64,000 bases of DNA from contig NZ_KE159709.1 of the NCBI RefSeq assembly GCF_000403435.2, positions 62,001 to 126,000 of the forward strand. The letters are read 5' to 3'. The stretch's first letter is position 1. Every line of letters begins with the position of its first letter. Source of the stretch: Oscillibacter sp. 1-3. Its GTDB lineage: Bacteria; Bacillota; Clostridia; Oscillospirales; Oscillospiraceae. This document shows positions 1 to 64,000 of the stretch, in pieces. The position numbers and the translations under genes were made by a program. Below the pieces are notes generated by a model. That model ran no database searches and had not been told where the DNA came from. It saw only the letters and a program-made list of their open reading frames with translations.

Positions 1-123
1 TTCGCCGGCGTGTCCGGCTCCACGCTCCAGCCCGACCCCGCCGCCGTGGAGGGCTTCAATGCCTATATCCGGCGGTACAAGGCCCTGCTTGAGGTGGAAA
101 AAACCGCTGTGGAGAAACTGTAA
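1..123 (+). CDS. FGGY-family pentulose kinase, C-terminal tail (partial)
   Basis: An open frame runs from the first base to a TAA at 121-123 and encodes the last 40 residues of a protein that begins outside the window. The tail has the pattern of the C-terminal helix of FGGY sugar kinases (a Y-x-x-Y segment followed by a charged helix). It lies 12 bases upstream of araA, so a ribulokinase or xylulokinase of the arabinose pathway is the natural reading. That assignment rests mainly on context because the catalytic domains are not visible. Confidence 0.6.
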   Translation, partial: FAGVSGSTLQPDPAAVEGFNAYIRRYKALLEVEKTAVEKL

Positions 124-135
124 GGAGGACAATCT

Positions 136-1602
136 ATGAAAAAATATCAGTTTTGGTTTGTTGTTGGCAGTCAGTTCCTGTACGGTCCCGAGGTGCTGGA
201 GACCGTGGACTCCCGGGCCCGGGAGATGGCGGACGCGCTGTCCGAGGTTCTGCCCTTCCCGCTGGTCTACAAGGTGACCGCCAAGACCAGCAAGGAGACC
301 GCCGACGTGGTGAAGGAGGCCAACTACGACGACTCCTGCGCCGGCATCATCACCTGGTGCCATACCTTCAGCCCCTCCAAGATGTGGATCAACGGCTTTG
401 CCGGCCTGCAAAAGCCCTACTGCCACTTCGCCACCCAGTACAACCGTGAGATCCCCAACGAGGAGATCGACATGGACTTCATGAATCTGAACCAGGCCGC
501 CCACGGCGACCGGGAGCACGGCTTCATCGCCGCCCGTCTGCGGATGCCCCGGAAGGTCATCGCCGGCTACTGGAAGGACGAGGCGGTCCGGAAGCGGATC
601 GGCAGCTGGATGAAGGCCGCTGTAGGCGCGGCCGTGTCCAGGGGTATGAAGGTCATGCGCTTTGGCGACAACATGCGGGAGGTGGCCGTCACCGAGGGCG
701 ACAAGGTGGAGGTTCAGGCCAAGCTGGGCTGGCAGGTGAACACCTGGGCCGTAGGCGATCTTGTAAAGGTGATGAACGAAGTCACCGAGGCGGAGATCGA
801 CGCGCTGATGGACACCTACAAGGCCAGCTACGACATCGCCACCGACAACCTGGACGCCATCCGCTACCAGGCCCGAGAGGAGATTGCCATCAAGAAAATG
901 ATGGACGCGGAGGGGTGCATGGCCTTCTCCAACACCTTCCAGGACCTGTACGGAATGGAGCAGCTGCCGGGCCTGGCCAGCCAGCACCTGATGGCCCAGG
1001 GCTACGGCTATGGCGGCGAGGGGGACTGGAAGGTCTCTGCCATGACGGCCATCATGAAGGCCATGGGCGAGGGCGGCAACGGCAGCTCCTTGTTCATGGA
1101 GGACTACACCTATCATCTGGAGCCGGGGAAAGAGTATTCGCTGGGCGCCCACATGCTGGAGGTCTGCCCCTGCTGCGCTGCGGGCAAACCCCGCATTGAG
1201 ACCCACCACCTGGGCATCGGCATGAACGAGAAGGACCCCGCCCGCCTGGTCTTCGAGGGAAGGGAGGGGGACGCCATTGTGGTTTCCCTCGTCGATATGG
1301 GCGGCCGCCTGCGCTTGATCTGCCAGGACATCCACTGCGTCAAGCCCATCCTGCCCATGCCCAACCTGCCCGTGGCCCGGGTGATGTGGCAGGCGGAGCC
1401 CAGCCTCACCACCGGCGTGGAGTGCTGGATCACCGCCGGAGGCGCCCATCACACCGTCCTCAGCTACGACGTCACCGCCGAGCAGATGAAGGACTGGGCC
1501 GCCATGATGGACATTGAGTTTGTCCATATCACCAGGGACACAACTGTGGAGTCTCTGGAGCATGACCTGTTTTTGTCCGACCTGGCCTGGAAGCTGAAAT
1601 AA
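136..1602 (+). CDS. araA: L-arabinose isomerase AraA
   Basis: The product interconverts L-arabinose and L-ribulose in the cytoplasm, the first step of L-arabinose catabolism. At 488 residues it is close to the usual 500. Family features are visible: the N-terminal WFVVGSQ strand, the ITWCHTFSPSKMW segment, and metal and acid-base residues at about E295 (in GYGGEGDW), E322 (in FMEDY), H339 (in GAHML) and a His in GGAHH near 436. An AAGGAGG site precedes the ATG. The gene follows a kinase tail and precedes araD, giving an araB-A-D style order. No truncation or frameshift is seen. Confidence 0.97.
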   Translation: MKKYQFWFVVGSQFLYGPEVLETVDSRAREMADALSEVLPFPLVYKVTAKTSKETADVVKEANYDDSCAGIITWCHTFSPSKMWINGFAGLQKPYCHFATQYNREIPNEEIDMDFMNLNQAAHGDREHGFIAARLRMPRKVIAGYWKDEAVRKRIGSWMKAAVGAAVSRGMKVMRFGDNMREVAVTEGDKVEVQAKLGWQVNTWAVGDLVKVMNEVTEAEIDALMDTYKASYDIATDNLDAIRYQAREEIAIKKMMDAEGCMAFSNTFQDLYGMEQLPGLASQHLMAQGYGYGGEGDWKVSAMTAIMKAMGEGGNGSSLFMEDYTYHLEPGKEYSLGAHMLEVCPCCAAGKPRIETHHLGIGMNEKDPARLVFEGREGDAIVVSLVDMGGRLRLICQDIHCVKPILPMPNLPVARVMWQAEPSLTTGVECWITAGGAHHTVLSYDVTAEQMKDWAAMMDIEFVHITRDTTVESLEHDLFLSDLAWKLK

Positions 1603-1640
1603 CCTTTTTCTTGATATAAACAAAAAACTATTGACACGCC

Positions 1641-1688
1641 CCAGGGCTGGTTCCTCGCAGAGGGTTCTGCGACGGCGGCCAGCCCTGG
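1641..1688 (+). promoter_or_regulatory. Structured araA-araD spacer
   Basis: A perfect 10-bp inverted repeat (1641-1650 with 1679-1688) encloses a second 6-bp hairpin (1655-1660 with 1667-1672), giving a cruciform-like fold just before the araD Shine-Dalgarno. There is no U-tract after it, so it is more likely an RNA processing, stabilising or attenuating structure than a full terminator. A TTGACA at 1631-1636 lies just upstream but has no clear -10 partner. Confidence 0.6.
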
Positions 1689-1706
1689 CATATAGGGAGA
1701 TCAATT

Positions 1707-2405
1707 ATGTTGGAAAAACTGAAACAGCAGGTCTGTGAGGCAAACCTGCTGCTGCCGGAATACGGTATGGTCACGTTTACCTGGGGGAACGTCTCTGGCA
1801 TTGACCGGGGACAGGGGATGATGGTCATCAAGCCCTCCGGCGTGGAATACGGCGATATGAAGCCGGAGGACATGGTGGTGGTGAGCCTGGAGACCGGGGA
1901 GCGGGTGGAGGGCCGCTATAAGCCCTCCAGCGATACGGATACCCATCTGGCGCTGTACAGGGCCTTCCCAGCCGTGGGAGGCATCGTCCATACCCACAGC
2001 CGTTGGGCCACCAGCTTTGCCCAGGCGGGCAGAGGCGTCCCCGCCCAGGGAACCACCCAGGGGGATTATTTCTACGGGGAAATCCCCTGTACCCGGAAGA
2101 TGACCCCGGCGGAGATTGCCGGCAGCTATGAGCTGGAGACCGGAAATGTCATAATTGAGACCTTCCGGCAGCGGGGCGTCGATCCTATGCAGATTCCCGC
2201 CGTTCTGGTCCACAGCCACGGGCCCTTCGCCTGGGGAACCGATCCCTTCAACGCCGTTCACAACGCCGTGGTGCTGGAGGAGTGCGCGTTTATGGACTTC
2301 CACGCCATGACTCTGACGCCGGGGCTGGGGGCTATGCAGCAAGAGCTGCTGGATAAGCACTACCTCCGCAAGCACGGCCCCGGCGCCTACTATGGACAGG
2401 GCTGA
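1707..2405 (+). CDS. araD: L-ribulose-5-phosphate 4-epimerase AraD
   Basis: This class II aldolase-fold epimerase converts L-ribulose 5-phosphate to D-xylulose 5-phosphate, feeding the pentose phosphate pathway. It has 232 residues, matching the usual 231. The zinc-binding histidines fall at H95 and H97 (in VHTHSRW) and H171 (in VHSHGPF), the same numbering as the E. coli enzyme. The N-terminal TWGNVS segment is typical of the family. It sits between araA and galM. The 104-base gap from araA carries a strong hairpin that may set the araA/araD expression ratio. Confidence 0.96.
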
Positions 2406-2419
2406 CGGAGGGAGCGCAT

Positions 2420-3457
2420 ATGGTGAAAAAACCCTTTGGCGTGACCCGTGACGGCCGCGCCGTGGAGGAGATCGTCCTGGAAAATGAGACCCTCCGCTGT
2501 TCCCTCCTGACCTATGGAGCCGCCCTGCGGGGGCTGACGGCGCCGGGCAGAGAGGGGCCGGTGGACGTGGTCCTGGGCTTTGACACCGTGGGGGACTACG
2601 AGGTTCAGGACAAGTTCATGGGCGCTGTGGTGGGCCGGTATGCCAACCGGATTGCCGCCGGGCAGTTCACGCTGGATGGGAAGAACTGCACGTTGGCGCG
2701 CAACGACGGGGAGAACCATCTCCACGGCGGGCCAACCGGCTTTTTCTCGAAAGTGTGGAAGGCGGAGCCATACGGGGAAACCGGCGTGACGTTTTCCTGT
2801 GAGAGCGGGGATATGGAGGAGGGCTATCCGGGCCGCCTCAGTGTCTCTGTGACCTATCGTCTGGAAAAGAGCGGCCTTGTGCTGGAGTACCGGGCCCTCA
2901 CGGACCGGACCACGATCTGCAATCTGACCAACCACGCCTATTTCAATCTGAACGGCCACAATGCCGGCAGGGCCATGGAGCAGGTTCTCACGCTGTACGC
3001 CGGCCGCTACACCCCGGTGGGGCCCGGCAGCATTCCGACGGGAGAGATCGCGGCGGCAGAGGGGACTCCCATGGATTTCCGCAGGCCCGCCGTGATCGGC
3101 GCGCGGATCGATCAGCCGTTCCGGCAGCTGGAGCTGTGCTCCGGCTATGACCACAACTGGGTGGTGGACGGAGAGCCCGGTGTCCTTCGCCCGGCTGCCA
3201 GGCTGGAGAGCCGGGAGAGCGGCGTCTGCATGGAGGTGGAAACCACCCTGCCGGGCATCCAGTTCTACGCCGGGAATTATATGGCGGGCTGCCCCGCGGG
3301 AAAGGGCGGCGTGCGGTATGGCCGCCGGGATGCGGTGTGCCTGGAGACCCAGTTTTTCCCGGATACGCCCAATCATCCGAATTTTCCCCAGTGTGTCCTG
3401 CGGCCCGGCGAGGTGTGGAGCCATGAGACGGTATTTCGATTCTCCAGGATTGACTGA
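2420..3457 (+). CDS. galM: Aldose 1-epimerase (mutarotase) GalM
   Basis: The product catalyses alpha/beta interconversion of free aldoses, giving AraA or a kinase the right anomer. Its 345 residues are typical. The catalytic His is H172 in NLTNHAYFNL, and the catalytic Glu lies in CLETQFFPD near residue 308, followed by the conserved PNHPNFP. Substrate residues NRI (near 76) and GGP..GF (near 103) are present. The start is 14 bases after araD, with GGAGGGAG upstream. A long hairpin follows the stop, so galM closes the operon. Confidence 0.95.
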   Translation: MVKKPFGVTRDGRAVEEIVLENETLRCSLLTYGAALRGLTAPGREGPVDVVLGFDTVGDYEVQDKFMGAVVGRYANRIAAGQFTLDGKNCTLARNDGENHLHGGPTGFFSKVWKAEPYGETGVTFSCESGDMEEGYPGRLSVSVTYRLEKSGLVLEYRALTDRTTICNLTNHAYFNLNGHNAGRAMEQVLTLYAGRYTPVGPGSIPTGEIAAAEGTPMDFRRPAVIGARIDQPFRQLELCSGYDHNWVVDGEPGVLRPAARLESRESGVCMEVETTLPGIQFYAGNYMAGCPAGKGGVRYGRRDAVCLETQFFPDTPNHPNFPQCVLRPGEVWSHETVFRFSRID

Positions 3458-3494
3458 GATGATGAAATCTTCTATAAAATGTGAATGAGATATC

Positions 3495-3540
3495 AAACAG
3501 GGAGTGTCCATTGATCTGAATGGGCGCTCCCTGTTTTTTG
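3495..3540 (+). terminator. Rho-independent terminator after galM
   Basis: A stem of 10 Watson-Crick pairs (3495-3504 with 3527-3536), extended by several G-U pairs towards the loop, is followed by a run of T residues. It ends the arabinose operon. Confidence 0.9.
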
Positions 3541-3849
3541 GATTGAAATCAAGCGGAATCAGCCGCTTTCGATATTCCCTCAACGGAATCTTCCCGCCAT
3601 CCCGCTCCGGTTTTCTCTTTGGCGCTTCCCGAGACGGGAAATGCCGCTGAATATCCCGAAAAACTGCCTCGCCCAACGGTTTTCCCTGGCCTGAGGGGCT
3701 GTACCAATCTGCGCACGCCATTGGTACAGCTTTTGAAACGCCGGCGGGGGCATGGCTGCCCGCCGTGCAGAGCCCTCCGGTGTTTGGACCGCTGCGGATT
3801 GCCGTACGTGCCATATGCACGCTTTGGGAGCGCCTTGCTCTCTGCGCAT
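3541..3849. other. Gene-less stretch between converging operons
   Basis: No convincing coding frame is seen; frames here lack ribosome sites and recognisable sequence. The only clear structure is a perfect 11-bp inverted repeat (3698-3708 with 3720-3730) followed by TTTT on the plus strand, probably a second terminator facing the end of the yesN-like gene. Confidence 0.5.
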
Positions 3850-5424
3850 TCAGATCTCTTTTGAGTGGCGAAAATCTTTGGGCTTAATGCCGGTGATCTT
3901 TTTGAAGGTGCGGGAAAAGTAGACGGGATCTGAGATGCCGACCCGCTCTGCCACCTCGTAAGTTTTGAGATCCGTTGTAGACAGGAGAATCTTCGCCTGC
4001 TGGATGCGGATATTCTGAATATAAATACTTAAATTTTCTCCCGTCTCCCGCTTAAACAGCTTGCTGAGGTAGCTGGGACTCAGGTGGACTTTGTCGGCTA
4101 AAATCTCCAGGGTCAGTTCCTCCATGTAGTGCTGCTGTATATAGTGCTGGATCGCTTTAATCAGGTCGTCCGGGCTCTCCAAACGGTAATCCCTCTGCCG
4201 GTACAGCAGCTCCACGAAAGTGCAGAGATATTCTTCAAGCTCCCGGATGGAGCCGCTTTGCAGCAGCGCCTGCAGCGCGGGCAGATTGCTGGAGATGTTC
4301 TCGGTGTCGCGGCTCCAGAAAAGCTGCGTACTGCAAAAATTATAAACGGATATGTAAATGCTGCGGACTTCTCCGGCGGGAAGCTTTTTCATATGGACGT
4401 GCCGGAACAACGCCTGAAGGCTCTTTTGGGCAATGTCCGGCTTTCCGTGCTCCACAGCGGTTTTGATCTGCTGGAGGACCTGGATGATCTCCGCCATGGC
4501 TTCCTGGTCGACGGTGGGGATGTCGGCATAGCCTATGACCGGCTGCTCGGGGTGGGCGTAATCCGCGAACTGTCTGGCCTGCTCGGCCTCCTCCGCCGCA
4601 TCGGCCAGCGTCAAAGGGTCCGTATGGTGAAGCGAGATGCCAATGGAGACCTGATAGCGGGGAACGCTTCCCACCGCGTCCACCGCCTCGCCGCACAGGG
4701 CTGACAGATCCTGCATTTCAGGCGCCTGGAGAACCGCGTAGCACGCCTGATCGCCCTCTGCGACAAACCATATCCTGTAATCCGGAATGCTGTCCCGCAA
4801 AATTGCCTGCACGTCCTGCAAAAAAGGGAGACAGTTGGACTCTTCCTCCCCCTCCAGGGGCACCACGATCAGACTGAGCACATAATAGCTTCTCAGATCC
4901 ATCCGCAGCTGGGCCATGCAGCCGTATACATACAAAGTGGACAGGCGTACCCGGTGGATCAGGTCCCTTATCAGCATATCCTGCTGCAAAGAGAGATTCT
5001 CCTCTGACCGCGTGGCCAGTTCAGAGCGGAGCTTTTGATGGTTCTGCTCCTCCTGAATCAGAACCCTGGCCTTTTCGATGGCGGCTGTAAGCTGTTCCAC
5101 AGAGGTCGGTTTCAGCACAAAATCCACCACCTGGTAGGCGATGGCCCGCTGCGCGTAGGAAAAGTCCGGAAATCCGGTCAGGATAATGGTTTTTATATGG
5201 GGCCACCGGCGGTACAGCTCTCCCGCGAAGGAGAGCCCGTCCATTCCGGGCATTCGAATATCGCTGATTACAATGTCCGGCAAAACCTGGGGAATCTGCG
5301 CCAGAGCATCCTCGCCGTCTTCCGCCTGCGCGACCACCGTACAGCCCAGACTCTCCCACCGGATTCCGTGGGCAAGGCCCTTGCGAATTGCCGCCTCGTT
5401 ATCCACAAGCATCACTTTCAGCAA
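3850..5424 (-). CDS. YesN-type response regulator (receiver + AraC HTH)
   Basis: This cytoplasmic transcription regulator has 524 residues. A receiver domain (about 1-120) carries the phospho-acceptor D55 in VISDIRMPGMDG, with K106 in FVLKPTS. The middle is a long linker, and the last 100 residues form an AraC double helix-turn-helix (LTLEILADKVHLS; YEVAERVGISDPVYFSRTFK). It lies 16 bases downstream of its partner kinase. The pair diverges from the binding-protein operon at 7596, which it very likely activates, as YesMN systems usually do for adjacent carbohydrate transporters. Confidence 0.92.
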   Translation of the reverse strand: MLKVMLVDNEAAIRKGLAHGIRWESLGCTVVAQAEDGEDALAQIPQVLPDIVISDIRMPGMDGLSFAGELYRRWPHIKTIILTGFPDFSYAQRAIAYQVVDFVLKPTSVEQLTAAIEKARVLIQEEQNHQKLRSELATRSEENLSLQQDMLIRDLIHRVRLSTLYVYGCMAQLRMDLRSYYVLSLIVVPLEGEEESNCLPFLQDVQAILRDSIPDYRIWFVAEGDQACYAVLQAPEMQDLSALCGEAVDAVGSVPRYQVSIGISLHHTDPLTLADAAEEAEQARQFADYAHPEQPVIGYADIPTVDQEAMAEIIQVLQQIKTAVEHGKPDIAQKSLQALFRHVHMKKLPAGEVRSIYISVYNFCSTQLFWSRDTENISSNLPALQALLQSGSIRELEEYLCTFVELLYRQRDYRLESPDDLIKAIQHYIQQHYMEELTLEILADKVHLSPSYLSKLFKRETGENLSIYIQNIRIQQAKILLSTTDLKTYEVAERVGISDPVYFSRTFKKITGIKPKDFRHSKEI

Positions 5425-5440
5425 AGAGATCTCTCCTTTC

Positions 5441-7147
5441 TCAAAGGTCTTTGCCGCCTCTGTCCAGAGGCAGGTTTACCAGAGCGGTCGTTCCGTTTCC
5501 GGGCGTGCTGGTTACGCTGATTCCATATGCCTGGCCGTATAAGAGCTGAATACGCCTTTGAACATTGGGAAGCGCCACGTGGTTGTGCTGGTTATCCACC
5601 TCATCGACATCGGCCTGAAAGAGATTTGTGGTATCGAAGCCCACACCGTTATCCCAGACCCGTATATCGATTCCGTCCTCCTCCTCCCAGATGCTGATGC
5701 GGACGCTGCCGCCGCCCCGCTTGTTCTCCAGTCCGTGGACGACGCTGTTTTCCACCAGCGGCTGGATTGTCAATTTGGGAAGGTAGTAGCACAGCAGGTC
5801 CTGGCTCTCCAGTTCAATCTCGTAGCACAGCTTCTCGCCGTAGCGCTCTTTTTGCAGTTCCAGATAATAGCGGACATAGCGCAGCTCCTCCTCCAGGGTG
5901 ATCTTCTGCTGACCCCGGTTCGATACGTTGGCCCGCAGCAAATTGGCCAAATTGCTCACGATCCGGCACAGCTCATACTGTCCCGCCGCCATACAGCGCA
6001 CATTGATGACTTCCAGCACATTGAAAATAAAGTGGGGCTGAATCTGGGACTCCAGCATCCCCAGCTCCGCCTGCTTGAGCAGCAAACCCTTTGCATAGAC
6101 CTCCTCGAAGAGACTGCCCAGACGTTCCGCCATTTTATTGAACGCGGAGGCCATAAGCTCGGTTTCCCGGTAAGAGGTCGGCTCCATCCGGGCGGAAAGG
6201 TCGCCGGTGGCCATGCGGTTCATGGTGTCCACCATGCCGCGCAGAGGACGCAGCTGGCGCCAGTATACAAGGGAGGCGATCACCAGCGTCAGCAGCAGGA
6301 CGGCTGCTATAAAACCGACATATAATGTCATGGTTTCCCGCAGAGAGCGGACAATGTCCGCCTTGGGCACGAACACGTCCAGCTGCAGCCTGTAAGGCGC
6401 CAGACGCCATCCCTGGTGATACAGGTCCCCGCTGTATCCCGCGCGGAAGACTGCGGGAAGATCCTCGCTGCTGCTGCGGTAAAGCACCTGGCTGTCCGTG
6501 CGGCTGAAATATACCTCCGCGCCGGGATAGACAGATTTAATATAGCTGGTGTCGATCAGGGCCGCGGTTTGCAGCTCAATGATGATCTTGCCGATGGGAC
6601 GCATCGTATCCAGATTCAGATAGTCTGTCAGCAGATAGCTGTGCTCTGAATCTCCGGGCATCAGATACAGCTCTCTGGCCGAATTAAAGTCCTGGAGCTG
6701 GTCATAAACGCTGCGGATTCGCGCGTTCACCCCGCGGTAAATGCCGTTTTGCTGTACGGGGATGAACTCGTCGTTCTCACGCACCAGATAGATGCCGGTC
6801 ATTGTATTCTGGCCCAGAGCCGGACTTAGAACGAGGACCCGGCTGAACTGCTTTTCGATCTGAGAACGGGCCATTTGGTCCAGAGGCCCGTCCATCCGCA
6901 TGTATCCCTGTACGGTCGGGTCGCTCATCAGGTAGTAGATGCCGCTACGCAGCGCGTCCAGAACCGCCTCGGTGGACTCCCGGGTCCGGTCCAGATACAG
7001 GCCCACGGTCTCTCTCGCGTTATCCTCCATCTCGGCGGAGACGGTGCGGTAAAAATAGAACGAGGCGCAGACCGAGGGAATCAGTACAAAGAGGCAGCAG
7101 AGCGCCAGACACAGCAGCGTTAACGAGGGTCTCTTTTTGGAATCCAT
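5441..7147 (-). CDS. YesM-type sensor histidine kinase
   Basis: This membrane sensor has 568 residues. A transmembrane segment lies at about 9-31, followed by an extracellular sensor region to about 270, a second membrane segment, a HAMP linker, a His_kinase domain with the phospho-accepting His in QIQPHFIFN, and a HATPase_c domain with NSVVHG and DNGVGF motifs. An upstream in-frame ATG at 7183 exists, but AGGAGG lies 8 bases before the ATG at 7147, so the shorter start is chosen. It should phosphorylate the adjacent YesN-like regulator on sensing an external sugar, perhaps through the binding protein encoded divergently. Confidence 0.9.
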   Translation of the reverse strand: MDSKKRPSLTLLCLALCCLFVLIPSVCASFYFYRTVSAEMEDNARETVGLYLDRTRESTEAVLDALRSGIYYLMSDPTVQGYMRMDGPLDQMARSQIEKQFSRVLVLSPALGQNTMTGIYLVRENDEFIPVQQNGIYRGVNARIRSVYDQLQDFNSARELYLMPGDSEHSYLLTDYLNLDTMRPIGKIIIELQTAALIDTSYIKSVYPGAEVYFSRTDSQVLYRSSSEDLPAVFRAGYSGDLYHQGWRLAPYRLQLDVFVPKADIVRSLRETMTLYVGFIAAVLLLTLVIASLVYWRQLRPLRGMVDTMNRMATGDLSARMEPTSYRETELMASAFNKMAERLGSLFEEVYAKGLLLKQAELGMLESQIQPHFIFNVLEVINVRCMAAGQYELCRIVSNLANLLRANVSNRGQQKITLEEELRYVRYYLELQKERYGEKLCYEIELESQDLLCYYLPKLTIQPLVENSVVHGLENKRGGGSVRISIWEEEDGIDIRVWDNGVGFDTTNLFQADVDEVDNQHNHVALPNVQRRIQLLYGQAYGISVTSTPGNGTTALVNLPLDRGGKDL

Positions 7148-7338
7148 CGGCAGTCCTCCTCCGGCATGTGCGCCGGCATTCACGGCCAGGAAACGCTGGA
7201 TGGGCGGGGAAGTTCACCGGCAGATAGGGGCGTTTTCTCCGGGGGCCTGACGGGTCTCAAGGGGAATTGAACCCGGCATGACGGCGGTAGCGCTGGCTGC
7301 GCGGCGTTTTGCGGCTGTGAACGCAGGCTTTATGGGGA

Positions 7339-7367
7339 ATTATATCACAGGCCGCGCCGAATGTCCA
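7339..7367 (-). promoter_or_regulatory. Promoter for the YesMN pair
   Basis: On the minus strand, a -35 of TGGACA (7367-7362) and a -10 of TATAAT (7344-7339) are separated by 17 bases. The transcript would have a leader of about 190 bases before the kinase start. Confidence 0.65.
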
Positions 7368-7477
7368 AGCCCCGAAAAGAATCCCCCTTCTATCAACCGG
7401 GCAAAATAATCCTGCTGCCGCTGCAAAAAAAGTCTATATTCGTCTGAGACGATGCTTTTCCAGAAAATATCCGGCAA

Positions 7478-7495
7478 GAAAAGTCCAGACTTTTC
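7478..7495. promoter_or_regulatory. Candidate operator of the sugar operon
   Basis: A perfect inverted repeat, GAAAAGTC-CA-GACTTTTC, is centred at 7486-7487 and ends 12 bases upstream of the -35 box at 7508. This is a classic activator position. The adjacent YesN-like regulator is the obvious candidate ligand. A short CGTCT-G-AGACG palindrome also sits at 7441-7451. Confidence 0.6.
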
Positions 7496-7507
7496 CCTCT
7501 GGTGAAA

Positions 7508-7536
7508 TTGAGTTCTGGGGATTTGCCCCATATAAT
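7508..7536 (+). promoter_or_regulatory. Promoter of the binding-protein operon
   Basis: A -35 of TTGAGT (7508-7513), a 17-base spacer and a perfect TATAAT (7531-7536) lie 60 bases before the start codon of the solute-binding protein. The weak -35 next to an inverted repeat fits an activated promoter. Confidence 0.75.
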
Positions 7537-7595
7537 AATTGCCAGACAGGGACGGAGCGGCCTCCGTCCGAAAATTGACAGGAGGTTTCAGAAAG

Positions 7596-8900
7596 ATGAA
7601 AAAAAGACTTTTTGCGTTTGCCCTGCTGGCCGTCATGCTGGTTGGTCTCATGAGCGGCTGCGGCGCCCAAAAGGACGAGACCCCCGCTGAGGGAACCGGC
7701 GTTGTCGTTATTCACTACCCCACCTTTCAGTGCGGCGTGAATACTGCCGCCCCCGTAGTTGACCAGCTGATTGCCGAGTTTAATGAGACCTATGCCGGAA
7801 AATACCAGATTGTAAAAGAAGACGTGCCCGGCGACGCCAACTATGTGGATAAGATCAAGGTCCAGCTGGGCACCGGCGATCTGCCTCCCGTGATCTACGG
7901 CGCGGGGTACAATCTGCTGGATCTGGTTCTTGCCAAGGATCTGGCCGTGGATCTGACTCCCTATGTGGAGGCCGACGCTGAGTGGAAGGCCCTGTATTCC
8001 GACACCTCTCTGATTACCAACAGCCGCGACGGTAAGATTTACGCCTCCTCCGTGGAGGGTTCACAAATCGGTTACTTCTACAACAAAGAGCTGTTTGCCC
8101 AGGCCGGCATCCAGGCCCCTGCCGCCACATGGGACGAACTGTTCCAGCAGTGCGAGACCCTGAAGGCCGCCGGTATTACGCCCATGGCGCTGGATACCGC
8201 TGATTCCGCGTGGGTCACCCAACTGTGGTGGGGCGCCATGACGGCCACCGTCGGCGAGGACGGTCTGGCCTTCATGCAGACCATGAATCCCCGGGACTAC
8301 AACACGCCGGAATTGATCTCCTCTGCGGAGAAGATCCAGAAAATGCTCCAGGAGTACACCACGCTGGATGCCATTGGCGGCAAGTACGAAAACGCCGCCA
8401 ACAACTTCCTCTCCGGCCAGGCCGCTATGATTGCCAACGGCCCCTGGATGATCGGCGACTTCTCCGACACATCGAAAACCACCGCGGACTTCGCTGAAAA
8501 GGTCGGCGTGGCCATCTATCCTGACGGCTTTGTGTATGACGCCCCCATTCAGGGCTACATTGTCACCAAGCAGGACGATCCCAAGCTGGAGGAAGCCGCC
8601 GTTGAGATGGTGAAGTTCTTTACCTCCGCCCACGCGCAGCAGCTGGGGGTGGAGATGCAGGGCATGGTTCCCGCCTCCCCCTCCGTCGAGATTACGGATA
8701 CCGCCAAAGAGCAGTATCCTCTGCTGGCCGAGTTTTTGGACAAGGCCTCCAAGGCCACAGTCAGCACCGACAATATGCAGGCCACGATGTTCTCCAACCT
8801 GCTGGATGTCATCAGCCAGGAACTGCCCCGCCTGCACTCCGGCGAGCTGGACGCCGCCGGGTTCTGCCAGGCTATGACCGACGCTGCCGCTAAGAATTGA
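7596..8900 (+). CDS. Sugar ABC transporter substrate-binding lipoprotein
   Basis: This extracellular lipid-anchored binding protein belongs to the MalE-like cluster B family and has 434 residues. A signal peptide with lipobox LMSGC places the modified cysteine at residue 22. The ATG at 7596 follows AGGAGG by 10 bases; the longer frame from 7539 has no ribosome site. Typical features include the GQAAMIANGPWMIGDF segment near 290. Two permease genes follow. A strong hairpin just after the stop probably raises binding-protein over permease levels. The ligand is not readable from sequence, but downstream enzymes suggest an amino-sugar or cyclitol. Confidence 0.92.
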   Translation: MKKRLFAFALLAVMLVGLMSGCGAQKDETPAEGTGVVVIHYPTFQCGVNTAAPVVDQLIAEFNETYAGKYQIVKEDVPGDANYVDKIKVQLGTGDLPPVIYGAGYNLLDLVLAKDLAVDLTPYVEADAEWKALYSDTSLITNSRDGKIYASSVEGSQIGYFYNKELFAQAGIQAPAATWDELFQQCETLKAAGITPMALDTADSAWVTQLWWGAMTATVGEDGLAFMQTMNPRDYNTPELISSAEKIQKMLQEYTTLDAIGGKYENAANNFLSGQAAMIANGPWMIGDFSDTSKTTADFAEKVGVAIYPDGFVYDAPIQGYIVTKQDDPKLEEAAVEMVKFFTSAHAQQLGVEMQGMVPASPSVEITDTAKEQYPLLAEFLDKASKATVSTDNMQATMFSNLLDVISQELPRLHSGELDAAGFCQAMTDAAAKN

Positions 8901-8903
8901 GCA

Positions 8904-8936
8904 ACAGGGCCCGTCTGTCTTTCAGGCGGGCCCTGT
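8904..8936 (+). promoter_or_regulatory. Intercistronic hairpin after the binding protein
   Basis: A 14-bp stem with one G-U pair (8904-8917 with 8923-8936) and a 5-base loop lies 3 bases after the stop codon, without a solid U-tract. Such hairpins in transporter operons protect the upstream message or attenuate permease expression. Confidence 0.7.
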
Positions 8937-8985
8937 CCCGTCTTTTCGGGATACCACCGGATAAAGCGAGTAAAGGAGTGGTCTT

Positions 8986-9858
8986 ATGCGAACAAAAAAG
9001 GGATGGATCGTACTGTTTCTGCTTCCTGCGGTCGTTCTTTTTCTGCTGATTTATGCGATCCCCCTGGTAATGGTGTTCTTCACGTCCCTGTTCGACTATC
9101 GCCTGACCGGCAGCGGCATGACGTTCATCGGCCTGAAAAACTATGTCCGGATGTTTCAGGACCCCGCCTTTCGGACATCGCTGCTGAATACGATCATCTG
9201 GATCATCATTCACTGTGTTCTCCACGTAGCGCTTGGCGTCGCCCTGGCGCTGGTGCTGTATAAGAAGCCGAAGGGCTGGAAATTTGTCCGTACCGCCTAC
9301 ATGATCCCAAACATCATCTCCAACGCCGCTGTAGGCATGATTTTTCTCAATATCTTTAATCCCCAGTACGGCGTGGTGAACTCCATCCTGCGGTCGGTCG
9401 GCCTGGAGCGTTTGACGCACAACTGGCTGAATGAAACCGCCACGGCCTTTCCCTCCGTCACCATGGTGTGGCTGCTTTTCGCGGGCTATACCACTACGCT
9501 GGTTCTCGCGGAGGCGCTGTCCATTGACGAGTCTGTCCTGGAAGCGGCTAAGGTAGACGGAGCCACCGGCTTTCAGATGGATAAATTTGTGGTTTTGCCG
9601 CTGCTGCGCAAGATCATTGCCACAACAATGGTTATGGCGGCTACATATATGCTGCAGATGTTTGATCTGATCTATGTGACCACCAACGGCGGTCCCGGCA
9701 AGGCGACCACCAATCTGCCGCTGCTGCTCTATGGCGTGTACAAGTCTGAGAACAACTATGGCTATGCCAACACCATCGGCGTGGTCATTATCCTGCTGGG
9801 CGCCGTCGTTATGACCGTCATCAACAGACTGCTTCGGACCAACGAGGACGATTACTGA
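8986..9858 (+). CDS. Sugar ABC transporter permease (MalF-type)
   Basis: This integral membrane protein has 290 residues and about six membrane segments, starting with LFLLPAVVLFLLIYAIPLVMV at 8-28. The cytoplasmic EAA loop that docks the ATPase is visible as EAAKVDGATGFQMDKFVVLP near 185-205. An AAAGGAG site precedes the ATG. It pairs with the second permease 23 bases downstream. No ATPase gene is present in the operon, so a shared MsmK/UgpC-type ATPase from elsewhere must energise it. Confidence 0.92.
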   Translation: MRTKKGWIVLFLLPAVVLFLLIYAIPLVMVFFTSLFDYRLTGSGMTFIGLKNYVRMFQDPAFRTSLLNTIIWIIIHCVLHVALGVALALVLYKKPKGWKFVRTAYMIPNIISNAAVGMIFLNIFNPQYGVVNSILRSVGLERLTHNWLNETATAFPSVTMVWLLFAGYTTTLVLAEALSIDESVLEAAKVDGATGFQMDKFVVLPLLRKIIATTMVMAATYMLQMFDLIYVTTNGGPGKATTNLPLLLYGVYKSENNYGYANTIGVVIILLGAVVMTVINRLLRTNEDDY

Positions 9859-9881
9859 TTGAAAGTGAGGGGATTTTTGAT

Positions 9882-10733
9882 ATGCGCGCATCTTTTCGCA
9901 GCCTTACGGCGAGGGAACAGGCGGCGTTTATCGGCAGGTATCTCTTTATGGGGCTGTGCTCCCTGGTAGCGCTGTTCCCCATCGTCTGGGTGATTATGTC
10001 TTCTTTTAAGACCAATGCGGAGATTCTCTCCAGCGGCATTGGCCTGCCGTCCAGTCTGAACCCGGACGGATATATCGCGGCGCTGACCATATCTCCGATC
10101 CTGAAATATTTTGCAAACAGCGTTGTCATCACCGTTATCACCACTGTGCTGAATGTGCTGTTTTTGGCGATGGCGGCGTATGTGTTTGCCCGATCCCGGT
10201 TTCGCGGGAAAAATCTGCTGTATTTCATCCTGTCCCTTTCTCTGGTAGTGCCCACCACCGCGCTGCTGCAGCCCGTGTACAGCGTAGTCAATACGATGGG
10301 GCTGTACGATACGAAAATGGGGTTGATCCTGGTGTACACCGCCATCAACATGCCGATGTCACTGCTGATTCTGCGCGGCACGTTCCAGTCCATTCCCCGT
10401 GCACTGGAAGAGGCCGCCTATTTGGACGGCGCCGGTTTTCTGCGGACGTTCTTTCAAATTATGCTGCCCTGCGCCAAGGGGGGGCTGACCTCCGCGGCGG
10501 TTCTGACGTTTTTGAACTCCTGGAACGAGTTCACCTTCGCGCTGATGCTCACCAATGGACAGGATGCCCGAACGCTCCCCCTCTCCCTGAGCTATTTCAC
10601 CGCGCAGTTCAGCTTTAACTATACCGCGATGTTTGCCGCTGTGACGATTGCGGTGATCCCGTCCATCGTCGTCTTTGCCGTTTTCCAGGAGCAGGTGGTC
10701 TCCAGCCTTACCGCCGGCTCTGTCAAGGGCTGA
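9882..10733 (+). CDS. Sugar ABC transporter permease (MalG-type)
   Basis: This second inner-membrane subunit has 283 residues. The N-terminal membrane helix (LFMGLCSLVALFPIVWVIMSSFK) and the EAA loop (EEAAYLDGAGFLRTFFQIMLP, near 173-195) are typical of MalG-like permeases, as is the SWNEFTFAL segment near the C terminus. It forms the translocation pore with the upstream permease. Confidence 0.92.
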   Translation: MRASFRSLTAREQAAFIGRYLFMGLCSLVALFPIVWVIMSSFKTNAEILSSGIGLPSSLNPDGYIAALTISPILKYFANSVVITVITTVLNVLFLAMAAYVFARSRFRGKNLLYFILSLSLVVPTTALLQPVYSVVNTMGLYDTKMGLILVYTAINMPMSLLILRGTFQSIPRALEEAAYLDGAGFLRTFFQIMLPCAKGGLTSAAVLTFLNSWNEFTFALMLTNGQDARTLPLSLSYFTAQFSFNYTAMFAAVTIAVIPSIVVFAVFQEQVVSSLTAGSVKG

Positions 10734-10788
10734 TGACTGCCGCGGCGGCAGTACAATTTTCAATTATGATTTTTCTTGGAGGTTTTTT

Positions 10789-11877
10789 ATGATTAAACTT
10801 GGAGTCATCGGCCTCGGCGAGGTCTCTCAGCTCATGCACCTGCCCATCCTGCAGGATCTGTGCGATCAGTATCAGGTCGCCGCAGTTTCTGACGTGGCGC
10901 CGTCTCTGGTGGATTTTATCTGCAGGAAATACCATATCGCCGCCGGGTATCTGGATGCCGTGGAGCTGATTGAGAAGGCCGATATTGACGCTGTGCTGAT
11001 CCTCTCTCCGGACCAGTACCACGGCGAGTACGCCATGCGCGCCTTGAAGCGCGGCCTGCACGTGTTTGTGGAAAAGCCGGTCACCCTTTGTCTGGAGGAG
11101 CTGGAGGAGCTCATTGCGCTGAAAGAGCACTACCCCGGACAGACCGTCATGGTGGGCTATATGCGCCGCTATGCCGGCCCCTTCCTGAAAGCGAAGGAGC
11201 TGCTGGAGGCAAAGCCCATGAAGACCGAGTATCTGCGTTTTCACGATATTATCTGCGAGGGGCCGTTCTATATCGGGCAGACCCGCCCCATCTTCTACCC
11301 GAAGGACGTTCCGGCGGGGGTTATCGCCGAGGGCCGCGAGCGCCGCCGCGTCCATCTGGACCGCGCCATCGGCGCCGATGCCAACGACGAGATACGCACT
11401 ACTTATCAGATGATGACCGGCCTGGGCTGTCATTCCTTCGCCGCTGTGCGGGAGCTGTACGGCCTTCCGAAGAAGATCCACTCTGTCACCACCGCCGTCG
11501 GCGGGCAGCATGTGGTCATCGTCATGGAGTTCGACGGCTTCCTGGCCACCTATGAGCTGGTGAATAACCAGAATATCGTCCAGTTTGACGCCGCCATTGA
11601 AATTTTCCAGAACACCCGCAAGGTCCTCGTCAAGTATGAGACCCCCTATATCCGCTATCAGCCCGCCTCTGTTCAGGTCATTGAATCCAGCGGCACGGAT
11701 ACCCGCACCACCACCTATGGTCCCGACTTCCGCGACGCCTTCCAGACGGAGCTGAATCTGTTCCATGAGTGCATCACCGCCGGCACGCAGCCCAAGACCA
11801 CGCTGGAGGATGCCGCGGCGGACCTGAAGCTGTTCCGTGAGATCATCCGCGTTCTGCGGGAGCAAAAGGGGGAGTGA
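10789..11877 (+). CDS. Gfo/Idh/MocA family NAD(P)-dependent oxidoreductase
   Basis: This soluble dehydrogenase has 362 residues. The N-terminal Rossmann fold is shown by the GVIGLGEV nucleotide loop (residues 4-11), and the catalytic-lysine motif is EKPVTL near 96-101. The C-terminal half is the alpha/beta substrate domain. GGAGG lies 6 bases before the ATG at 10789; the longer frame has no ribosome site. The family oxidises sugars or inositols at ring hydroxyls. Its neighbours (IolE/MocC-like isomerase, deaminase-like protein, kinase) suggest it opens a catabolic route for the imported compound. The exact substrate is unknown. Confidence 0.88.
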   Translation: MIKLGVIGLGEVSQLMHLPILQDLCDQYQVAAVSDVAPSLVDFICRKYHIAAGYLDAVELIEKADIDAVLILSPDQYHGEYAMRALKRGLHVFVEKPVTLCLEELEELIALKEHYPGQTVMVGYMRRYAGPFLKAKELLEAKPMKTEYLRFHDIICEGPFYIGQTRPIFYPKDVPAGVIAEGRERRRVHLDRAIGADANDEIRTTYQMMTGLGCHSFAAVRELYGLPKKIHSVTTAVGGQHVVIVMEFDGFLATYELVNNQNIVQFDAAIEIFQNTRKVLVKYETPYIRYQPASVQVIESSGTDTRTTTYGPDFRDAFQTELNLFHECITAGTQPKTTLEDAAADLKLFREIIRVLREQKGE

Positions 11878-11880
11878 GCC

Positions 11881-12777
11881 GTGGCTGTTAAGATTGCGAC
11901 CGCCCCCTGCTCCTGGGGGGTCTGGTATGCCGACGGGACTCCCTCCAAAACCCCCGCCCGGCTGTTTTTGGACCAGGCCCGGCAGGCCGGCTACAAGGCT
12001 TTGGAATTGGGGCCGGACGGCTATCTGCCGGAGGACCGGGAGGTTTTGAAACAGGAGCTGTCCAGCCGCGGCCTGGAGGCTGCCTCCGGCACGGCCTGTT
12101 ACCGGTTTGACCAATATGAGAGGTTCGCCGATTTCCGTCCGGCTGTGGAGAAGCTCTGCGGGCGGGTCGCGTCCATGGGCGGCAGGTATCTGGTCACCAT
12201 GGACGAGTCCGATGTGGGCCTGTACAGTGAAAAGAAGGCCGATTACACCCCGGCGGTGTGGAAAAAATATTTCGCCATGTTCCGTGAGATGGGGGAGTTT
12301 GCCCGGCGGGAATTCGGCCTGATGATGGTCTACCACCCCCACATCAAATCTCTCATTGAGACGGAGGAGGAGATTGCCTGCCTGCTGGATGCCACCGGCC
12401 TGAATCTCTGCTTTGACACCGGCCATCACGCCTATGTAAACGGAAACGGTCAACGCGGCGATCCGAGCGTCCCGAATTTTATCCGCCGTTACGCTGAGCG
12501 TATCAAGTACCTCCACTTTAAGCAGGTGGATGGCGAGGTGTACGCCCGCGTCCTGCGGGAGCATCTGGATTCCGATACCGCTTTTGATATGGATGTGATG
12601 TGTGACCTGCCCGACGGCATCATTGATTTCAAAGCGGTAAAGCAGGCGCTGGAGGACATTCGCTTTGACGGAATCGGCGTTGTGGAGTCCGACATGCCCA
12701 AGGCATCCAATGAGAGAGCCTTTGCCTCCGCCTGCCGCAATCTCTCCTATCTGAGGGAGATTCAGATGATCGACTGA
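11881..12777 (+). CDS. IolE/MocC-like sugar isomerase/epimerase (TIM barrel)
   Basis: This soluble 298-residue protein belongs to the xylose isomerase-like TIM-barrel (AP endonuclease 2) superfamily. Features include TAPCSWGVWY at the start, the metal-ligand segments MMVYHPH (near 145) and CFDTGHHAY (near 180), YLHFKQV (near 208) and GVVESD near the end. It starts with GTG 3 bases after the dehydrogenase stop, indicating translational coupling. Relatives include inosose dehydratase IolE and the rhizopine protein MocC, which also travel with MocA-type dehydrogenases. Epimerase or dehydratase activity cannot be distinguished here. Confidence 0.82.
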   Translation: MAVKIATAPCSWGVWYADGTPSKTPARLFLDQARQAGYKALELGPDGYLPEDREVLKQELSSRGLEAASGTACYRFDQYERFADFRPAVEKLCGRVASMGGRYLVTMDESDVGLYSEKKADYTPAVWKKYFAMFREMGEFARREFGLMMVYHPHIKSLIETEEEIACLLDATGLNLCFDTGHHAYVNGNGQRGDPSVPNFIRRYAERIKYLHFKQVDGEVYARVLREHLDSDTAFDMDVMCDLPDGIIDFKAVKQALEDIRFDGIGVVESDMPKASNERAFASACRNLSYLREIQMID

Positions 12778-12797
12778 AACTGACAAGGAGGAAGACC

Positions 12798-13520
12798 ATG
12801 GAGATCATTGTATGCAAAGACTATGAGGAGATGAGCCGCAGGGCTGCGGAGCTGGCCGCGGAGGGACTGCGGCAGCGTCCTGACGGCCTTTTGAGCTTTG
12901 CCGGCGGAGAGACGCCTTTAGGCACGGTCCATGTCTTCGCGGATATGGTGAACAGGAGGGAGGTGGACATATCCCGCGCCCATTATGTTTCCCTGGACGA
13001 ATGGGTGGGGCTCTCCAATGCCGACGAGGGTTCCTGCGGCCTATTTAACAATCGGGAGCTCCTTGCCCGGCTGAAAAAACCCTTCGCCGCCTGCCGTATC
13101 ATCAACGGCGCGGCTGAGAACATGGAGGCGGAGCGGGACGCGCTGAACGCCTATTTTGCCCAATACGGGCCGCTGACCGTCTCCGTTCTGGGCGTCGGCA
13201 TGAACGGCCACCTGGGTTTTAACGAGGACGGCGTTTCCTTTGACCTGGACGCGCATATCGTGCCCTTGTCCGAGACCACCAAGCGCGTCATGAGCAAATA
13301 CTTTGGAGAGAAATTCCACCCCACCCACGGCATTTCCCAGGGGATTCGCCAGATCATGGCGGCGGAGCGGGTGATCCTCATTGCCAATGGTGCCCACAAG
13401 GCGGACATCATACAAAAGGCGGTCACCGGACCCGTGACCAACTCTGTGCCCGCCAGCGTTCTGCAAAACCATCCCAAGTGCTATGTGGTGTTGGATGAAG
13501 CCGCCGCCGCCAAATTGTAA
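12798..13520 (+). CDS. NagB-like glucosamine-6-phosphate deaminase/isomerase
   Basis: This 240-residue protein of the NagB/RpiA/CoA-transferase-like fold is slightly shorter than classical NagB (about 242-266). Visible motifs are FAGGETPLGT (phosphate binding, near 34-43), SLDEWVGL (catalytic Asp region, near 64-71) and GVGMNGHLGFNEDG near 133-146, the ring-opening His/Glu loop. The Asn before GH is common in Gram-positive NagB. It probably deaminates or isomerises a phosphorylated amino sugar made by the neighbouring enzymes. It could also be a divergent paralogue with a different substrate, because it sits in a dedicated transport cassette. Confidence 0.82.
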   Translation: MEIIVCKDYEEMSRRAAELAAEGLRQRPDGLLSFAGGETPLGTVHVFADMVNRREVDISRAHYVSLDEWVGLSNADEGSCGLFNNRELLARLKKPFAACRIINGAAENMEAERDALNAYFAQYGPLTVSVLGVGMNGHLGFNEDGVSFDLDAHIVPLSETTKRVMSKYFGEKFHPTHGISQGIRQIMAAERVILIANGAHKADIIQKAVTGPVTNSVPASVLQNHPKCYVVLDEAAAAKL

Positions 13521-13523
13521 GCT

Positions 13524-14576
13524 ATGAGCCTCGATCTGTTTGACCGCAAAGCTGAAATTGCCTCCAAGCGCATGGTGGTGGGGTTTGACGGCTTCACGGA
13601 CACCATTGTCCGTGTTGTCCGTGAAACCGCGGGAGAGGGCCGCCTGGAGACCTGCTTTCCCACGATTCGCTCTTTCGGCGAGTATCTGGCCGCTCAGGCG
13701 GAGAAAAGCTGCTCTCTGGAATTGAAGATCCAGGCCCGGCAGCTGGGGGGAAATCTGCCCTATGTATCCCGGGCCGCCGGCCTGCTGGGACTGAACGTCA
13801 CGTGCATTGGAATGCTGGGGGAGGGAGCTCCGGGCCCCCTGTTTCAGGAAATGCCGTGCCGGATGTACTCCTTTGCCGCCCCCGGAGAATCCACATGCCT
13901 GGAATTTCAGGACGGAAAGGTGTTTTTGGCGCCGCAGTACCGGCTGTCCGACGATCCGTGGCAGCTTGTGCAGAAGGCCACGGGCGGGGGCGCCTCACGG
14001 CTGTTCGCGGAGTCGGATCTGATGGCCCTGCTGAATTGGAGCGAGCTGCCGTTCGCCCAATCTCTGTGGGAGCATGTTTACCAGGAGAGTTTGGCGGATG
14101 TGCCCCCGCAAAAGGATCGCTGGGCATTTTTCGATCTGTGCGACTGCACTCGCCGCCCGGCAGGAGAACTGGAGGCCGTGCTGACCCTGATAGGACGATT
14201 CGCGGAGAAGCGGACGGCGGTTCTCAGCCTCAACGAGAATGAGGCGTTGGTTGCCGCGCGGGCGGCCCGTTTGGGAACGCGGGACCTTGCCGGCGTGGGC
14301 GAGGCGCTGCGGGAGCGGTTTGGAATCACCGAGGTGCTGATCCACACGCTGCGAAAGAGCCTGCTGTGTACCCCTCGCGGCGTTGCGCGGCAGGCCACCC
14401 GGTTTATCTCCGCGCCTAAGATTTCCACAGGAGCGGGCGATCACTTTAACGCGGCCGCCTGCCTGGGAGCCGTGCTGGGCCTTACAGACGAAGAGCGGCT
14501 GACGCTGTCAAACCGTTTTTCCAGTCTTTATGTGGAGAGCGGAACAACACCTTCTCTGGAGTCCCTGGGCCTTTAG
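13524..14576 (+). CDS. Divergent PfkB-family carbohydrate kinase
   Basis: This 350-residue ribokinase-like protein would phosphorylate a sugar or sugar phosphate. The C-terminal catalytic signature is clear (STGAGDHFNAAACLG near 305-319, with the catalytic Asp in GAGD), as is the N-terminal GFDGFTD and a mid-protein GG motif (QLGGNLPY). The central region, with a TRRPAGE segment, is unlike common ribokinases or fructokinases. It starts 3 bases after the NagB-like gene and ends the operon. Its stop codon directly abuts a dispersed inverted-repeat element. Confidence 0.82.
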   Translation: MSLDLFDRKAEIASKRMVVGFDGFTDTIVRVVRETAGEGRLETCFPTIRSFGEYLAAQAEKSCSLELKIQARQLGGNLPYVSRAAGLLGLNVTCIGMLGEGAPGPLFQEMPCRMYSFAAPGESTCLEFQDGKVFLAPQYRLSDDPWQLVQKATGGGASRLFAESDLMALLNWSELPFAQSLWEHVYQESLADVPPQKDRWAFFDLCDCTRRPAGELEAVLTLIGRFAEKRTAVLSLNENEALVAARAARLGTRDLAGVGEALRERFGITEVLIHTLRKSLLCTPRGVARQATRFISAPKISTGAGDHFNAAACLGAVLGLTDEERLTLSNRFSSLYVESGTTPSLESLGL

Positions 14577-14735
14577 ACCCTGCTTGAAAAACGTCCAAAC
14601 GCCCAATCGGCGGGCCTTTTCCGCCGCTTTGCATTGATTTTCCCTGGCCATACACGGAGTGCGGCGGCGTCAAATCGCCCTGACCGGCAAAAAATCTCTC
14701 GCCGCTGAGCGTTTCCCCATTTATGAAACACGGCC
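14577..14735 (+). repeat. Inverted-repeat element, copy A
   Basis: This roughly 160-base element begins at the stop codon of the kinase. It shares order and sequence with the segment at 54436-54600: a TTGAAAAA block near the left end, CGGCGG..CTTTTCCGCCGCT in the middle, and GGCAAAAAATCTCTCGCCGCT then CCATTTATGAAACA at the right. The ends are imperfect inverted repeats of each other, so the whole can fold on itself. It resembles a MITE or a large extragenic palindrome. No transposase is seen. Confidence 0.75.
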
Positions 14736-14784
14736 TGGACAGGGCCAGGCCAATTCAGCCGGATTATTTCGGCGCGGGACAGAG

Positions 14785-14822
14785 TGAGCCTCCGGACGGC
14801 GTTCCGTCCGGGGGCTCTTTCA
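14785..14822 (+). terminator. Terminator of the sugar catabolic operon
   Basis: A GC-rich hairpin (arms GAGCC..CCGGACGG and CCGTCCGG..GGCTC, 14786-14798 with 14803-14816) is followed by TTT. It lies about 200 bases after the kinase stop, beyond the repeat element. The rest of 14823-14980 shows no gene. Confidence 0.7.
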
Positions 14823-14981
14823 GACGCCTGCGGCCGGCCGGAAAATGCTGTTTGGGCACTCCGATTTTGGAAGCGGAGTTCAGCCATGGAACATCCAACC
14901 CTTCGTTTTTGCGCGGAGATGCGCAGCCGGGGCAAAATTTATTTTTCAGCTTCAGATTCGGCCTGGGATAAATAGAAACCA

Positions 14982-15011
14982 TTGACAAAAAACCGCTTCA
15001 GCCCATATAAT
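14982..15011 (+). promoter_or_regulatory. Promoter of the first chemoreceptor
   Basis: A perfect TTGACA (14982-14987) and a perfect TATAAT (15006-15011) have an 18-base spacer and lie 62 bases upstream of the chemoreceptor start. This is a strong vegetative promoter. Confidence 0.85.
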
Positions 15012-15073
15012 AGAAAATAAGATTCCCGGGACCGGGAGCGCAGTTCAGTTATGTAAAATTGAGGTGCAGTGAG

Positions 15074-17038
15074 ATGAAGAGTATTCGCAAGAAGATCACA
15101 GTATGCCTGATGGCAACCGTCCTCATCGCTCTGGCGGCAGTGGGGGCATCCAGCATCGCGCTGAATTACCGGAGCACCATTGCCACAGTGGACGCCATGA
15201 TGAGCGAGACCGCCGTACTGGCGGCAGAGCGCGTGGAGCAGGAGCTCATTGCCTACAAGAATGTGGCCATGGACACGGGCCGCATCTCTCAGCTGTCCAA
15301 CGACATGATGTCCCTGGAGGAAAAGCGCGCCGTGATCGACGAGCGCGTCAGCCTGCACGGCTTCCAGCGGGGCAATATCATCGGCAAGGACGGCATCAGT
15401 ATCTTTGACGGCAACGACTACTCCGATCGGGAGTATGTTCAGCAGGCCATGCAGGGGAACGTCTACGTCTCCGAGCCCCTGATCAGCAAAATCACGGGGG
15501 AGCTCTCCATCATGGTGGCGGCGCCGCTGTACTCCGAGCGGGGAGAGATCGCGGGCGTGGTCTACTTTGTGCCGCCGGAGACGTTCCTGAACGACATCGT
15601 CTCCTCTATTACCATCAGCGAAAACTCCCGGGCCTATATGATTAACAAAAACGGCGACACCATCGCCGACGTTACCCTGGACACCATCACCACCCAGAAT
15701 GTGGAGCAGGAGGCCCAGAGCGACTCCTCCCTGAACCGGCTGGCGGCTATCCACGCGGAGATGCGCCAGGGGAAGAACAGCTTCGGCAGCTTTACCAATG
15801 AGGCGGGGCCCTGGTTCGCGGCCTACGCCCCCGTGGACGGTACTGACGGCTGGAGCATCGCCGTCACCGCCATGAAGAAGGACTATCTGGCCGATACATA
15901 CTTCGGTATGCTCATCAATGTGCTGGTGATCGTGGCCTCCATCCTGGCCTCCATCGCGGTGGCCCTGAAGCTCTCCAGCAATATCAGCGTCCCCATGCAG
16001 GCCTGCGCCAGGCGGATGAAGTTGCTGGTGGAGGGCGATCTGGAGTCCCCGGTTCCCCAGGCCAGAGGTCAGGACGAGACCGCGGAGCTGACCCGCTCCA
16101 CGGCGGAGATGGTGAAGGGCCTGAACACCATCATAAACGACATCGGCTATCTGCTCAACCAGATGGCGAACAAGAATTTCGACATCCAGTCCGCCCACCG
16201 GGAGGCCTACGTGGGCGGCTTCCAGAGCATTTTGCTGTCTATGCGGAACCTGAAGATGGAGCTGAGCAGCACCATGCGCCAGATCGATGCATCCGCCAGT
16301 CAGGTGTCCGCCGCCGGCGAGCAGGTCTCCACCGGAGCTCAGACCCTGAGCCAGGGCTCCATGATGCAGGCCAGCTCCGTGGAGGAGCTGGCGGCCACCA
16401 TCAACGACATCTCCGACAGTGCCGGGAAGACCTCTGCCGCCGCCAAGGAGGCGGGCCGCTTCGTAGGCCAGGCCGGCGCCCATCTGGGTACCAGCGTAGA
16501 GCACGTGAAGGAGCTGAACGCGGCCATGGACAAGATCTCCGGCTCCTCTGAGGAGATCTCCAAAATCATCGCCACCATTTCAAACATTGCCTTCCAGACC
16601 AATATTCTGGCCCTGAACGCCGCCGTGGAGGCCGCCCGGGCCGGCAGCGCAGGCAAGGGCTTTGCCGTGGTGGCCGATGAGGTGCGCAATCTCGCCACCA
16701 GGTCCGACGAGGCCGCCAAGGCCACCAAGGAATTGATCGAGAGCTCCATCGCCGCCGTCGCCGAGGGCAGTGAGACGGTGGCAAAGGTCACTGAGGCCCT
16801 GGAGCAGACCAGCGAGTCCGCCGGCCATGTCACTGCCCAGATGGATATTGTGGTGGAGGCCGTGGAGAAGCAGACCGCCGCCCTCGTCCAGGTTACCGAG
16901 GGCGTGGACCAGATCTCCTCTGTGGTGCAGACCAACAGCGCCACCGCCCAGGAGAGCGCGGCGGCCAGCCAGGAGCTCTCCGCCGAGGCCGCCAGTCTCA
17001 AGCAGCTGGTAGACCAGTTTACCCTGGCCAGCGATTGA
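15074..17038 (+). CDS. Methyl-accepting chemotaxis protein (dCache type)
   Basis: This membrane chemoreceptor has 654 residues. It has an N-terminal membrane helix (about 7-29), an extracellular double-Cache sensor (about 35-275; MVAAPLYS and [13 protein letters not shown] are typical), a second membrane helix near 285-305, a HAMP domain, and a long coiled coil. The signalling hairpin tip lies near 525 ([35 protein letters not shown]). The ATG at 15074 follows GAGGTG; a TTG 15 bases upstream is less likely. dCache sensors typically bind small ligands directly. Its presence implies flagellar motility. Confidence 0.95.
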
Positions 17039-17130
17039 AAGACTTTCCCCAAATGCCCGTAGGAACAGCGTCCGTATGGGAATGGGCTCTGAGGGCCTTT
17101 TCGAGCATTTGCCCCGCAAAACGGCCCATC

Positions 17131-17169
17131 CAACAGGGGACTCCCGCCCGGTGGGCGGGAGTCCCGTTG
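17131..17169 (+). terminator. Hairpin terminator after the chemoreceptor
   Basis: A 13-bp GC-rich stem (17137-17149 with 17153-17165), flanked by an outer CAAC/GTTG pair, follows the chemoreceptor. The U-tract is poor (TGTCTC), so termination may be incomplete. Confidence 0.6.
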
Positions 17170-17204
17170 TCTCTGGGAGTGATTTCAAACGGCGCAGTTT
17201 TTGC

Positions 17205-17210
17205 TATACT
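17205..17210 (+). promoter_or_regulatory. Extended -10 promoter of the binding-protein/5NT-C fusion
   Basis: TGC followed by TATACT (17205-17210) forms an extended -10 element, with only a weak TTTCAA at 17183-17188 as -35. It lies 60 bases before the ATG at 17271. Confidence 0.5.
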
Positions 17211-17270
17211 GAGAGAGGGGCGGTCCGGCGTACTGCCGGAGCCTGCCAAACGCGAAAGGAGACGTTTCCA

Positions 17271-19049
17271 ATGACCATAAGACTGCTTCGGCGTCTGCTG
17301 CCGCTGGCGGCGGTGCTCCTGGTGCTGACCGCCTGCGCTCCCGCCGGACAAACGGAGGAGACGGACGCCCTCACCTGGGGCACCGGGGGAAACTATGCCC
17401 GGCACAAGCCGTTTTTGGATCTTCTGAGCCAGACCTGTCCGGACATTGAGCTGGAGTTTATCTCCTATGCCGGCGGCAATGCCACCGGCTACAGCTGGGC
17501 GCAGATGCGGGCGGACGATATTCCGGACATCTTCATCTCCTCCCAGATTCTGGACAAGACGCTGGCCGAGGAGCGTCTGGCGGACCTGTCCGGATACGGC
17601 TTTGTCAATGACTTCTCCACCGCGATCCTGGATCAGGTGGCCATTGACGGCGGCATATACCTTCTGCCGGTCAACAATACCATGTACGGCATCTACTATA
17701 ACAAGACCCTGATGGAGGAGAAGGGCTGGGAGGTCCCCGCGAATCTCGCGGAGCTGGAGGCGCTGTGCGCGGAAATTAGGGCGGAGGGACTGATCCCCGG
17801 CGTGGTGGGCACCATGCTCACCGGAGGCCCCTTTTCCACCGTATTCAACCTGGCCAAGACCAGCTGGCTCACCACGCCGGAGGGCATCAATTGGGAGCGG
17901 GATTTTCTGTCCGGCACCGCCAGAGCGGAGGGGATGTGGGAAGGCACCATGGAGCTGGTCCAGCGGTATATTGACATGGGCATGTTCACCACCGACCCAG
18001 ACGACCGCGTCAATGTAGAGCTGATACAGGACTATCTGGGCGGGCGGAAGGCGGTATTCTGCACGGTCGTGCAGCCCGTCAGCTTCACGGTGTTCCCCGA
18101 CACCGGCGACGAACTGGGCTTGATGCCCTATATCGGCGAGGACGGAAGCAAAAATGTCTATATGTACAGTCCCTTCTGTTATTTTGGCATCAGCAGGCGG
18201 CTTACCGAGCCCGGCAATGAGAAGAAGCTGGAGGACGCTGTCAGGATTCTGACCCTTCTCTTTTCCCAGGAGGGGCAGGACGCCTTTATCACGGAGCAGA
18301 CTCCCTGCGTCATGAGCGTGCTGGACGGCGCTGCCCTGCCGGAGGACGCCCTGATCGGCGACGCGCAGAGGGCTTTGCGGGAGGGGCGGGCCTTCCCCAT
18401 GACCTACGCCGGCTGGGAGAACGTTCTGGCCGACATGGGGCAGGCGTATAAAGAGTGGTTCCGTGGGGAGAACGGCGCGGACGGCCCCCAGTGCATCGCC
18501 CGGATGGATGCGCTCCAGCAGAGCGTTCTGAGCCGCTCGGAGGAGGTCTATTTCAGCCAGAGCGCCGCTGATTTTACGCTGGAGGAAACGGCGGAGCTGG
18601 TAGGCAGGGCATTGGGCAGCGCCGCCGGCGCGGATGCGGCCATGATTGTCCTGGGAGCGTTCCACGACGGTGTGGAGCTTCCCGCCGGCATCACCGGAAA
18701 GCTTTATGCGGGGAGAATCAATGCGGAGATTGTCAGCACCGTCACCCCCAACTATAACGGGGAATACGCCGTCCTCACCATGACCGGCGCGGAGGCCAAG
18801 GCCCTGGCGCAGGCGGGCTTCGACTTCGCGGGGGACGGAAATCCGTTTCCCTATGTCCTGGTGACAAGGGGCGGCGGAGAGCTGGAGGACGGCGGGATCT
18901 GCCGGGTGGCCTTTCTGATGAAGAGCTATACCGAGGAGACCGGAGCGGCCTATGGCGCCCAGGTGGAAAAGGGTTCGATCCGGACCTTCCTGCGGGAGTG
19001 GCTGGAGGAGCAGGGGACCGTGTCCCCGGACGGAAACCCCTGGCGGTGA
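17271..19049 (+). CDS. Solute-binding lipoprotein fused to a 5'-nucleotidase C-like domain
   Basis: This exported protein has 592 residues. The signal peptide ends in a lipobox (VLTAC, Cys22). Residues about 30-420 are an extracellular solute-binding protein of the MalE-like family (IYLLPVNNTMYGIYYNKTLMEE, GGRKAVF). Residues about 440-585 differ from any binding protein and follow the pattern of the 5'-nucleotidase C-terminal domain (EETAELVGRALGSAAGADAA; LPAGITGKLYAGRIN; LTMTGAEAKALAQ). There is no permease nearby. The gene precedes a membrane hybrid kinase, so it more likely presents a ligand to that sensor than feeds a transporter. The ATG is supported by AAAGGAGA upstream. Confidence 0.82.
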   Translation: MTIRLLRRLLPLAAVLLVLTACAPAGQTEETDALTWGTGGNYARHKPFLDLLSQTCPDIELEFISYAGGNATGYSWAQMRADDIPDIFISSQILDKTLAEERLADLSGYGFVNDFSTAILDQVAIDGGIYLLPVNNTMYGIYYNKTLMEEKGWEVPANLAELEALCAEIRAEGLIPGVVGTMLTGGPFSTVFNLAKTSWLTTPEGINWERDFLSGTARAEGMWEGTMELVQRYIDMGMFTTDPDDRVNVELIQDYLGGRKAVFCTVVQPVSFTVFPDTGDELGLMPYIGEDGSKNVYMYSPFCYFGISRRLTEPGNEKKLEDAVRILTLLFSQEGQDAFITEQTPCVMSVLDGAALPEDALIGDAQRALREGRAFPMTYAGWENVLADMGQAYKEWFRGENGADGPQCIARMDALQQSVLSRSEEVYFSQSAADFTLEETAELVGRALGSAAGADAAMIVLGAFHDGVELPAGITGKLYAGRINAEIVSTVTPNYNGEYAVLTMTGAEAKALAQAGFDFAGDGNPFPYVLVTRGGGELEDGGICRVAFLMKSYTEETGAAYGAQVEKGSIRTFLREWLEEQGTVSPDGNPWR

Positions 19050-19164
19050 CGGAACGCCCAGGGCCGATTGCGCGTTTTTCCGGCGCGGTATCCCTGCGGC
19101 CGGTGTGAAGCGCGTTGTACGCCGCCGCAGACGGCGGGTAATCTGGAAAGAGGAGGCGGGCTGA

Positions 19165-21819
19165 ATGAAGGCTGACAGAAAGACCCATATTGCGCTTCCG
19201 GCAGCACTGACGGCTTGCTTTTTGCTGCTGTTGCTGGTGAGCGGCTTCTATTTTGCCCGATACCTCCAGGACCGGATCTTTGAAGAGCGCACCACGCAGC
19301 TCAACGAGATCACCGCGCAGGTGCGGGTGAATCTGAGCGTCGCCCTGGACTCCCACTGGAAGTATCTGAACACCGCGGCCAACCTGTTGTCTGCTGTGGA
19401 GTACGAAACGGCGGAGGACGTGACAGAGCGGATTGCCGGACTGGAACAGCTCCTGGACCTGGAGAGCTACCGCGCCACGCTGATGCTGCTGGACAGCCGG
19501 GGGAACTGCTACGACGCGGAGGGCCGGCACGGCGTTTGGAGCGACATCGACCAGATCTCCGGCGGCGGTGCGCGGCATACCTTTATTTCTGACAGCTATC
19601 TCTATCCGGGCAGCTGCTGGGCATTTGTGCTGCAGCTGAACACCCCCCTCCTGACAGAGGAGGACGGCGCCGCCTTTACACACGCTGTCCTTTTGAAGGA
19701 CGTGTATACCATGTCCCAGTATTACGACAGCGGCGCCTACGGCAGCCGGAACGAGACATATATTCTCAAGAGCAACGGGACGCGGATGCACGACGATGTC
19801 TCCGCCGGCGGCAGCACCATCCAGGCGTACAACGTCCTCAAAGTGCTGGAGGAGATGGAGAACCAGGCCTATCCCGACATCAGCGCCGCTCTGGAGGAGG
19901 CGGATACCATCAGCGCCAGCTTCCGGTACGGCGGAAGGGAGTACTACTACTGTGTCACCGCTCTGGCGGAGTATGACACGCTGCTGCTGTTTCTAATCCC
20001 GGCGGAGTTTGTGGCCGCCGGGACTGTGGAGATGGTGGGAGCGGTGATCCGGATGCTGCTGTTTCTGGTGGTGATTCTTCTGGTGATGCTGATTTTGGCG
20101 GCGGCGGCCGTCACCCAGCAGCAGAGCAGCGCCCGTCTTTTCCGCCAGGAGCAGGAGAACCTGCGCCGCCAGGAGGAGATGAACCGGCGGCTGGAGGAGA
20201 CCAACGCCATGCTGGCCCGCTCCAAGGAGACGGCGGAGCAGGCATTCCAGATCGCGGAGGAGGCCAACCGGGCCAAGAGTTCCTTCCTCTCCAACATGAG
20301 CCACGACATCCGTACCCCCATGAACGCCATTGTGGGGTTCTCCGCCCTCCTGGCCCGGGATGCGGAAAACCCCGACAAGGTGCGGGAGTACACCAAAAAA
20401 ATTACGGCCTCCAGCCAGCATCTGCTGGGCCTGATTAACGACGTGCTGGACATCAGCAAAATCGAGGCCGGCAAGACGACGCTGAACCTGACCGACGAGA
20501 GCATGGTGGAGCTGATCGAAAATATTGACGCCATCATCCGGCCTCAGATGAAGGCCAAGGGGCACACTTTTGAGGTCTGCGGCGAGGACCTGCGGCACGA
20601 GCGGGTGGTGATGGATAAGCTCCGGCTGAACCAGATCCTGCTGAACCTGCTGTCCAACGCGGTGAAGTACACGCCGGAGGGCGGCCGCGTGGTGCTGACG
20701 GTGCGGGAGCTTCCTCAGCACGCCAGGCAGCTGGCCCATTACCGGTTTGTGGTGGAGGACAACGGCTACGGCATGAGCCCGGAGTACACCAAGAAGATTT
20801 TCCACGCCTTCACACGGGAGGAGGACAGCGTCACCAACAAGATCCAGGGCACCGGCCTGGGCATGGCCATCACCAAGAACCTGCTGGACCTGATGGGCGG
20901 AAAGATCACGGTGGAGAGCGAGAAGGGCCGGGGATCCACCTTCACGGTGGACCTGGAGCTCCCCATCAGCGAGCAGGCCGTTGACCAGGATTTCTGGAAA
21001 AGTCACGGCATCACCAGGCTTCTGGCGGTGGACGGCGAGGAGGCGGTCTGCCGGAGTATCCGGCTGGCTATGGAGGGCACCGGCGTGGCCGTGGAGTACG
21101 CGCTGGACGGCCAGACGGCTGTTGAGCGGGTGAAGGCCGCCCAGGGAGAGGGCCATCCGTATCATGTGGTTTTGCTGGACTGGAAAACGCCGGGAATGGA
21201 CGGCCTGGAAACCGCCCGAGGTATCCGCCGGGAGGTGCCGGAAAACGGCCCCCTTCTGGTGCTGTCCAGCTATGACTGGCCGGAGATCGAGGAGGAGGCC
21301 CGGGCCGCCGGGATCGACGCGTTTCTCTCCAAGCCGTTCTTCCTCACCAGCTTCCGACAGAAGGTGGAGGCGCTCCTGAGCCGCGGGCGTCAGGCGGAGC
21401 CCCCGGCCGCCGGCGGGGAGAGCGCACTGCGGGGAATGCACATCCTGGTGGCGGAGGACAACGAGATTAACGCGGAGATCTTGGGAGAGCTGCTGGACAT
21501 GGCGGGGGCTTCCTGCCGGATCTGCGAGAACGGGCGGCTTGCGGTCAAGGTCTTTGAGAGCTCCGCTCCCGGGGAGTACCAGATGATCCTGATGGACGTG
21601 CAGATGCCGGAGATGAACGGCTACGAGGCCACTCGGGCCATCCGGGACTCCGGCCACCCGCTGGCGCGGACGATCCCCGTTATCGCCATGACGGCCAACG
21701 CCTTCGCTGAGGACATTCGGGACGCCCTGGAGGCCGGGATGAACGCCCATGTGGCCAAGCCCATCGACATGGCCGTGCTGGAGCAGACCGTTCGGGCGGT
21801 GATGGAGGCCCAAGGTTAG
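19165..21819 (+). CDS. Hybrid sensor histidine kinase with two receiver domains
   Basis: This membrane sensor has 884 residues. Membrane helix 1 is at 11-32, an extracellular Cache-like domain at about 35-290, and membrane helix 2 at about 293-315. A coiled coil leads to HisKA with phospho-His H380 (SNMSHDIRTPMN), HATPase_c (NQILLNLLSNAVKYT, GTGLGMAI), a first receiver near 615-735 with a reduced acidic start (LLAVDGEE) but an Asp in LLDWKTPGMDG, and a second receiver near 750-880 (VAEDNEIN, LMDVQMPEMNG). No HPt or output gene is adjacent. It lies 115 bases after the binding-protein fusion and probably reads its ligand state. Confidence 0.93.
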   Translation: MKADRKTHIALPAALTACFLLLLLVSGFYFARYLQDRIFEERTTQLNEITAQVRVNLSVALDSHWKYLNTAANLLSAVEYETAEDVTERIAGLEQLLDLESYRATLMLLDSRGNCYDAEGRHGVWSDIDQISGGGARHTFISDSYLYPGSCWAFVLQLNTPLLTEEDGAAFTHAVLLKDVYTMSQYYDSGAYGSRNETYILKSNGTRMHDDVSAGGSTIQAYNVLKVLEEMENQAYPDISAALEEADTISASFRYGGREYYYCVTALAEYDTLLLFLIPAEFVAAGTVEMVGAVIRMLLFLVVILLVMLILAAAAVTQQQSSARLFRQEQENLRRQEEMNRRLEETNAMLARSKETAEQAFQIAEEANRAKSSFLSNMSHDIRTPMNAIVGFSALLARDAENPDKVREYTKKITASSQHLLGLINDVLDISKIEAGKTTLNLTDESMVELIENIDAIIRPQMKAKGHTFEVCGEDLRHERVVMDKLRLNQILLNLLSNAVKYTPEGGRVVLTVRELPQHARQLAHYRFVVEDNGYGMSPEYTKKIFHAFTREEDSVTNKIQGTGLGMAITKNLLDLMGGKITVESEKGRGSTFTVDLELPISEQAVDQDFWKSHGITRLLAVDGEEAVCRSIRLAMEGTGVAVEYALDGQTAVERVKAAQGEGHPYHVVLLDWKTPGMDGLETARGIRREVPENGPLLVLSSYDWPEIEEEARAAGIDAFLSKPFFLTSFRQKVEALLSRGRQAEPPAAGGESALRGMHILVAEDNEINAEILGELLDMAGASCRICENGRLAVKVFESSAPGEYQMILMDVQMPEMNGYEATRAIRDSGHPLARTIPVIAMTANAFAEDIRDALEAGMNAHVAKPIDMAVLEQTVRAVMEAQG

Positions 21820-21862
21820 GGCCTGACTGGCTTCACGCCCCATTTTTTCATAAAAGCAGCTG

Positions 21863-21894
21863 GGCCGGCAGTTACCGTTTGGTAACTGCCGGCC
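21863..21894. terminator. Perfect 14-bp hairpin after the hybrid kinase
   Basis: Arms 21863-21876 and 21881-21894 are perfectly complementary around a GTTT loop. There is no U-tract on the plus strand, so this may be a weak terminator or a transcript-end stabiliser. It lies just before the next ribosome site. Confidence 0.6.
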
Positions 21895-21919
21895 TGGATT
21901 GTGGAGGGTGGATCTGGAG

Positions 21920-22354
21920 ATGCGGAATTTAGAGCAGGTAAAGCGATTGACCAACGATTTGGACGATTATAGCCGGGAAGGACCTCCCACGGAAGAACGG
22001 GTGCGGCAAATGCGGGATCTGACCGGCATTGACTGGACGGCGGAAGAACAGTGGCGGCATTGTTTTGCGTATACAAGCAGGGCATCGCTGGAGGAAACCG
22101 CGTATCTCATGTTTCACAAGGAGTACCCGCCTGTTTATCAGGCGGATCTTGTCTTTTGGAAATGTCTGCCGGGCATCGTCCTGGACGAAAAGGAAATATA
22201 CAAAACATACCGTTTGGGACGAGGAACGTTAAAGGCGTTAGAGCCCTTGCCTTTGGAAGAAATCCTTGAAAAAATCGGGAAACTGTTTCTAGGCTGGACA
22301 CGGTATCCTGACGCGGTACAGGATGGAAAAAGCTGGCGCTTTGTCTGTCCGTAG
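21920..22354 (+). CDS. Hypothetical protein, possibly the front half of a split gene
   Basis: A 144-residue acidic protein with no domain I recognise. The ATG at 21920 is preceded by GGAGGG 11 bases upstream. It is rich in Trp and Glu, with segments such as IDWTAEEQWRH and YRLGRGTLKALEP, and has no signal peptide or membrane helix. Codon use is more AT-rich than the neighbouring kinase. The frame ends in TAG but continues open for 62 more codons in the same frame, so this may be the front half of a gene interrupted by an amber mutation. Confidence 0.6.
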   Translation: MRNLEQVKRLTNDLDDYSREGPPTEERVRQMRDLTGIDWTAEEQWRHCFAYTSRASLEETAYLMFHKEYPPVYQADLVFWKCLPGIVLDEKEIYKTYRLGRGTLKALEPLPLEEILEKIGKLFLGWTRYPDAVQDGKSWRFVCP

Positions 22355-22543
22355 CAGGCGGACTACTGGACGGATACGCACTTTTGGATGTTTGGATACG
22401 GACGGGAAACGGAGACGCGGCGGGAGCATCAGCTGCTGTGTTTCAGCTGCCACAACATGAGTGAGGAGCAGATCCGGACCATCCTGGCGTGCATGGAGAG
22501 CTTCCAGTGCCCGCTGCAGGTCCGGGAGGAGCGGAGGATTTAG
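22355..22543 (+). pseudogene. In-frame continuation after TAG, cysteine-containing
   Basis: Directly after the TAG at 22352-22354, the same frame stays open for 62 codons to a TAG at 22541-22543. It reads like protein: Trp/Tyr-rich (DYWTDTHFWMFGYG), then CFSCHN and, 20 residues on, a further Cys pair region (LACMESFQCP), suggesting a small metal-binding tail. No ribosome site or good start lies at the junction. The likeliest explanation is a nonsense-interrupted gene; a chance open frame is possible. Confidence 0.45.
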
Positions 22544-22606
22544 GGGAGTACTGATGGAATCAGTTATGCGTGTTTGCCGTTTGAAATGATACGCCCGGGC
22601 AGTCCG

Positions 22607-23053
22607 CTACAGCTCCATGGCGAGGTACACCATGTCCACCAGCTGCCGTCCCGCCTCATAAATGGGGTGGTCGTAGTGGTCCGTGAAGAAATTCCTCACC
22701 CGGCGGCTCTCCTGAAAGCCCAGGCGCTCATAAAACGGGATGGTCAGAGGGCTGTCCCCAGTGCCCGCCAGGAGGCGCGTCCCGCGGCCCCGGCAGGACT
22801 CAATGATATGCTCCACCATGGCCCGGCCATAGCCCCGGCGCTGACTGTCCGGCTCCGTGGCCAGATTTTTCAGCTCAAAGACGCCGCCGCCCTCATCCGT
22901 AACCACGGCCACGGTCCGGAGGCGGCCGCCGTCGTACAGGGCCAGCAGCGTCCCCCGGTCCAGATAGCGCCAGATCATGTCCTCCTGTTCGTCCCCCAGA
23001 AGCAGCAGGGGAAGAAAGTACCGCTTGTTCTCCGGAATTTGACGGATTTCCAT
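22607..23053 (-). CDS. GNAT family N-acetyltransferase
   Basis: This cytoplasmic acetyl-CoA-dependent acetyltransferase has 148 residues. The acetyl-CoA pyrophosphate-binding loop is visible as RRGYGRAMVEHII (near 80-92), preceded by ELKNLATEP and followed by PFYERLGFQ (near 117-125), the typical GNAT motif B. The start at 23053 is chosen because GGGAGGTG lies about 7 bases upstream; the longer frame runs through the neighbouring small gene. It is divergent from that gene with a 68-base gap. The substrate is unknown. Confidence 0.85.
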   Translation of the reverse strand: MEIRQIPENKRYFLPLLLLGDEQEDMIWRYLDRGTLLALYDGGRLRTVAVVTDEGGGVFELKNLATEPDSQRRGYGRAMVEHIIESCRGRGTRLLAGTGDSPLTIPFYERLGFQESRRVRNFFTDHYDHPIYEAGRQLVDMVYLAMEL

Positions 23054-23121
23054 AAAAAAGCACCTCCCGGCCACATGGCCCATTTCACCTTCGGGCACAC
23101 TAGTTCCGGAGGTGAGCATGA

Positions 23122-23310
23122 ATGGATGAATTCCCCAACTATCTCTGCCTGACGGACCTGCTGGACCAGGACCTGTCCTCCTACGAGTACTTTCAGACCC
23201 TGGCGCCGGAGGTGCAGACCGCCCTGCGGCGGGAGGACGCCAGCGTGGGGACGCTGGACGAGCTCCAGGCCCGGGCGGAGCGCCTGCGGGACTCCGGTCT
23301 GCTGGGATAG
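23122..23310 (+). CDS. Small conserved-looking acidic protein (62 aa)
   Basis: A 62-residue protein with GGAGGTG 8 bases before its ATG. An earlier ATG at 23117 stops after three codons. The sequence is acidic and helical (DLLDQDLSSYEYFQTL; LDELQARAERLRDSG), without cysteines, membrane helix or signal peptide. The good ribosome site, a separate terminator hairpin at 23329-23357 and normal codon bias support a real gene. Function unknown. Confidence 0.65.
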   Translation: MDEFPNYLCLTDLLDQDLSSYEYFQTLAPEVQTALRREDASVGTLDELQARAERLRDSGLLG

Positions 23311-23328
23311 ACAGAGCCCTGATACTGC

Positions 23329-23357
23329 GCGCCCCGGGAGAGCCCTCTCGGGGCGCC
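23329..23357 (+). terminator. Terminator after the 62-aa gene
   Basis: A GC-rich stem (GCGCCCCG..GAGAG pairing with CTCTC..GGGGCGC, one bulged G) is followed by CTTCTT. Confidence 0.65.
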
Positions 23358-23464
23358 TTCTTCCGGATCACCCGCCGTACAGGGAACGCATCTCATTTTG
23401 CCATGAAAGGGCTGGAATTGCAAGGACAGGTTTGGATTTTTCTCCCGCGCACTGTCGGAAACCG

Positions 23465-23493
23465 TTGAAAAATGGCGGCGCAGATGGTACTAT
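23465..23493 (+). promoter_or_regulatory. Promoter of the nuclease trio
   Basis: TTGAAA (23465-23470) and TACTAT (23488-23493) are spaced by 17 bases and lie 47 bases before the TTG start of the first gene. Confidence 0.6.
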
Positions 23494-23539
23494 GGAAAAC
23501 AAAGCCATATTTGGCGGTATGCGGAAGGAGGAAAAGCCC

Positions 23540-23977
23540 TTGATTATTGCGGTTTGTATCGACGGACGGGGCGGTATGGCGTTCAACCGGCGGCGGCAGA
23601 GCCAGGACCGGGGACAGCGGGAGGATCTGCTGAATTTCTGCGCCGGACGGCGGCTTTGGATCGCCCCTTACTCCGCGCCCCTCTTTGGGGAGCGGGAGGA
23701 GATCCGGGTGGACGAGGAGTTTTTGACCAAGGCGGAGGCTGGAGAGGTCTGTTTTGTGGAGGACCGCCCCATCGCGCCCGTTGCAGAGCAGATTGAGGCC
23801 ATGATCCTGTACGACTGGGACCGGGCCTACCCGGCGGACGTCCACCTGGACTTCGACCCGGCGGAGGCGGGCTTTACGCTGGCGGAGGAGCGGGAGTTCC
23901 CAGGCACCTCCCATGAGAGGATCATCCGGAAAATCTATGTGCGGGAGGCGGACCATGGCCAGGAAGAGCGGGAATAA
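23540..23977 (+). CDS. Conserved hypothetical protein, first gene of nuclease trio
   Basis: This protein has 145 residues from a TTG start preceded by AAGGAGG with an 8-base gap; the upstream ATGs lack such a site. The N-terminal beta strand and motif (IIAVCIDGRGGMAFNRRRQSQDR) are distinctive, followed by APYSAPLF and a C-terminal EEREFPG segment. No membrane or signal segment is seen. It overlaps the next gene (an endonuclease) by 23 bases, indicating coupled translation. I do not recognise an assigned function; the basic NRRRQSQDR segment and gene order hint at nucleic-acid work. Confidence 0.65.
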   Translation: MIIAVCIDGRGGMAFNRRRQSQDRGQREDLLNFCAGRRLWIAPYSAPLFGEREEIRVDEEFLTKAEAGEVCFVEDRPIAPVAEQIEAMILYDWDRAYPADVHLDFDPAEAGFTLAEEREFPGTSHERIIRKIYVREADHGQEERE

Positions 23978-24686
23978 GAAACAGTGGACACCCAGGCGGG
24001 CCGCCGCGGTGATCCTGGGTCTTTTGGTGATACTGGCGCTGCGCTACGTGGAGGCCCGGCTGTATGAGGATCAGTACCCTGACATTCCACTGGAGGAGAT
24101 CCCGGCGTACAGCGGCAGTCCCTACATAGAGATCAACGGCAACGTGCCGGATTTTACGGAGGAGGACCTGACGCTGGAGGCCTTCGAGCTGTACAGCGAG
24201 CTGGACGGCCTGGGCCGGTGCGGCGTGGCCTACGCCAACATCTGTCAGGAGCTGATGCCCACGGAGAAGCGGGAGGACATCGGCCGGGTCAAGCCCACAG
24301 GCTGGCAGTCGGTGCAGTACGACAACGTGGACGGCAAGAGCCTCTACAACCGCTGCCATCTCATCGGCTTTCAGCTGGCGGGGGAGAACGCCAACGAGAA
24401 AAACCTCATCACCGGCACCCGGTATATGAACGTGGACGGGATGCTGCCCTTTGAGAACTTGGTGGCGGACTATGTGAAAGAGACCGGGAACCACGTGCTC
24501 TACCGGGTGACGCCGGTGTTTGAGGGCACGGAGCTGGTGGCCCGGGGCGTGGTGATGGAGGCCATGAGCGTGGAGGACGGCGGCGAGGGCGTATATTTCA
24601 ATGTCTACGCCTACAACGTCCAGCCCGGCATCGGCATTGACTACGCCACCGGGGACAACTGGCTGGAAGAACAGGAGGCCGCCTGA
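23955..24686 (+). CDS. DNA/RNA non-specific endonuclease, membrane-anchored (EndA/NucA-like)
   Basis: This 243-residue protein has an N-terminal membrane anchor (about 16-34, AAAVILGLLVILALRYV) and an extracellular beta-beta-alpha-metal nuclease domain. The catalytic motif reads YNRCHLIGFQL (near 131-141), where the usual DRGH is replaced by NRCH, with the His retained. It is followed by NEKNLITGTRYMN, which supplies the metal-ligand Asn. Such nucleases act in DNA uptake or extracellular DNA turnover. The ATG at 23955 follows GGGAGG; the frame overlaps both neighbours. Confidence 0.85.
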   Translation: MARKSGNKKQWTPRRAAAVILGLLVILALRYVEARLYEDQYPDIPLEEIPAYSGSPYIEINGNVPDFTEEDLTLEAFELYSELDGLGRCGVAYANICQELMPTEKREDIGRVKPTGWQSVQYDNVDGKSLYNRCHLIGFQLAGENANEKNLITGTRYMNVDGMLPFENLVADYVKETGNHVLYRVTPVFEGTELVARGVVMEAMSVEDGGEGVYFNVYAYNVQPGIGIDYATGDNWLEEQEAA

Positions 24687-25363
24687 TGGAAGAGCTCTGG
24701 CGTCAGTTTGACCGGATCGTGGTCTTTGACACGGAGACCACCGGCATTGAATTCGGCAAAGACCGGATCATCGAGCTGGGAGCTGTCAGCCTGGAGGCCG
24801 GGACGGAGACGGACAGCCTGGACGCGCTGATCCGCCTGCCGGAGGGGCGGACCCTGCCCCCCTTTATCGTGGAGCTGACAGGCATTACCGACGCGCAGCT
24901 GCGGTCGGAAGGCGTGGAACAGGAAGAGGCGGCGGAGGACTTCTGCCGTCTGCTGGAGGGGTGTGAGCGGCCGCTTCTTGTGGCCTACAACGCCCAGTTT
25001 GACCTGAATTTCCTCTACCACTTCCTGCGCCCCTGCGGCCGGGTGGGCGCGCTGGGCCCGCCCCGCTTTCTGGACGCGCTGACGGTGTATCGGGACCGGC
25101 GGGACTACCCCCACAAGCTCTGCAACGCCATCGAGGCATACGGCCTGGGGGACACGGCGGTGAACAGCCACCGGGCGGTGGACGACGCCCGGGCCACGGT
25201 GCAGCTGCTGGAGGCCATGGCGGCGGAGCGGGACGACATTGGGCAATACATCGATCTCTTCGGCACCCATCCCAAGTACGGCCTCTCGGGGCGGCGCATC
25301 TCCTCTGTGACCTACCGTCCCCAGTCCTACCGGCGGGAGCGGCCGCTGTATGAAGAAATATGA
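24686..25363 (+). CDS. DnaQ-like 3'-5' exonuclease (DEDDh)
   Basis: This 225-residue exonuclease has all the DEDDh motifs: VFDTETTG (ExoI, residues 12-19), AYNAQFDLNFL (ExoII, near 100) and HRAVDDARAT (ExoIII, near 162), with the catalytic His three residues ahead of the VDD. It resembles the proofreading subunit of DNA polymerase III or stand-alone exonucleases in Clostridia. Its ATG overlaps the stop of the endonuclease (TGATG), so the two are translationally coupled. It ends 32 bases before the large palindrome controlling the next operon. Confidence 0.88.
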   Translation: MEELWRQFDRIVVFDTETTGIEFGKDRIIELGAVSLEAGTETDSLDALIRLPEGRTLPPFIVELTGITDAQLRSEGVEQEEAAEDFCRLLEGCERPLLVAYNAQFDLNFLYHFLRPCGRVGALGPPRFLDALTVYRDRRDYPHKLCNAIEAYGLGDTAVNSHRAVDDARATVQLLEAMAAERDDIGQYIDLFGTHPKYGLSGRRISSVTYRPQSYRRERPLYEEI

Positions 25364-25391
25364 AAACTTTGTAAACATTCCCAGGACCCTC

Positions 25392-25420
25392 TTGCAATAC
25401 GACAACCTGTCGGGTATGAT
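25392..25420 (+). promoter_or_regulatory. Promoter of the tetR-export operon
   Basis: TTGCAA (25392-25397) and TATGAT (25415-25420) are spaced by exactly 17 bases. The -10 box lies inside the palindrome at 25396-25440, so a protein bound there would block transcription. Confidence 0.7.
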
Positions 25421-25440
25421 ACCTGACAGGTTGTCGTATT
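25396..25440. promoter_or_regulatory. 45-base palindromic operator before tetR
   Basis: Arms 25396-25411 and 25425-25440 are perfectly complementary (16 bp), and the centre carries a further GGTAT/ATACC match. The palindrome covers the -10 box and the expected transcription start. Its location 137 bases before a TetR gene makes it a strong autoregulatory operator candidate. It could also act as a terminator for the exonuclease gene, though no U-tract follows. Confidence 0.7.
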
Positions 25441-25576
25441 ATTTCGGGGCGGCGCGGAAAAAGTTCTTGACCTTCCCCCCGGTGGAAGCTGTAAACTTTG
25501 GATCAATCTTCCGGCGGGTTGAAGAAAACGGCGGCCCCGTTTCGTTATATGTTGTTTAGAGAGAGGAAGAGAGGCT

Positions 25577-26194
25577 ATGCCCAGCAATACGTTTTTGAAC
25601 CTGCCGGAGGATAAGCAGACCCGGCTCATGGACGCCGCCTCCCGGGAATTTTCCGCGAAGCCCTACAACGAGGCCTCCATCAATAAGATCATCCAGGAGG
25701 CGGGCATCCCCCGGGGCAGTTTCTACATGTACTTCCAGGACAAGGAGGAGCTGTTCCGCTACCTGGTCCGCGGCTATGTGGATCAGATGCTGATGGTGCT
25801 GGAGGAGGCGCTGCTGCGGGAGGGAGGCGACGTGTTCGCGGCGCTGCGGACCCTGTTTGACTACGTGTGGGAGAAGCGGCAGGAGCAGTCCCTGGGCGGC
25901 ATGGGGGCCATGTCGGCCATCATCAGCCGCAACGGCGGCATGCAGCGGGGCGCCCTGCTGGACCTGCTGGACTCCGGCGAGGCGCTGGAGCGGCTGCGCC
26001 AGTCCGTGAACCCGGAGCTGCTGGACCTGCGGCGGGAGGAGGATCTGGACGACATGCTGGCGGTGCTGCTGTCTGTCGCCGGACCGCTGCTCTATGCCGG
26101 CATAGAGGCCGGAGATGCTCCCGGTAGCCGGGAGCATCTGGATGGGATTCTGGACATTTTGCGGCGGGGCATGGCGAAGGATAAGGACGCGTGA
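25577..26194 (+). CDS. TetR/AcrR-family transcriptional regulator
   Basis: This 205-residue repressor has an N-terminal helix-turn-helix (about 12-56: RLMDAASREFSAKPYNEASINKIIQEAGIP, then GSFYMYFQDKEELFRYLV). The C-terminal ligand-binding domain is all helical. AGAGGAAGAGAGG precedes the ATG. It leads an operon with a membrane-fusion protein and an ABC exporter, and probably represses it through the palindrome at 25396-25440, responding to an exported toxic compound. Confidence 0.92.
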   Translation: MPSNTFLNLPEDKQTRLMDAASREFSAKPYNEASINKIIQEAGIPRGSFYMYFQDKEELFRYLVRGYVDQMLMVLEEALLREGGDVFAALRTLFDYVWEKRQEQSLGGMGAMSAIISRNGGMQRGALLDLLDSGEALERLRQSVNPELLDLRREEDLDDMLAVLLSVAGPLLYAGIEAGDAPGSREHLDGILDILRRGMAKDKDA

Positions 26195-26269
26195 CCGGCG
26201 GGAGAACCGGATCGGCGTTTTGAGGACTGCTGACAGCCCCAGAGTATCAGAAAGCGAGGAGAACGAGAC

Positions 26270-27886
26270 ATGAAAAACGAACTGATGGAAGAGCGGGGGA
26301 CGGCCCCGGAGGAGACCGCGCCTCAGGCGGAGAAAAAGCGGAAAAAGTGGAGTCTGCCCAAGGGGAAGAAGCCCCGCCGGCGCAGGCTGATCGCGGGAGC
26401 GGCGGTGATTCTGGCGGCGGCGCTGATTTTCTCCCGCCTCCAGCAGGGAGACACCGCCCAGGCGGGGGCCAACTACCAGCCGGTCTCCGTCATCCGGCAG
26501 GACATCACCGTGACAGTCTCCGGCAGCGGCACCCTGGCCCCGGCGGACGCCTACAACGTCTCCACCCTGATCTCCGGGGCCATCGAGGAGGCCCCCTTTG
26601 AGGAGGACGATCTGGTGGAGAAGGGGACGCTGCTCTACACCCTGGACAGCGGCGACGCCCAGAGCTCCGTCCAGCGGGCCAACATCTCCGCGGCCCAGGC
26701 CCGGCTGAGCCTGGAGCAGGCCCGGGAGGCCCTGAACCCCACTGCGCCCATCGCCGGCGTCATCAACGAGGTCTTCGTCCACAACGGCGACAGCGTCACC
26801 GCCGGAACGGCCCTGGCCAAGATCATGACCAGCCGGGACCTGTCCATTGACTTCCTGTTCCCCTACGTGGCGCCCTCGGAGTTCTATGTGGGCCAGAGCG
26901 CCACTGTGTTCGTCGGGGACTTTGTGGACTCCGTTCCGGGCACTGTTGAGGCGGTGTCCGACTCCACCTCCGTCATGAGCAACGGCCAGGAGGGCAGCTC
27001 CGTCCGAGTGAAGATCACCAACCCCGGTGTGCTGTCGGACAGCTTCAAGGCCTCCGCCGCCATCGGCAGCTATTCCAGTTACGGGCAGGCCACAGTCTCC
27101 ATGGCCGGCACCGCCACGGTGTACTCCGCGGGCAGCGGCACGGTGACAGGCTTTAACAAGCTGGCGGGCAGCAATGTTGCCAAGGGAGAGGTGCTGTGCA
27201 CCATCGAGTCCGAGACCAACCGGGCCCAGGCGGAAAACGCCCGACTGAGCGTGGCCAGCGCCAACCTCTCCGCTGGCAGCGCCGCCGACAATCTGGACGA
27301 TTACCGCATTGAGTCCCCCATCTCCGGCACGGTGATTGAGAAGAAATTTAAGGCCGGAGATAAGGTGGACGGCGCCGCCTCCGGCACCCTGGCCATCATC
27401 TACGACATGAGCTATCTCAAGGTGGAGATGAACGTCAACGAGCTGGACATCGGCAAGGTGCGGGCCGGCCAGGCCGTGGAGATCACGGCGGCGGCCCTGA
27501 TGGGCCAGACCTTCCAGGGCACTGTGGAGCGGGTCAGCGTCAACGGCACCACCACCAGCGGCTTTACCACCTATCCGGTGACCATCGTCGTCGAGGATTA
27601 CGGCGAGCTGAAGCCGGGCATGAACGTCTCCGCCACCATTCTGGGCGATACGGTGGAAAATGCCCTCTGTGTGCCCGTGGGCGCCGTGAACCGGGGCAAT
27701 ACGGTCCTGGTCCCCGGCGAGGGCGCTATGACCGAGGACGGCGCCGCCGTGGCGGACCCCTCCAAGCTGGAGGAGCGCTCCGTGACATTGGGCAGGAGCG
27801 ATGATGCGTACATTGAGATCACCTCCGGCCTGTCGGAGGGAGAGACCGTGCTGATTCTGGACCAGACAGCGGTTATGGGAGGCTGA
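26270..27886 (+). CDS. Membrane-fusion/adaptor protein (MacA/YknX-like)
   Basis: This adaptor has 538 residues. A charged cytoplasmic start (1-36) is followed by one membrane helix (about 37-54, LIAGAAVILAAALIF), a biotinyl-lipoyl-like hairpin, a short coiled coil (QARLSLEQAREAL), beta-barrel domains (GTVEAVSDSTSVM; GTVIEKKFKAGDKV) and a C-terminal membrane-proximal domain (GMNVSATI..VPVGAV). It is longer than MacA (about 370) because the barrel region holds an extra insertion. It pairs with the ABC ATPase and permease encoded next, as in YknXYZ. Confidence 0.88.
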   Translation: MKNELMEERGTAPEETAPQAEKKRKKWSLPKGKKPRRRRLIAGAAVILAAALIFSRLQQGDTAQAGANYQPVSVIRQDITVTVSGSGTLAPADAYNVSTLISGAIEEAPFEEDDLVEKGTLLYTLDSGDAQSSVQRANISAAQARLSLEQAREALNPTAPIAGVINEVFVHNGDSVTAGTALAKIMTSRDLSIDFLFPYVAPSEFYVGQSATVFVGDFVDSVPGTVEAVSDSTSVMSNGQEGSSVRVKITNPGVLSDSFKASAAIGSYSSYGQATVSMAGTATVYSAGSGTVTGFNKLAGSNVAKGEVLCTIESETNRAQAENARLSVASANLSAGSAADNLDDYRIESPISGTVIEKKFKAGDKVDGAASGTLAIIYDMSYLKVEMNVNELDIGKVRAGQAVEITAAALMGQTFQGTVERVSVNGTTTSGFTTYPVTIVVEDYGELKPGMNVSATILGDTVENALCVPVGAVNRGNTVLVPGEGAMTEDGAAVADPSKLEERSVTLGRSDDAYIEITSGLSEGETVLILDQTAVMGG

Positions 27887-27893
27887 GGGTCAA

Positions 27894-28634
27894 GTGGAGC
27901 ATCTCATTGAGCTGAAAAATGTCTATAAGATTTATCAGATGGGCTCCGAGGAGGTCCACGCCCTGGACGGGGTGAACATCACCATCGATCCCGGGGAGTT
28001 CGTGGCCATCGTGGGCCAGTCCGGCTCCGGCAAGTCCACGGCCATGAATATCATCGGCTGTCTGGACGTACCCACCTCCGGTACCTACCACTTGGGCGGC
28101 ACCGATGTCTCCACCATGGACGACGACCAGCAGGCGGAGATCCGGAACAAAATGCTGGGCTTTATCTTCCAGCAGTACAACCTGATTCCAAAGCTGACCG
28201 TGCAGGAGAACGTGGAGCTGCCCCTGCTGTACGCCGGCGTCTCCGCCGAGGAGCGCCGGGAGCGGGCGGTCCGGTCCCTGGGGCGGGTGGGTCTTGCCGA
28301 GAAGCGGAAGAACCTGCCCAGCCAGCTCTCCGGCGGCCAGCAGCAGCGGGTGTCCATCGCTCGGGCCCTGGCGGGGGACCCCTCTGTCATCCTGGCCGAC
28401 GAGCCCACCGGCGCCCTGGATTCCCGCACGGGCCGGGAGGTGCTGGGCTTCCTCCAGAAGCTCAACGAGGAGGGGGACACGGTGGTCCTCATTACCCACG
28501 ACAACTCCATCGCGGTGAAGGCCAAGCGCATCGTCCGCCTCCAGGACGGGCGGGTCATCTACGACGGCGACGCCAGCGACCCCAAGGCCGTGGTGCGGCC
28601 GGAGGACGCCGGAAACGAGGAGGTGGGGGCATGA
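27894..28634 (+). CDS. ABC exporter ATPase (MacB/LolD/YknY type)
   Basis: This cytoplasmic ATPase has 246 residues. Walker A is GQSGSGKS (near 41-48), the Q-loop FIFQQYNL is near 90, the signature is LSGGQQQR (near 142-149), Walker B is VILADEPTGALDS (near 163-175) and the H-loop is ITHD near 203. It starts with GTG 7 bases after the adaptor stop and overlaps the permease by 4 bases (ATGA). It powers the MacB-like export complex. Confidence 0.95.
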   Translation: MEHLIELKNVYKIYQMGSEEVHALDGVNITIDPGEFVAIVGQSGSGKSTAMNIIGCLDVPTSGTYHLGGTDVSTMDDDQQAEIRNKMLGFIFQQYNLIPKLTVQENVELPLLYAGVSAEERRERAVRSLGRVGLAEKRKNLPSQLSGGQQQRVSIARALAGDPSVILADEPTGALDSRTGREVLGFLQKLNEEGDTVVLITHDNSIAVKAKRIVRLQDGRVIYDGDASDPKAVVRPEDAGNEEVGA

Positions 28635-29884
28635 GCTTTACCCAGTCCTTCAAGCTGGCCATCAAGTCCCTGCGGACCAGCAAGGCCCGGGCCATTCTCA
28701 CCATGCTGGGCATCATCATCGGCGTGGCGGCGGTGATTGTCATCATCTCCCTGGGCAACGGCCTCACCGGTATGGTGGAACAGCAGGTGGAGAAGGTGGG
28801 CATCAACCAGATCTACGCCTACAACTGGGGCTTCGGCGGCGGCGCACTGGCCCTGGACGCCCAGGAAATCTACGACCTGGTGGAGGAGCGGCCGGACGTG
28901 TTTGCGGGCGTTACCCCCTGGGTCAGCGCCGGCACCGGCACCCGGAAGGGAAGCGAGAAGTACGAGAAGACCGGCATCTACGGCGTCAGCGAGGTCTTCT
29001 ACAACCCGGAGCTGTCCGCCACCCTGGACGGGGACCAATTGGCAAAGGGCCGTTTCCTGAGCTATGTGGACGTGCTCCAGCGGAGCAATGTCTGTGTTAT
29101 CGGCGCGTATCTGGAGGAGAACGCCTTCGGCGGCGACGCCTTGGGACAGGGGCTCATCGTGGGCGGCGTTCCCTACACCGTCATCGGCGTGATGAAGCAG
29201 GGCAGCGAGGTCATGGAGGAGGGCGGCGGCGACGATATGGTGTACATCCCCTATGAAAACGCCCTCCAGCTCTCCGGCACCCGGCAGGTCCAGCTCTTCC
29301 AGCTCACCTGCACCTCCCGGGAGACCTCCGGCCTCGCCAAGGAGCTGCTGACGGAGCTGATGCTGGACTTCTACGGCGAGCAGTACAGCGACAACGGGCA
29401 GACCTTCTACATCCAGACCATGGCGGAACAGGTGGCCATGATTAACGGCATGATGGGCGTGGCCATGGCGGTGCTGGTGGCCATCGCGGCCATCTCCCTG
29501 CTGGTGGGCGGCATCGGCATCATGAACATCATGCTGGTCTCCGTCACCGAGCGCACGAGGGAGATCGGCATCCGCAAGTCCCTGGGGGCCAAGCGGCGGG
29601 ACATCCGGCGGCAGTTTGTCATCGAGGCCGGCACCACCTCCGCCATCGGCGGGCTGCTGGGCATCGGCTTCGGGTTTTTGATGGCCACGGGCATCGGCGC
29701 CATTATGGGCGGGATGTTGGTGAAGTCCATGGGGGTCAGCGGTATCACCTTCAACGCGGTTCCCACCTTCAGCGCCATCGCCGTGTCCTTCGGCGTGTCC
29801 GTGGGGATCGGCGTCCTCTTCGGCTACCTCCCCGCCAACAAGGCCGCCAAGCTCAACCCCATTGACGCCTTGCGGTACGACTGA
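28631..29884 (+). CDS. MacB/FtsX-like ABC permease
   Basis: This 417-residue membrane protein has a first helix at about 20-45 (ARAILTMLGIIIGVAAVIVIISLGNG), a large extracellular MacB-type domain (about 46-270) and three C-terminal helices ending in the FtsX domain (IGIMNIMLVSVTERTREIGIRKSLGA near 295-320; GYLPANKAAKLNPIDALRYD at the end). It forms a mechanotransmission exporter with the two preceding genes. A strong terminator follows. Confidence 0.94.
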   Translation: MSFTQSFKLAIKSLRTSKARAILTMLGIIIGVAAVIVIISLGNGLTGMVEQQVEKVGINQIYAYNWGFGGGALALDAQEIYDLVEERPDVFAGVTPWVSAGTGTRKGSEKYEKTGIYGVSEVFYNPELSATLDGDQLAKGRFLSYVDVLQRSNVCVIGAYLEENAFGGDALGQGLIVGGVPYTVIGVMKQGSEVMEEGGGDDMVYIPYENALQLSGTRQVQLFQLTCTSRETSGLAKELLTELMLDFYGEQYSDNGQTFYIQTMAEQVAMINGMMGVAMAVLVAIAAISLLVGGIGIMNIMLVSVTERTREIGIRKSLGAKRRDIRRQFVIEAGTTSAIGGLLGIGFGFLMATGIGAIMGGMLVKSMGVSGITFNAVPTFSAIAVSFGVSVGIGVLFGYLPANKAAKLNPIDALRYD

Positions 29885-29925
29885 GAGCTGCTGGGCACAC
29901 GGGTCCGAATGCATTTCCGTGACAG

Positions 29926-29962
29926 AAAAAATTCCGGTGAAAATTCTTCACCGGAATTTTTT
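29926..29962 (+). terminator. Terminator of the export operon
   Basis: A stem of about 13 bp (AAAATTCCGGTGAA with TTCACCGGAATTTT) is followed by TTATCTTTT. It is nearly symmetrical and U-rich. Confidence 0.92.
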
Positions 29963-29970
29963 ATCTTTTC

Positions 29971-29995
29971 AAACTTTTTCCGCCCCGTCATCGTC
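29971..29995 (+). promoter_or_regulatory. Candidate ECF (SigV-type) autoregulatory promoter
   Basis: AAAC (29971-29974) and CGTC (29992-29995) are separated by 17 bases, matching the AAC/CGT arrangement of ECF sigma promoters. They lie 36 bases before the sigma gene. A TATAAT at 29996-30001 overlaps and could give basal vegetative transcription. Confidence 0.55.
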
Positions 29996-30030
29996 TATAA
30001 TACAGAACGACACAGAAGGGAGGTGTGTGC

Positions 30031-30522
30031 ATGGCGTCTTTGAAGGAGGAGCTGCTGGAATCCTACCTCATCGGCGGGCAGGAGCGGTTTTACCGTCTGG
30101 CGTACAGCTACCTCCGGGACCGGGAGGAGGCCCTGGACGCGGTGCAGACTGCCGTCTGCCGCTGCCTGGAACGGCGGGACAGCCTGCGGGATGAGGCGGC
30201 CCTGGGGACCTGGTTTACCCGCATCCTGGTGAACACGTGCATGGATCTGCTGCGGCAGAGGAGGCGGGTGACTTTCGTGCCGCCGGAGGCCCTGGACGCC
30301 GGCAGCTATGAGGACCCGCTGCCGGAGGACGGCGCCCTGGCCGACCGGGTGAACGGCCTGCCCCCGGAGGCGCAGACCGTGGTAAAGCTGCGGTTCTATG
30401 AGGATATGACCCTCCGGGAGATCAGCGAGGTCACCGGCTGGAACCTGAACACCGTCAAGAGCCGCCTGTACGCGGGACTGAAAAAACTGCGGGTATCACT
30501 GGAAGGAGTGACATTGGAATGA
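30031..30522 (+). CDS. sigV: ECF-type RNA polymerase sigma factor (SigV-like)
   Basis: This 163-residue extracytoplasmic-function sigma factor has region 2 at about 20-85 (FYRLAYSYLRDREEALDAVQTAVCRCLE; TWFTRILVNTCMDLLRQ) and region 4 at about 108-158 (LREISEVTGWNLNTVKSRLYAGLKKLR). GGGAGG lies 7 bases before the ATG at 30031. Its stop overlaps the next gene, which encodes an RsiV-like anti-sigma factor, so the SigV name follows from the pair. An ECF-like promoter upstream suggests autoregulation. Confidence 0.88.
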   Translation: MASLKEELLESYLIGGQERFYRLAYSYLRDREEALDAVQTAVCRCLERRDSLRDEAALGTWFTRILVNTCMDLLRQRRRVTFVPPEALDAGSYEDPLPEDGALADRVNGLPPEAQTVVKLRFYEDMTLREISEVTGWNLNTVKSRLYAGLKKLRVSLEGVTLE

Positions 30523-31361
30523 ACGAATTCAAAAAAGCCAGAGAGGACTATGAGGCCACCCCCATTCCACAGGAGCTGGAGGACCGGGTCCGGGCGGGCA
30601 TCCGCCAGGGGAAGGCCAACTACCGCCGCCGGCGGTGGAGGAAGTACGCCGCAGGGACTGCCGCCTGCCTTGTGGTGCTGGCAGGGGCGCTGAACCTGTC
30701 GCCCACCGTGGCGGCCGCAGCGGCGGAGGTGCCGGTGCTGGGCGGTCTCTTCCGGGTGCTCACCGTGCGGGACTTCCACGGGGAGGAGGACGGCATCAAC
30801 TATGACATCAGCGTCCCCGGCGTGGAGGCGGAGGGCGAGCTTGCCCAGCGTGTCAACGATGTGATCCAGGAGAAGGTGAACGCCCACCTGGCCAAGGCCC
30901 AACAGGACTGGGAGGACTACAAGGAGGCCTTTTTCGCCACCGGCGGCACGGAGGAGGAGTGGGGTGAGCGGACCATGGACGTCATCGTGGACTACGAGGT
31001 CAAGAGCCAAACGGACGCCCGCCTCTCCTTTGTGGTGACCTTTGGCGAGGGCTGGGTGGCCTCCATGGAGGAGACCTACTGCTACAACCTGGACCTGGCG
31101 GAGGACCGGGACATCACACTGGCGGAGCTGCTGGGGGAGAATTGGGTGGAGCAGTGCAACGAGGCTGTCCGGGCCGGGATTGCCGCCAGCGTGGACGAGG
31201 AGGGCTTCACCTTCTTCTTCCCGCCGGAGGAGGGCGGCTTTGCCACGGTGGACGAGAGCACCGCCTTCTATATCCGGGAGGACGGCGTGCCGGTACTGGT
31301 ATTCCCCAGGTACTCCATCGCCGCCGGCGCGGCGGGAAGCCCCGAATTCCCTGTGGAATAG
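30519..31361 (+). CDS. rsiV: RsiV-like anti-sigma factor (DUF3298/DUF4163)
   Basis: This single-pass membrane anti-sigma factor has 280 residues. The short cytoplasmic part (1-43) should hold the sigma factor. The membrane helix is about 44-62 (AAGTAACLVVLAGAL), followed by SPTVAAAAAE, which resembles a signal-peptidase site. The extracellular part contains the DUF4163/DUF3298 fold (VPVLGGLFRVLTVR; DITLAELLGENW; and the closing VFPRYSIAAGAAGSPEF, very like RsiV). In Bacillus subtilis and clostridia RsiV binds lysozyme and is cleaved. Lysozyme sensing here is inference from family. Confidence 0.85.
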   Translation: MNEFKKAREDYEATPIPQELEDRVRAGIRQGKANYRRRRWRKYAAGTAACLVVLAGALNLSPTVAAAAAEVPVLGGLFRVLTVRDFHGEEDGINYDISVPGVEAEGELAQRVNDVIQEKVNAHLAKAQQDWEDYKEAFFATGGTEEEWGERTMDVIVDYEVKSQTDARLSFVVTFGEGWVASMEETYCYNLDLAEDRDITLAELLGENWVEQCNEAVRAGIAASVDEEGFTFFFPPEEGGFATVDESTAFYIREDGVPVLVFPRYSIAAGAAGSPEFPVE

Positions 31362-31370
31362 AGAAAAGGA

Positions 31371-31410
31371 ACGGGAGGGAACCAAAGCGGTTCCCTCCCG
31401 AATTTTATTC
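31371..31410. terminator. Terminator between rsiV and the Fe-S genes
   Basis: A 12-bp stem (31372-31383 with 31389-31400) is followed by AATTTTATT on the plus strand. It ends the sigma operon; the minus-strand smsB-like gene ends about 105 bases beyond. Confidence 0.88.
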
Positions 31411-31515
31411 TTCCAATGACGCGGTTCCCCCGTTGCCGCCGCAGGGACTTTTCTGATTGACCGGCCGCGCAGCGTGTGAAAGTTGTTTTGCATACTTTCC
31501 TTTCAAGATAAAGTA

Positions 31516-32442
31516 TCAGGCCAGGAAGCCCTTGAGGATGCAGTCCTCGGCCTCCTCCTCGGTGAGGCCCAGGGTCTCCAGCTTTAAGAGCTGGTCCCCG
31601 GCGATTTTGCCGATGGCGGCCTCGTGGACCAGCTGAGCCTCGGTGCAGTTGGCGGTAATGGCGGGGATGGACTTGATCTTGGCGTCCCCCATGATGATGG
31701 AGTCGCACTGGACGTGGCCGAAGCACTGGGCGTTGCCCACCATTCGGGGATAGAACACCTGGCTGGACTGGTCCTGGGCCACGGAGCGGGAGATCACCCG
31801 CCCCTTGGAGTCCTCGCCGTCCAAAACGATCTCCATGTCGCTCTCCGCAATTTGATCCCCATGGGTCAGAAGCCGTTCGGTGACGATGGCCTCCGCCCCC
31901 TTGCCGCAGACGATCTTCGTGCTGCGCTTGGTGGAGTCGATGCCTCGGATCTGCACGGTCTCCATCTGGATGGAGGCCCCCTCCTCCAGGTTGACCACCG
32001 TCTCCGGATTCATGATCCGGCCGCCCTTGCCGTTCCCGTCGCCGTAGTGCTTCTCCGTGTACTTCACTTTGGAGTTTTTGCCCACGTGGAAGGTATGAAC
32101 GCCGTCGTGGCGGCTGGTCTGGTCGCCGCAGTTGTGGATGCCGCAGCCGGCCACAATGTCCACATCGCAGTTCTCCCCGATGTAGAAATCGTTGTAGACC
32201 AGCTCCTCCACACCGGACTTGGTGATGAGAACGGGGATGTGGCAGGTCTCGCCCACAGTGCCGTCCTTGACGCGGATGTCAATGCCGCTCTTGCCGTCGG
32301 TTTTGGAGGTAATCTCAATGTGCTCCGTGGACTGGCGGCCGTCGCAGCCGCTGTCCTTGCGGATGTTGAAGGCCCCCACGGGCTTGCCGGTGAGGTCCGC
32401 GATCTTCTCCAGCAGCTCACGGTCGAGCTCAGTGTCCATCAT
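31516..32442 (-). CDS. SufB/SufD-family Fe-S scaffold (SmsB-like)
   Basis: This 308-residue SufBD-superfamily protein is much shorter than SufB (about 470) or SufD (about 420). The core beta-helix repeats are visible (TETVVNLEEGASIQMETVQI-like strands, GRVISRSVAQDQSSQ, HVQCDSIIMGDAKI) and the C-terminal HEAAIGKIAGDQLLKLETLGLTEEEAE helix is typical of SufB/D. Several cysteines could hold a cluster. It overlaps the ATPase gene by 4 bases. A two-gene SufC+SufB-like system without SufS, SufU or SufD matches the SUF-like minimal system (SMS) reported for archaea and anaerobes. Confidence 0.85.
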   Translation of the reverse strand: MMDTELDRELLEKIADLTGKPVGAFNIRKDSGCDGRQSTEHIEITSKTDGKSGIDIRVKDGTVGETCHIPVLITKSGVEELVYNDFYIGENCDVDIVAGCGIHNCGDQTSRHDGVHTFHVGKNSKVKYTEKHYGDGNGKGGRIMNPETVVNLEEGASIQMETVQIRGIDSTKRSTKIVCGKGAEAIVTERLLTHGDQIAESDMEIVLDGEDSKGRVISRSVAQDQSSQVFYPRMVGNAQCFGHVQCDSIIMGDAKIKSIPAITANCTEAQLVHEAAIGKIAGDQLLKLETLGLTEEEAEDCILKGFLA

Positions 32443-33179
32443 AGCGCGTTCGCCTCCTTTGTCAGTACAGGGCAGCCGCCCAGGGTGTCCGCCAGAATTT
32501 GAGGCAGAATCTCAGAAGCCGTGCCCCGGTGGCGGATGGTGCCGTCTCCCACCACGATGACTTCGTCCGCCAGGGAGATAATACGCTCCTGGTGGGAGAT
32601 GATAATCATGGTGCCGCTGCCTGCGGCGTGAATCTGTTCGAAGGTCTCCGTCAGCCGGGCGAAGCTCCACAGGTCGATGCCGGCCTCCGGCTCGTCAAAG
32701 ATCATCAGCTGGGCGTTCCGGGCCAGGACGGAGGCGATCTCAATGCGCTTGACCTCGCCGCCGGAAAGGGACACGTCCACCTCCCGGTCCAGGTAGTCGT
32801 TGGCGCACAGGCCCACCTTGGTGAGATACTGGCAGCACTTGTCCTTGGAGAGCTTTTCCTCCCCGTGGGCCAGGGTCAGAAGGTCCCGCACCGTCAGCCC
32901 CTTGAAGCGGGGGGGCTGCTGGAAGCCGTAGCTGATGCCCAGGCGGGCCCGCTCCGTAATGCCAAGGGACGTGATGTCCTGCCCGTTCCAGAGGATCTGG
33001 CCGGAGGTGGGCGTCACCAGGCCCATGATGATCTTGGCCAGGGTGGTCTTGCCGCCGCCGTTGGGGCCGGTGAATACCACCAGGCGGTGGTCCGGAATGG
33101 TGAGGGAGATGTTGTTCAAAATGCCCAGCTCTCCGTCTCCCTCCCGGACGGAATAGCTGATGGACTTGAGTTCCAGCAT
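32439..33179 (-). CDS. SufC-like Fe-S assembly ATPase (SmsC-like)
   Basis: This 246-residue ABC-type ATPase has Walker A GPNGGGKT (near 36-43), a signature LSGGEVKR (near 138-145), Walker B LMIFDEPEAGID (near 158-169) and H-loop ISHQ. The EAGID after Walker B is characteristic of SufC. The start at 33179 is supported by AGGAGG 8 bases upstream; the longer frame has none. It works with the SmsB-like partner in de novo Fe-S cluster assembly in the cytoplasm. Confidence 0.92.
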   Translation of the reverse strand: MLELKSISYSVREGDGELGILNNISLTIPDHRLVVFTGPNGGGKTTLAKIIMGLVTPTSGQILWNGQDITSLGITERARLGISYGFQQPPRFKGLTVRDLLTLAHGEEKLSKDKCCQYLTKVGLCANDYLDREVDVSLSGGEVKRIEIASVLARNAQLMIFDEPEAGIDLWSFARLTETFEQIHAAGSGTMIIISHQERIISLADEVIVVGDGTIRHRGTASEILPQILADTLGGCPVLTKEANAL

Positions 33180-33294
33180 ATTTGGAACCTCCTCAGTACA
33201 GGGCTGATCTGACGCGAAGCAGAACGCCGGACCGGCGGATGCGCCGACCCGGCCTGCCATTTTTCAGACAGGGCCCGGATCTCAAAACATATCC

Positions 33295-33323
33295 ATTTTA
33301 CCAGATATGCCAGGAAAAGACAA
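33295..33323 (-). promoter_or_regulatory. Promoter of the Fe-S gene pair
   Basis: On the minus strand TTGTCT (33323-33318) and TAAAAT (33300-33295) are 17 bases apart and lie about 115 bases before the ATPase start. The surrounding 33280-33335 stretch is AT-rich with several ATATC/GATAT half-sites, a possible regulator site. The rest of 33180-33481 shows no gene. Confidence 0.6.
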
Positions 33324-33481
33324 CATATCTATATGATGGGTATTTGCGGGAGAGCGCCGTGCTTTTCGAGGATAGTTTACCCCATTTGACAGAAATTTAC
33401 CTGTGATAAATGCAACAATGAACAAAAAAGTCCGCTGCCGCATAGGATGGGACGCAAACGAAGAGCAAAGGAGTGGCTTTT

Positions 33482-34105
33482 ATGGCAGAGAATTTACATA
33501 GCCCCGAGGTATACGACTTCCGGCGGTACGACCGGGTCTGGCAGCGGGTGGCCCCGGATCTGGAGCCCTATCCCGGTGTGAGTACGGCGGCGGCCATGCC
33601 AGCGCCCCCGCCGCAGGCGGCGTCCGCGGCATCCATGGCCCGGCAGGAGAGTCAGCTGCCCGGGGCCGCCCAGGACCCTTGCTGCATGGGCAGCGCGGCA
33701 TCTGAGATGCTGGAGGTGCTCACCGGATATATTGAGGAGGAGCTGGCGGACCGGCGGTACTTCCTGGCCATGAGCCGCCAGGCGCCCTCCTGGGCCCGGC
33801 AGCGGCTGCGGGATATTGCCGCAGACGAGGGTGCTCACGCCCGGCGGCTCATGGCAGCCTACTATCTGATCACCGGCCAGTGCTACCGGCCCGCCATTGC
33901 CAGCGGTTCCATCACGATCGGGCGCTGGTGTCCGGCGCTGCGGGAGCGGTATCACATGGAGGCCTGCAACGGGCTGAACTACGCCCGCTCCGCGGACGGC
34001 ACCACGGACCCGTGCCTCAGCAAGCTCTTAAACGAGCTCAGCGCCGACGAGTACCGCCATGCCGAGGAGCTGATGGCCATGCTGGAGCGGGCCATCCAGG
34101 GGTAA
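33482..34105 (+). CDS. Ferritin-like domain protein
   Basis: This 207-residue protein has a low-complexity Ala/Pro-rich N-terminal third (about 35-60) and then a four-helix ferritin-like domain. Metal-ligand type motifs are visible: EEELADRRYFLAM (near 86), DEGAHARRLMAAYY (near 118-131, a DExxH pattern) and DEYRHAEELMAM (near 188-199). AAAGGAG precedes the ATG at 33482. It may store iron or detoxify oxygen species. It diverges from the Fe-S assembly pair, which fits an iron-related role. The Pro/Ala linker is unusual. Confidence 0.75.
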   Translation: MAENLHSPEVYDFRRYDRVWQRVAPDLEPYPGVSTAAAMPAPPPQAASAASMARQESQLPGAAQDPCCMGSAASEMLEVLTGYIEEELADRRYFLAMSRQAPSWARQRLRDIAADEGAHARRLMAAYYLITGQCYRPAIASGSITIGRWCPALRERYHMEACNGLNYARSADGTTDPCLSKLLNELSADEYRHAEELMAMLERAIQG

Positions 34106-34110
34106 AAAAG

Positions 34111-34135
34111 GAAGCGGGGTCATTGACCCCGCTTC
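34111..34135 (+). terminator. Terminator after the ferritin-like gene
   Basis: An 11-bp stem (34111-34121 with 34125-34135) with an ATT loop is followed by TCCTTT. Its right arm overlaps the -35 box of the next promoter. Confidence 0.85.
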
Positions 34136-34151
34136 TCCTTTCTGCTATAAT
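34123..34151 (+). promoter_or_regulatory. Promoter of the DUF2461 gene
   Basis: TTGACC (34123-34128) and TATAAT (34146-34151, with an upstream TGC) are 17 bases apart. The -35 sits within the preceding terminator hairpin, a compact overlap. Confidence 0.7.
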
Positions 34152-34180
34152 CGGCAGAAAAAGAGGATGGGGAGCGCACT

Positions 34181-34861
34181 ATGTTTACCGGATTTACAGA
34201 CGAGACCGTGGACTTCATGTGGGGCATCCGCTTCAACAACGAGCGGACGTGGTTTGAGGCCCACAAGGAGATCTACCTGACGCATTTCTACCACCCCATG
34301 TGCGACCTTGCGGAGGAGCTGTACGCCTTCATGCTGGAAAAGCGTCCGGACTGCGGATTGATCCGCAAGGTGACCCGGATCTACCGGGATGCCCGGCGGC
34401 TCCATGGCCGGGGGCCCTATAAGGAGAGCCTGTGGCTTTCAGTGGAGCAGGCGGGGGAGCAGTGGACTGCCCGGCCCACCTTCTGGTTCGAGCTGATGCC
34501 GGAGGGCTGGACCTACGGCATGGGTTACTGGATGCCCAAGCCCGCCACCATGGCCAAGCTCCGCGCCCGAATTACCCGGGACCCCAGGACCATGGAGGAG
34601 CTGACGAGGAAGCTGGCGGGACAGGCGGAGTTCGCTTTGGAGACACAGGACTACAAGCGGCCCAAATGCGCCGCGCCCTCGGCGGCGCTGGAGCCCTGGT
34701 TCCGGGCCAAGTCTTTCACCATCATCCATGAGGACAAGCTGACGGAGGAGCTCTTTGGGCGGGACGTTGTGGAGCGGGTGAAAAAGGGATGGGAGTTTCT
34801 GCTGCCCTATTACGACTATTTTGTCACTCTGGACGGAGACCCGGACCCCGCGGCGGAATAA
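34181..34861 (+). CDS. DUF2461 family protein
   Basis: A 226-residue soluble protein of the DUF2461 (TIGR02453) family, recognised from FLWGIRFNNERTWFEAHK-like sequence near 13-32, the IRKVTRIYRDARRLHGRGPYKESLW segment near 61-85, and FWFELMPEGWTYGMGYW near 98-114. The biochemical role of the family is unknown. It is a single-gene unit with its own promoter. Confidence 0.88.
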   Translation: MFTGFTDETVDFMWGIRFNNERTWFEAHKEIYLTHFYHPMCDLAEELYAFMLEKRPDCGLIRKVTRIYRDARRLHGRGPYKESLWLSVEQAGEQWTARPTFWFELMPEGWTYGMGYWMPKPATMAKLRARITRDPRTMEELTRKLAGQAEFALETQDYKRPKCAAPSAALEPWFRAKSFTIIHEDKLTEELFGRDVVERVKKGWEFLLPYYDYFVTLDGDPDPAAE

Positions 34862-34964
34862 ACCGGCCCCGCTCTGCGGGCAGGGCCGCTCCGCTGATTT
34901 TGCATTTTCCCCGTAAAACCCGCCGCGCTGGGCTTTTGCGGAGCGCTTGAAAGGAGAGGTCCCA

Positions 34965-35444
34965 ATGGATGAGCGGTTTTTTGGGTGTCTGCAAAGCAGA
35001 GGCTGGAAGATCGAACGGTACGAGGGAGCGGCCCCTGGTGTTCCGGAGACGCTGCGGAAGCGGTACCCCGCCGCTGAACGGTGGCTTGCGTGGATTGGCG
35101 GGGTAAAATCCGCCGTCAACGGCGATGAGGCGACGTGGCTCCTGTGCGCGGAGGATTATGCCGGACAGGGCGGGGCGGCGTTCCGGTGGGACGAATGGGA
35201 GCTGCTCAGTTTGGCGAGTGCGGATGGAGACCCGGCCTGGGAGGCGGAGATCCGGCGCTTCTGGGATGCGCATCTTCCCATTATCATGTCAGTGGCGGAT
35301 GGGCGCTATTCCTACTACGCCCTCTCCGCGGCGGACGGCGCGGTGGTGTCCGGCGGCGAGCCGGAGTTTGAGGTGTGCGAGACGGCCGCCGCTTCTCTGG
35401 AGGCGTTTTTGGAGAAGATCACAGAGGGCGGTGTGCTGCTGTAA
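34965..35444 (+). CDS. SMI1/KNR4 (SUKH)-like protein
   Basis: A 159-residue acidic soluble protein starting at the ATG preceded by AAAGGAGAGG. The C-terminal half has the look of a SUKH-fold protein (FWDAHLPIIMSVADGRYSYYALSAADG, then a closing helix AAASLEAFLEKI). SUKH proteins are often immunity proteins to secreted toxins, but many are housekeeping. No toxin gene is adjacent, so the role is open. The assignment is by pattern only. Confidence 0.6.
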   Translation: MDERFFGCLQSRGWKIERYEGAAPGVPETLRKRYPAAERWLAWIGGVKSAVNGDEATWLLCAEDYAGQGGAAFRWDEWELLSLASADGDPAWEAEIRRFWDAHLPIIMSVADGRYSYYALSAADGAVVSGGEPEFEVCETAAASLEAFLEKITEGGVLL

Positions 35445-35466
35445 TTCCCGTTTACCTGCGAAAGGG

Positions 35467-35495
35467 TTGAAAATCCAGATGTAACCGTCTATACT
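35467..35495 (+). promoter_or_regulatory. Promoter of the HD hydrolase gene
   Basis: TTGAAA (35467-35472) and TATACT (35490-35495) are 17 bases apart, 36 bases before the ATG. Confidence 0.7.
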
Positions 35496-35531
35496 ATTGG
35501 TCTAAAAACTGACAATAAAGGAGCGATTGCG

Positions 35532-36116
35532 ATGAAAACCTGTCCCGACCGGGCAGCAGCCCTGGCGCTGCTGAGAAAGTACAACACAGAGCCCTTCCAT
35601 ATTCAGCACGCCCTGACGGTGGAGGGCGTCATGCGGTGGTACGCAAACGAGCTGGGCTATGGCGGGGAGGCGGACTTCTGGGCCGCGGCGGGCCTCCTCC
35701 ACGACGTGGACTTTGAGAAGTGGCCGGAGGAGCACTGCAGGAAGGCGCCGGAGCTGCTGGCGGAGATTGGCTGCGGCGAGGATCTGGTCCACGCCGTGTG
35801 CAGCCACGGCTACGGATTGTGCTCTGATGTGGAGCCTGCTGAGGAGATGGAGAAGGTCCTCTTCGCGGCGGACGAGCTGACGGGCCTCATCGGCGCGGCG
35901 GCCCGGATGCGCCCCAGCAAGAGCTGCCAGGACATGGAGGTCAGCTCCCTCAAGAAGAAGTTCAAGGACAAGAAGTTCGCCGCCGGCTGCTCCCGGGACG
36001 TCATCAAGGACGGCGCGGAGCGGCTGGGCTGGACCCTGGAGGAGCTGATGGAGAAGACCATCTTGGCCATGCGCTCCTGCGAGGAGAGTGTGTCAGCGGA
36101 GATGGCGGCGCTGTAA
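35532..36116 (+). CDS. HD-domain metal-dependent phosphohydrolase
   Basis: A 194-residue hydrolase. The HD metal centre is visible: the first His in FHIQHALTVEG (near 20), the HD pair in GLLHDVDFEKWPEEH (near 55), a further His in HAVCSHGYG (near 92), and a D in AADELTG (near 116). The C-terminal half is basic helices (SSLKKKFKDKKFA). The family hydrolyses nucleotides or phosphate esters; the substrate is unknown. It is followed 7 bases later by a small membrane protein, perhaps cotranscribed. Confidence 0.85.
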   Translation: MKTCPDRAAALALLRKYNTEPFHIQHALTVEGVMRWYANELGYGGEADFWAAAGLLHDVDFEKWPEEHCRKAPELLAEIGCGEDLVHAVCSHGYGLCSDVEPAEEMEKVLFAADELTGLIGAAARMRPSKSCQDMEVSSLKKKFKDKKFAAGCSRDVIKDGAERLGWTLEELMEKTILAMRSCEESVSAEMAAL

Positions 36117-36123
36117 AAAAGCC

Positions 36124-36561
36124 ATGGAAACAACCTGGAAGCGGTTTGTCCAAATCGATATTTTTGTAACCCTGGCGGGCTTCATCACCCTGGGGGGATG
36201 GTACGCCTACTGGTTCAACACGCTGTCAGACGTAGGGCTCCTGGGGGCCATGATTATGTTCGCCCTGGATTTCTTCGGCCTGCCCCTGCTGGCCCTGGCG
36301 GCGCTGGTTCTGCTGGTGTCCCAGTGGAGCCGCAGTCACTGGGGGGTTCTGCTGGGCGCGTTCATCCAGCTGTTGTACGGCGGCGCGTATACCTTCTTTT
36401 TAGCGATGGCGGGGGGCTTCATAACCCCGGGTTTCGTGGCCGGCCCCATCTTCCTGACGGCGGGCATTGCGGGGGCGATCATGTGCCTGACCATCCCAAA
36501 GGACCGGCGCGGCTGGGAGAGGCCGGAGAGGCGGACCCCGCCTCCAGGGGAGTTTGAATGA
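36124..36561 (+). CDS. Small four-helix membrane protein, unknown function
   Basis: A 145-residue integral membrane protein with four predicted helices at about 9-29, 36-66, 72-92 and 95-118, and a charged Pro-rich C terminus. The ATG at 36124 has no clear Shine-Dalgarno, so translation probably depends on the HD-hydrolase gene whose stop is 7 bases upstream. No family is recognised. Confidence 0.65.
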   Translation: METTWKRFVQIDIFVTLAGFITLGGWYAYWFNTLSDVGLLGAMIMFALDFFGLPLLALAALVLLVSQWSRSHWGVLLGAFIQLLYGGAYTFFLAMAGGFITPGFVAGPIFLTAGIAGAIMCLTIPKDRRGWERPERRTPPPGEFE

Positions 36562-36565
36562 CAAA

Positions 36566-36599
36566 AAGAAGCGGTATGGCCTGGGCCATACCGCTTCTT
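36566..36599. terminator. Bidirectional terminator
   Basis: A perfect 16-bp stem (36566-36581 with 36584-36599) sits between convergent genes. The minus-strand transcript ends in CTTTTTG, so it serves the FakA-like gene well. Confidence 0.88.
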
Positions 36600-36610
36600 G
36601 CGTGGTTCGC

Positions 36611-38296
36611 TCACTCCATGGAGATGATATAGTAATACACGGGCTGTCCGCCGGAGAGGACGGCCACCTCGGCGTCGGGGCAGGTCTGCTCAAAGAGCTT
36701 CCCTGCGGCCTCCGCGTCCTCCTGGGACACGTCCTCGCCGAAGTACAGGGAGATGAAGGAGGAGCCCTTCTCTTTGGCGGAGCCCGCCAGCCGCTCCAGC
36801 AGAGCGGGGAGGGACCCGTCGGTGCCGAAGAGTCTGCCCTCCTCCAGGGCCAGGTAGTCGCCCTCTTTGATGTCAAATCCATCAAAATCGGAGTCCCGGG
36901 CGGCATAGGTGATCTGGGCGGTGGTGACAGTGGGCAGGCTCTCGGTCATGGCGGCGGTGATGTCCTCCGCCGCCGGGGCCTCAAAATCCGCGTTCATCAT
37001 GGCGGTGATGCCCTGGGGCACGGTTTTGGTGGGAATGACCACCACTTTTTTCTCCGTCAGGGCAGCGCACTGCTGGGCGGCCATGATGATGTTGCCGTTG
37101 TTGGGCAGGACGAACACCGTCTCGGCGGGGACGGCGTCCACGCCCTCCAGAATGGCCTCGGTGGAGGGATTCATGGTCTGCCCGCCGGACACCACGCTGT
37201 CAACACCCAGGTCCTTGAAGACTGCCTCCAGGCCCGCTCCGGCGCACACCGCCAGGAAGCCGTACTTTTTCTCCGGCGGGGCCACCACGTGGCCGCCGGC
37301 GGGGGCGGCGCCGGATTCAAGGGCCTGCTCCACGGCGTCCAGATCGTCGGTGCTCTGGACATGGCGGCCGGCGGCCAGATCCTCCGCCTGGGTGCGCATG
37401 TTCTCGATCTTGGCGAGCTCCAGAGTGCCGTACTTCTGGGCCTCCGTCAGGGCGGCGCCGGGGATGTCCGTGTGGACGTGGACCTTGAAGGCGTCGTCAT
37501 CCTCGCCGATGACCAGGCTGTCGCCGATGCTGTCGAGATATGTCCGCAGGGGGTCCAGGGACCGCTCCACCGTCTTGCGGACGATGAACACCGTGTCAAA
37601 GGTGAAGGTGATGTCCTCGCTGGACAGGGCGGCGAAGTCCGCCTTCTCCTGGGGAGCGTCTCCCGAGGTCTCGGGCATGGGCTCGCCCCGCATCTCCGCC
37701 AGCATCCCCTCCAGGATCAGCAGGTATCCCTTGCCGCCGGCGTCCACCACGCCGGCCTTTTTCAGCACGGGATTCATGTCGGTGGTCTGGGCCAGGGTCT
37801 CATATCCCTCCCGGATGGCCTCCTCCAGCACCTTTTCGATGTCCCGCTCCTCCGCGGCGGCCTCCACCGCCCGCTTGGCGGCAAGGCGGGAGACGGTGAG
37901 CACCGTGCCCTCGGCGGGCTTCATCACCGCCTTGTAGGCGGAGGAGACGCCCTGCTGCATGGCGGCGGCGAAGGCGGCGGCGTCGGCGGTCTCCAGGCCC
38001 TTGAGGCCTTTGCTCATTCCCCGGAACAGCAGTGAGAGGATGACGCCGGAGTTGCCCCGGGCGCCCCGCAGCAGCGCGGAGGCGGTGAGGTCGGCGGCCT
38101 GGGTCAGCGTGGCAGGGGCGGCCTTCCGCAGCTCTGTGACAGCGGTGCCGATGGTCATGCTCATGTTGGTGCCGGTGTCCCCGTCGGGCACCGGGAAGAC
38201 GTTCAGGTCGTTGATGGCCTGCTTCTGGGCGGTGATGGCGGCGGCGCCATGGAGCACCATCTGTTTGAAGAGGGCCCCGGTAATCTGTTCGTTCAT
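36611..38296 (-). CDS. DAK2-domain kinase, FakA/YloV-like
   Basis: A 561-residue cytoplasmic protein. The N-terminal DAK2 nucleotide-binding domain shows NDLNVFPVPDGDTGTNMSMT (near 28-47), whose Asp residues bind Mg-ATP, and RGARGNSGVILS (near 78-89). The middle and C-terminal FakA-type domains follow. In Gram-positive bacteria FakA phosphorylates fatty acids bound to FakB for phospholipid synthesis. No FakB (DegV) gene is nearby. It lies 16 bases downstream of the Asp23-like gene, the usual yloU-yloV pairing. Confidence 0.9.
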   Translation of the reverse strand: MNEQITGALFKQMVLHGAAAITAQKQAINDLNVFPVPDGDTGTNMSMTIGTAVTELRKAAPATLTQAADLTASALLRGARGNSGVILSLLFRGMSKGLKGLETADAAAFAAAMQQGVSSAYKAVMKPAEGTVLTVSRLAAKRAVEAAAEERDIEKVLEEAIREGYETLAQTTDMNPVLKKAGVVDAGGKGYLLILEGMLAEMRGEPMPETSGDAPQEKADFAALSSEDITFTFDTVFIVRKTVERSLDPLRTYLDSIGDSLVIGEDDDAFKVHVHTDIPGAALTEAQKYGTLELAKIENMRTQAEDLAAGRHVQSTDDLDAVEQALESGAAPAGGHVVAPPEKKYGFLAVCAGAGLEAVFKDLGVDSVVSGGQTMNPSTEAILEGVDAVPAETVFVLPNNGNIIMAAQQCAALTEKKVVVIPTKTVPQGITAMMNADFEAPAAEDITAAMTESLPTVTTAQITYAARDSDFDGFDIKEGDYLALEEGRLFGTDGSLPALLERLAGSAKEKGSSFISLYFGEDVSQEDAEAAGKLFEQTCPDAEVAVLSGGQPVYYYIISME

Positions 38297-38312
38297 TCGG
38301 CTCGTTCCTCCC

Positions 38313-38663
38313 TCACAAGGTCATGGAATCCACGCACACGTCCACAGCCTTGACGGGTACGCCGGTGTTTTTTGTCACCACATAGCGCACCTCGTTCATG
38401 ATGGAGCGGCACACCGCGGGCAGGTTGACCCCGTTTTCCACGATGATGTGGAGCTCGATGGAGATGGAGTTGTCGTCGTGATAGGTGATGCTGACGCCCT
38501 TGCTCATGGCCTCCCGCCGCAGCAGGTGGACCAGGCCGTCGGTCATGGAGCGGAAGGCCATGCCCTTGACGCCGAAGCAGTTGGTGGCGGCCATGCCGGT
38601 GATATTAGAGAATACGGCGCTGCTGATGGAGATCTCACCCTGATCAGATTTGAATTGAATCAT
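38313..38663 (-). CDS. Asp23/Gls24 family envelope stress protein (YloU-like)
   Basis: A 116-residue protein of the Asp23 family (alkaline shock). Visible pattern: GEISISSAVFSNITGMAATNCFGVKGMA, then VDLHI-type strand ISIELHIIVENGVNLPAVC and the closing VDVCVDSM. The ATG at 38663 is chosen from AAAGGA upstream; the longer frame has no site. It is the first gene of the operon with the FakA-like kinase. Confidence 0.9.
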   Translation of the reverse strand: MIQFKSDQGEISISSAVFSNITGMAATNCFGVKGMAFRSMTDGLVHLLRREAMSKGVSITYHDDNSISIELHIIVENGVNLPAVCRSIMNEVRYVVTKNTGVPVKAVDVCVDSMTL

Positions 38664-38737
38664 GAGAACGTCCTTTCTTTCCTGATATTGACAGGGGAGG
38701 AAACAGCCGCCCCTGCGAGCCATATTAAGAGAATTCT

Positions 38738-38766
38738 ATTATATACGATTCCTCCGGAAAGTACAA
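38738..38766 (-). promoter_or_regulatory. Promoter of the asp23-fakA operon
   Basis: On the minus strand TTGTAC (38766-38761) and TATAAT (38743-38738) are 17 bases apart, about 75 bases before the Asp23-like start. Confidence 0.75.
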
Positions 38767-38801
38767 GTCCCAAAAAAGAGGGCTTGAACCGCAAAAATCT
38801 A

Positions 38802-38830
38802 TTGAAAACCGGTGGGATTTGCCGTAGAAT
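38802..38830 (+). promoter_or_regulatory. Promoter of rsmD-coaD
   Basis: TTGAAA (38802-38807) and TAGAAT (38825-38830) are 17 bases apart, 47 bases before the GTG start of rsmD. It is divergent from the asp23 promoter. Confidence 0.7.
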
Positions 38831-38876
38831 AGGGGAAAACCGCCGGACGACGGCGGAGGACAGAGGAGGGAGCGCC

Positions 38877-39449
38877 GTGCGCGTCATCACCGGCTCCGCA
38901 AGGGGCCGCCGTTTGAAGGAGCTGGGGGGAATGGAGACCCGCCCAACCACCGACCGGGTAAAAGAGGGGCTGTTCAGCGCCCTCCAGTGCGACATCGAGG
39001 GCCGGCGGGTGCTGGACCTCTTCGCCGGCACGGGCCAGCTGGGCATTGAGTGCCTCAGCCGGGGAGCGGCCTCCGCCGTCTTTGTGGACCGGCGGGAGGA
39101 CGCGGTGCGCCTGGTGCGGGAGAATCTGACGCTCACCGGCCTCCAGGACCGGGCCAGGGTGGTGCGGGGCGACTCTCTGGAGTACCTGCGGACGGCGGGG
39201 GAGCGGTTCGACCTTGTGCTTCTGGACCCGCCCTATCAGGCGGGACTGCTGGAGCCCGCGCTGGCGCTTCTAACAGGATTTGACATTTTGAATCCACATG
39301 GTATAATTGTGGCGGAACACCCGGCGGACCGGGTGATGGCGGAGCCGGAGGAGCCCTACCGCATCCGCCGGACCTACCGCTACGGGAAGATCGGCCTGAC
39401 CGTCTTCCGCCGGGGCGGAAACGAAGAGAACGAGGAACAACTCCCATGA
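38877..39449 (+). CDS. rsmD: 16S rRNA (guanine-966-N2)-methyltransferase RsmD
   Basis: A 190-residue SAM-dependent methyltransferase that modifies G966 of 16S rRNA. It begins at GTG (GAGGAGGG upstream) with VRVITGSARGRRL, the family start, then RPTTDRVKEGLFS (near 22-34), the SAM loop LDLFAGTGQLGIE (near 45-57) and the catalytic LLDPPY (near 115-120). Its length fits. A longer in-frame reading into the minus-strand genes is not real. It overlaps coaD by 4 bases. Confidence 0.95.
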   Translation: MRVITGSARGRRLKELGGMETRPTTDRVKEGLFSALQCDIEGRRVLDLFAGTGQLGIECLSRGAASAVFVDRREDAVRLVRENLTLTGLQDRARVVRGDSLEYLRTAGERFDLVLLDPPYQAGLLEPALALLTGFDILNPHGIIVAEHPADRVMAEPEEPYRIRRTYRYGKIGLTVFRRGGNEENEEQLP

Positions 39450-39937
39450 GAACAGCCGTTTGCTCAGGCAGCTTTGACCCCATCACGCTGGGCCACCTGG
39501 ACGTGATCTGCAGGGCCGCCGCCTGTTTTGACCGCGTGGTGGTCTGCGTCAGCCCCAACGCGGAGAAGCGAAGCCAGATGTTTACGCCGGAGCAGAAGCT
39601 TCGGCTGGTGCGCGCCGCCGTAGCGGAGCTCCCCAATGTGGAGGCGGAGCTTTGGCCCGGCCTGCTGGCGGACTTCGCCGCGGCCCACGGGGCGGGCGTC
39701 ATCGTCCGGGGCGTGCGGAACGTGACGGATTTTGACGCGGAGTACCAGATGGCCCTCATTAACAAGGGGATCTGTCCCGGACTGGAGACCATGCTGCTGC
39801 CTGCCGGGCAGGAGTACCAGCATTTCAGCTCCTCCATGGCCCGGGAGATGATCCGCTACCGCCAGCCGCTGGAGAAATACCTGCCCATGTCCATTGTGCC
39901 GATGGTGCTGGAGATGATGGAAAGTCAGAAAGGATAG
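39446..39937 (+). CDS. coaD: Pantetheine-phosphate adenylyltransferase CoaD
   Basis: This 163-residue enzyme transfers AMP to 4'-phosphopantetheine in the penultimate step of coenzyme A synthesis. The nucleotidyltransferase motif GSFDPITLGHLDVI (residues 7-20, HxGH-type) is clear, as are RGVRNVTDFDAEYQM (near 89-103) and YQHFSSSMAREM (near 128-139). rsmD-coaD is the standard order. It is followed 6 bases later by a coiled-coil gene. Confidence 0.97.
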   Translation: MRTAVCSGSFDPITLGHLDVICRAAACFDRVVVCVSPNAEKRSQMFTPEQKLRLVRAAVAELPNVEAELWPGLLADFAAAHGAGVIVRGVRNVTDFDAEYQMALINKGICPGLETMLLPAGQEYQHFSSSMAREMIRYRQPLEKYLPMSIVPMVLEMMESQKG

Positions 39938-39943
39938 GGACCT

Positions 39944-40465
39944 ATGGCCAATGATATTAACCGTCTGATCGATATGCTGTTTGAGCGGATCGAGGACGCC
40001 AAGTCCCCGGCGCTGAAGCCCAATATGAGTCTGGTGGACCGGGATGAGATTCTGGATTTGCTGGAGGAGCTGCGGGCCCAGCTGCCGGTGGAGATCAAGC
40101 GTGCGCAGGAGCTGCTGGCCGCCCGTGAGAAGTTTGTGGAGGAGGCCAAGCGGGACGTGGACCGCATGATGCGCCAGGCGGAGCTGGACGCCAAGACCAA
40201 GGTCTCCGAGAGCGAGGTCATCTACGCCGCCAAGGAGAAGGCCCGGCAGATTGTGGGCCGGGCGGAGGAGCGTTCCCGCCAGCTCTACCAGGTGGCCAAC
40301 GAGTACGCCGAGGACGCCCTGGCCCGCACGGAGGAGGCCGTTCAGGCCGCTTTGGACGAGGTGAAGCAGTCCCGGGTCCGTTTCCGCAGCGCCTCCGCCG
40401 CCGCCATGCAGGAGCAGCGTGACAAGCTGGCTGGCAAAGGCGATCTGGAGGCCCCCACCGGCTGA
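39944..40465 (+). CDS. Coiled-coil protein of unknown function, downstream of coaD
   Basis: A 173-residue soluble protein that is almost entirely charged heptad-rich helix from about 40 to 160 (QELLAAREKFVEEAKRDVDR; KEKARQIVGRAEERSRQLY). It resembles DivIVA- or ATP-synthase-b-like coiled coils. The N-terminal segment (INRLIDMLFERIEDA) is distinct. Conservation next to coaD in clostridia is from memory, not checked here. A structural or division-related role is possible but unproven. Confidence 0.7.
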   Translation: MANDINRLIDMLFERIEDAKSPALKPNMSLVDRDEILDLLEELRAQLPVEIKRAQELLAAREKFVEEAKRDVDRMMRQAELDAKTKVSESEVIYAAKEKARQIVGRAEERSRQLYQVANEYAEDALARTEEAVQAALDEVKQSRVRFRSASAAAMQEQRDKLAGKGDLEAPTG

Positions 40466-40604
40466 GCCTGTCCGTGGTTGACCATAATTCCCGGGGCTTT
40501 TCGAGCGGCTGAGAGAGACCTTATATAAATTTGTTAAAAATGACGGAAAACCTCCGGTAATATTTTCGAAAAAACTATATCTGGGTCACAGACCACAAAG
40601 CTGC

Positions 40605-40645
40605 GCCCGCAAACACAAGATTTTGTGCTTGCGGGTGTTTTTTGT
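40605..40645 (+). terminator. Terminator after the coaD operon
   Basis: CCCGCAA..CACAA pairs with TTGTG..TTGCGGG around a single A/C mismatch, followed by TGTTTTTTGTTTT. The remainder of 40466-40882 is an AT-rich spacer plus the mraZ promoter. Confidence 0.9.
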
Positions 40646-40756
40646 TTTACGTCAACCAGTGGAGTTCTGATCGAACGCGCGTTTGAAAATGCAAATTTTA
40701 GACAAAAAACGTGGGAATTTGCGTATTTTTTGCGAATTTCCGGCGGAAAAAAATCC

Positions 40757-40785
40757 TTGCAATTTCCCCGGCTTTTGCGTATACT
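40757..40785 (+). promoter_or_regulatory. Promoter of the division and cell-wall cluster
   Basis: TTGCAA (40757-40762) and TATACT (40780-40785) are 17 bases apart, immediately upstream of the MraZ-box repeats. Confidence 0.75.
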
Positions 40786-40797
40786 ATAAAACACTGG

Positions 40798-40822
40798 TGG
40801 GGAAAAGTGGGTGATTAGGGGT
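40798..40822 (+). promoter_or_regulatory. MraZ-box direct repeats
   Basis: TGGGG (40798-40802), TGGGT (40808-40812) and GGGGT (40818-40822) are separated by 5-base spacers. This is the TGGGN-N5 arrangement bound by MraZ in other bacteria. Lying just downstream of the -10 box, it fits autorepression of the cluster. Confidence 0.75.
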
Positions 40823-40882
40823 ATTGAGTGCCATCAAAGCCCACGAAATCCCAAAAAGAGGGGAGAAAGGGGGCGGCCTTCC

Positions 40883-41326
40883 ATGGCGAGACTGCTGGGA
40901 AAATCCAACAACAGCATCGACTCCAAAGGCCGCCTGGTCATTCCCTCCGCCATGCGGGAGGCCCTAGGCGACACCTTTTATATCACCATCGGCGCGGAGC
41001 ACTGCCTGACCATCTATCCCCAGGCCAAGTGGGAGCAGATGTCCGAGGAGATGGACGATCTCAGTTACAGCGAGATGCGGGCGCTGACCCTGCTGTACGC
41101 CAATGCCGTCCAGTGCGAGCCGGACGGGCAGGGGCGGGTGCTGATTCCCGCCAGCCTCCGCGCTCACGCGGGGCTGAAAAAGACCGCCACCATCGTGGGA
41201 CTGAACTCCTTTGCCGAGATCTGGGACGAGCAGACCTGGGCCGAGCGGGAGCGGAAGATGCTGGAGAGCGACGATATGGCAGCCGCCATGGACGCCCTGG
41301 CCCGCGCCCGAAGGAACCGCGGGTGA
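40883..41326 (+). CDS. mraZ: Transcriptional regulator MraZ
   Basis: A 147-residue protein with two SpoVT/AbrB-like half-domains. The signatures are [21 protein letters not shown] (near 11-31) and [17 protein letters not shown] (near 77-93). It forms ring oligomers that bind the promoter of its own cluster, and suitable repeats lie at 40798-40822. The ATG at 40883 follows AAAGGGGG. It is first in the division and cell-wall operon, 6 bases before rsmH. Confidence 0.96.
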
Positions 41327-41332
41327 GCGCCT

Positions 41333-42280
41333 ATGGAGTATACCCATAAGCCGGTCCTTTTGGACGAGTGCATCGAGATGCTGAACATCCGCCCCGGCGG
41401 CGTGTATGTGGACGGGACCCTGGGCCGGTCCGGGCACTCCCGGGAGATTGCCCGGCGGCTCAACGGCGGCAGACTGATCTGTATTGACCAGGACACGGCC
41501 GCCATCCAGGCGGCGGAGGAGCGTCTGGCCCCCTGGCGGGACCGGGTAACGCTGGTCCACGGCAACTTTTCCGATCTTGCGGACATTCTGCGGGACGCGG
41601 GAGTCTCCGGCGTGGACGGGGCTCTGTTTGACCTGGGCGTGTCCTCGCCCCAGCTGGACGACGCATCTCGGGGTTTTTCCTACATGCAGGACGCCCCGCT
41701 GGATATGCGCATGGACGACACCGCGGCCCTGACAGCCTGGGAGGTGGTCAATGCCTGGAGCCAGGAGGAGCTGCGGCGCATCCTGTATGAGTACGGCGAG
41801 GAGCGGTACGCTCCCGCTGTCGCCAGAGCCATTGTCCGGGCCCGGGAGACAAGCCCTGTGGAGACCACGCTGGAGCTGGTGGAGATCGTCCGAAGCGCCA
41901 TGCCCCCGGCGGCGCTGCGGGAGAAGCAGCACCCCGCCAAGCGGACCTTTCAGGCCGTCCGCATCGCCGTCAACGGCGAGCTGGATGTGCTGCCCCCCAT
42001 GCTGGAGGCAGCGGTGGACAGCCTGAACCCCGGCGGACGGCTGGCGGTGATTACCTTCCACTCTCTGGAGGACCGGATTGTCAAGCAGACCCTGCGGGAG
42101 CAGGCCCGGGGCTGTACCTGCCCGCGGGAGTTCCCTGTGTGCGTGTGCGGCAAAAAGCCGAAGATCCGCCTGGTGACCCGGAAGCCCATTGTGCCCGGGG
42201 CGGCGGAGCTGAGTGAAAATCCCCGGGCCAGGAGCGCCAAGCTCCGGGCGGCGGAGAAGTGTGGACTATTTGACATTTGA
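41333..42280 (+). CDS. rsmH: 16S rRNA (cytosine-1402-N4)-methyltransferase RsmH
   Basis: This 315-residue SAM methyltransferase modifies C1402 of 16S rRNA. It starts HKPVLLDECIEML, with the SAM loop VDGTLGRSGHS (near 25-35), the FDLGVSSPQLD segment (near 100-110) and RTFQAVRIAVNGEL (near 205-218). The C terminus has the Cys motif CTCPREFPVCVCG and RSAKLRAAE. mraZ-rsmH-ftsL is the standard order. Confidence 0.96.
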   Translation: MEYTHKPVLLDECIEMLNIRPGGVYVDGTLGRSGHSREIARRLNGGRLICIDQDTAAIQAAEERLAPWRDRVTLVHGNFSDLADILRDAGVSGVDGALFDLGVSSPQLDDASRGFSYMQDAPLDMRMDDTAALTAWEVVNAWSQEELRRILYEYGEERYAPAVARAIVRARETSPVETTLELVEIVRSAMPPAALREKQHPAKRTFQAVRIAVNGELDVLPPMLEAAVDSLNPGGRLAVITFHSLEDRIVKQTLREQARGCTCPREFPVCVCGKKPKIRLVTRKPIVPGAAELSENPRARSAKLRAAEKCGLFDI

Positions 42281-42330
42281 TGTTTGACGGGACAAGCTGT
42301 CCCGAAATTTCGCAGAGAGGGGGATTTTCT

Positions 42331-42897
42331 TTGGCTTCGGCGGCAAAGGATCTGCGTTACCGCAAGGGCCGTCCCGCGTCCGTGGACGGCAATCTGGCCC
42401 GCAGCCTGGACTTTGAGGTCCGGGAGCGGGAACTGCGCCACGCCGGGGAGGCCCCCCGGCGGCGGGAGGTGGCCCGGGAAAAGCCCAAGGTACACAGTCT
42501 CCCCAAGGTTCAGCTGCGGGAGGCGCAGCATGTGGCCCCTCTGGCCGTGGTGGGCGCGGCGGCGGCAGCGGTGCTGGTCGTGCTGCTTCTGCTGAGCTAC
42601 ATCCAGCTGACGGTGCTCTCCGCCGATATGGTGGGGCTGCGGAGTGAATTGAAGGTGCTGGAGAAGGAGAACGTGGTGCTCACCACCCAGTATGAGCAGA
42701 TCTACGACCTGGCCACCGTGAAGGCGGCGGCAGAGGCCGCGGGCATGACGAAGCCCGGCGCCAGCCAGGTCTACTATGTGGACGGCTCCGGCGGGGACGC
42801 CGCCGTGGTCTACCACCAGGAGGAGCCCGGTCTTTTGGAGGGACTGCGGGAATCCCTTCACCACGGGATCTACGCGGTGGTGGAATATTTCGACTGA
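42331..42897 (+). CDS. ftsL: FtsL-like division protein
   Basis: A bitopic membrane protein of 188 residues using a TTG start with AGAGAGGGGGA upstream; the earlier ATG overlapping rsmH has no ribosome site. A basic cytoplasmic part (about 1-70) is followed by one membrane helix (about 71-95, LAVVGAAAAAVLVVLLLLSYI) and an extracellular leucine-zipper-like coiled coil (VGLRSELKVLEKENVVLTTQYEQI). FtsL pairs with FtsB/DivIC and FtsQ to activate FtsW/PBP. Identity comes from position and topology, since FtsL sequence is poorly conserved. Confidence 0.8.
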   Translation: MASAAKDLRYRKGRPASVDGNLARSLDFEVRERELRHAGEAPRRREVAREKPKVHSLPKVQLREAQHVAPLAVVGAAAAAVLVVLLLLSYIQLTVLSADMVGLRSELKVLEKENVVLTTQYEQIYDLATVKAAAEAAGMTKPGASQVYYVDGSGGDAAVVYHQEEPGLLEGLRESLHHGIYAVVEYFD

Positions 42898-43088
42898 GCT
42901 GAGCACTATAATGCTTTGAGGAAAACCATCGGCTGACAGAGGGCAATGCGCCTGCCGGCGGCTGTGCCGGCCCCCAAAAAACCGTATTGCCGCTTGATGG
43001 CCGGTGGGTTTGCAGGGAGTGAGAAGAGGTCTTCTTGCTCCCTCAAATTTGGTATATCGCGCCCCGCGGCGTGAGAAAGAGAGGTCCC

Positions 43089-45581
43089 ATGGCAGGCAAA
43101 TCCCCGAGAAAAAGCGACGCGGCCCGCAGGGCCAATCAGGTAGTACGCAGCAGGACGGTGCTGGTCATGCTGCTGTTGGGCGTGGTCACCTTTGTCATGC
43201 TGTTCTGGAAGCTGTACGACCTGCAGATCCGGCGGCACGACGAGCTGCAGAACGAGGCCGCCGGCCAGCAGACCCGGGAGAGCACGGTGGCCGCCTCCCG
43301 GGGAACCATCTACGACCGGAACTACCACCCCCTGGCCACATCCGCCACGGCGGAGAACGTGTGCCTCTCCCCTTTGGAGCTGGCGGCCTTTGTCAGAAAG
43401 CAGGAGGAGGACAACGAGGAGGCCCGGAAGAAGGCGGAGGAGGCCGGCAGGACCTACGTCCCCGCGCAGGTGCTGGATGAGGCCTATGTGGCCCGGGGCC
43501 TGAGCCGGATTCTGGGTGTGGAGGAAGAGGAGATCCTCCGTCTGGCAGCAATGACCGAGAGCCAGTATCAGCGGATCACCAAGCGGGTGGAGCAGGGTGT
43601 GGCGGACGAGGTCCGCCGCTTCATGAACGGCGAGATCGACGATCAGGGCCGGGAGCTCACCTTTGTCAACGAGGAGGGCAGGACCCGCCTGCTGTCCAAT
43701 CCAACCAAGGCGCCCACGGCCCTCCAGGGGATCTTTCTGGAGCTGGACTCCCGGCGGTACTACCCCTACGGCACCTTGGCATCCAATGTGGTGGGCTTTG
43801 TCAACGGTGAGAACCAGGGGGCCTACGGCCTGGAGTCCAAGTTCAACGACGTGCTGGAGGGCACCAGCGGCTACACCGTGGCCGCCAAAAACGCCCGCAA
43901 CACGGATCTGCCCTTCCACTATGAGAACATCATCGACCCGGAGAACGGCTATGACATGGTGCTGACCCTGGACACCCGGGTCCAGGCCTCCCTGGAGAAG
44001 AACATGGAGAGCATGCTGGAGACCTTCGACGCCAAAAACGGCGGCACCGGCATCGTCATGGAGGTCAACACCGGGGCCATCATCGCCATGGCCTCCTATC
44101 CCAACTTCGATCCAGCCGATTACAACGCCATCCAGGATGAAAAGCTCCTGGCCTCCGTGAACGCGGCGCTGGAGGAGCTGGAGGAAAAAAAGGAAACTTA
44201 CGAAAAGCCGGAGGATTACAGCGAGGCCATTACAGCTGTCTGGGACAGGGCACAGGGCCTCCAGTGGCGCAACCGCTGCGTCAGCGACACCTACGAGCCC
44301 GGCTCTACCTTCAAGCCCATCACCCTGGCGGCGGCGTTGGAGGAGGGCGTGGTGAACATGAATTCTTCTTTCAGCTGTTCCGGCTCTGTCATGGTTCAGG
44401 GGTGGGATAAACCCTTTTACTGCTCCAAAAAGGCAGGTCATGGAACCCAGACCCTGAAGGTGGCCACCGGCAACTCCTGCAACCCCGCCTTCATCTCCAT
44501 CGGATTAAAAATGGGCACCCAGAAGTATTACAGCTATCTCCGCTCCTTCGGCCTGATGGACCCCACTGGGTTTGATATGGCGGTGGGAGAGGGTAAGGGC
44601 ATCTTCGCCGACGAGAAGAGCTTCAACTCCAATGTGGTCTCCCTGGCGTCCTACGCCTTCGGCCAGACCTTTAACGTCACCCCCCTGGAGCTGATCCGCG
44701 CACAGGCAGCCTGCATCAACGGCGGTTATCTGTATACCCCCTATGTGGTGGATCAGGTGCTGGACAGCGACGGCAATATCATTGAGCAGCACGGCGCCGC
44801 CGTACCTGTCCGGCAGGTGGTCAGCGAGGAGACCTCCGCCCTGGTGCGGGAGTGCCTGGAGTATGTAGTGGCGGAGGGCACCGGAAAGAACGGCCAGGTG
44901 ACGGGCTACCGCATCGGCGGCAAGACCGGCACCGCCGACAAGACCGGCACCAAGACCTCCAGCAACCCCAAGGGCGACGTGGTGGTCTCCTTCATGTGCT
45001 TTGCCCCGGCGGACGATCCCCAGTACATCATGCTCATCACTATGGATACCCCCAGCCGGAACACCGGCGTCTTCGTCTCCGGCGGCAACATGGTTGCCCC
45101 TACCGCCAGCCGCATTATGGGCGAGATCCTGCCGGATCTCGGCATTGAGCCGGACTACTCCTCCTCGGAGCTGCTGGTGGCCGACGTGCCGGTGCCCAAT
45201 GTGGTGGGCCAGAGCGCGGCGGACGCCAAGGCCAAGCTGGAGAGCGCGGGCTTTGCCTGCCGGACGGTGGGCAGCGGCGAGACGGTCACCGCCCAGACCC
45301 CGGTGGGAGGGGTCATTGTCCCCAACGACGCCTCCATCATCCTCTATCTGGATCAGGAGAAGCCGGACACCCCCTGCACGGTGCCCAACGTCTCCGGCAG
45401 GACCGCGGCGGAGGCCAACCGGATGCTGACCAATGCAGGACTCATCATGAAGATGGCGGGCACCACGGTCACCAGCTCCGGCAACGTCCACGCCATGTCC
45501 CAGAACGTGGCGGAGGGCACGGAGCTGCCTGCCGGCAGCGTGGTGACGGTGTGGTTCGGAGACAGCTCTGTACTGGACTGA
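43089..45581 (+). CDS. Class B penicillin-binding protein (FtsI/SpoVD type) with PASTA domains
   Basis: This 830-residue septal or spore-wall transpeptidase has a basic cytoplasmic start, a membrane helix at about 22-45, a dimerisation (pedestal) domain and a transpeptidase domain. The active serine is in GSTFKP (near 408), the second motif is SCN (near 466) and the third KTGT (near 618). Two PASTA repeats close the protein (PNVVGQSAADAK; PNVSGRTAAEAN). A PASTA-bearing PBP after ftsL matches both SpoVD and PbpB, and the sequence does not separate them. GAGAGGTC precedes the ATG at 43089. Confidence 0.93.
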   Translation: MAGKSPRKSDAARRANQVVRSRTVLVMLLLGVVTFVMLFWKLYDLQIRRHDELQNEAAGQQTRESTVAASRGTIYDRNYHPLATSATAENVCLSPLELAAFVRKQEEDNEEARKKAEEAGRTYVPAQVLDEAYVARGLSRILGVEEEEILRLAAMTESQYQRITKRVEQGVADEVRRFMNGEIDDQGRELTFVNEEGRTRLLSNPTKAPTALQGIFLELDSRRYYPYGTLASNVVGFVNGENQGAYGLESKFNDVLEGTSGYTVAAKNARNTDLPFHYENIIDPENGYDMVLTLDTRVQASLEKNMESMLETFDAKNGGTGIVMEVNTGAIIAMASYPNFDPADYNAIQDEKLLASVNAALEELEEKKETYEKPEDYSEAITAVWDRAQGLQWRNRCVSDTYEPGSTFKPITLAAALEEGVVNMNSSFSCSGSVMVQGWDKPFYCSKKAGHGTQTLKVATGNSCNPAFISIGLKMGTQKYYSYLRSFGLMDPTGFDMAVGEGKGIFADEKSFNSNVVSLASYAFGQTFNVTPLELIRAQAACINGGYLYTPYVVDQVLDSDGNIIEQHGAAVPVRQVVSEETSALVRECLEYVVAEGTGKNGQVTGYRIGGKTGTADKTGTKTSSNPKGDVVVSFMCFAPADDPQYIMLITMDTPSRNTGVFVSGGNMVAPTASRIMGEILPDLGIEPDYSSSELLVADVPVPNVVGQSAADAKAKLESAGFACRTVGSGETVTAQTPVGGVIVPNDASIILYLDQEKPDTPCTVPNVSGRTAAEANRMLTNAGLIMKMAGTTVTSSGNVHAMSQNVAEGTELPAGSVVTVWFGDSSVLD

Positions 45582-45710
45582 CCCGAACGAGACTGGTGGA
45601 CAGTTTTTGCATATCTTTTGACACTTTCTCCCGTATACTTTGCGTTTTATGCCGCCTATAATGGAGGTTGGCGGATTCTCCGCTGATTACAAAGGAAGGG
45701 GCGCGGTTTT

Positions 45711-47159
45711 ATGCGGTTAAAAGAACTTTTGGAGGGAATCCCCGTCCTGTCCGCCACGGCGGACATGGAGCTGGAGATTTCGGACGTCAGCTATGACTCC
45801 CGGGCGGTGAGGCCCGGCGGATTGTTTGTAGCCATGACCGGCTTCGCCGCAGACGGGCACGATTTCATCGAAAAGGCCATGGAGGCCGGCGCGGCGGCGG
45901 TGCTGTGCCAGAAGGCGCCGGAGGGGAACGTCCCCTATATCCAGGTGGCGGATTCCCGCCGGGCGCTGGCGGCGGTGGGGGCCAACTTCTTCGGCCATCC
46001 CGCGGAGGACATGACCATGGTGGGGATCACCGGCACCAACGGCAAGACCTCCTCCACCTACCTGCTCAAAGCCATTTTGGAGCAGGCGGCGGGGGCCAAG
46101 GCGGGCCTCATCGGCACCAATCAGAACATGATCGGCCAGGAGGCCCTTCCCACGGAGCGAACCACGCCGGAGTCCTTTGAGCTCCAAAGGCTCTTCGCCC
46201 GGATGCGGGACGCGGGCTGCACCCATGTGGTGATGGAGGTCTCCTCCCATGCCCTGGCCCTGGACCGGGTGTACGGCGTGCGCTATCAGGTGGGCGTGTT
46301 TACCAACCTCACCCAGGACCACCTGGACTTCCACGGTACCATGGAGGAGTACTGCGGCGCCAAGGCGCTGCTGTTCCGGAACTGTGAGACCGGCGTGGTC
46401 AACGCCGACGATCCCTGGACGCCCCGGCTGACGGCGGACTCGACCTGTGAAATGCTCACCTACGCCGAGACGGCGGAGGCGGACCTGCGGGCGGAGGACA
46501 TCGTCCTGGAGGCGGACCATGTGGCCTTCACGGCGGTGACAAAGGAGACGCGGGTGCCTGTGCGGGTGAACATCCCGGGGCGGTTCATGGTATACAACAC
46601 CCTGGACGTGCTGGGGGCGGCCCTGGCCTTAGGCGTCTCCCTGGAGGACAGCGCCAAAGTTCTGGCCCAGGTGCCTCCTGTGAAGGGGCGGGTGGAGGTA
46701 GTCCCCACCCCGGGAAAGGACTACACCGTTCTAATCGACTACGCCCACAGTCCCGACGGGCTGGAGAATGTCCTCTCCTCGGTGAGGGGCTTTGCCAAGG
46801 GCCGCACCGTGGCGGTGTTCGGCTGCGGCGGTGACCGGGACCGGACCAAGCGGCCCAAGATGGGACGGACTGCCGCTCAAAACGCGGACTTTCTGGTGGT
46901 CACCACCGACAACCCCCGCACCGAGGACCCGGAGGCCATCATCGCCGACATCCTGCCGGGGCTGGAGGGCAGCGGCACGCCCTATGTGGTGGTAGCTGAC
47001 CGGATTGAGGCCATTCATTGGGCCATGGACCACGCGGAGAAGGGTGATGTGATCGTTCTGTGCGGCAAGGGCCATGAGACCTACCAGGAGATCAACCACG
47101 TCAAGCACCATATGGATGAGCGTGAAATTGTGGCGGAATACCTGAATGCCGCGCGATAA
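45711..47159 (+). CDS. murE: UDP-MurNAc-tripeptide (meso-DAP) synthetase MurE
   Basis: This 482-residue ligase adds the third amino acid to UDP-MurNAc-L-Ala-D-Glu. The ATP loop is GITGTNGKTSSTY (near 104-116), with TTPESFELQ (near 152) and HSPDGLENVL. The substrate motif DNPRTEDP (near 402-409) is the meso-diaminopimelate type, so the peptidoglycan is probably DAP-based. AAGGAAGGGG precedes the ATG. The next gene is mraY, with murF not in between. Confidence 0.95.
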   Translation: MRLKELLEGIPVLSATADMELEISDVSYDSRAVRPGGLFVAMTGFAADGHDFIEKAMEAGAAAVLCQKAPEGNVPYIQVADSRRALAAVGANFFGHPAEDMTMVGITGTNGKTSSTYLLKAILEQAAGAKAGLIGTNQNMIGQEALPTERTTPESFELQRLFARMRDAGCTHVVMEVSSHALALDRVYGVRYQVGVFTNLTQDHLDFHGTMEEYCGAKALLFRNCETGVVNADDPWTPRLTADSTCEMLTYAETAEADLRAEDIVLEADHVAFTAVTKETRVPVRVNIPGRFMVYNTLDVLGAALALGVSLEDSAKVLAQVPPVKGRVEVVPTPGKDYTVLIDYAHSPDGLENVLSSVRGFAKGRTVAVFGCGGDRDRTKRPKMGRTAAQNADFLVVTTDNPRTEDPEAIIADILPGLEGSGTPYVVVADRIEAIHWAMDHAEKGDVIVLCGKGHETYQEINHVKHHMDEREIVAEYLNAAR

Positions 47160-47259
47160 AGTCCGCCGGAGGTCCGGCGTTCTGTGGAGACAATGAAAAA
47201 TTCGGAAAACCAACTGTGTGAAAGCGCCGGCGTATCTGGCCGGCGAGAGGGAGCAAGAA

Positions 47260-48264
47260 ATGGTATGGATCTGGACTGAATGGACAGAGGCGCCGATTGC
47301 CGCCGGGGCTGCTTTTTTGCTGACCCTGGTGATCGGACGGTTCCTGATTCCCGAGCTGCGAAAACTAAAGGCCGGCCAGGAGATCCGGGCCGACGGCCCC
47401 GCCTGGCACGCCTCTAAGGCGGGCACGCCCACCATGGGCGGCATCATGTTCATCGTCGGCACCGGAGTGATTGTGTTTGTTCTGGGCTGGCCGCGGATGC
47501 TGGGCGGGAACTTTGCCCATCTGTATGTCTACCTCTTCGCCCTGTGCTTCGGGTTTATCGGCTTCGTAGACGACTACCGCAAGGTGCGCCAGCACCAGAA
47601 CGAGGGCCTTACCGCAAAGCAGAAGTTTATTTTGCAGCTGCTGGCGGCGGTGGTGTTCCTCAGCCTGATGCGCTACGAGGGCCTGCTGACCAACCGCCTG
47701 TATATCCCGGGACTCCAGATAAATATTGCTGTCAACTGGATTTTGTACCTGATGTTCGCCGCCTTTGTCATCGTGGGAGCGGTGAACGCCGTGAACCTCA
47801 CCGACGGCATCGACGGGCTTGCGTGCAGCGTGACCTTTGTGGTGATGGTGTTTTTCACCGCGGCGGCGGTGCTGTGGCGCCTGACGGCTCTGGCCCTGTT
47901 TCCCTCCGCACTGGCGGGGGGACTGGCGGCCTTTTTCGTCTACAACCACCATCCCGCAAAGACCTTCATGGGGGATACCGGCAGCCTCTTTCTGGGCGGC
48001 GCGGTGGCGGCGCTGGCCTTCGCAATGGATATGCCCCTGATTCTGATCCCGGTGGGTATTATCTACATCGCCGAGACCCTGTCCGACATCATCCAGGTGG
48101 CCTATTTCAAGGCCACACACGGCAAGCGGTTTTTCAAGATGGCCCCGGTACACCACCACCTGGAGCGGTGCGGCTGGAGCGAGGCCAAGATAGTCACGGT
48201 GTTCAGCGCAGTCACGCTGGTCTGCTGCGCTCTTGCGTATCTGGCCATCCAGGGGCGCCATTGA
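47260..48264 (+). CDS. mraY: Phospho-MurNAc-pentapeptide transferase MraY
   Basis: This 334-residue membrane enzyme makes lipid I on the inner face of the membrane. About ten helices are present. Catalytic features: GTPTMGG (near 55), FVDDYRKV (near 101), NAVNLTDGIDGLA (near 176-188), FMGDTGSL (near 235) and the HHHLE loop (near 287). The ATG at 47260 follows GAGAGGGAG; the longer GTG frame at 47218 lacks a good site. Confidence 0.96.
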   Translation: MVWIWTEWTEAPIAAGAAFLLTLVIGRFLIPELRKLKAGQEIRADGPAWHASKAGTPTMGGIMFIVGTGVIVFVLGWPRMLGGNFAHLYVYLFALCFGFIGFVDDYRKVRQHQNEGLTAKQKFILQLLAAVVFLSLMRYEGLLTNRLYIPGLQINIAVNWILYLMFAAFVIVGAVNAVNLTDGIDGLACSVTFVVMVFFTAAAVLWRLTALALFPSALAGGLAAFFVYNHHPAKTFMGDTGSLFLGGAVAALAFAMDMPLILIPVGIIYIAETLSDIIQVAYFKATHGKRFFKMAPVHHHLERCGWSEAKIVTVFSAVTLVCCALAYLAIQGRH

Positions 48265-48429
48265 GGACACCGCAGCGCAGGAGGTTGGCAGGTCTCAAAA
48301 TCTAAGATTCCGATGAGCGGAGCATGTTCACATCAGTCCAACGGCTTACCGGCATAATTTGCTGGGAAGTTTGCATCTTCCTGCGTTTTTTCAGAATAAC
48401 CCTGAGACTTTTTTGAGAGGAGGAGCTCT

Positions 48430-49656
48430 ATGGTAGAGACACGGCGGCGCAGGCGGCCGATCAGCCGGGAGGAGGCACTGGCCCGGCAGGAGAAAAAGCA
48501 CCGTCAGAAAGAGCGGGAGGCGCTGAACCGGGAGCTGGCCAAGGGGCCCATCGATCTGCCCTTCTGCCTGCTGGTGCTGATGCTGATGGGCATCGGCCTT
48601 GTGATGCTGCTCTCTGCGAGCTTTCCCTCCGCCTATTATGACAATAACGACCCCATCAAGTACTTCCGCCAGCAGGGCGTCTTTGCCATTGCCGGTGTGG
48701 CCGCTATGCTCTTCATCGGCAAGATCAACTACCAGCGGTTCCGGGGCGCTGCGAAGCCGCTGCTGTATCTCTCCATTGTGCTGCTGGTGCTGGTCATCAT
48801 TCCCGGCAACCCCATTGCCCTTACCCGGAACAACGCCACCCGCTGGCTGGGCATCCGCAACACCAGCTTTCAGTTCCAGCCCTCGGAGGTGGCCAAGATG
48901 GCGGTGGTGCTGTATTTCTCCGACACCATCTCCAAGAAGAAGGACAAGATGAACACCACCCGGTACGGCGTGGCCCCCTACCTGCTGATTCTGGGGGTGC
49001 TGTCCGTGCTGATGATGCTGGAGCCCCATCTGTCCGGCACGGTGCTGATTCTGGGCGCCGGCGCGGTGCTGATGCTGGTGGGCGGCATCAATCTCACCTG
49101 GGTGGCGGCGGCAGTGGCCGGCGCCGGCGGCATCGCGTTTTTGATGTTCTCCGGGGTCATCAAATACGGTCAGTCCCGTCTGGCCATGTGGCAGAACCCC
49201 TGGCTGGACCCCCGGGGCGACGGTTACCAGCTGGTGCAGAGCCTGCTCTCCATCGGCTCCGGCGGCCTGTGGGGCGTGGGTCTGGGCAAGAGTCTCCAGA
49301 AATTCCTGTATCTCCCGGAGGAGCACAACGACTTTATCTTTGCCATCGTCTGCGAGGAGCTGGGCCTTGTCGGGGCCACCATCATCATGCTGCTCTTCGC
49401 GGCACTGATCCTCCGGGGCTACTGGATCGCCCTCCACGCCCGGGACAGGTTTGGAAGCCTGCTGGTGGTGGGCGTCACCACCCTGATCGCCATGCAGACG
49501 TTTTTGAACATCGGCGTGGTGACGGGTCTCCTGCCCACTACGGGCATCTCATTGCCGTTTTTCAGCTACGGAGGCACGGCGTTGATGATCCAGCTGGCGG
49601 AGATGGGCATTGTGCTGTCTGTCTCGCGGCAGATGAAACCTACTAAAGCGGGCTAG
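48430..49656 (+). CDS. ftsW: SEDS glycosyltransferase FtsW (or SpoVE)
   Basis: This 408-residue polytopic protein polymerises lipid II with its partner PBP. A charged N-terminal tail of about 40 residues is followed by ten helices. SEDS signatures are visible: RWLGI (near 138), FQPSEVAKMAVV (near 148-159), LPEEHNDFIFA (near 297-307) and GISLPFFSYGGTALM (near 376-390). AGGAGG precedes the ATG. It sits directly after mraY, where murD would normally intervene. FtsW and SpoVE are not separable by sequence alone. Confidence 0.93.
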   Translation: MVETRRRRRPISREEALARQEKKHRQKEREALNRELAKGPIDLPFCLLVLMLMGIGLVMLLSASFPSAYYDNNDPIKYFRQQGVFAIAGVAAMLFIGKINYQRFRGAAKPLLYLSIVLLVLVIIPGNPIALTRNNATRWLGIRNTSFQFQPSEVAKMAVVLYFSDTISKKKDKMNTTRYGVAPYLLILGVLSVLMMLEPHLSGTVLILGAGAVLMLVGGINLTWVAAAVAGAGGIAFLMFSGVIKYGQSRLAMWQNPWLDPRGDGYQLVQSLLSIGSGGLWGVGLGKSLQKFLYLPEEHNDFIFAIVCEELGLVGATIIMLLFAALILRGYWIALHARDRFGSLLVVGVTTLIAMQTFLNIGVVTGLLPTTGISLPFFSYGGTALMIQLAEMGIVLSVSRQMKPTKAG

Positions 49657-49889
49657 CACCAGCTTTTCGGGGGAGCGGACTCCATCTCCGGCCTAAGAGC
49701 CGCCCTGCGGGCGCGGCCTCGGCCGCTCCCTCCGCCAGTCTGCGGACTGGCGCCGCCGTCCAAGGCGGCAATGACTGAAATTCCTTCCTCCGCCTCCGGC
49801 GGAAGAATCGGGGAATCCCCTTCTCTGTGTCTGCGGGCGCGGGAGGAGCGGCGATTCCTGACTTCTCGTTGCGAAAGAGGGTGCTTGCC
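49657..49889. repeat. Palindrome-rich ftsW-murG spacer
   Basis: This 233-base spacer is packed with inverted repeats: GCCAGTC-TGCG-GACTGGC (49735-49752), GCCGCC-GTCCAA-GGCGGC (49752-49769), and TCCGCC-TCC-GGCGGA near 49790-49804. No gene is present. It looks like a small extragenic palindromic element inserted in the operon. No second copy was seen in the window. Confidence 0.5.
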
Positions 49890-51026
49890 TTGCCTCAAAA
49901 CCTGAAACGGGTCATCTTCACCTGCGGCGGTACGGCGGGGCATGTGAATCCGGCCATCGCCCTGGCGCAGCTGATGCGCGGGAAGGACCCGGAGACAAAA
50001 TTTTTGTTTGTGGGCGCGGAGCGGGGCCTGGAGAAGGACCTGATCCCCAAGGCGGGCTATGACTTCCGCACTGTCCATATCTCCAGCTTTCATCGCTCCT
50101 TCAGGCCCGGGGAGATCCGGCACAATTTGATCTCTGTCTGCAACCTCCTGCGGGCCCCCCGGGAGGCCCGGGCGATTTTGCGGGAGTTCTCGCCGGACGC
50201 GGTGATCGGCACCGGCGGCTACGCCAGCTATCCCATGGTGAAGGCCGCCGCCAAAGCCGGCGTCCCCACGGTGGTCCACGAGTCCAACATGGTGCCGGGC
50301 CTGACTACGGAGATGCTGGAGCCCTTCGCGGACCGGATTCTGGTGGGCTTTGAGTCCTGCCGCCGGCACTACCGGCGCCCGGAGAAGGTGGCCGTCACCG
50401 GCACGCCGGTGCGGGGGGACTTTTTTGAACTCACCAGGGAGGAGGCCAAAAAACGGCTGGGCGTGGATGACGGCCGGCCGCTGATCGTCTCCTTCTGGGG
50501 GTCCCTGGGGGCCTCCGGCATGAACCGTCAGATGGCGGATTTCCTGGCCTTGGAGGCGAAAAAAGAGCCCTTCCACCACATCCACGGCGCGGGGGAGGCG
50601 GGGTATCCCCTCCTGCTGGCGCTGCTGGAAGAGAAGGGCGTCGATTTGCAGGACCACCCGGCGCTGGACGTCCGGAAGTACATCTACGATATGGCGGCGG
50701 TTATGCGGGCGGCCGATCTGGTGATCTGCCGGGCCGGGGCCTCCACCATCAGCGAGCTGACGGCCCTGGGCGTACCGGCGCTGATCGTGCCCTCTCCCTA
50801 TGTGACCAACAACCACCAGGAGAAAAATGCCCGGGCCTTGGAGGAGGCGGGCGGCGCGGCGGTGCTGCTGGAAAAGGACAGCTCCGGTCAGGCGCTGTTC
50901 CAGGCCGCCTGCGGCATCCTCCACAACGGGGAGCGCCGGGCCGGAATGGAAAAGGCCATGGCGGCCCTGGGCATCCGGGACGCCGCCGAGCGCATTTATC
51001 AGACGATTTTGGAGGTGTGTAAGTAA
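49890..51026 (+). CDS. murG: Lipid II synthase MurG
   Basis: This 378-residue peripheral GT-B glycosyltransferase adds GlcNAc to lipid I. The start TTG at 49890 follows AGAGGG by 9 bases. Motifs: FTCGGTAGHVNPA (near 8-20), GTGGYASYP (near 108-116), HESNMVPGL (near 131-139), and the UDP-GlcNAc site RAGASTISELTALGVPAL (near 280-297). It follows ftsW after a palindrome-rich spacer. Confidence 0.95.
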   Translation: MPQNLKRVIFTCGGTAGHVNPAIALAQLMRGKDPETKFLFVGAERGLEKDLIPKAGYDFRTVHISSFHRSFRPGEIRHNLISVCNLLRAPREARAILREFSPDAVIGTGGYASYPMVKAAAKAGVPTVVHESNMVPGLTTEMLEPFADRILVGFESCRRHYRRPEKVAVTGTPVRGDFFELTREEAKKRLGVDDGRPLIVSFWGSLGASGMNRQMADFLALEAKKEPFHHIHGAGEAGYPLLLALLEEKGVDLQDHPALDVRKYIYDMAAVMRAADLVICRAGASTISELTALGVPALIVPSPYVTNNHQEKNARALEEAGGAAVLLEKDSSGQALFQAACGILHNGERRAGMEKAMAALGIRDAAERIYQTILEVCK

Positions 51027-51092
51027 CCAGTTTTTCCCCGGGCCCATAGGATGGTCTGTATGAGACCATTTTTGGGTACGGGGGGAACATAT

Positions 51093-52355
51093 ATGAGCCA
51101 GCTTTTGGTGCGGGGCGGCGGCAGCCTCACGGGGGAAGTGGCCGTCCAGGGAGCGAAAAACAGCGTGCTGCCCATCCTGGCGGCGACGCTGCTGACAGGC
51201 GGACAGGTGGAGCTGCGGGGATGTCCCCGCCTGCGGGATGTGGACGCCTCCATCCGGATTTTGAAGACCTTGGGCTGCGACGCCCGCTGGGAGGGGGACA
51301 GCCTTCTGGCAGATACTGCCGGGTTGAACCGCTGCGCCGTCTCTGATATACTGATGCGGGAGATGCGCTCCTCAGCCATTTTTCTGGGGGCCATTCTGGC
51401 CCGGTGCGGGGAGGCGGAGATGAGCTACCCCGGCGGCTGTGAGCTGGGTCCCAGGCCCATCGATCTGCATCTGGCGGGACTTCGGGACCTGGGTGCGGAG
51501 ATTCGGGACAGCGGCGGAATGCTCCGGTGCAGGGCCTCCCGTCTGCGGGGAAGGGATCTGGTTCTCAGCCTGCCCTCCGTGGGGGCCACAGAGAACCTGA
51601 TGCTGGCCGCCTGCGGGGCGGAGGGCGTCACCACCATTGCCAACGCCGCCCGGGAGCCGGAGATTGTGGACCTGCAGGAGTTTTTGAACGCCTGCGGCGC
51701 GGCCGTCTCCGGCGCGGGGACCTCCACCGTCACGGTGGTCGGAAAGCGTCCCCTCCACGGCTGTACTTACGAGATCATGCCGGACCGCATTGTGGCGGCC
51801 ACCTATCTCTGCGCCGCGGCCTCCGCCGGCGGGGAGATCTACTTACGAAAGGCCCGGGAGAGCCAGCTGTCCACCGTGACCGCCGTGCTGCGGGAGGCGG
51901 GGTGCGTTGTCCGGGCGGACCGGGACGGCGTGGGCTGTGTCTGCCGGGGGCGGCTGGGGAGCGTCCGCCCCGTGCGGACGGCGCCCTATCCTGGCTTTCC
52001 CACGGACGCCCAGGCGGTTTTGATGGCCGCGCTGCTGCGCAGCCGGGGGGCCACGGTCTTTGAGGAGACCATCTTTGAAAACCGGTACCGCCATGTGGAC
52101 GAACTGGTCCGCATGGGGGCGGACATCCGGGTGGCGGGCCGCGTGGCGGTGGTCACCGGTACGGAGATCCTCCGCGGCGCGCCGGTGCGCTGTACGGACC
52201 TGCGGGGCGGAGCGGCGCTGTGTGTGGCGGCCCTGGCGGCGGAGGGCGAGACCTCCATCGCCGAGATCAGCCACATCGACCGGGGCTACGAGTGCATTGA
52301 GAAAGATTTGCGGACTCTGGGGGCGGACATCGTCCGTACAGAGCTTACTATATAG
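51093..52355 (+). CDS. murA: UDP-GlcNAc 1-carboxyvinyltransferase MurA
   Basis: This 420-residue enzyme transfers enolpyruvate to UDP-GlcNAc, the first committed peptidoglycan step. The catalytic residues are K22 (in QGAKNS) and C116 (in YPGGCELG); the Cys means fosfomycin sensitivity of this copy is expected. GTENLMLAA-type sequence and DRIVAATYLCAAA are present. The ATG at 51093 follows GGGGGGAA. Confidence 0.95.
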   Translation: MSQLLVRGGGSLTGEVAVQGAKNSVLPILAATLLTGGQVELRGCPRLRDVDASIRILKTLGCDARWEGDSLLADTAGLNRCAVSDILMREMRSSAIFLGAILARCGEAEMSYPGGCELGPRPIDLHLAGLRDLGAEIRDSGGMLRCRASRLRGRDLVLSLPSVGATENLMLAACGAEGVTTIANAAREPEIVDLQEFLNACGAAVSGAGTSTVTVVGKRPLHGCTYEIMPDRIVAATYLCAAASAGGEIYLRKARESQLSTVTAVLREAGCVVRADRDGVGCVCRGRLGSVRPVRTAPYPGFPTDAQAVLMAALLRSRGATVFEETIFENRYRHVDELVRMGADIRVAGRVAVVTGTEILRGAPVRCTDLRGGAALCVAALAAEGETSIAEISHIDRGYECIEKDLRTLGADIVRTELTI

Positions 52356-52371
52356 GAGATCAAAGAGAGAT

Positions 52372-53154
52372 ATGGCAAGACGCAGAAAAACCAACCGGCG
52401 GAGGAGAGGGAGATCCGGCTTCCTCTATAAGCTGTTGTCCGTTTTGGCCATGTGCGTCTGTCTGATTACGGCGCTGACGCTGTTTTTCCGGGTGGATACC
52501 ATCGTGGTCACAGGCGGAGTGCGCTACACGGAGCAGGAGCTGCAGGACGCCGCAGGGGTCAGGGCAGGGGCCAACCTGCTGCTGCTGAACAAGGGCAGGG
52601 TGGCCGCCAGCATGACGGGGAAGCTGCCCTATCTGAAAGAGATCAGCAGCATCAGCAAGAAGCTGCCGGACACTCTGGAGATCCATGTGGAGGAGTGCGG
52701 ACAGCCGTTGGCGGTGATCCAGGACGGCGCCGCCTGGCTCATCAGCCCCACCAGCTCCGGCCGGGGCAAGATCGTGGAGCAGGTGCCGGCGGCGGCCGCC
52801 GGCGAATACGGGGTGATCGACGGCTGCCAGCTGCTGGCCCCCTCGGTGGGGAGCGGCCCCGCCTTTTCCACGGAGTACGCCGTCCAGCAGAGCAGCCTTC
52901 TCAGCCTGCTGAACGCCCTGGAGGAGGCGGAGATGCTGGAGCAGGTGGAGGCCATCCACCTGGGAGATTCCAGTGAGATCACCATGGAGTACGGCGGACG
53001 CTTTACCGTGCGTCTGAGTTACAGCGCGGATTACGCCCGCAAGCTCACAAAGCTGCAGTGGAGTCTCACCGAGGGTATTATCCAGGACAACATGACCGGC
53101 ACCTTTGACATGCGGGGGGACAGCAAGGACTTCTTCCAGCCGGATCTACAGTAA
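52372..53154 (+). CDS. ftsQ: Cell division protein FtsQ/DivIB
   Basis: A 260-residue bitopic protein with a very basic cytoplasmic start (RRRKTNRRRRGR), a membrane helix at about 19-41, a POTRA domain (FRVDTIVVTGGVRYTEQELQDAAGV, near 38-62; PYLKEISSISKKLPDTLEIHVEE) and a beta domain. ATAGGAGATC precedes the ATG at 52372. Upstream in-frame codons inside murA are not used. It bridges FtsL/DivIC and the septal synthase. Confidence 0.9.
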   Translation: MARRRKTNRRRRGRSGFLYKLLSVLAMCVCLITALTLFFRVDTIVVTGGVRYTEQELQDAAGVRAGANLLLLNKGRVAASMTGKLPYLKEISSISKKLPDTLEIHVEECGQPLAVIQDGAAWLISPTSSGRGKIVEQVPAAAAGEYGVIDGCQLLAPSVGSGPAFSTEYAVQQSSLLSLLNALEEAEMLEQVEAIHLGDSSEITMEYGGRFTVRLSYSADYARKLTKLQWSLTEGIIQDNMTGTFDMRGDSKDFFQPDLQ

Positions 53155-53215
53155 AAAAATGGATGTTTTTTCCGTTTTCTTTTGGAAAAAACCGTCGAAA
53201 AGAGACGGAGGGGGC

Positions 53216-53244
53216 TTGACCGGAGCAAAAAAGTGTCATACAAT
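53216..53244 (+). promoter_or_regulatory. Promoter of ftsZ
   Basis: TTGACC (53216-53221) and TACAAT (53239-53244) are 17 bases apart, 87 bases before ftsZ, giving ftsZ its own transcription start inside the cluster. Confidence 0.7.
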
Positions 53245-53331
53245 AGATACTATATATTGGGATACTGGATATTGTGGAAAGCGCCGGGCATTTTCGCCCT
53301 TTTCTACAAATGATAGCAGGAGGCAGCACTT

Positions 53332-54435
53332 ATGGCATTTGGACTGGAAACGGGTTCCGATACCGTTGTCAACATCAAAGTAATCGGCGTTGGCGGCGGC
53401 GGCAACAACGTGGTCAACCGCATGGTCCGTTCCGGGACCAAGGGCGTGGAATTTGTGGCGGTGAATACGGATAAGCAGGCGCTGAACGTCTCCAGTGCCT
53501 CTGACAAGATCCAGATCGGCGAAAAGCTGACCCACGGCAAGGGCGCCGGCGCGGACCCTGAGATCGGCCGTAAGGCCGCCGAGGAGAGCCGCAACCAGAT
53601 CGCCAAGGCTCTGGAGGATACGGACATGGTGTTCATCGCCGCCGGCATGGGCGGCGGCACCGGCACCGGCGGCGCACCCATCGTGGCGGAGATCGCCAAG
53701 GAGATGGATATTCTCACCGTGGGCGTGGTCACCAAGCCCTTCGGCTTTGAGGGTCCCCGCCGGATGCGGGCTGCCGAGGCGGGCATCGCCGAGCTGGAGG
53801 GAAAGGTGGACTCTCTGGTCATCATTCCAAACGAGCGGCTGAAGTATGCGACAGACCAGAAGGTGACCTTCGCCAACGCCTTTGAGATTGCCGACGACGT
53901 GCTGCGCCAGGCGGTGCAGTCCATCTCCGACCTGATTCGGGACACCGGCTTCATCAACCTGGACTTTGCCGACGTCACAGCGATTATGAAAAACGCCGGC
54001 ATGGCCCACATGGGCGTGGGCCGGGCCGCCGGGAAAGGCAAGGCCGAGGAGGCCGCCAAGATGGCCATCTCCAGCCCCCTGCTGGAGACCTCCATCGAAG
54101 GCGCCAAGGGCGTACTGATTAACATCACCGGTTCCATGGACATCGGTCTGGAGGAGGTGGAGCAGGCCGCCAGCCTGGTGCGGGACGCGGTCCATCCCGA
54201 CGCCCTGACCATCTTCGGCGCCACGTTTGAAGAGACCATGGACGACGAGATCCGGGTCACTGTCATCGCAACCGGCTTTGATAAGGACGCCAAGCAGCTG
54301 CCCAAGGTGGCCCAGGAGGGGCAGACAGGCGGCGCTCCGGCTCCCGTGCCGCTGGGGGAGGAAGACGTGCCCAAGGCGGAGAAGGAGGATGACCCCTTCG
54401 ACGACATTTTCAAAATTTTCAACAAGCGCGATTAG
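53332..54435 (+). CDS. ftsZ: Cell division GTPase FtsZ
   Basis: This 367-residue tubulin-like GTPase assembles the Z-ring. The GTP-binding tubulin signature is GGGTGTG at 107-113. Also present: [15 protein letters not shown] (near 18-32), the T7 loop [12 protein letters not shown] (near 206-217) and a short C-terminal tail ending [14 protein letters not shown], which is the FtsA/SepF-binding peptide in modified form. AGCAGGAGGC precedes the ATG. Its stop directly abuts the second inverted-repeat element. Confidence 0.98.
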
Positions 54436-54600
54436 GCCTTGTTTGAAAAATGGCAGAACGCCTCGACGGCGGACCTCTTTTCGCCGCTGTGCTTTGACGT
54501 TCCCAGTCATACATAAAGTATGGCTGTGTTAAATTTCCTTGACGGGCAAAAAAATCTCTCGCCGCTGCACGTTCCGCCATTTATCAAACAGGACTTAAAT
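54436..54600 (+). repeat. Inverted-repeat element, copy B
   Basis: This roughly 165-base element begins immediately after the ftsZ stop and matches copy A (14577-14735) block by block, including GGCAAAAAAATCTCTCGCCGCT and CCATTTATCAAACA at the right. Its left end (CCTTGTTTGAAAAATGGCaGAACG) is the near-perfect inverted complement of its right end (CGTTCcGCCATTTATCAAACAGG). An internal hairpin (CAGTCATAC..GTATGGCTG, 54507-54530 region) is also present. Confidence 0.8.
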
Positions 54601-54619
54601 AAGATCTGAAAAATCCTGG

Positions 54620-54652
54620 AAAAACCCGCGGGCTTTTGCCTGCGGGTTTTCT
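54620..54652 (+). terminator. Terminator after ftsZ and the repeat
   Basis: AAAACCCGC and GCGGGTTTT arms (54621-54629 with 54642-54650) are followed by a short T-rich tail. It ends the division cluster. 54653-54802 shows no gene. Confidence 0.8.
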
Positions 54653-54802
54653 CGATTCCCTTGAAAATCGGACAAGGCAGACTGTGCCTTGGACGCGCTG
54701 CCGCTTTTTGCAAGGTGTGTTTTCGCGGCGGAGGCAAATCATAAGAGAGCCGCCGGCGAAAATCTGCTGGCGGATGTGATTTGTTTGAAAGGGGTGATCG
54801 CA

Positions 54803-55828
54803 TTGTATGAAGTACCAAAACACGCGAAGGGACTGCTGCGGGGCGGCGCGGCGTTCCTTCTGGCTCTGCTCCTCTGCGCCGGCGCGCCTGCGAAAGCGGC
54901 GGAGGTGAGCGGCGCTTTTTCAAATGAGTCCGCCCGGATGCTGGTGCCCGTGGGGCATACCGTGGGCATCAAGCTGTTTTCCCGGGGCGTGGTGGTGGTG
55001 AAGCTCACCGACGGCGGCACGCCTGCCAGGAACTGCGGGCTGCGCACCGGAGATGTGATTGTGGAGTGCGGCGGAGCCGCGGTGACCTCCACGGAGCAGT
55101 TCCAGTCCCTCCTCCAGGAGAGCGGAGGCACGGAGACGGACCTCCAGGTCCGCCGGAACGGCGGCAGCATGACCTTGTCCGTCGCTCCCACACAGAATGA
55201 TCAGGGCGTCTACTGCATCGGCGCCTGGATTCGGGACAGCATGGCGGGCATTGGCACGATGACATTTTATGATCCGGCCACCGGCGTCTTCGGCGCCCTG
55301 GGCCACGGTATCACCGACACGGACACAGCGCTGCTGATGCCCTTCTCTAACGGCTCCATTCTGCCCTCTACAGTGAAGGCCGTGAAAAAGGGAGAGGCCG
55401 GCGCCGCCGGAGAACTGCGGGGAGACTTTGACCTCACCCAGGATTTGGGCCAGCTGTACGCCAACACCAGCGCCGGCATTTTCGGTACTTTGGAGACTGA
55501 GGGCCTGAAAGACGACGGAGCTGTGCCTGTGGGGCAGCCAAAAACCGGACCTGCGGTAATCCGCTCCAATGTCCGGGGAGACCAGGTGGAGGAGTATGAG
55601 ATCGAAATTCTCAAGGTGGTCCCCGACGCCGGGGACGGACGGGATATGGTAATCTCCGTCACAGACACCGACCTCATCGCCGTCACCGGCGGCATTGTCC
55701 AGGGTATGAGCGGCAGCCCGATTCTCCAGGACGGAAAAATTGTGGGCGCCGTGACCCATGTCCTCTTGAATGAACCTAAGAAAGGTTATGGAATTTCCAT
55801 CGAAAATATGCTGAGCGCGGCGGGATAA
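54803..55828 (+). CDS. spoIVB: Stage IV sporulation protease SpoIVB (PDZ, peptidase S55)
   Basis: This 341-residue serine protease is secreted from the forespore to signal sigma-K activation in the mother cell. The TTG at 54803 follows AAAGGGGTG by about 8 bases. A signal/anchor helix (about 11-28) is followed by a PDZ domain (PARNCGLRTGDVIVECGG, near 74-92) and the S55 protease domain with H168 (GALGHGITD, with D172) and S303 (VQGMSGSPI). It is placed upstream of spo0A as in many clostridia, but separated here by a Nudix gene. Confidence 0.93.
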   Translation: MYEVPKHAKGLLRGGAAFLLALLLCAGAPAKAAEVSGAFSNESARMLVPVGHTVGIKLFSRGVVVVKLTDGGTPARNCGLRTGDVIVECGGAAVTSTEQFQSLLQESGGTETDLQVRRNGGSMTLSVAPTQNDQGVYCIGAWIRDSMAGIGTMTFYDPATGVFGALGHGITDTDTALLMPFSNGSILPSTVKAVKKGEAGAAGELRGDFDLTQDLGQLYANTSAGIFGTLETEGLKDDGAVPVGQPKTGPAVIRSNVRGDQVEEYEIEILKVVPDAGDGRDMVISVTDTDLIAVTGGIVQGMSGSPILQDGKIVGAVTHVLLNEPKKGYGISIENMLSAAG

Positions 55829-55858
55829 TTCCGATATATTAACAGTAATTATCAAAAT

Positions 55859-55905
55859 GGCGGCAGTTCCCCGGTGGTTTTCCAGGGAGCTGCCGCTTTT
55901 TCAGG
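55859..55905. terminator. Terminator between spoIVB and the Nudix gene
   Basis: GCGGCAG..TCCC pairs with GGGA..CTGCCGC with one G-U pair and is followed by TTTTTC on the plus strand. It serves spoIVB and probably the convergent Nudix gene. Confidence 0.8.
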
Positions 55906-56464
55906 AAAAGCCCGACAGCTTTGCGTTGAGCTTTCCGTAGATCCTCTCCCGAAACCAGGGCTCCGACGAGGCCGCGGCGGCCTCCGCCGGCGAAAACCAG
56001 CCCACGCGGCTGTTCTCGTCCGGCTTGCACCGCGTTGGCTCCGCCGGATCAGCCTCCAGCAGATAGGTGATATTGAGATGCAGGTGGCTGGAGATATACT
56101 GTCCGCTCTTCTCATGACCGTCTACGGCTAAAATTTCCAGCGAGTAGATGCGCTCCGAAACGGGCCGCACGCGCGCCAGGCCGCTTTCCTCCCGCACCTC
56201 CCGCAGGGCAACGGACAGCAGATCCCGCTCCCCGTCGGCGTGGCCGCCCAGCCAGGCCCAGGAGCCGTAGAGATTGTGATAGGCCATCAGCGCCTGCCGG
56301 CGGTCCGGGCTTACGACCCAGGCGGAGGCAGTGAAATGGGCGGAGCGATTTTCTCGGGTGTACAGGTCGCCGCCTGCGCACAGACGGCGCAGAAGCTCCT
56401 CCCGGTCCCGGGCCTCCTGTCCGTTCCAGGGGACGTACTGCTCCAGTTCGGTCAGAAGGTCCAT
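55901..56464 (-). CDS. Nudix hydrolase
   Basis: This 187-residue hydrolase acts on nucleoside-diphosphate-linked substrates. The Nudix box is complete: GGHADGERDLLSVALREVREESG (about 72-94), with the REVREESG core. The N-terminal part has WVVSPDRRQALMAYHN. It is transcribed against spoIVB and spo0A and interrupts their usual adjacency. Its start lacks a close ribosome site (AGAGAGG lies 14 bases upstream), so the start is less certain. Confidence 0.88.
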   Translation of the reverse strand: MDLLTELEQYVPWNGQEARDREELLRRLCAGGDLYTRENRSAHFTASAWVVSPDRRQALMAYHNLYGSWAWLGGHADGERDLLSVALREVREESGLARVRPVSERIYSLEILAVDGHEKSGQYISSHLHLNITYLLEADPAEPTRCKPDENSRVGWFSPAEAAAASSEPWFRERIYGKLNAKLSGFS

Positions 56465-56584
56465 GACGAAAACCAGCCTCTCTTCAAAAATTATAAAATC
56501 ATGGTACCATAGGGCGGAAGAGAAGTAAAGAGGGCGCGCGGGTCCTTTTCAAGATAAACGCCTCTGCCGTCCTGCGAAAACATA

Positions 56585-56613
56585 TTGGATGAAGCATAGA
56601 TCTGTGATAGAAT
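56585..56613 (+). promoter_or_regulatory. Promoter of the 88-aa gene
   Basis: TTGGAT (56585-56590) and TAGAAT (56608-56613, preceded by TGTG) are 17 bases apart. Confidence 0.55.
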
Positions 56614-56658
56614 TCAAAAGCAGCAGAGCGTTTCGGAGGGAATCGGAGGTGAGCGGCC

Positions 56659-56925
56659 ATGTTTCCGGAGCGGTTAGATGGTGCAAGAATTCTGTATTTT
56701 ACGCCTGAGGGTGAATACGGCAGAATGTATTATGAGACGGGCGGCATAGGCGCGGATTTTAAGTATCTGGACATCTGCCAATACCATGGCAGCGACAAAT
56801 TCTGCTTATTTTGCGGCAATGCGCGTAAAGAGGTGGAAACTGACAGCCTGTGGGATTCCATGGAAGCGTGTATGAGCGTGGCGGAATGCTTCTGGGGGAA
56901 AACTGTTTTGTGGTCTGAAAAGTGA
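56659..56925 (+). CDS. Hypothetical protein, 88 aa
   Basis: An 88-residue protein with GGAGGTGAG 6-7 bases before the ATG and its own promoter-like site. It has a tyrosine-rich N-terminal half (GRMYYETGG) and a CLFCG motif near 50, with an acidic C-terminal helix. No domain is recognised. Codon use is AT-richer than the surrounding genes. The frame continues open after the TGA for 81 codons, so it may be one half of a split gene. Confidence 0.6.
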   Translation: MFPERLDGARILYFTPEGEYGRMYYETGGIGADFKYLDICQYHGSDKFCLFCGNARKEVETDSLWDSMEACMSVAECFWGKTVLWSEK

Positions 56926-57171
56926 CGCCGAGTATTTATTTTCACAGCGTACTTACAGCGGCATTGTTACTCAAAAGCGGACGCAGGCCGGTTTTCAAAG
57001 GCGTACTTCCGATGCGGCGTTTATTCAGCGAAAAAAGTTGAAGAAGATTCGGGTTTGTGGTATTATTCAGTTGATAAAGCAGGGGAAGCGTGGATGTTAT
57101 CACAAAATGACAGGCCCTGTCGTGAGAAAGCTGTCGAATATTTCTTGGAATTTATTAACAGTAAGACTTGA
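56926..57171 (+). pseudogene. Decayed coding remnant before spo0A
   Basis: The frame of the 88-aa gene stays open past its TGA until a TGA at 57169-57171. Its second half reads as genuine protein (AYFRCGVYSAKK; GLWYYSVDKAGEAWML; CREKAVEYFLEFINS), with typical end-of-domain helix pattern. There is no start codon with a ribosome site. It looks like the C-terminal piece of a degraded gene; the family is not recognised. A TGTCGAA at 57132-57138 matches a Spo0A box and could regulate spo0A. Confidence 0.55.
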
Positions 57172-57268
57172 AAAATCTGTAAATTTATGCTAATTTATAG
57201 AAAAGGCGATTCAAACCTTCGAGAATCCGTCGCAATTCCAAAATTCTGGAAAAGGACAAGGGTAAATC
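57172..57268 (+). promoter_or_regulatory. spo0A: spo0A upstream region
   Basis: This AT-rich stretch holds a possible sigma-H-like site (AAAGGCGAT near 57204 and GAGAATC near 57221) and TTCGAGA, one mismatch from an inverted 0A box. A better 0A box (TGTCGAA) lies at 57132-57138. These are weak, pattern-only calls. Confidence 0.35.
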
Positions 57269-58033
57269 ATGGAAATCAGAAGAAATGTAATGCTGGCAGA
57301 CGCCAACGAGGAGTTCCGCACGATGCTGCGGGAAGAGATCGAGAAAAGCGAGAGCTTTGCGGTAGTGGGATCTACAGGAAACGGGACGGAGGCATTAGAG
57401 CTGGCGGCTGAACGCCGGCCGGACCTGCTGGTGATGGACGTGGTTCTGCCGGGGCAGGACGGTCTGTCCGTCCTGCGGCAGCTAAAGGCTGGCGAACCCA
57501 TGCCCAAGGTCATCCTGCTCTCGGCGTTCTGCGCTGACCAGGTGGTGGCAGAGGCCAGTGACCTGGGAGTCAGCTATTTCCTGCCCAAGCCCTGCGAGGT
57601 GAGCGCCCTGCTGGACCGGATGCGGGCAGTGTTTGCCCAGACCGCCCAGGCGGAGGACCACGCCTCGTCTCTGAAAAATATGGTGACTGCCGTAATCCAC
57701 GAAATCGGCGTGCCCGCCCATATCAAAGGCTACCAGTATCTGCGGGAGGCCATCATGATTACCGTAGAGGATATGGACGTCATCAACGCCGTGACCAAGG
57801 TGCTGTACCCGGCGGTGGCCAAGCGGTTTGCCACGACGCCCTCCCGGGTGGAGCGAGCCATCCGCCACGCCATTGAGGTGGCCTGGGACCGGGGCGACCT
57901 GGAGACGCTGCAAAAGTATTTTGGCTACACTGTCTCCAACGCCAAGGGCAAGCCCACCAACAGTGAGTTCATTGCCATGATCGCGGACAGGCTGGTGCTG
58001 GAGATGCGCAACAACGGCCGACTGTCCGGCTGA
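57269..58033 (+). CDS. spo0A: Sporulation master regulator Spo0A
   Basis: This 254-residue response regulator activates entry into sporulation. The receiver domain carries D57 ([13 protein letters not shown]), D11 and the conserved Lys in FLPKP (near 110). The effector domain from about 140 has the Spo0A_C signature: [19 protein letters not shown] (near 146-164), the recognition helix [18 protein letters not shown] (near 192-209) and [16 protein letters not shown] (near 229-244). It matches the expected length of about 265. A terminator follows. Confidence 0.97.
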
Positions 58034-58045
58034 GACCGAATAGAA

Positions 58046-58080
58046 TGGAGAGGGGAGAGGCGGCAGCCTCTCCCTCTTTG
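58046..58080 (+). terminator. Terminator after spo0A
   Basis: GAGAGGC and GCCTCTC arms around GGCA are followed by CCTCTTTGTC, immediately after the spo0A stop. Confidence 0.75.
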
Positions 58081-58850
58081 TCTGCCGAAAACGTCGGGCA
58101 GGCACTGTCAACGGCCGGTTGACAGACTGTGCTGGCTTGTTGATTGCCTGCCGGGGACGGAACGCCAGGGCCGCCCAGTGAATTGCGGCCCACCTGGATG
58201 GGGGGCTTCTGCCCCGCTCCGTGGTCCGATCCTCGGGACATTCTAGCGGTGTGGCTGGGCGGAATGGGGATGCTGCTTTGCCTGCGGCGCTGAGGGAACC
58301 GGATGTGAGAGCGATTTGCAGACGGATTTTTTGCTCCAAAGGATAAAGAGGGATTTTACCAGGAGAACAGTAAAGGCTTCTTAGTTAACAGACATTCAAA
58401 CAAGGCAATGACAGCTGACACAGGGGAATTAGGGCCGGCGTAAAAACACCGGTCTGTACATTTATTCCGGCGGAGTCTGTCAGTACTTGTTTCGTATTTT
58501 TCAAAATGACGTTTGCGGCCGTGCCGCCGGGCATTCCTGAAACACACAAGTGTTTCTGAAAAAAACCAGCTTCATCCGGCGGAACTCCCCGCCGGACGGT
58601 GTTTTTCAAGAAATTGGATAGGCGCTTAGCATATAGGGGGCATCTGGAGGCGTTTCGTTGCAGCTCTGTCCCCAGAGCGATCTTGAGTGAATACAAAAAG
58701 TTTAATACTGCTCATTTGATTGCGTATTGTAAAATGATTTGACCAGTCAGGGGTTGACCACAGACCGGAGCAGCGGAAAAATCAATGTCCGAAACGGGAG
58801 CGGGGAAACCGCTCTGCCTTTTTTCGCATATTTTATGGCAAATTGGGGGA
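58081..58850. other. Long gene-less region with several hairpins
   Basis: No convincing coding frame is found in about 770 bases; a minus-strand frame (58385-58696) has no ribosome site or recognisable family. Structured elements include: a nested hairpin at 58097-58152 (outer GGCAGGCA/TGCCTGCC, inner CTGTCAAC/GTTGACAG), GGGCCGC/GCGGCCC at 58168-58191, GGGGC-TTCT-GCCCC near 58202-58215, and CCGGCGG/CCGCCGG near 58576-58594 followed by TTTTT. A small RNA is possible but not identified. Confidence 0.5.
58795..58824 (+). terminator. Terminator ahead of the NagD-like gene
   Basis: GAGCGG/CCGCTC is followed by TGCCTTTTTT. No gene lies upstream of it, so it may end an unannotated short transcript. 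Confidence 0.7.
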
Positions 58851-58855
58851 ATCCT

Positions 58856-58884
58856 TTGACAAATTGAACGGAATGTGGGATACT
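58856..58884 (+). promoter_or_regulatory. Promoter of the NagD-like gene
   Basis: TTGACA (58856-58861) and GATACT (58879-58884) are 17 bases apart, 69 bases before the ATG. Confidence 0.7.
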
Positions 58885-58953
58885 CTAAGATAAGAAAGGC
58901 CGCGTCAAATCGGCGGATGCGCCCTGCGGCCTGGAACGGATAGGAGCTGCTCT

Positions 58954-59730
58954 ATGGATATATTGAAAAACAAACAAGGATTCATCTGCGATATGGACGG
59001 CGTGATCTACCACGGAAACCAGCTGCTGCCGGGGGTGAGGAAATTCGTTGAGTGGCTGGCTGAGGAGAATAAGAACTTCCTCTTTCTGACCAACTCCAGC
59101 CAGTACACCCCCAAGGAGCTCCAGCAGAAGCTGGCCCGCATGGGACTGGATGTGGACGAGACCCACTTTTACACCAGCGCCTTGGCCACGGCCTATTTCC
59201 TGGACAGCCAGTCGCCGGGATGCAGCGCCTATGTGGTGGGGGAGCACGGCATCACCAACGCCCTCTATGACAAGGGCATCACCTACAACGATGTAAATCC
59301 CGACTATGTCGTTATCGGAGAGTCCTCCGCCTATAACCTGGAGCAGATCACCAGGGCCATCCGCCTGGTGAACGCCGGGGCGAAGCTCATCGGCACAAAC
59401 TCCGACCTGACGGCTCCGGCGGAGGCGGGCATTGTGCCGGCCTGCCGGGCTCTGATCGCGCCCATCGAGCTGGCCACCGACAGGCAGGCCTACTTTGTGG
59501 GCAAGCCCAATCCCCTGATGATGCGGGCCGGCCTGCGGATGCTGGGCGTCCACTCCGAGAACGCGGTTATGATCGGCGACCGCATGGACACGGACATCAT
59601 CGCCGGTATTGAGTCGGGCCTTGACACTGTGCTGGTGCTCTCCGGCGTGTCCACCCGGGAGACCTGCGAGGAGTATCCCTACCGCCCCGACTTCATTTTG
59701 AAGGGCGTGGGGGAGATCCCCGGGAAGTGA
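58954..59730 (+). CDS. HAD-IIA family phosphatase (NagD-like)
   Basis: This 258-residue haloacid-dehalogenase phosphatase has motif I CDMDGVIYHG (near 9-18, with the nucleophile and acid Asp pair), motif II FLTNSSQ (near 45-51), motif III Lys in VGKPNPLMM (near 183-191), and motif IV MIGDRMDTDI (near 206-215). The large C2-type cap is typical of NagD. The family dephosphorylates small phosphorylated metabolites; the substrate here is unknown. It is a single-gene unit bounded by terminators. Confidence 0.92.
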   Translation: MDILKNKQGFICDMDGVIYHGNQLLPGVRKFVEWLAEENKNFLFLTNSSQYTPKELQQKLARMGLDVDETHFYTSALATAYFLDSQSPGCSAYVVGEHGITNALYDKGITYNDVNPDYVVIGESSAYNLEQITRAIRLVNAGAKLIGTNSDLTAPAEAGIVPACRALIAPIELATDRQAYFVGKPNPLMMRAGLRMLGVHSENAVMIGDRMDTDIIAGIESGLDTVLVLSGVSTRETCEEYPYRPDFILKGVGEIPGK

Positions 59731-59733
59731 GAA

Positions 59734-59770
59734 AAGCCCCGGAAAGCCGCCTTGCGGCTTTCCGGGGCTT
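59734..59770. terminator. Bidirectional terminator
   Basis: A 17-bp GC-rich stem (59734-59750 with 59754-59770) between the converging NagD-like gene and the chemoreceptor is followed by CTTTG on the plus strand. Confidence 0.85.
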
Positions 59771-59795
59771 CTTTGCGGTAAAATTCGCGGCTGGT

Positions 59796-61382
59796 TTACA
59801 GGTTTGCAAAAACATCCACCTGCCGCTGCAGCTCGCCGACAATCTCCTGGTTCGTGTCCATGCCGGCAGTGATGCCCACCATGTCTCCGGCCAGAACGCG
59901 GGTGCTGTCGGTGACGCCGGTGACGCCGGAGACGGCGCCGTCCACCGCGCCGGAAATGCCGGAGATGGAGGCGGCGATCTCCGCCATGGCGGTGCGCAGG
60001 GTGTCCACCTGCCGGTTGAAGCCCTCCATAGAGCGCTCGATGTAGGCCGCGTCGTCCCGGTACTGCTGCCCGGACTGGACGGACCGCTCCAGCTGGGCCA
60101 GAAGTGCTGTGCCCAGGTAGTCCGCCAGCTCCTGGGCGCTGCCGGAGAGATAGCTCACCGCGCTGGTGACCACGCCGCTCACCGCCTGGATATGGCCGGC
60201 GGTCTCCGCGCAGGAGTCGGCCAGGCGGCGGATCTCCCGGGCCACCACGGCAAAGCCCCGTCCCGCCTCTCCGGCCCGGGAGGCCTCAATGGTGGCGTTG
60301 ACGGCGATCAGGTCCGTGGAGGAGGAGATGGAGAGGATGTCCTCGGTAAACGAGGCGATCTGCTCCACGCTCCGGCTCTTCTCAATGGCCTCGTTGAGCA
60401 CGGCCATGATCTCCTCTGTCCTGGCCCGCACCGCCTCCATCTCCGTCCGGGCGGAGCGCTCCATCTCCTCGGCCCGTCCCCGCATCTGTACGGAATAGGA
60501 GGTGATGGCGGAGCACTCCTCCGCCATGCTGACGGCCTCGTCCTGGGTGGCGGAGGCGCTGGAGCTGATGGAGGCGGTGTTTCCGGCAATCTCCTCCAGG
60601 GCGGCGGAGAGCCGCTCTGTCAGGCCGGAGAGGGCCCGGGCGCTGCCGCTGGAGGTGCGGGTCCGCTTCCGGACGTCGCCCACCACGCCGCTGATGCGCT
60701 GAGAGCTGTCCTGGAGCGTGCCCATGGCGTCCCGAATGGGGGCGATGACGTATTTCCGGATGATTCCCAGGGCCGCCCACACCAGTACAATGCCGGCGGC
60801 CAGTGTGGCGGCGCTGGTAATCAGGGAGATGATATAGACCCAGAGAAGGCGGTTCCGGGCTGCCTCCGCCTGGGCGGAGACGGAGGCGGAGAGGGCGTCC
60901 AGGCCTCCCTCGGCGGCGGCGCTCCGGCTGGAGACGTCCCCGTTGGCCATGGAGTAGGCCTCCTGTGTTTTGCTGTCGGCGCTGGCGCAGACCAGATAGA
61001 CCAGGGCGTGCTTGAAGGCGTCGTAGTCCTCCAGCAAAGCGCGGTAGACCGCTTCGTCCTCCTGGTCCACAAAGGTCTCGTAGTCTGCAAGTTTTTCGTC
61101 CAGCTCCTCCTCCTCCGCCTTGATCTCCTGGACCAGGCGGATCATGGTGGCGTGGTCCGCCGCTACGATGTGGCTGAGGGCAAGACGGTGGATGTCCATC
61201 ATGGAGCGGCGGATGTCCTCCAGCTTTGCCTCGCTGACCATGTACTCGTCCACAATGGTCCCGGCGTTGGCGTGGACGTTGTTGATGCTGAACACCGCCA
61301 GAAGATTGGACAGCAGCGTTACTATGCCCAGCAGGACGATGGGCAGGATCAGGCGCTGCTGAAGGGTGAGCTTTCCTTTCAT
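59796..61382 (-). CDS. Methyl-accepting chemotaxis protein (four-helix-bundle sensor)
   Basis: This 528-residue chemoreceptor has membrane helix 1 at about 9-30, an extracellular helical sensor of about 150 residues consistent with a 4HB_MCP fold, membrane helix 2 at about 183-208, no obvious full HAMP, then the cytoplasmic coiled coil. The signalling tip is divergent (STDLIAVNATIEASRAGEAGRGFAVVAREIRRLA, near 362-395). It starts 79 bases after the stop of a solute-binding protein on the same strand with no promoter between them, so the pair is probably cotranscribed. Ligand sensing through that binding protein is inferred. Confidence 0.92.
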   Translation of the reverse strand: MKGKLTLQQRLILPIVLLGIVTLLSNLLAVFSINNVHANAGTIVDEYMVSEAKLEDIRRSMMDIHRLALSHIVAADHATMIRLVQEIKAEEEELDEKLADYETFVDQEDEAVYRALLEDYDAFKHALVYLVCASADSKTQEAYSMANGDVSSRSAAAEGGLDALSASVSAQAEAARNRLLWVYIISLITSAATLAAGIVLVWAALGIIRKYVIAPIRDAMGTLQDSSQRISGVVGDVRKRTRTSSGSARALSGLTERLSAALEEIAGNTASISSSASATQDEAVSMAEECSAITSYSVQMRGRAEEMERSARTEMEAVRARTEEIMAVLNEAIEKSRSVEQIASFTEDILSISSSTDLIAVNATIEASRAGEAGRGFAVVAREIRRLADSCAETAGHIQAVSGVVTSAVSYLSGSAQELADYLGTALLAQLERSVQSGQQYRDDAAYIERSMEGFNRQVDTLRTAMAEIAASISGISGAVDGAVSGVTGVTDSTRVLAGDMVGITAGMDTNQEIVGELQRQVDVFANL

Positions 61383-61461
61383 TATGACTCCTCCAAAGAA
61401 CTGATACCTGTATTTACAGCCGTTGAGGGCCGGTTTCGCAGGGCTGGGGGCGGAATAAGCG

Positions 61462-62697
61462 CTACCGTGCGGTCACGCCCTCCACCATGCGGTCCAGCTG
61501 GGCCTGCAAGGATGTGCCGGAGGGATTTCCCTGGGCGCAGCTGCCGGCAAATTCCGCCACCGGGTCCCAGAACTTGCCGCCCACCCGCTGGAGCTGGGAG
61601 AACTCCGACTGGGCCAGCAGCGCCGCGATGGCGGGGGACGCCTGCACCTCCGGGGAGGCGGCGGCGCTGGCGTTGGCGGGGCCCTGTCCCCGCAGCTGGA
61701 AGCGGAGGCGCTGGTTTTCCTCGCTGGTGATCCACTCCGCCAGCCGCGCGGCCCACTGGGGGTGCCTGGAGTAGGCGTTCACGCCGATGAGCTTGCAGCC
61801 GGAGAAGGAGGCCATCTGAATCTGCCGTCCGGCGCAGGTGTAGGTGGGCAGCTTGGCGGCTCCGGCGTTTTCGCCCCAGGCCTCTTGAACCGCCACCGCG
61901 TTCCACACGCCGCTGATCCCCGCGATAACGGAGCCGTCCCGCACGCCCTCCAGGAACTCCGTGTCCGTCCGGTTGGAGAAACCCGGGCTGGCGGCTGCGG
62001 CCAGCATGGCTTGGGCGACGTCGATGCCGGTGACGGGACCCTCCGTGCTGTTCCAGGTGCAGTAGTTGGTGAGGCCGTCGTCGTTCAGGCCGATCTCCAG
62101 GCCGGTGTTGCCGAAGAAGGAGTAGACGTACCAGGCGGAGGACCAGTCCATGGCCACCAGCCGCCCGGCATTGGCGGCGGCCGCCAGCATCCGGTCCAGG
62201 CTCTGTACGTCCTCCTCGGAGAGGTAGGCCTTGTTGTAGTAGAGAAAATAGCCGTTGTCCGCCGTCAGCGGGTAGGCGTAGAGGGTGTCTCCCACGCTGG
62301 CGGCGTCCGCCGCAGCGGAGAGACTGGCGGCGCGGATTTCCTCGGCGTTTTCGATGGGGTCCAGCCCGCCGGCGGCCGCCAGGGCGGACACCTGGTCGTC
62401 GGCAAAGGCGAATACGTCCGCGCCTTTCTCCAAATCGCCCAGCAGGGCGTCTTTGCAGCTGGATTCGCTCTGGGGCTGGTATGTAATGCGGAAGGCGGCC
62501 TCCCCGGCATAGCGGGCCTGGAAGGACGTGAAGATCTCCTGGAGAAGGGCTTCATCCTCCTCGGCGCCCCATACGGTCAGCTCGACGGTCTCGATTTCTC
62601 TGCCGCTGTCTGCCGGCGCCGGCGGCGCCTCCTTGCAGGCGGTCAGAGAGACAAGCATCCCCATAGACAATAGCAGGGACAAAAGGTTCTTTTTCAT
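61462..62697 (-). CDS. Orphan extracellular solute-binding lipoprotein (sugar type)
   Basis: This 411-residue binding protein of the MalE-like family has a lipobox (VSLTAC, Cys21). Typical features: YGPL-like YPLTADNGYFLYYNKAYLSEEDV near 130-152, a GVWNAVAVQEAWGENA segment near 267-282 and CKLIGVNAYSRHP near 302-314. The start at 62697 is chosen as the first residue of the signal peptide; longer frames lack a site. No permease or ATPase is near. It heads an operon with the chemoreceptor downstream. Confidence 0.88.
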   Translation of the reverse strand: MKKNLLSLLLSMGMLVSLTACKEAPPAPADSGREIETVELTVWGAEEDEALLQEIFTSFQARYAGEAAFRITYQPQSESSCKDALLGDLEKGADVFAFADDQVSALAAAGGLDPIENAEEIRAASLSAAADAASVGDTLYAYPLTADNGYFLYYNKAYLSEEDVQSLDRMLAAAANAGRLVAMDWSSAWYVYSFFGNTGLEIGLNDDGLTNYCTWNSTEGPVTGIDVAQAMLAAAASPGFSNRTDTEFLEGVRDGSVIAGISGVWNAVAVQEAWGENAGAAKLPTYTCAGRQIQMASFSGCKLIGVNAYSRHPQWAARLAEWITSEENQRLRFQLRGQGPANASAAASPEVQASPAIAALLAQSEFSQLQRVGGKFWDPVAEFAGSCAQGNPSGTSLQAQLDRMVEGVTAR

Positions 62698-62776
62698 AGT
62701 GTTAGGCCCCCTGATGATTCCGGTGGCCGGGACGGCGATGCGGGCCGCTCCCGGGTGCCACGGCTGATTTTGGATC

Positions 62777-62805
62777 ATTATAGCATTTTCCCTTTTTTTT
62801 GGCAA
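62777..62805 (-). promoter_or_regulatory. Promoter of the binding-protein/chemoreceptor operon
   Basis: On the minus strand TTGCCA (62805-62800) and TATAAT (62782-62777) are 17 bases apart, about 80 bases before the binding-protein start. Confidence 0.7.
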
Positions 62806-62816
62806 CCTGTTTCGGG

Positions 62817-63227
62817 TCAGATCAAAATCCCCTCGCAGTGGTCGATCTCATGCTGGATGATCTCCGCCGTCCAGCCGGTGAATGTCTTGATCCTGTCCTG
62901 AAACAGCTCGTTTTGGTACCGCACCTTGATGGTCTGCCAGCGCCGGGTTTTCCGGGTTCCGGGAAGGGAAAGGCACCCCTCCTCCGCCTCGTAGGGACCG
63001 GATTCCCGAATAATCTCCGGGTTGAACATCACCATGTCCTCTCCCTCGTTTTCAAACACGATCACCCGCCGGTTTACGCCAATCATGTTGGCCGCCATGC
63101 CGACGCACTCCTCCCGGTGGGCGGCCAGCGTGTCCAGCAGGTCCCGGGCCGTCTCCAAGTCATCCAGCCCGGCGGGCTCTGCTCTCTGGCTTAGAAAGGA
63201 TGTATCCCGCACGATTTGCCGTATCAT
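62817..63227 (-). CDS. Peptide deformylase-like protein
   Basis: This 136-residue protein of the peptide deformylase family would remove formyl groups from nascent proteins using a metal. Motif II is EGCLSLPG (near 88-95) and motif III HEIDHCEG (near 126-133), giving a Cys/His/His metal site. Motif I reads CVGMAANMIG, where the usual Gln of AxQIG is replaced by Met. It is shorter than standard Def (about 150-190). The start at 63227 follows GGAG. It may be an accessory deformylase with altered activity. Confidence 0.8.
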   Translation of the reverse strand: MIRQIVRDTSFLSQRAEPAGLDDLETARDLLDTLAAHREECVGMAANMIGVNRRVIVFENEGEDMVMFNPEIIRESGPYEAEEGCLSLPGTRKTRRWQTIKVRYQNELFQDRIKTFTGWTAEIIQHEIDHCEGILI

Positions 63228-63402
63228 CCGCATCACTCCGTTTTCTCTCTTGTGTGCCTCGCTGTGCCGGCGCGCCGGCAGGACAGCGGGCGGCTGTATC
63301 CTGAACATACAGTTTACTCCAACAGCGGAAATATTTCAATCCGCACCCGGGGGTTCTTTTGAAGAAAAGCCGGGCGCGGTTCGGGCGGCTCTGTGAAAAG
63401 CC

Positions 63403-63432
63403 TTGAGGCGGGAGGGGCGCGTGTGGTATAAT
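63403..63432 (+). promoter_or_regulatory. Promoter at the right edge
   Basis: TTGAGG (63403-63408) and TATAAT (63427-63432) are 18 bases apart, 32 bases before the 38-aa frame. Confidence 0.6.
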
Positions 63433-63464
63433 CGGAGCAGTAAATCGGAATTTTCGGAGGACTT

Positions 63465-63581
63465 ATGAAAAGTGTGTTGACTATAAGCGCAGATAGTGAA
63501 GTAAGTGTGTTCAGAGTTCCGGATGGAGCTGCAGATAACCTTTTTCGAACAGGGCCTGATCGCTGCGGGAGGACGGTATGA
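63465..63581 (+). CDS. Short 38-aa ORF, possibly truncated gene
   Basis: A 38-residue frame with GGAGG 4 bases upstream and a promoter just before it. Its first 25 residues (MKSVLTISADSEVSVFRVPDGAADN) read like a protein start. The last part (RTGPDRCGRTV) looks like random frame, so a frameshift or deletion probably removed the rest. Its stop overlaps the start of the next gene (ATGA), so it may still act as a translational leader. Confidence 0.5.
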   Translation: MKSVLTISADSEVSVFRVPDGAADNLFRTGPDRCGRTV

Positions 63582-64000
63582 CGGGATTTCAGATAGCAGG
63601 CGCGGGAATTTATCTGTTGTTTTACGGATGCTATCTCACGAAGATGGCCGCGCAGAGAAAAAGAGGAATTGAGACGGACCAGATGGGCAAGGGAAAAACC
63701 GGGTCCGCAAAGGTTATAGAATCAGCGATGAAGGCCGCCGCGTATGGGGCCGCTGCGGCGGAGATCGTCAGCATCATTTTGGATACAGGCCGCTTTGCGC
63801 CGCCTGTCAGAATTGCGGGAGCGCTTGCGGGCGGAGCCGGCGCCGCTGTGTTTATCGCCTCAGTTTTGACTATGAAGGACAGCTGGAGAGCGGGTGTTTC
63901 CAGAGCGGAAAAGACGGCGCTTGTCACAGAGGGTATTTACCGGATCAGCCGGAATCCGGCTTTTCTGGGATTTGACCTTGTGTACATAGGGCTTGGGGTG
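63578..64000 (+). CDS. Isoprenylcysteine carboxyl methyltransferase-family protein (partial)
   Basis: An open frame begins at ATG 63578 (GGGAGG just upstream) and runs off the end of the window, giving 141 residues. It contains several membrane helices (about 4-20, 48-64 and 70-90) and ends in the ICMT/PEMT signature: SWRAGVSRAEKTALVTEGIYRISRNPAFLGF. The family is integral-membrane methyltransferases of unclear substrate in bacteria. The catalytic C-terminal part lies outside the window. Confidence 0.8.
   Translation, partial: MTGFQIAGAGIYLLFYGCYLTKMAAQRKRGIETDQMGKGKTGSAKVIESAMKAAAYGAAAAEIVSIILDTGRFAPPVRIAGALAGGAGAAVFIASVLTMKDSWRAGVSRAEKTALVTEGIYRISRNPAFLGFDLVYIGLGV

Follow-up and report, generated by a model that had tools for sequence, protein, structure and literature searches.

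A high-copy family of palindromic MITEs, probably moved by an IS5-family transposase, in Oscillibacter sp. 1-3

Several small mobile repeats of bacteria have TA termini. Correia/NEMIS, ERIC and RUP are all described in this way, and are counted among the small MITE-like mobile repeats, in the account given by PMC2229807. According to the same account, the Correia/NEMIS elements of Neisseria are about 107–155 bp long, with a 24-bp terminal inverted repeat, TA termini, a target site duplication and long stem-loop transcripts. ERIC (or IRU, 127 bp) of the enterobacteria is described as having TA termini and a target site duplication, and as lying between genes, sometimes at gene 3' ends (PMC10969869, PMC2229807). 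RUP of Streptococcus pneumoniae is described as a 107-bp MITE that is tied to IS630-Spn1 by similar terminal inverted repeats and TA targets (PMC2229807).

The family analysed here is likened to these three by description. It was met in the window, a stretch of 64,000 nucleotides of the Oscillibacter sp. 1-3 genome, which holds two copies, A and B. The family differs from Correia/NEMIS in its host, and in that a scan found no promoter-like site in copy A or copy B. It differs from ERIC in its host group, and in having longer paired ends, ERIC being described with 7 contiguous base pairs in its terminal inverted repeat. It differs from RUP in its partner, which belongs to IS5 rather than IS630. 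No description of MITEs in Oscillospiraceae, Oscillibacter or gut Clostridia was found in the open-licence literature, among the matches listed, and this high-copy family of Oscillospiraceae-type bacteria appears to be previously undescribed.

Boundaries of the two copies in the window

Copy A occupies positions 14576–14735 (plus strand, 160 bp) and copy B positions 54435–54595 (plus strand, 161 bp). A preliminary description of this DNA had reported two related copies with the same block order and right-end blocks, each folding on itself through imperfect terminal inverted repeats. Alignment (75.5 percent identity, 158 nt matched) and a family profile confirm this; the profile finds full copies in the window only at A and B (E 1.7e-44 and 3.3e-42), and each also matches itself on the opposite strand, and is therefore an inverted repeat. 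The copies are real, but the ends given earlier (14577–14735 and 54436–54600) were slightly off.

The correction is small but it changes how the gene ends are read. The copies had been described as starting immediately after a stop codon. A TAG is indeed present in both cases, but the first G of the element completes it, so that the boundary overlaps the stop. In copy A, the left flanking TA (14574–14575) together with G14576 forms the stop of a PfkB-like gene (13524–14576, plus strand). In copy B, the TA at 54433–54434 together with G54435 forms the stop of ftsZ (53332–54435, plus strand), a gene that is conserved in relatives; both gene names are those of the preliminary description. The stops at 14574–14576 and 54433–54435 therefore belong to the element boundary. 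On the right, copy B is flanked by TA (54596–54597) and copy A by TG (14736–14737), a decayed TA. The general layout is YTA-GGCCnTGTTTGAAAAA...TCAAACAnGGCC-TAR.

Both window copies belong to subfamily I, which is more diverged than subfamily II. A 22-position match of the profile to the left end of the element lies on the minus strand at 33254–33275, upstream of a minus-strand ORF (32439–33179). It was considered as a third copy, but the match is weak (E 0.027 over 22 model positions) and it was demoted to a possible end remnant. Curated Rfam families gave no match above the gathering score in the window.

Size, distribution and target of the family

The preliminary description allowed for the case that only these two copies exist in the whole genome. 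This did not occur: there are 66 two-ended exact matches in the genome, and none for a reversed-pattern control. The end motif GGNCNTGTTTGAAAA, with at most one mismatch, is found 138 + 144 times (controls 3 + 1). A BLAST search with copy B gave at least 71 matches in at least about 41 distinct places (the best 40 of 182 candidates scored). In 88 segments of the genome, amounting to about 421 kb, there are 96 places with matches, of which 85 are full-length, namely 25 of subfamily I and 60 of subfamily II. One end could not be located in two of these, which were left out, and the analyses below use the remaining 83 (24 and 59, respectively). The same segments contain 178 end-motif matches; rough scaling from 178 to 282 suggests roughly 135 full-length copies in the 4.47 Mb genome, and there are probably more than 100 in this bacterium.

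The copies are uniform in length, with 74/83 measuring 159–161 bp and 76/83 measuring 158–163 bp. The full range is 143–184 bp, which leaves no room for a transposase gene. Within subfamily II, the best 20 other copies are 94–96 percent identical to the query copy, so that its expansion looks recent. Two subfamily II copies (G000 C7:271721 and C8:115442) have most of 60 nt in common in one flank, and so lie inside another repeat.

Matches occur in 8 of 25 genomes of the same genus, the source genome included, although G021 has a single 36-nt piece only, and in none of the 15 genomes compared from other genera. A collection of 84,980 species, in which records of the source genome may be omitted, was also searched for an exact 22-nt version of the end pattern. 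It was found in 61 stretches from 16 assemblies (counted by accession prefix), among them Pseudoflavonifractor sp. 524-17. The titles name Oscillibacter, Pseudoflavonifractor, Flavonifractor or Oscillospiraceae, and in some cases only the wider Clostridia, Clostridiales or Eubacteriales. Plasmids searched with copy B, and phages searched with one subfamily II copy, gave no match. That the repeats arise by chance or as an assembly artefact is suggested by nothing beyond the draft state of the contigs. Against it stand the control counts (0 for two ends, 4 for single ends), the restriction to the genus among these 40 genomes, and the recovery of the end pattern in a separate collection, and we regard it as virtually excluded.

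The flanks of the 83 copies define the target. A check for target duplications had been proposed, and what is duplicated is a TA and nothing longer. TA is present on both sides in 60/83 copies, on the left only in 7, on the right only in 10, and on neither side in 6; the two flanks match over 2 bp in 62/83 copies and over 3 bp in 0/83. There is a T or C at position −3 in 78/83 and an A or G at +3 in 75/83, giving the consensus Y-TA-element-TA-R. Both TAs survive in 50/59 copies of subfamily II but in only 10/24 of subfamily I, as expected if subfamily I is older.

A transposase with matching ends had likewise been proposed as something to look for. One was found in the same genome, in an 847-bp IS5-family element (L058, 1429–2275) whose two ends, GGTCTTGTTTGAAAAAT and GGGCATGTTTGAAAAAT, both border on a TA; in context the ends read TTA-GGTCTTGTTTGAAAAAT and ATTTTTCAAACATGCCC-TAA. 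Its transposase lies in two overlapping frames, matching PF13340 (IS4/5 family, 100.4 bits) and PF01609 (65.5 bits), both above the cut-off. The match to the MITE is limited to the outer 17 nt or so, plus the TA flanks, with nothing further in. IS427-group elements in a survey of Paracoccus are described as 832–865 bp long, with inverted repeats of 13–21 bp and mostly 2-bp target repeats, some of them having two overlapping ORFs with a frameshift motif (PMC3281130). The L058 element resembles this description in its length of about 850 bp, its two overlapping frames, its short inverted repeats and its 2-bp duplication, and on its length, ORF layout, Pfam matches and TA flanks would belong to the IS427 group. 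The difference is that the interior of the MITE is unrelated to the L058 element.

The genome has 13 matches to PF13340, 11 of them over the cut-off. A 69-bp TA-flanked mini-element (L061, 1299–1367) has perfect 28-nt inverted arms, identical at 26/28 nt to the left end of the L058 element, and is possibly a minimal element. At L079, a decayed relative of the transposase, with the end-like sequence GGGGTTGTTTGAAAG, directly adjoins a MITE copy. A candidate IS end at L075 was rejected, as it coincides with a MITE match next to a transposase.

These repeats are short and carry no transposase gene; they have terminal inverted repeats, duplicate a TA, are dispersed in many copies with empty sites (discussed below), and share their ends with an insertion sequence. 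The preliminary reading as a MITE thus holds. We conclude that they are very probably a non-autonomous MITE family, a long palindrome of about 160 bp between TAs, whose movement probably depends on an IS5-family (IS427-like) transposase acting in trans. As one insertion sequence of this genome agrees with the MITE in its outermost 17 nt and in its TA flanks, the mover is probably a transposase of the L058 type. It would recognise the outer ends GGnCnTGTTTGAAAAA, insert into Y-TA-R and duplicate the TA, and it may be that of the L058 element itself or of a lost relative. Against this explanation it must be said that the two elements have no more than about 17 outer nt in common, that no insertion sequence matching the subterminal sequence of the MITE was found among the IS5-type transposases of this genome and its relatives, and that the explanation is read from sequence, with two sites cleanly tested for emptiness.

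Empty sites and position relative to genes

The empty-site evidence covers two loci, ftsZ and the PfkB-like gene. The 3' end of ftsZ was read in 21 relatives (14 of the same genus, 7 of other genera), and 20 have no element there, as judged by eye and by profile. In the 13 same-genus relatives without the element the ftsZ stop is TGA in 11 and TAA in 2 (G012 and G003), and in most of them it is followed immediately by a hairpin. This resembles a hairpin with a T-rich tail which in the source genome lies 3' of copy B (54625–54651, plus strand); these hairpins were read by eye, and the scan of the window did not flag the one downstream of copy B. The source genome has thus kept this hairpin, which now lies downstream of the element. 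Of 23 relatives searched for the PfkB-like gene, two (G006 and G008) have an orthologue, in both cases without the element. When the joined flanks of 14 insertions were compared with 10 relatives, scoring 34 candidates per genome, a clean empty site in single copy was seen at ftsZ only, and the other matches were mostly repeat-borne or partial.

G006 is the closest relative (FtsZ 99 percent). It has an element of about 220 bp at its ftsZ stop (L093, about 2599–2822), in the opposite orientation to copy B. The longest matched piece is 88 percent identical to another copy from the source genome, against 76 percent to copy B. The opposite orientations in the two genomes may reflect independent insertion, inversion or conversion; inversion of Correia elements is reported in PMC10969869. 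The G006 element also has roughly 60 nt of additional GC-rich sequence inside it.

It had also been suggested that the repeat is a mobile 3'-end or terminator module which prefers gene ends, supplying its host gene with a stop and a terminator. Positions relative to genes were therefore compared with control YTAR sites, using a simple codon-score gene caller made for this analysis rather than a published one. The copies are intergenic in 80/83 cases, the other 3 lying in low-scoring ORFs, while 229/745 control sites lie inside genes. A stop codon is within 4 nt of 12/80 intergenic copies against 23/516 control sites (p 1e-3), and within 50 nt of 22/80 against 52/516 (p 7e-5), with no excess near starts in the same comparison. 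The excess at stops is significant but modest. Terminator-like stems point the same way: the scan found 2 inside copy B, where 0.7 were expected, and 2 at copy A, where 0.8 were expected, one lying inside it and the other spanning its right end on the minus strand.

Other observations do not fit such a module. The gaps that hold copies are tandem in 50 cases, divergent in 12, convergent in 9 and undecided, at segment edges, in 9. In the 50 tandem gaps orientation to the gene is random (24 same, 26 opposite), and in the 23 tandem gaps with at least 3 sites the rank toward the stop shows no significant bias (mean 0.43, KS p 0.21). The native hairpin of ftsZ is retained. The proposed clustering after stops therefore stands as a modest excess, but not as a consistent position, and we consider a gene-end module very improbable. 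A hairpin 3' of copy A (14786–14817, plus strand), read by eye and not flagged by the scan, may be the terminator of the PfkB-like gene, whether or not it is homologous to the hairpin of the relatives.

We think instead that the excess comes from a YTAR target which can overlap TAA and TAG stops, together with selection. As the element body starts with G, a TAA or TAG stop that receives it at its TA would become an in-frame TAG, so that the protein would be preserved. Protein-sparing insertions of this kind, along with selection against insertion within genes, could yield a modest excess at stops.

Hairpin structure and mosaic history

The element is predicted to form a long imperfect hairpin, with folding z scores of −2.8 to −13.1 (14 of the 83 copies folded, both strands). 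Covariation is also seen. In an alignment of 30 sequences, 63 cells are changed on both sides of the stem against 25.0 ± 4.6 in shuffled alignments (0/500), with slid controls giving at most 19. In the 19 sequences that lack the subfamily II central hairpin (one of which, L040, was scored as subfamily II by BLAST) the count is 26 against 7.7 ± 2.3, with slid controls at most 12.

These results would be expected if the hairpin is a selected RNA element, transcribed and controlling the processing or stability of mRNA, a role described for NEMIS/Correia in Neisseria (RNase III) and for ERIC in Yersinia (PMC10969869, PMC2229807). However, the predictions behind these counts used the very alignments that were counted, which favours the predicted structures. 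Within the young subfamily II there is hardly any (20 copies, 2 cells against 0.4; 19/500), and orientation to genes is random, as noted above.

In addition, the central hairpin of subfamily II, GGGCGTCAGCCC, recurs in reverse in a second MITE-like family of about 160 bp, which is TA-flanked and has unrelated ends (TAGAGCAnTTC...). Examples are L176 1498–1666, L027 about 1661–1824 and G000 C6:159255–159414. The L027 element abuts a subfamily II copy, with one TA common to both. Part of the covariation between subfamilies I and II can therefore be due to module swapping. A chimera is present in G006 (C21:15731–15893; L252/L254), one half being of the second family and the other half subfamily II-like, joined at the hairpin; it is the single case found by an exact-end scan of 24 genomes.

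There are also signs that one arm has been copied from the other. The left arm of the copy at C5:799642 carries five consecutive states of the other arm, the sole clear case in a systematic test of the 83 copies; in a column-shuffled control on the 59 subfamily II copies the mean number is 0.018. Two others (C5:313067 and C7:263703) look patched by eye, but the systematic test did not pick them up, and they are left out of the count. In PMC8794818, template switching is reported both to give rise to hairpins and to maintain them. The shared central hairpin and the arm-templated patch call for caution in taking covariation as a sign of selection, and a selected RNA function seems unlikely to us. 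The palindrome probably persists partly through mutation, by template switching from arm to arm and by exchange of the central hairpin, and need not owe its persistence to selection for RNA function.

More tentatively, we propose a modular MITE system, which we hold to be possible rather than probable. TA-inserting families of one genus would swap arms around a common central hairpin, giving chimeras with unlike ends, and template switching would restore the palindrome, so that covariation would arise mutationally. Independent insertion, inversion or conversion would have placed elements of opposite orientation at the ftsZ stop of two sister species.

The family is new yet ordinary in kind. 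It is well supported, and shows signs of having had a mosaic history. It accounts for repeats that adjoin many genes, and the TAG ends of the element should not be mistaken for conserved gene-end signals. It also provides natural material for dividing the compensatory changes of a hairpin among selection, module exchange and template switching.
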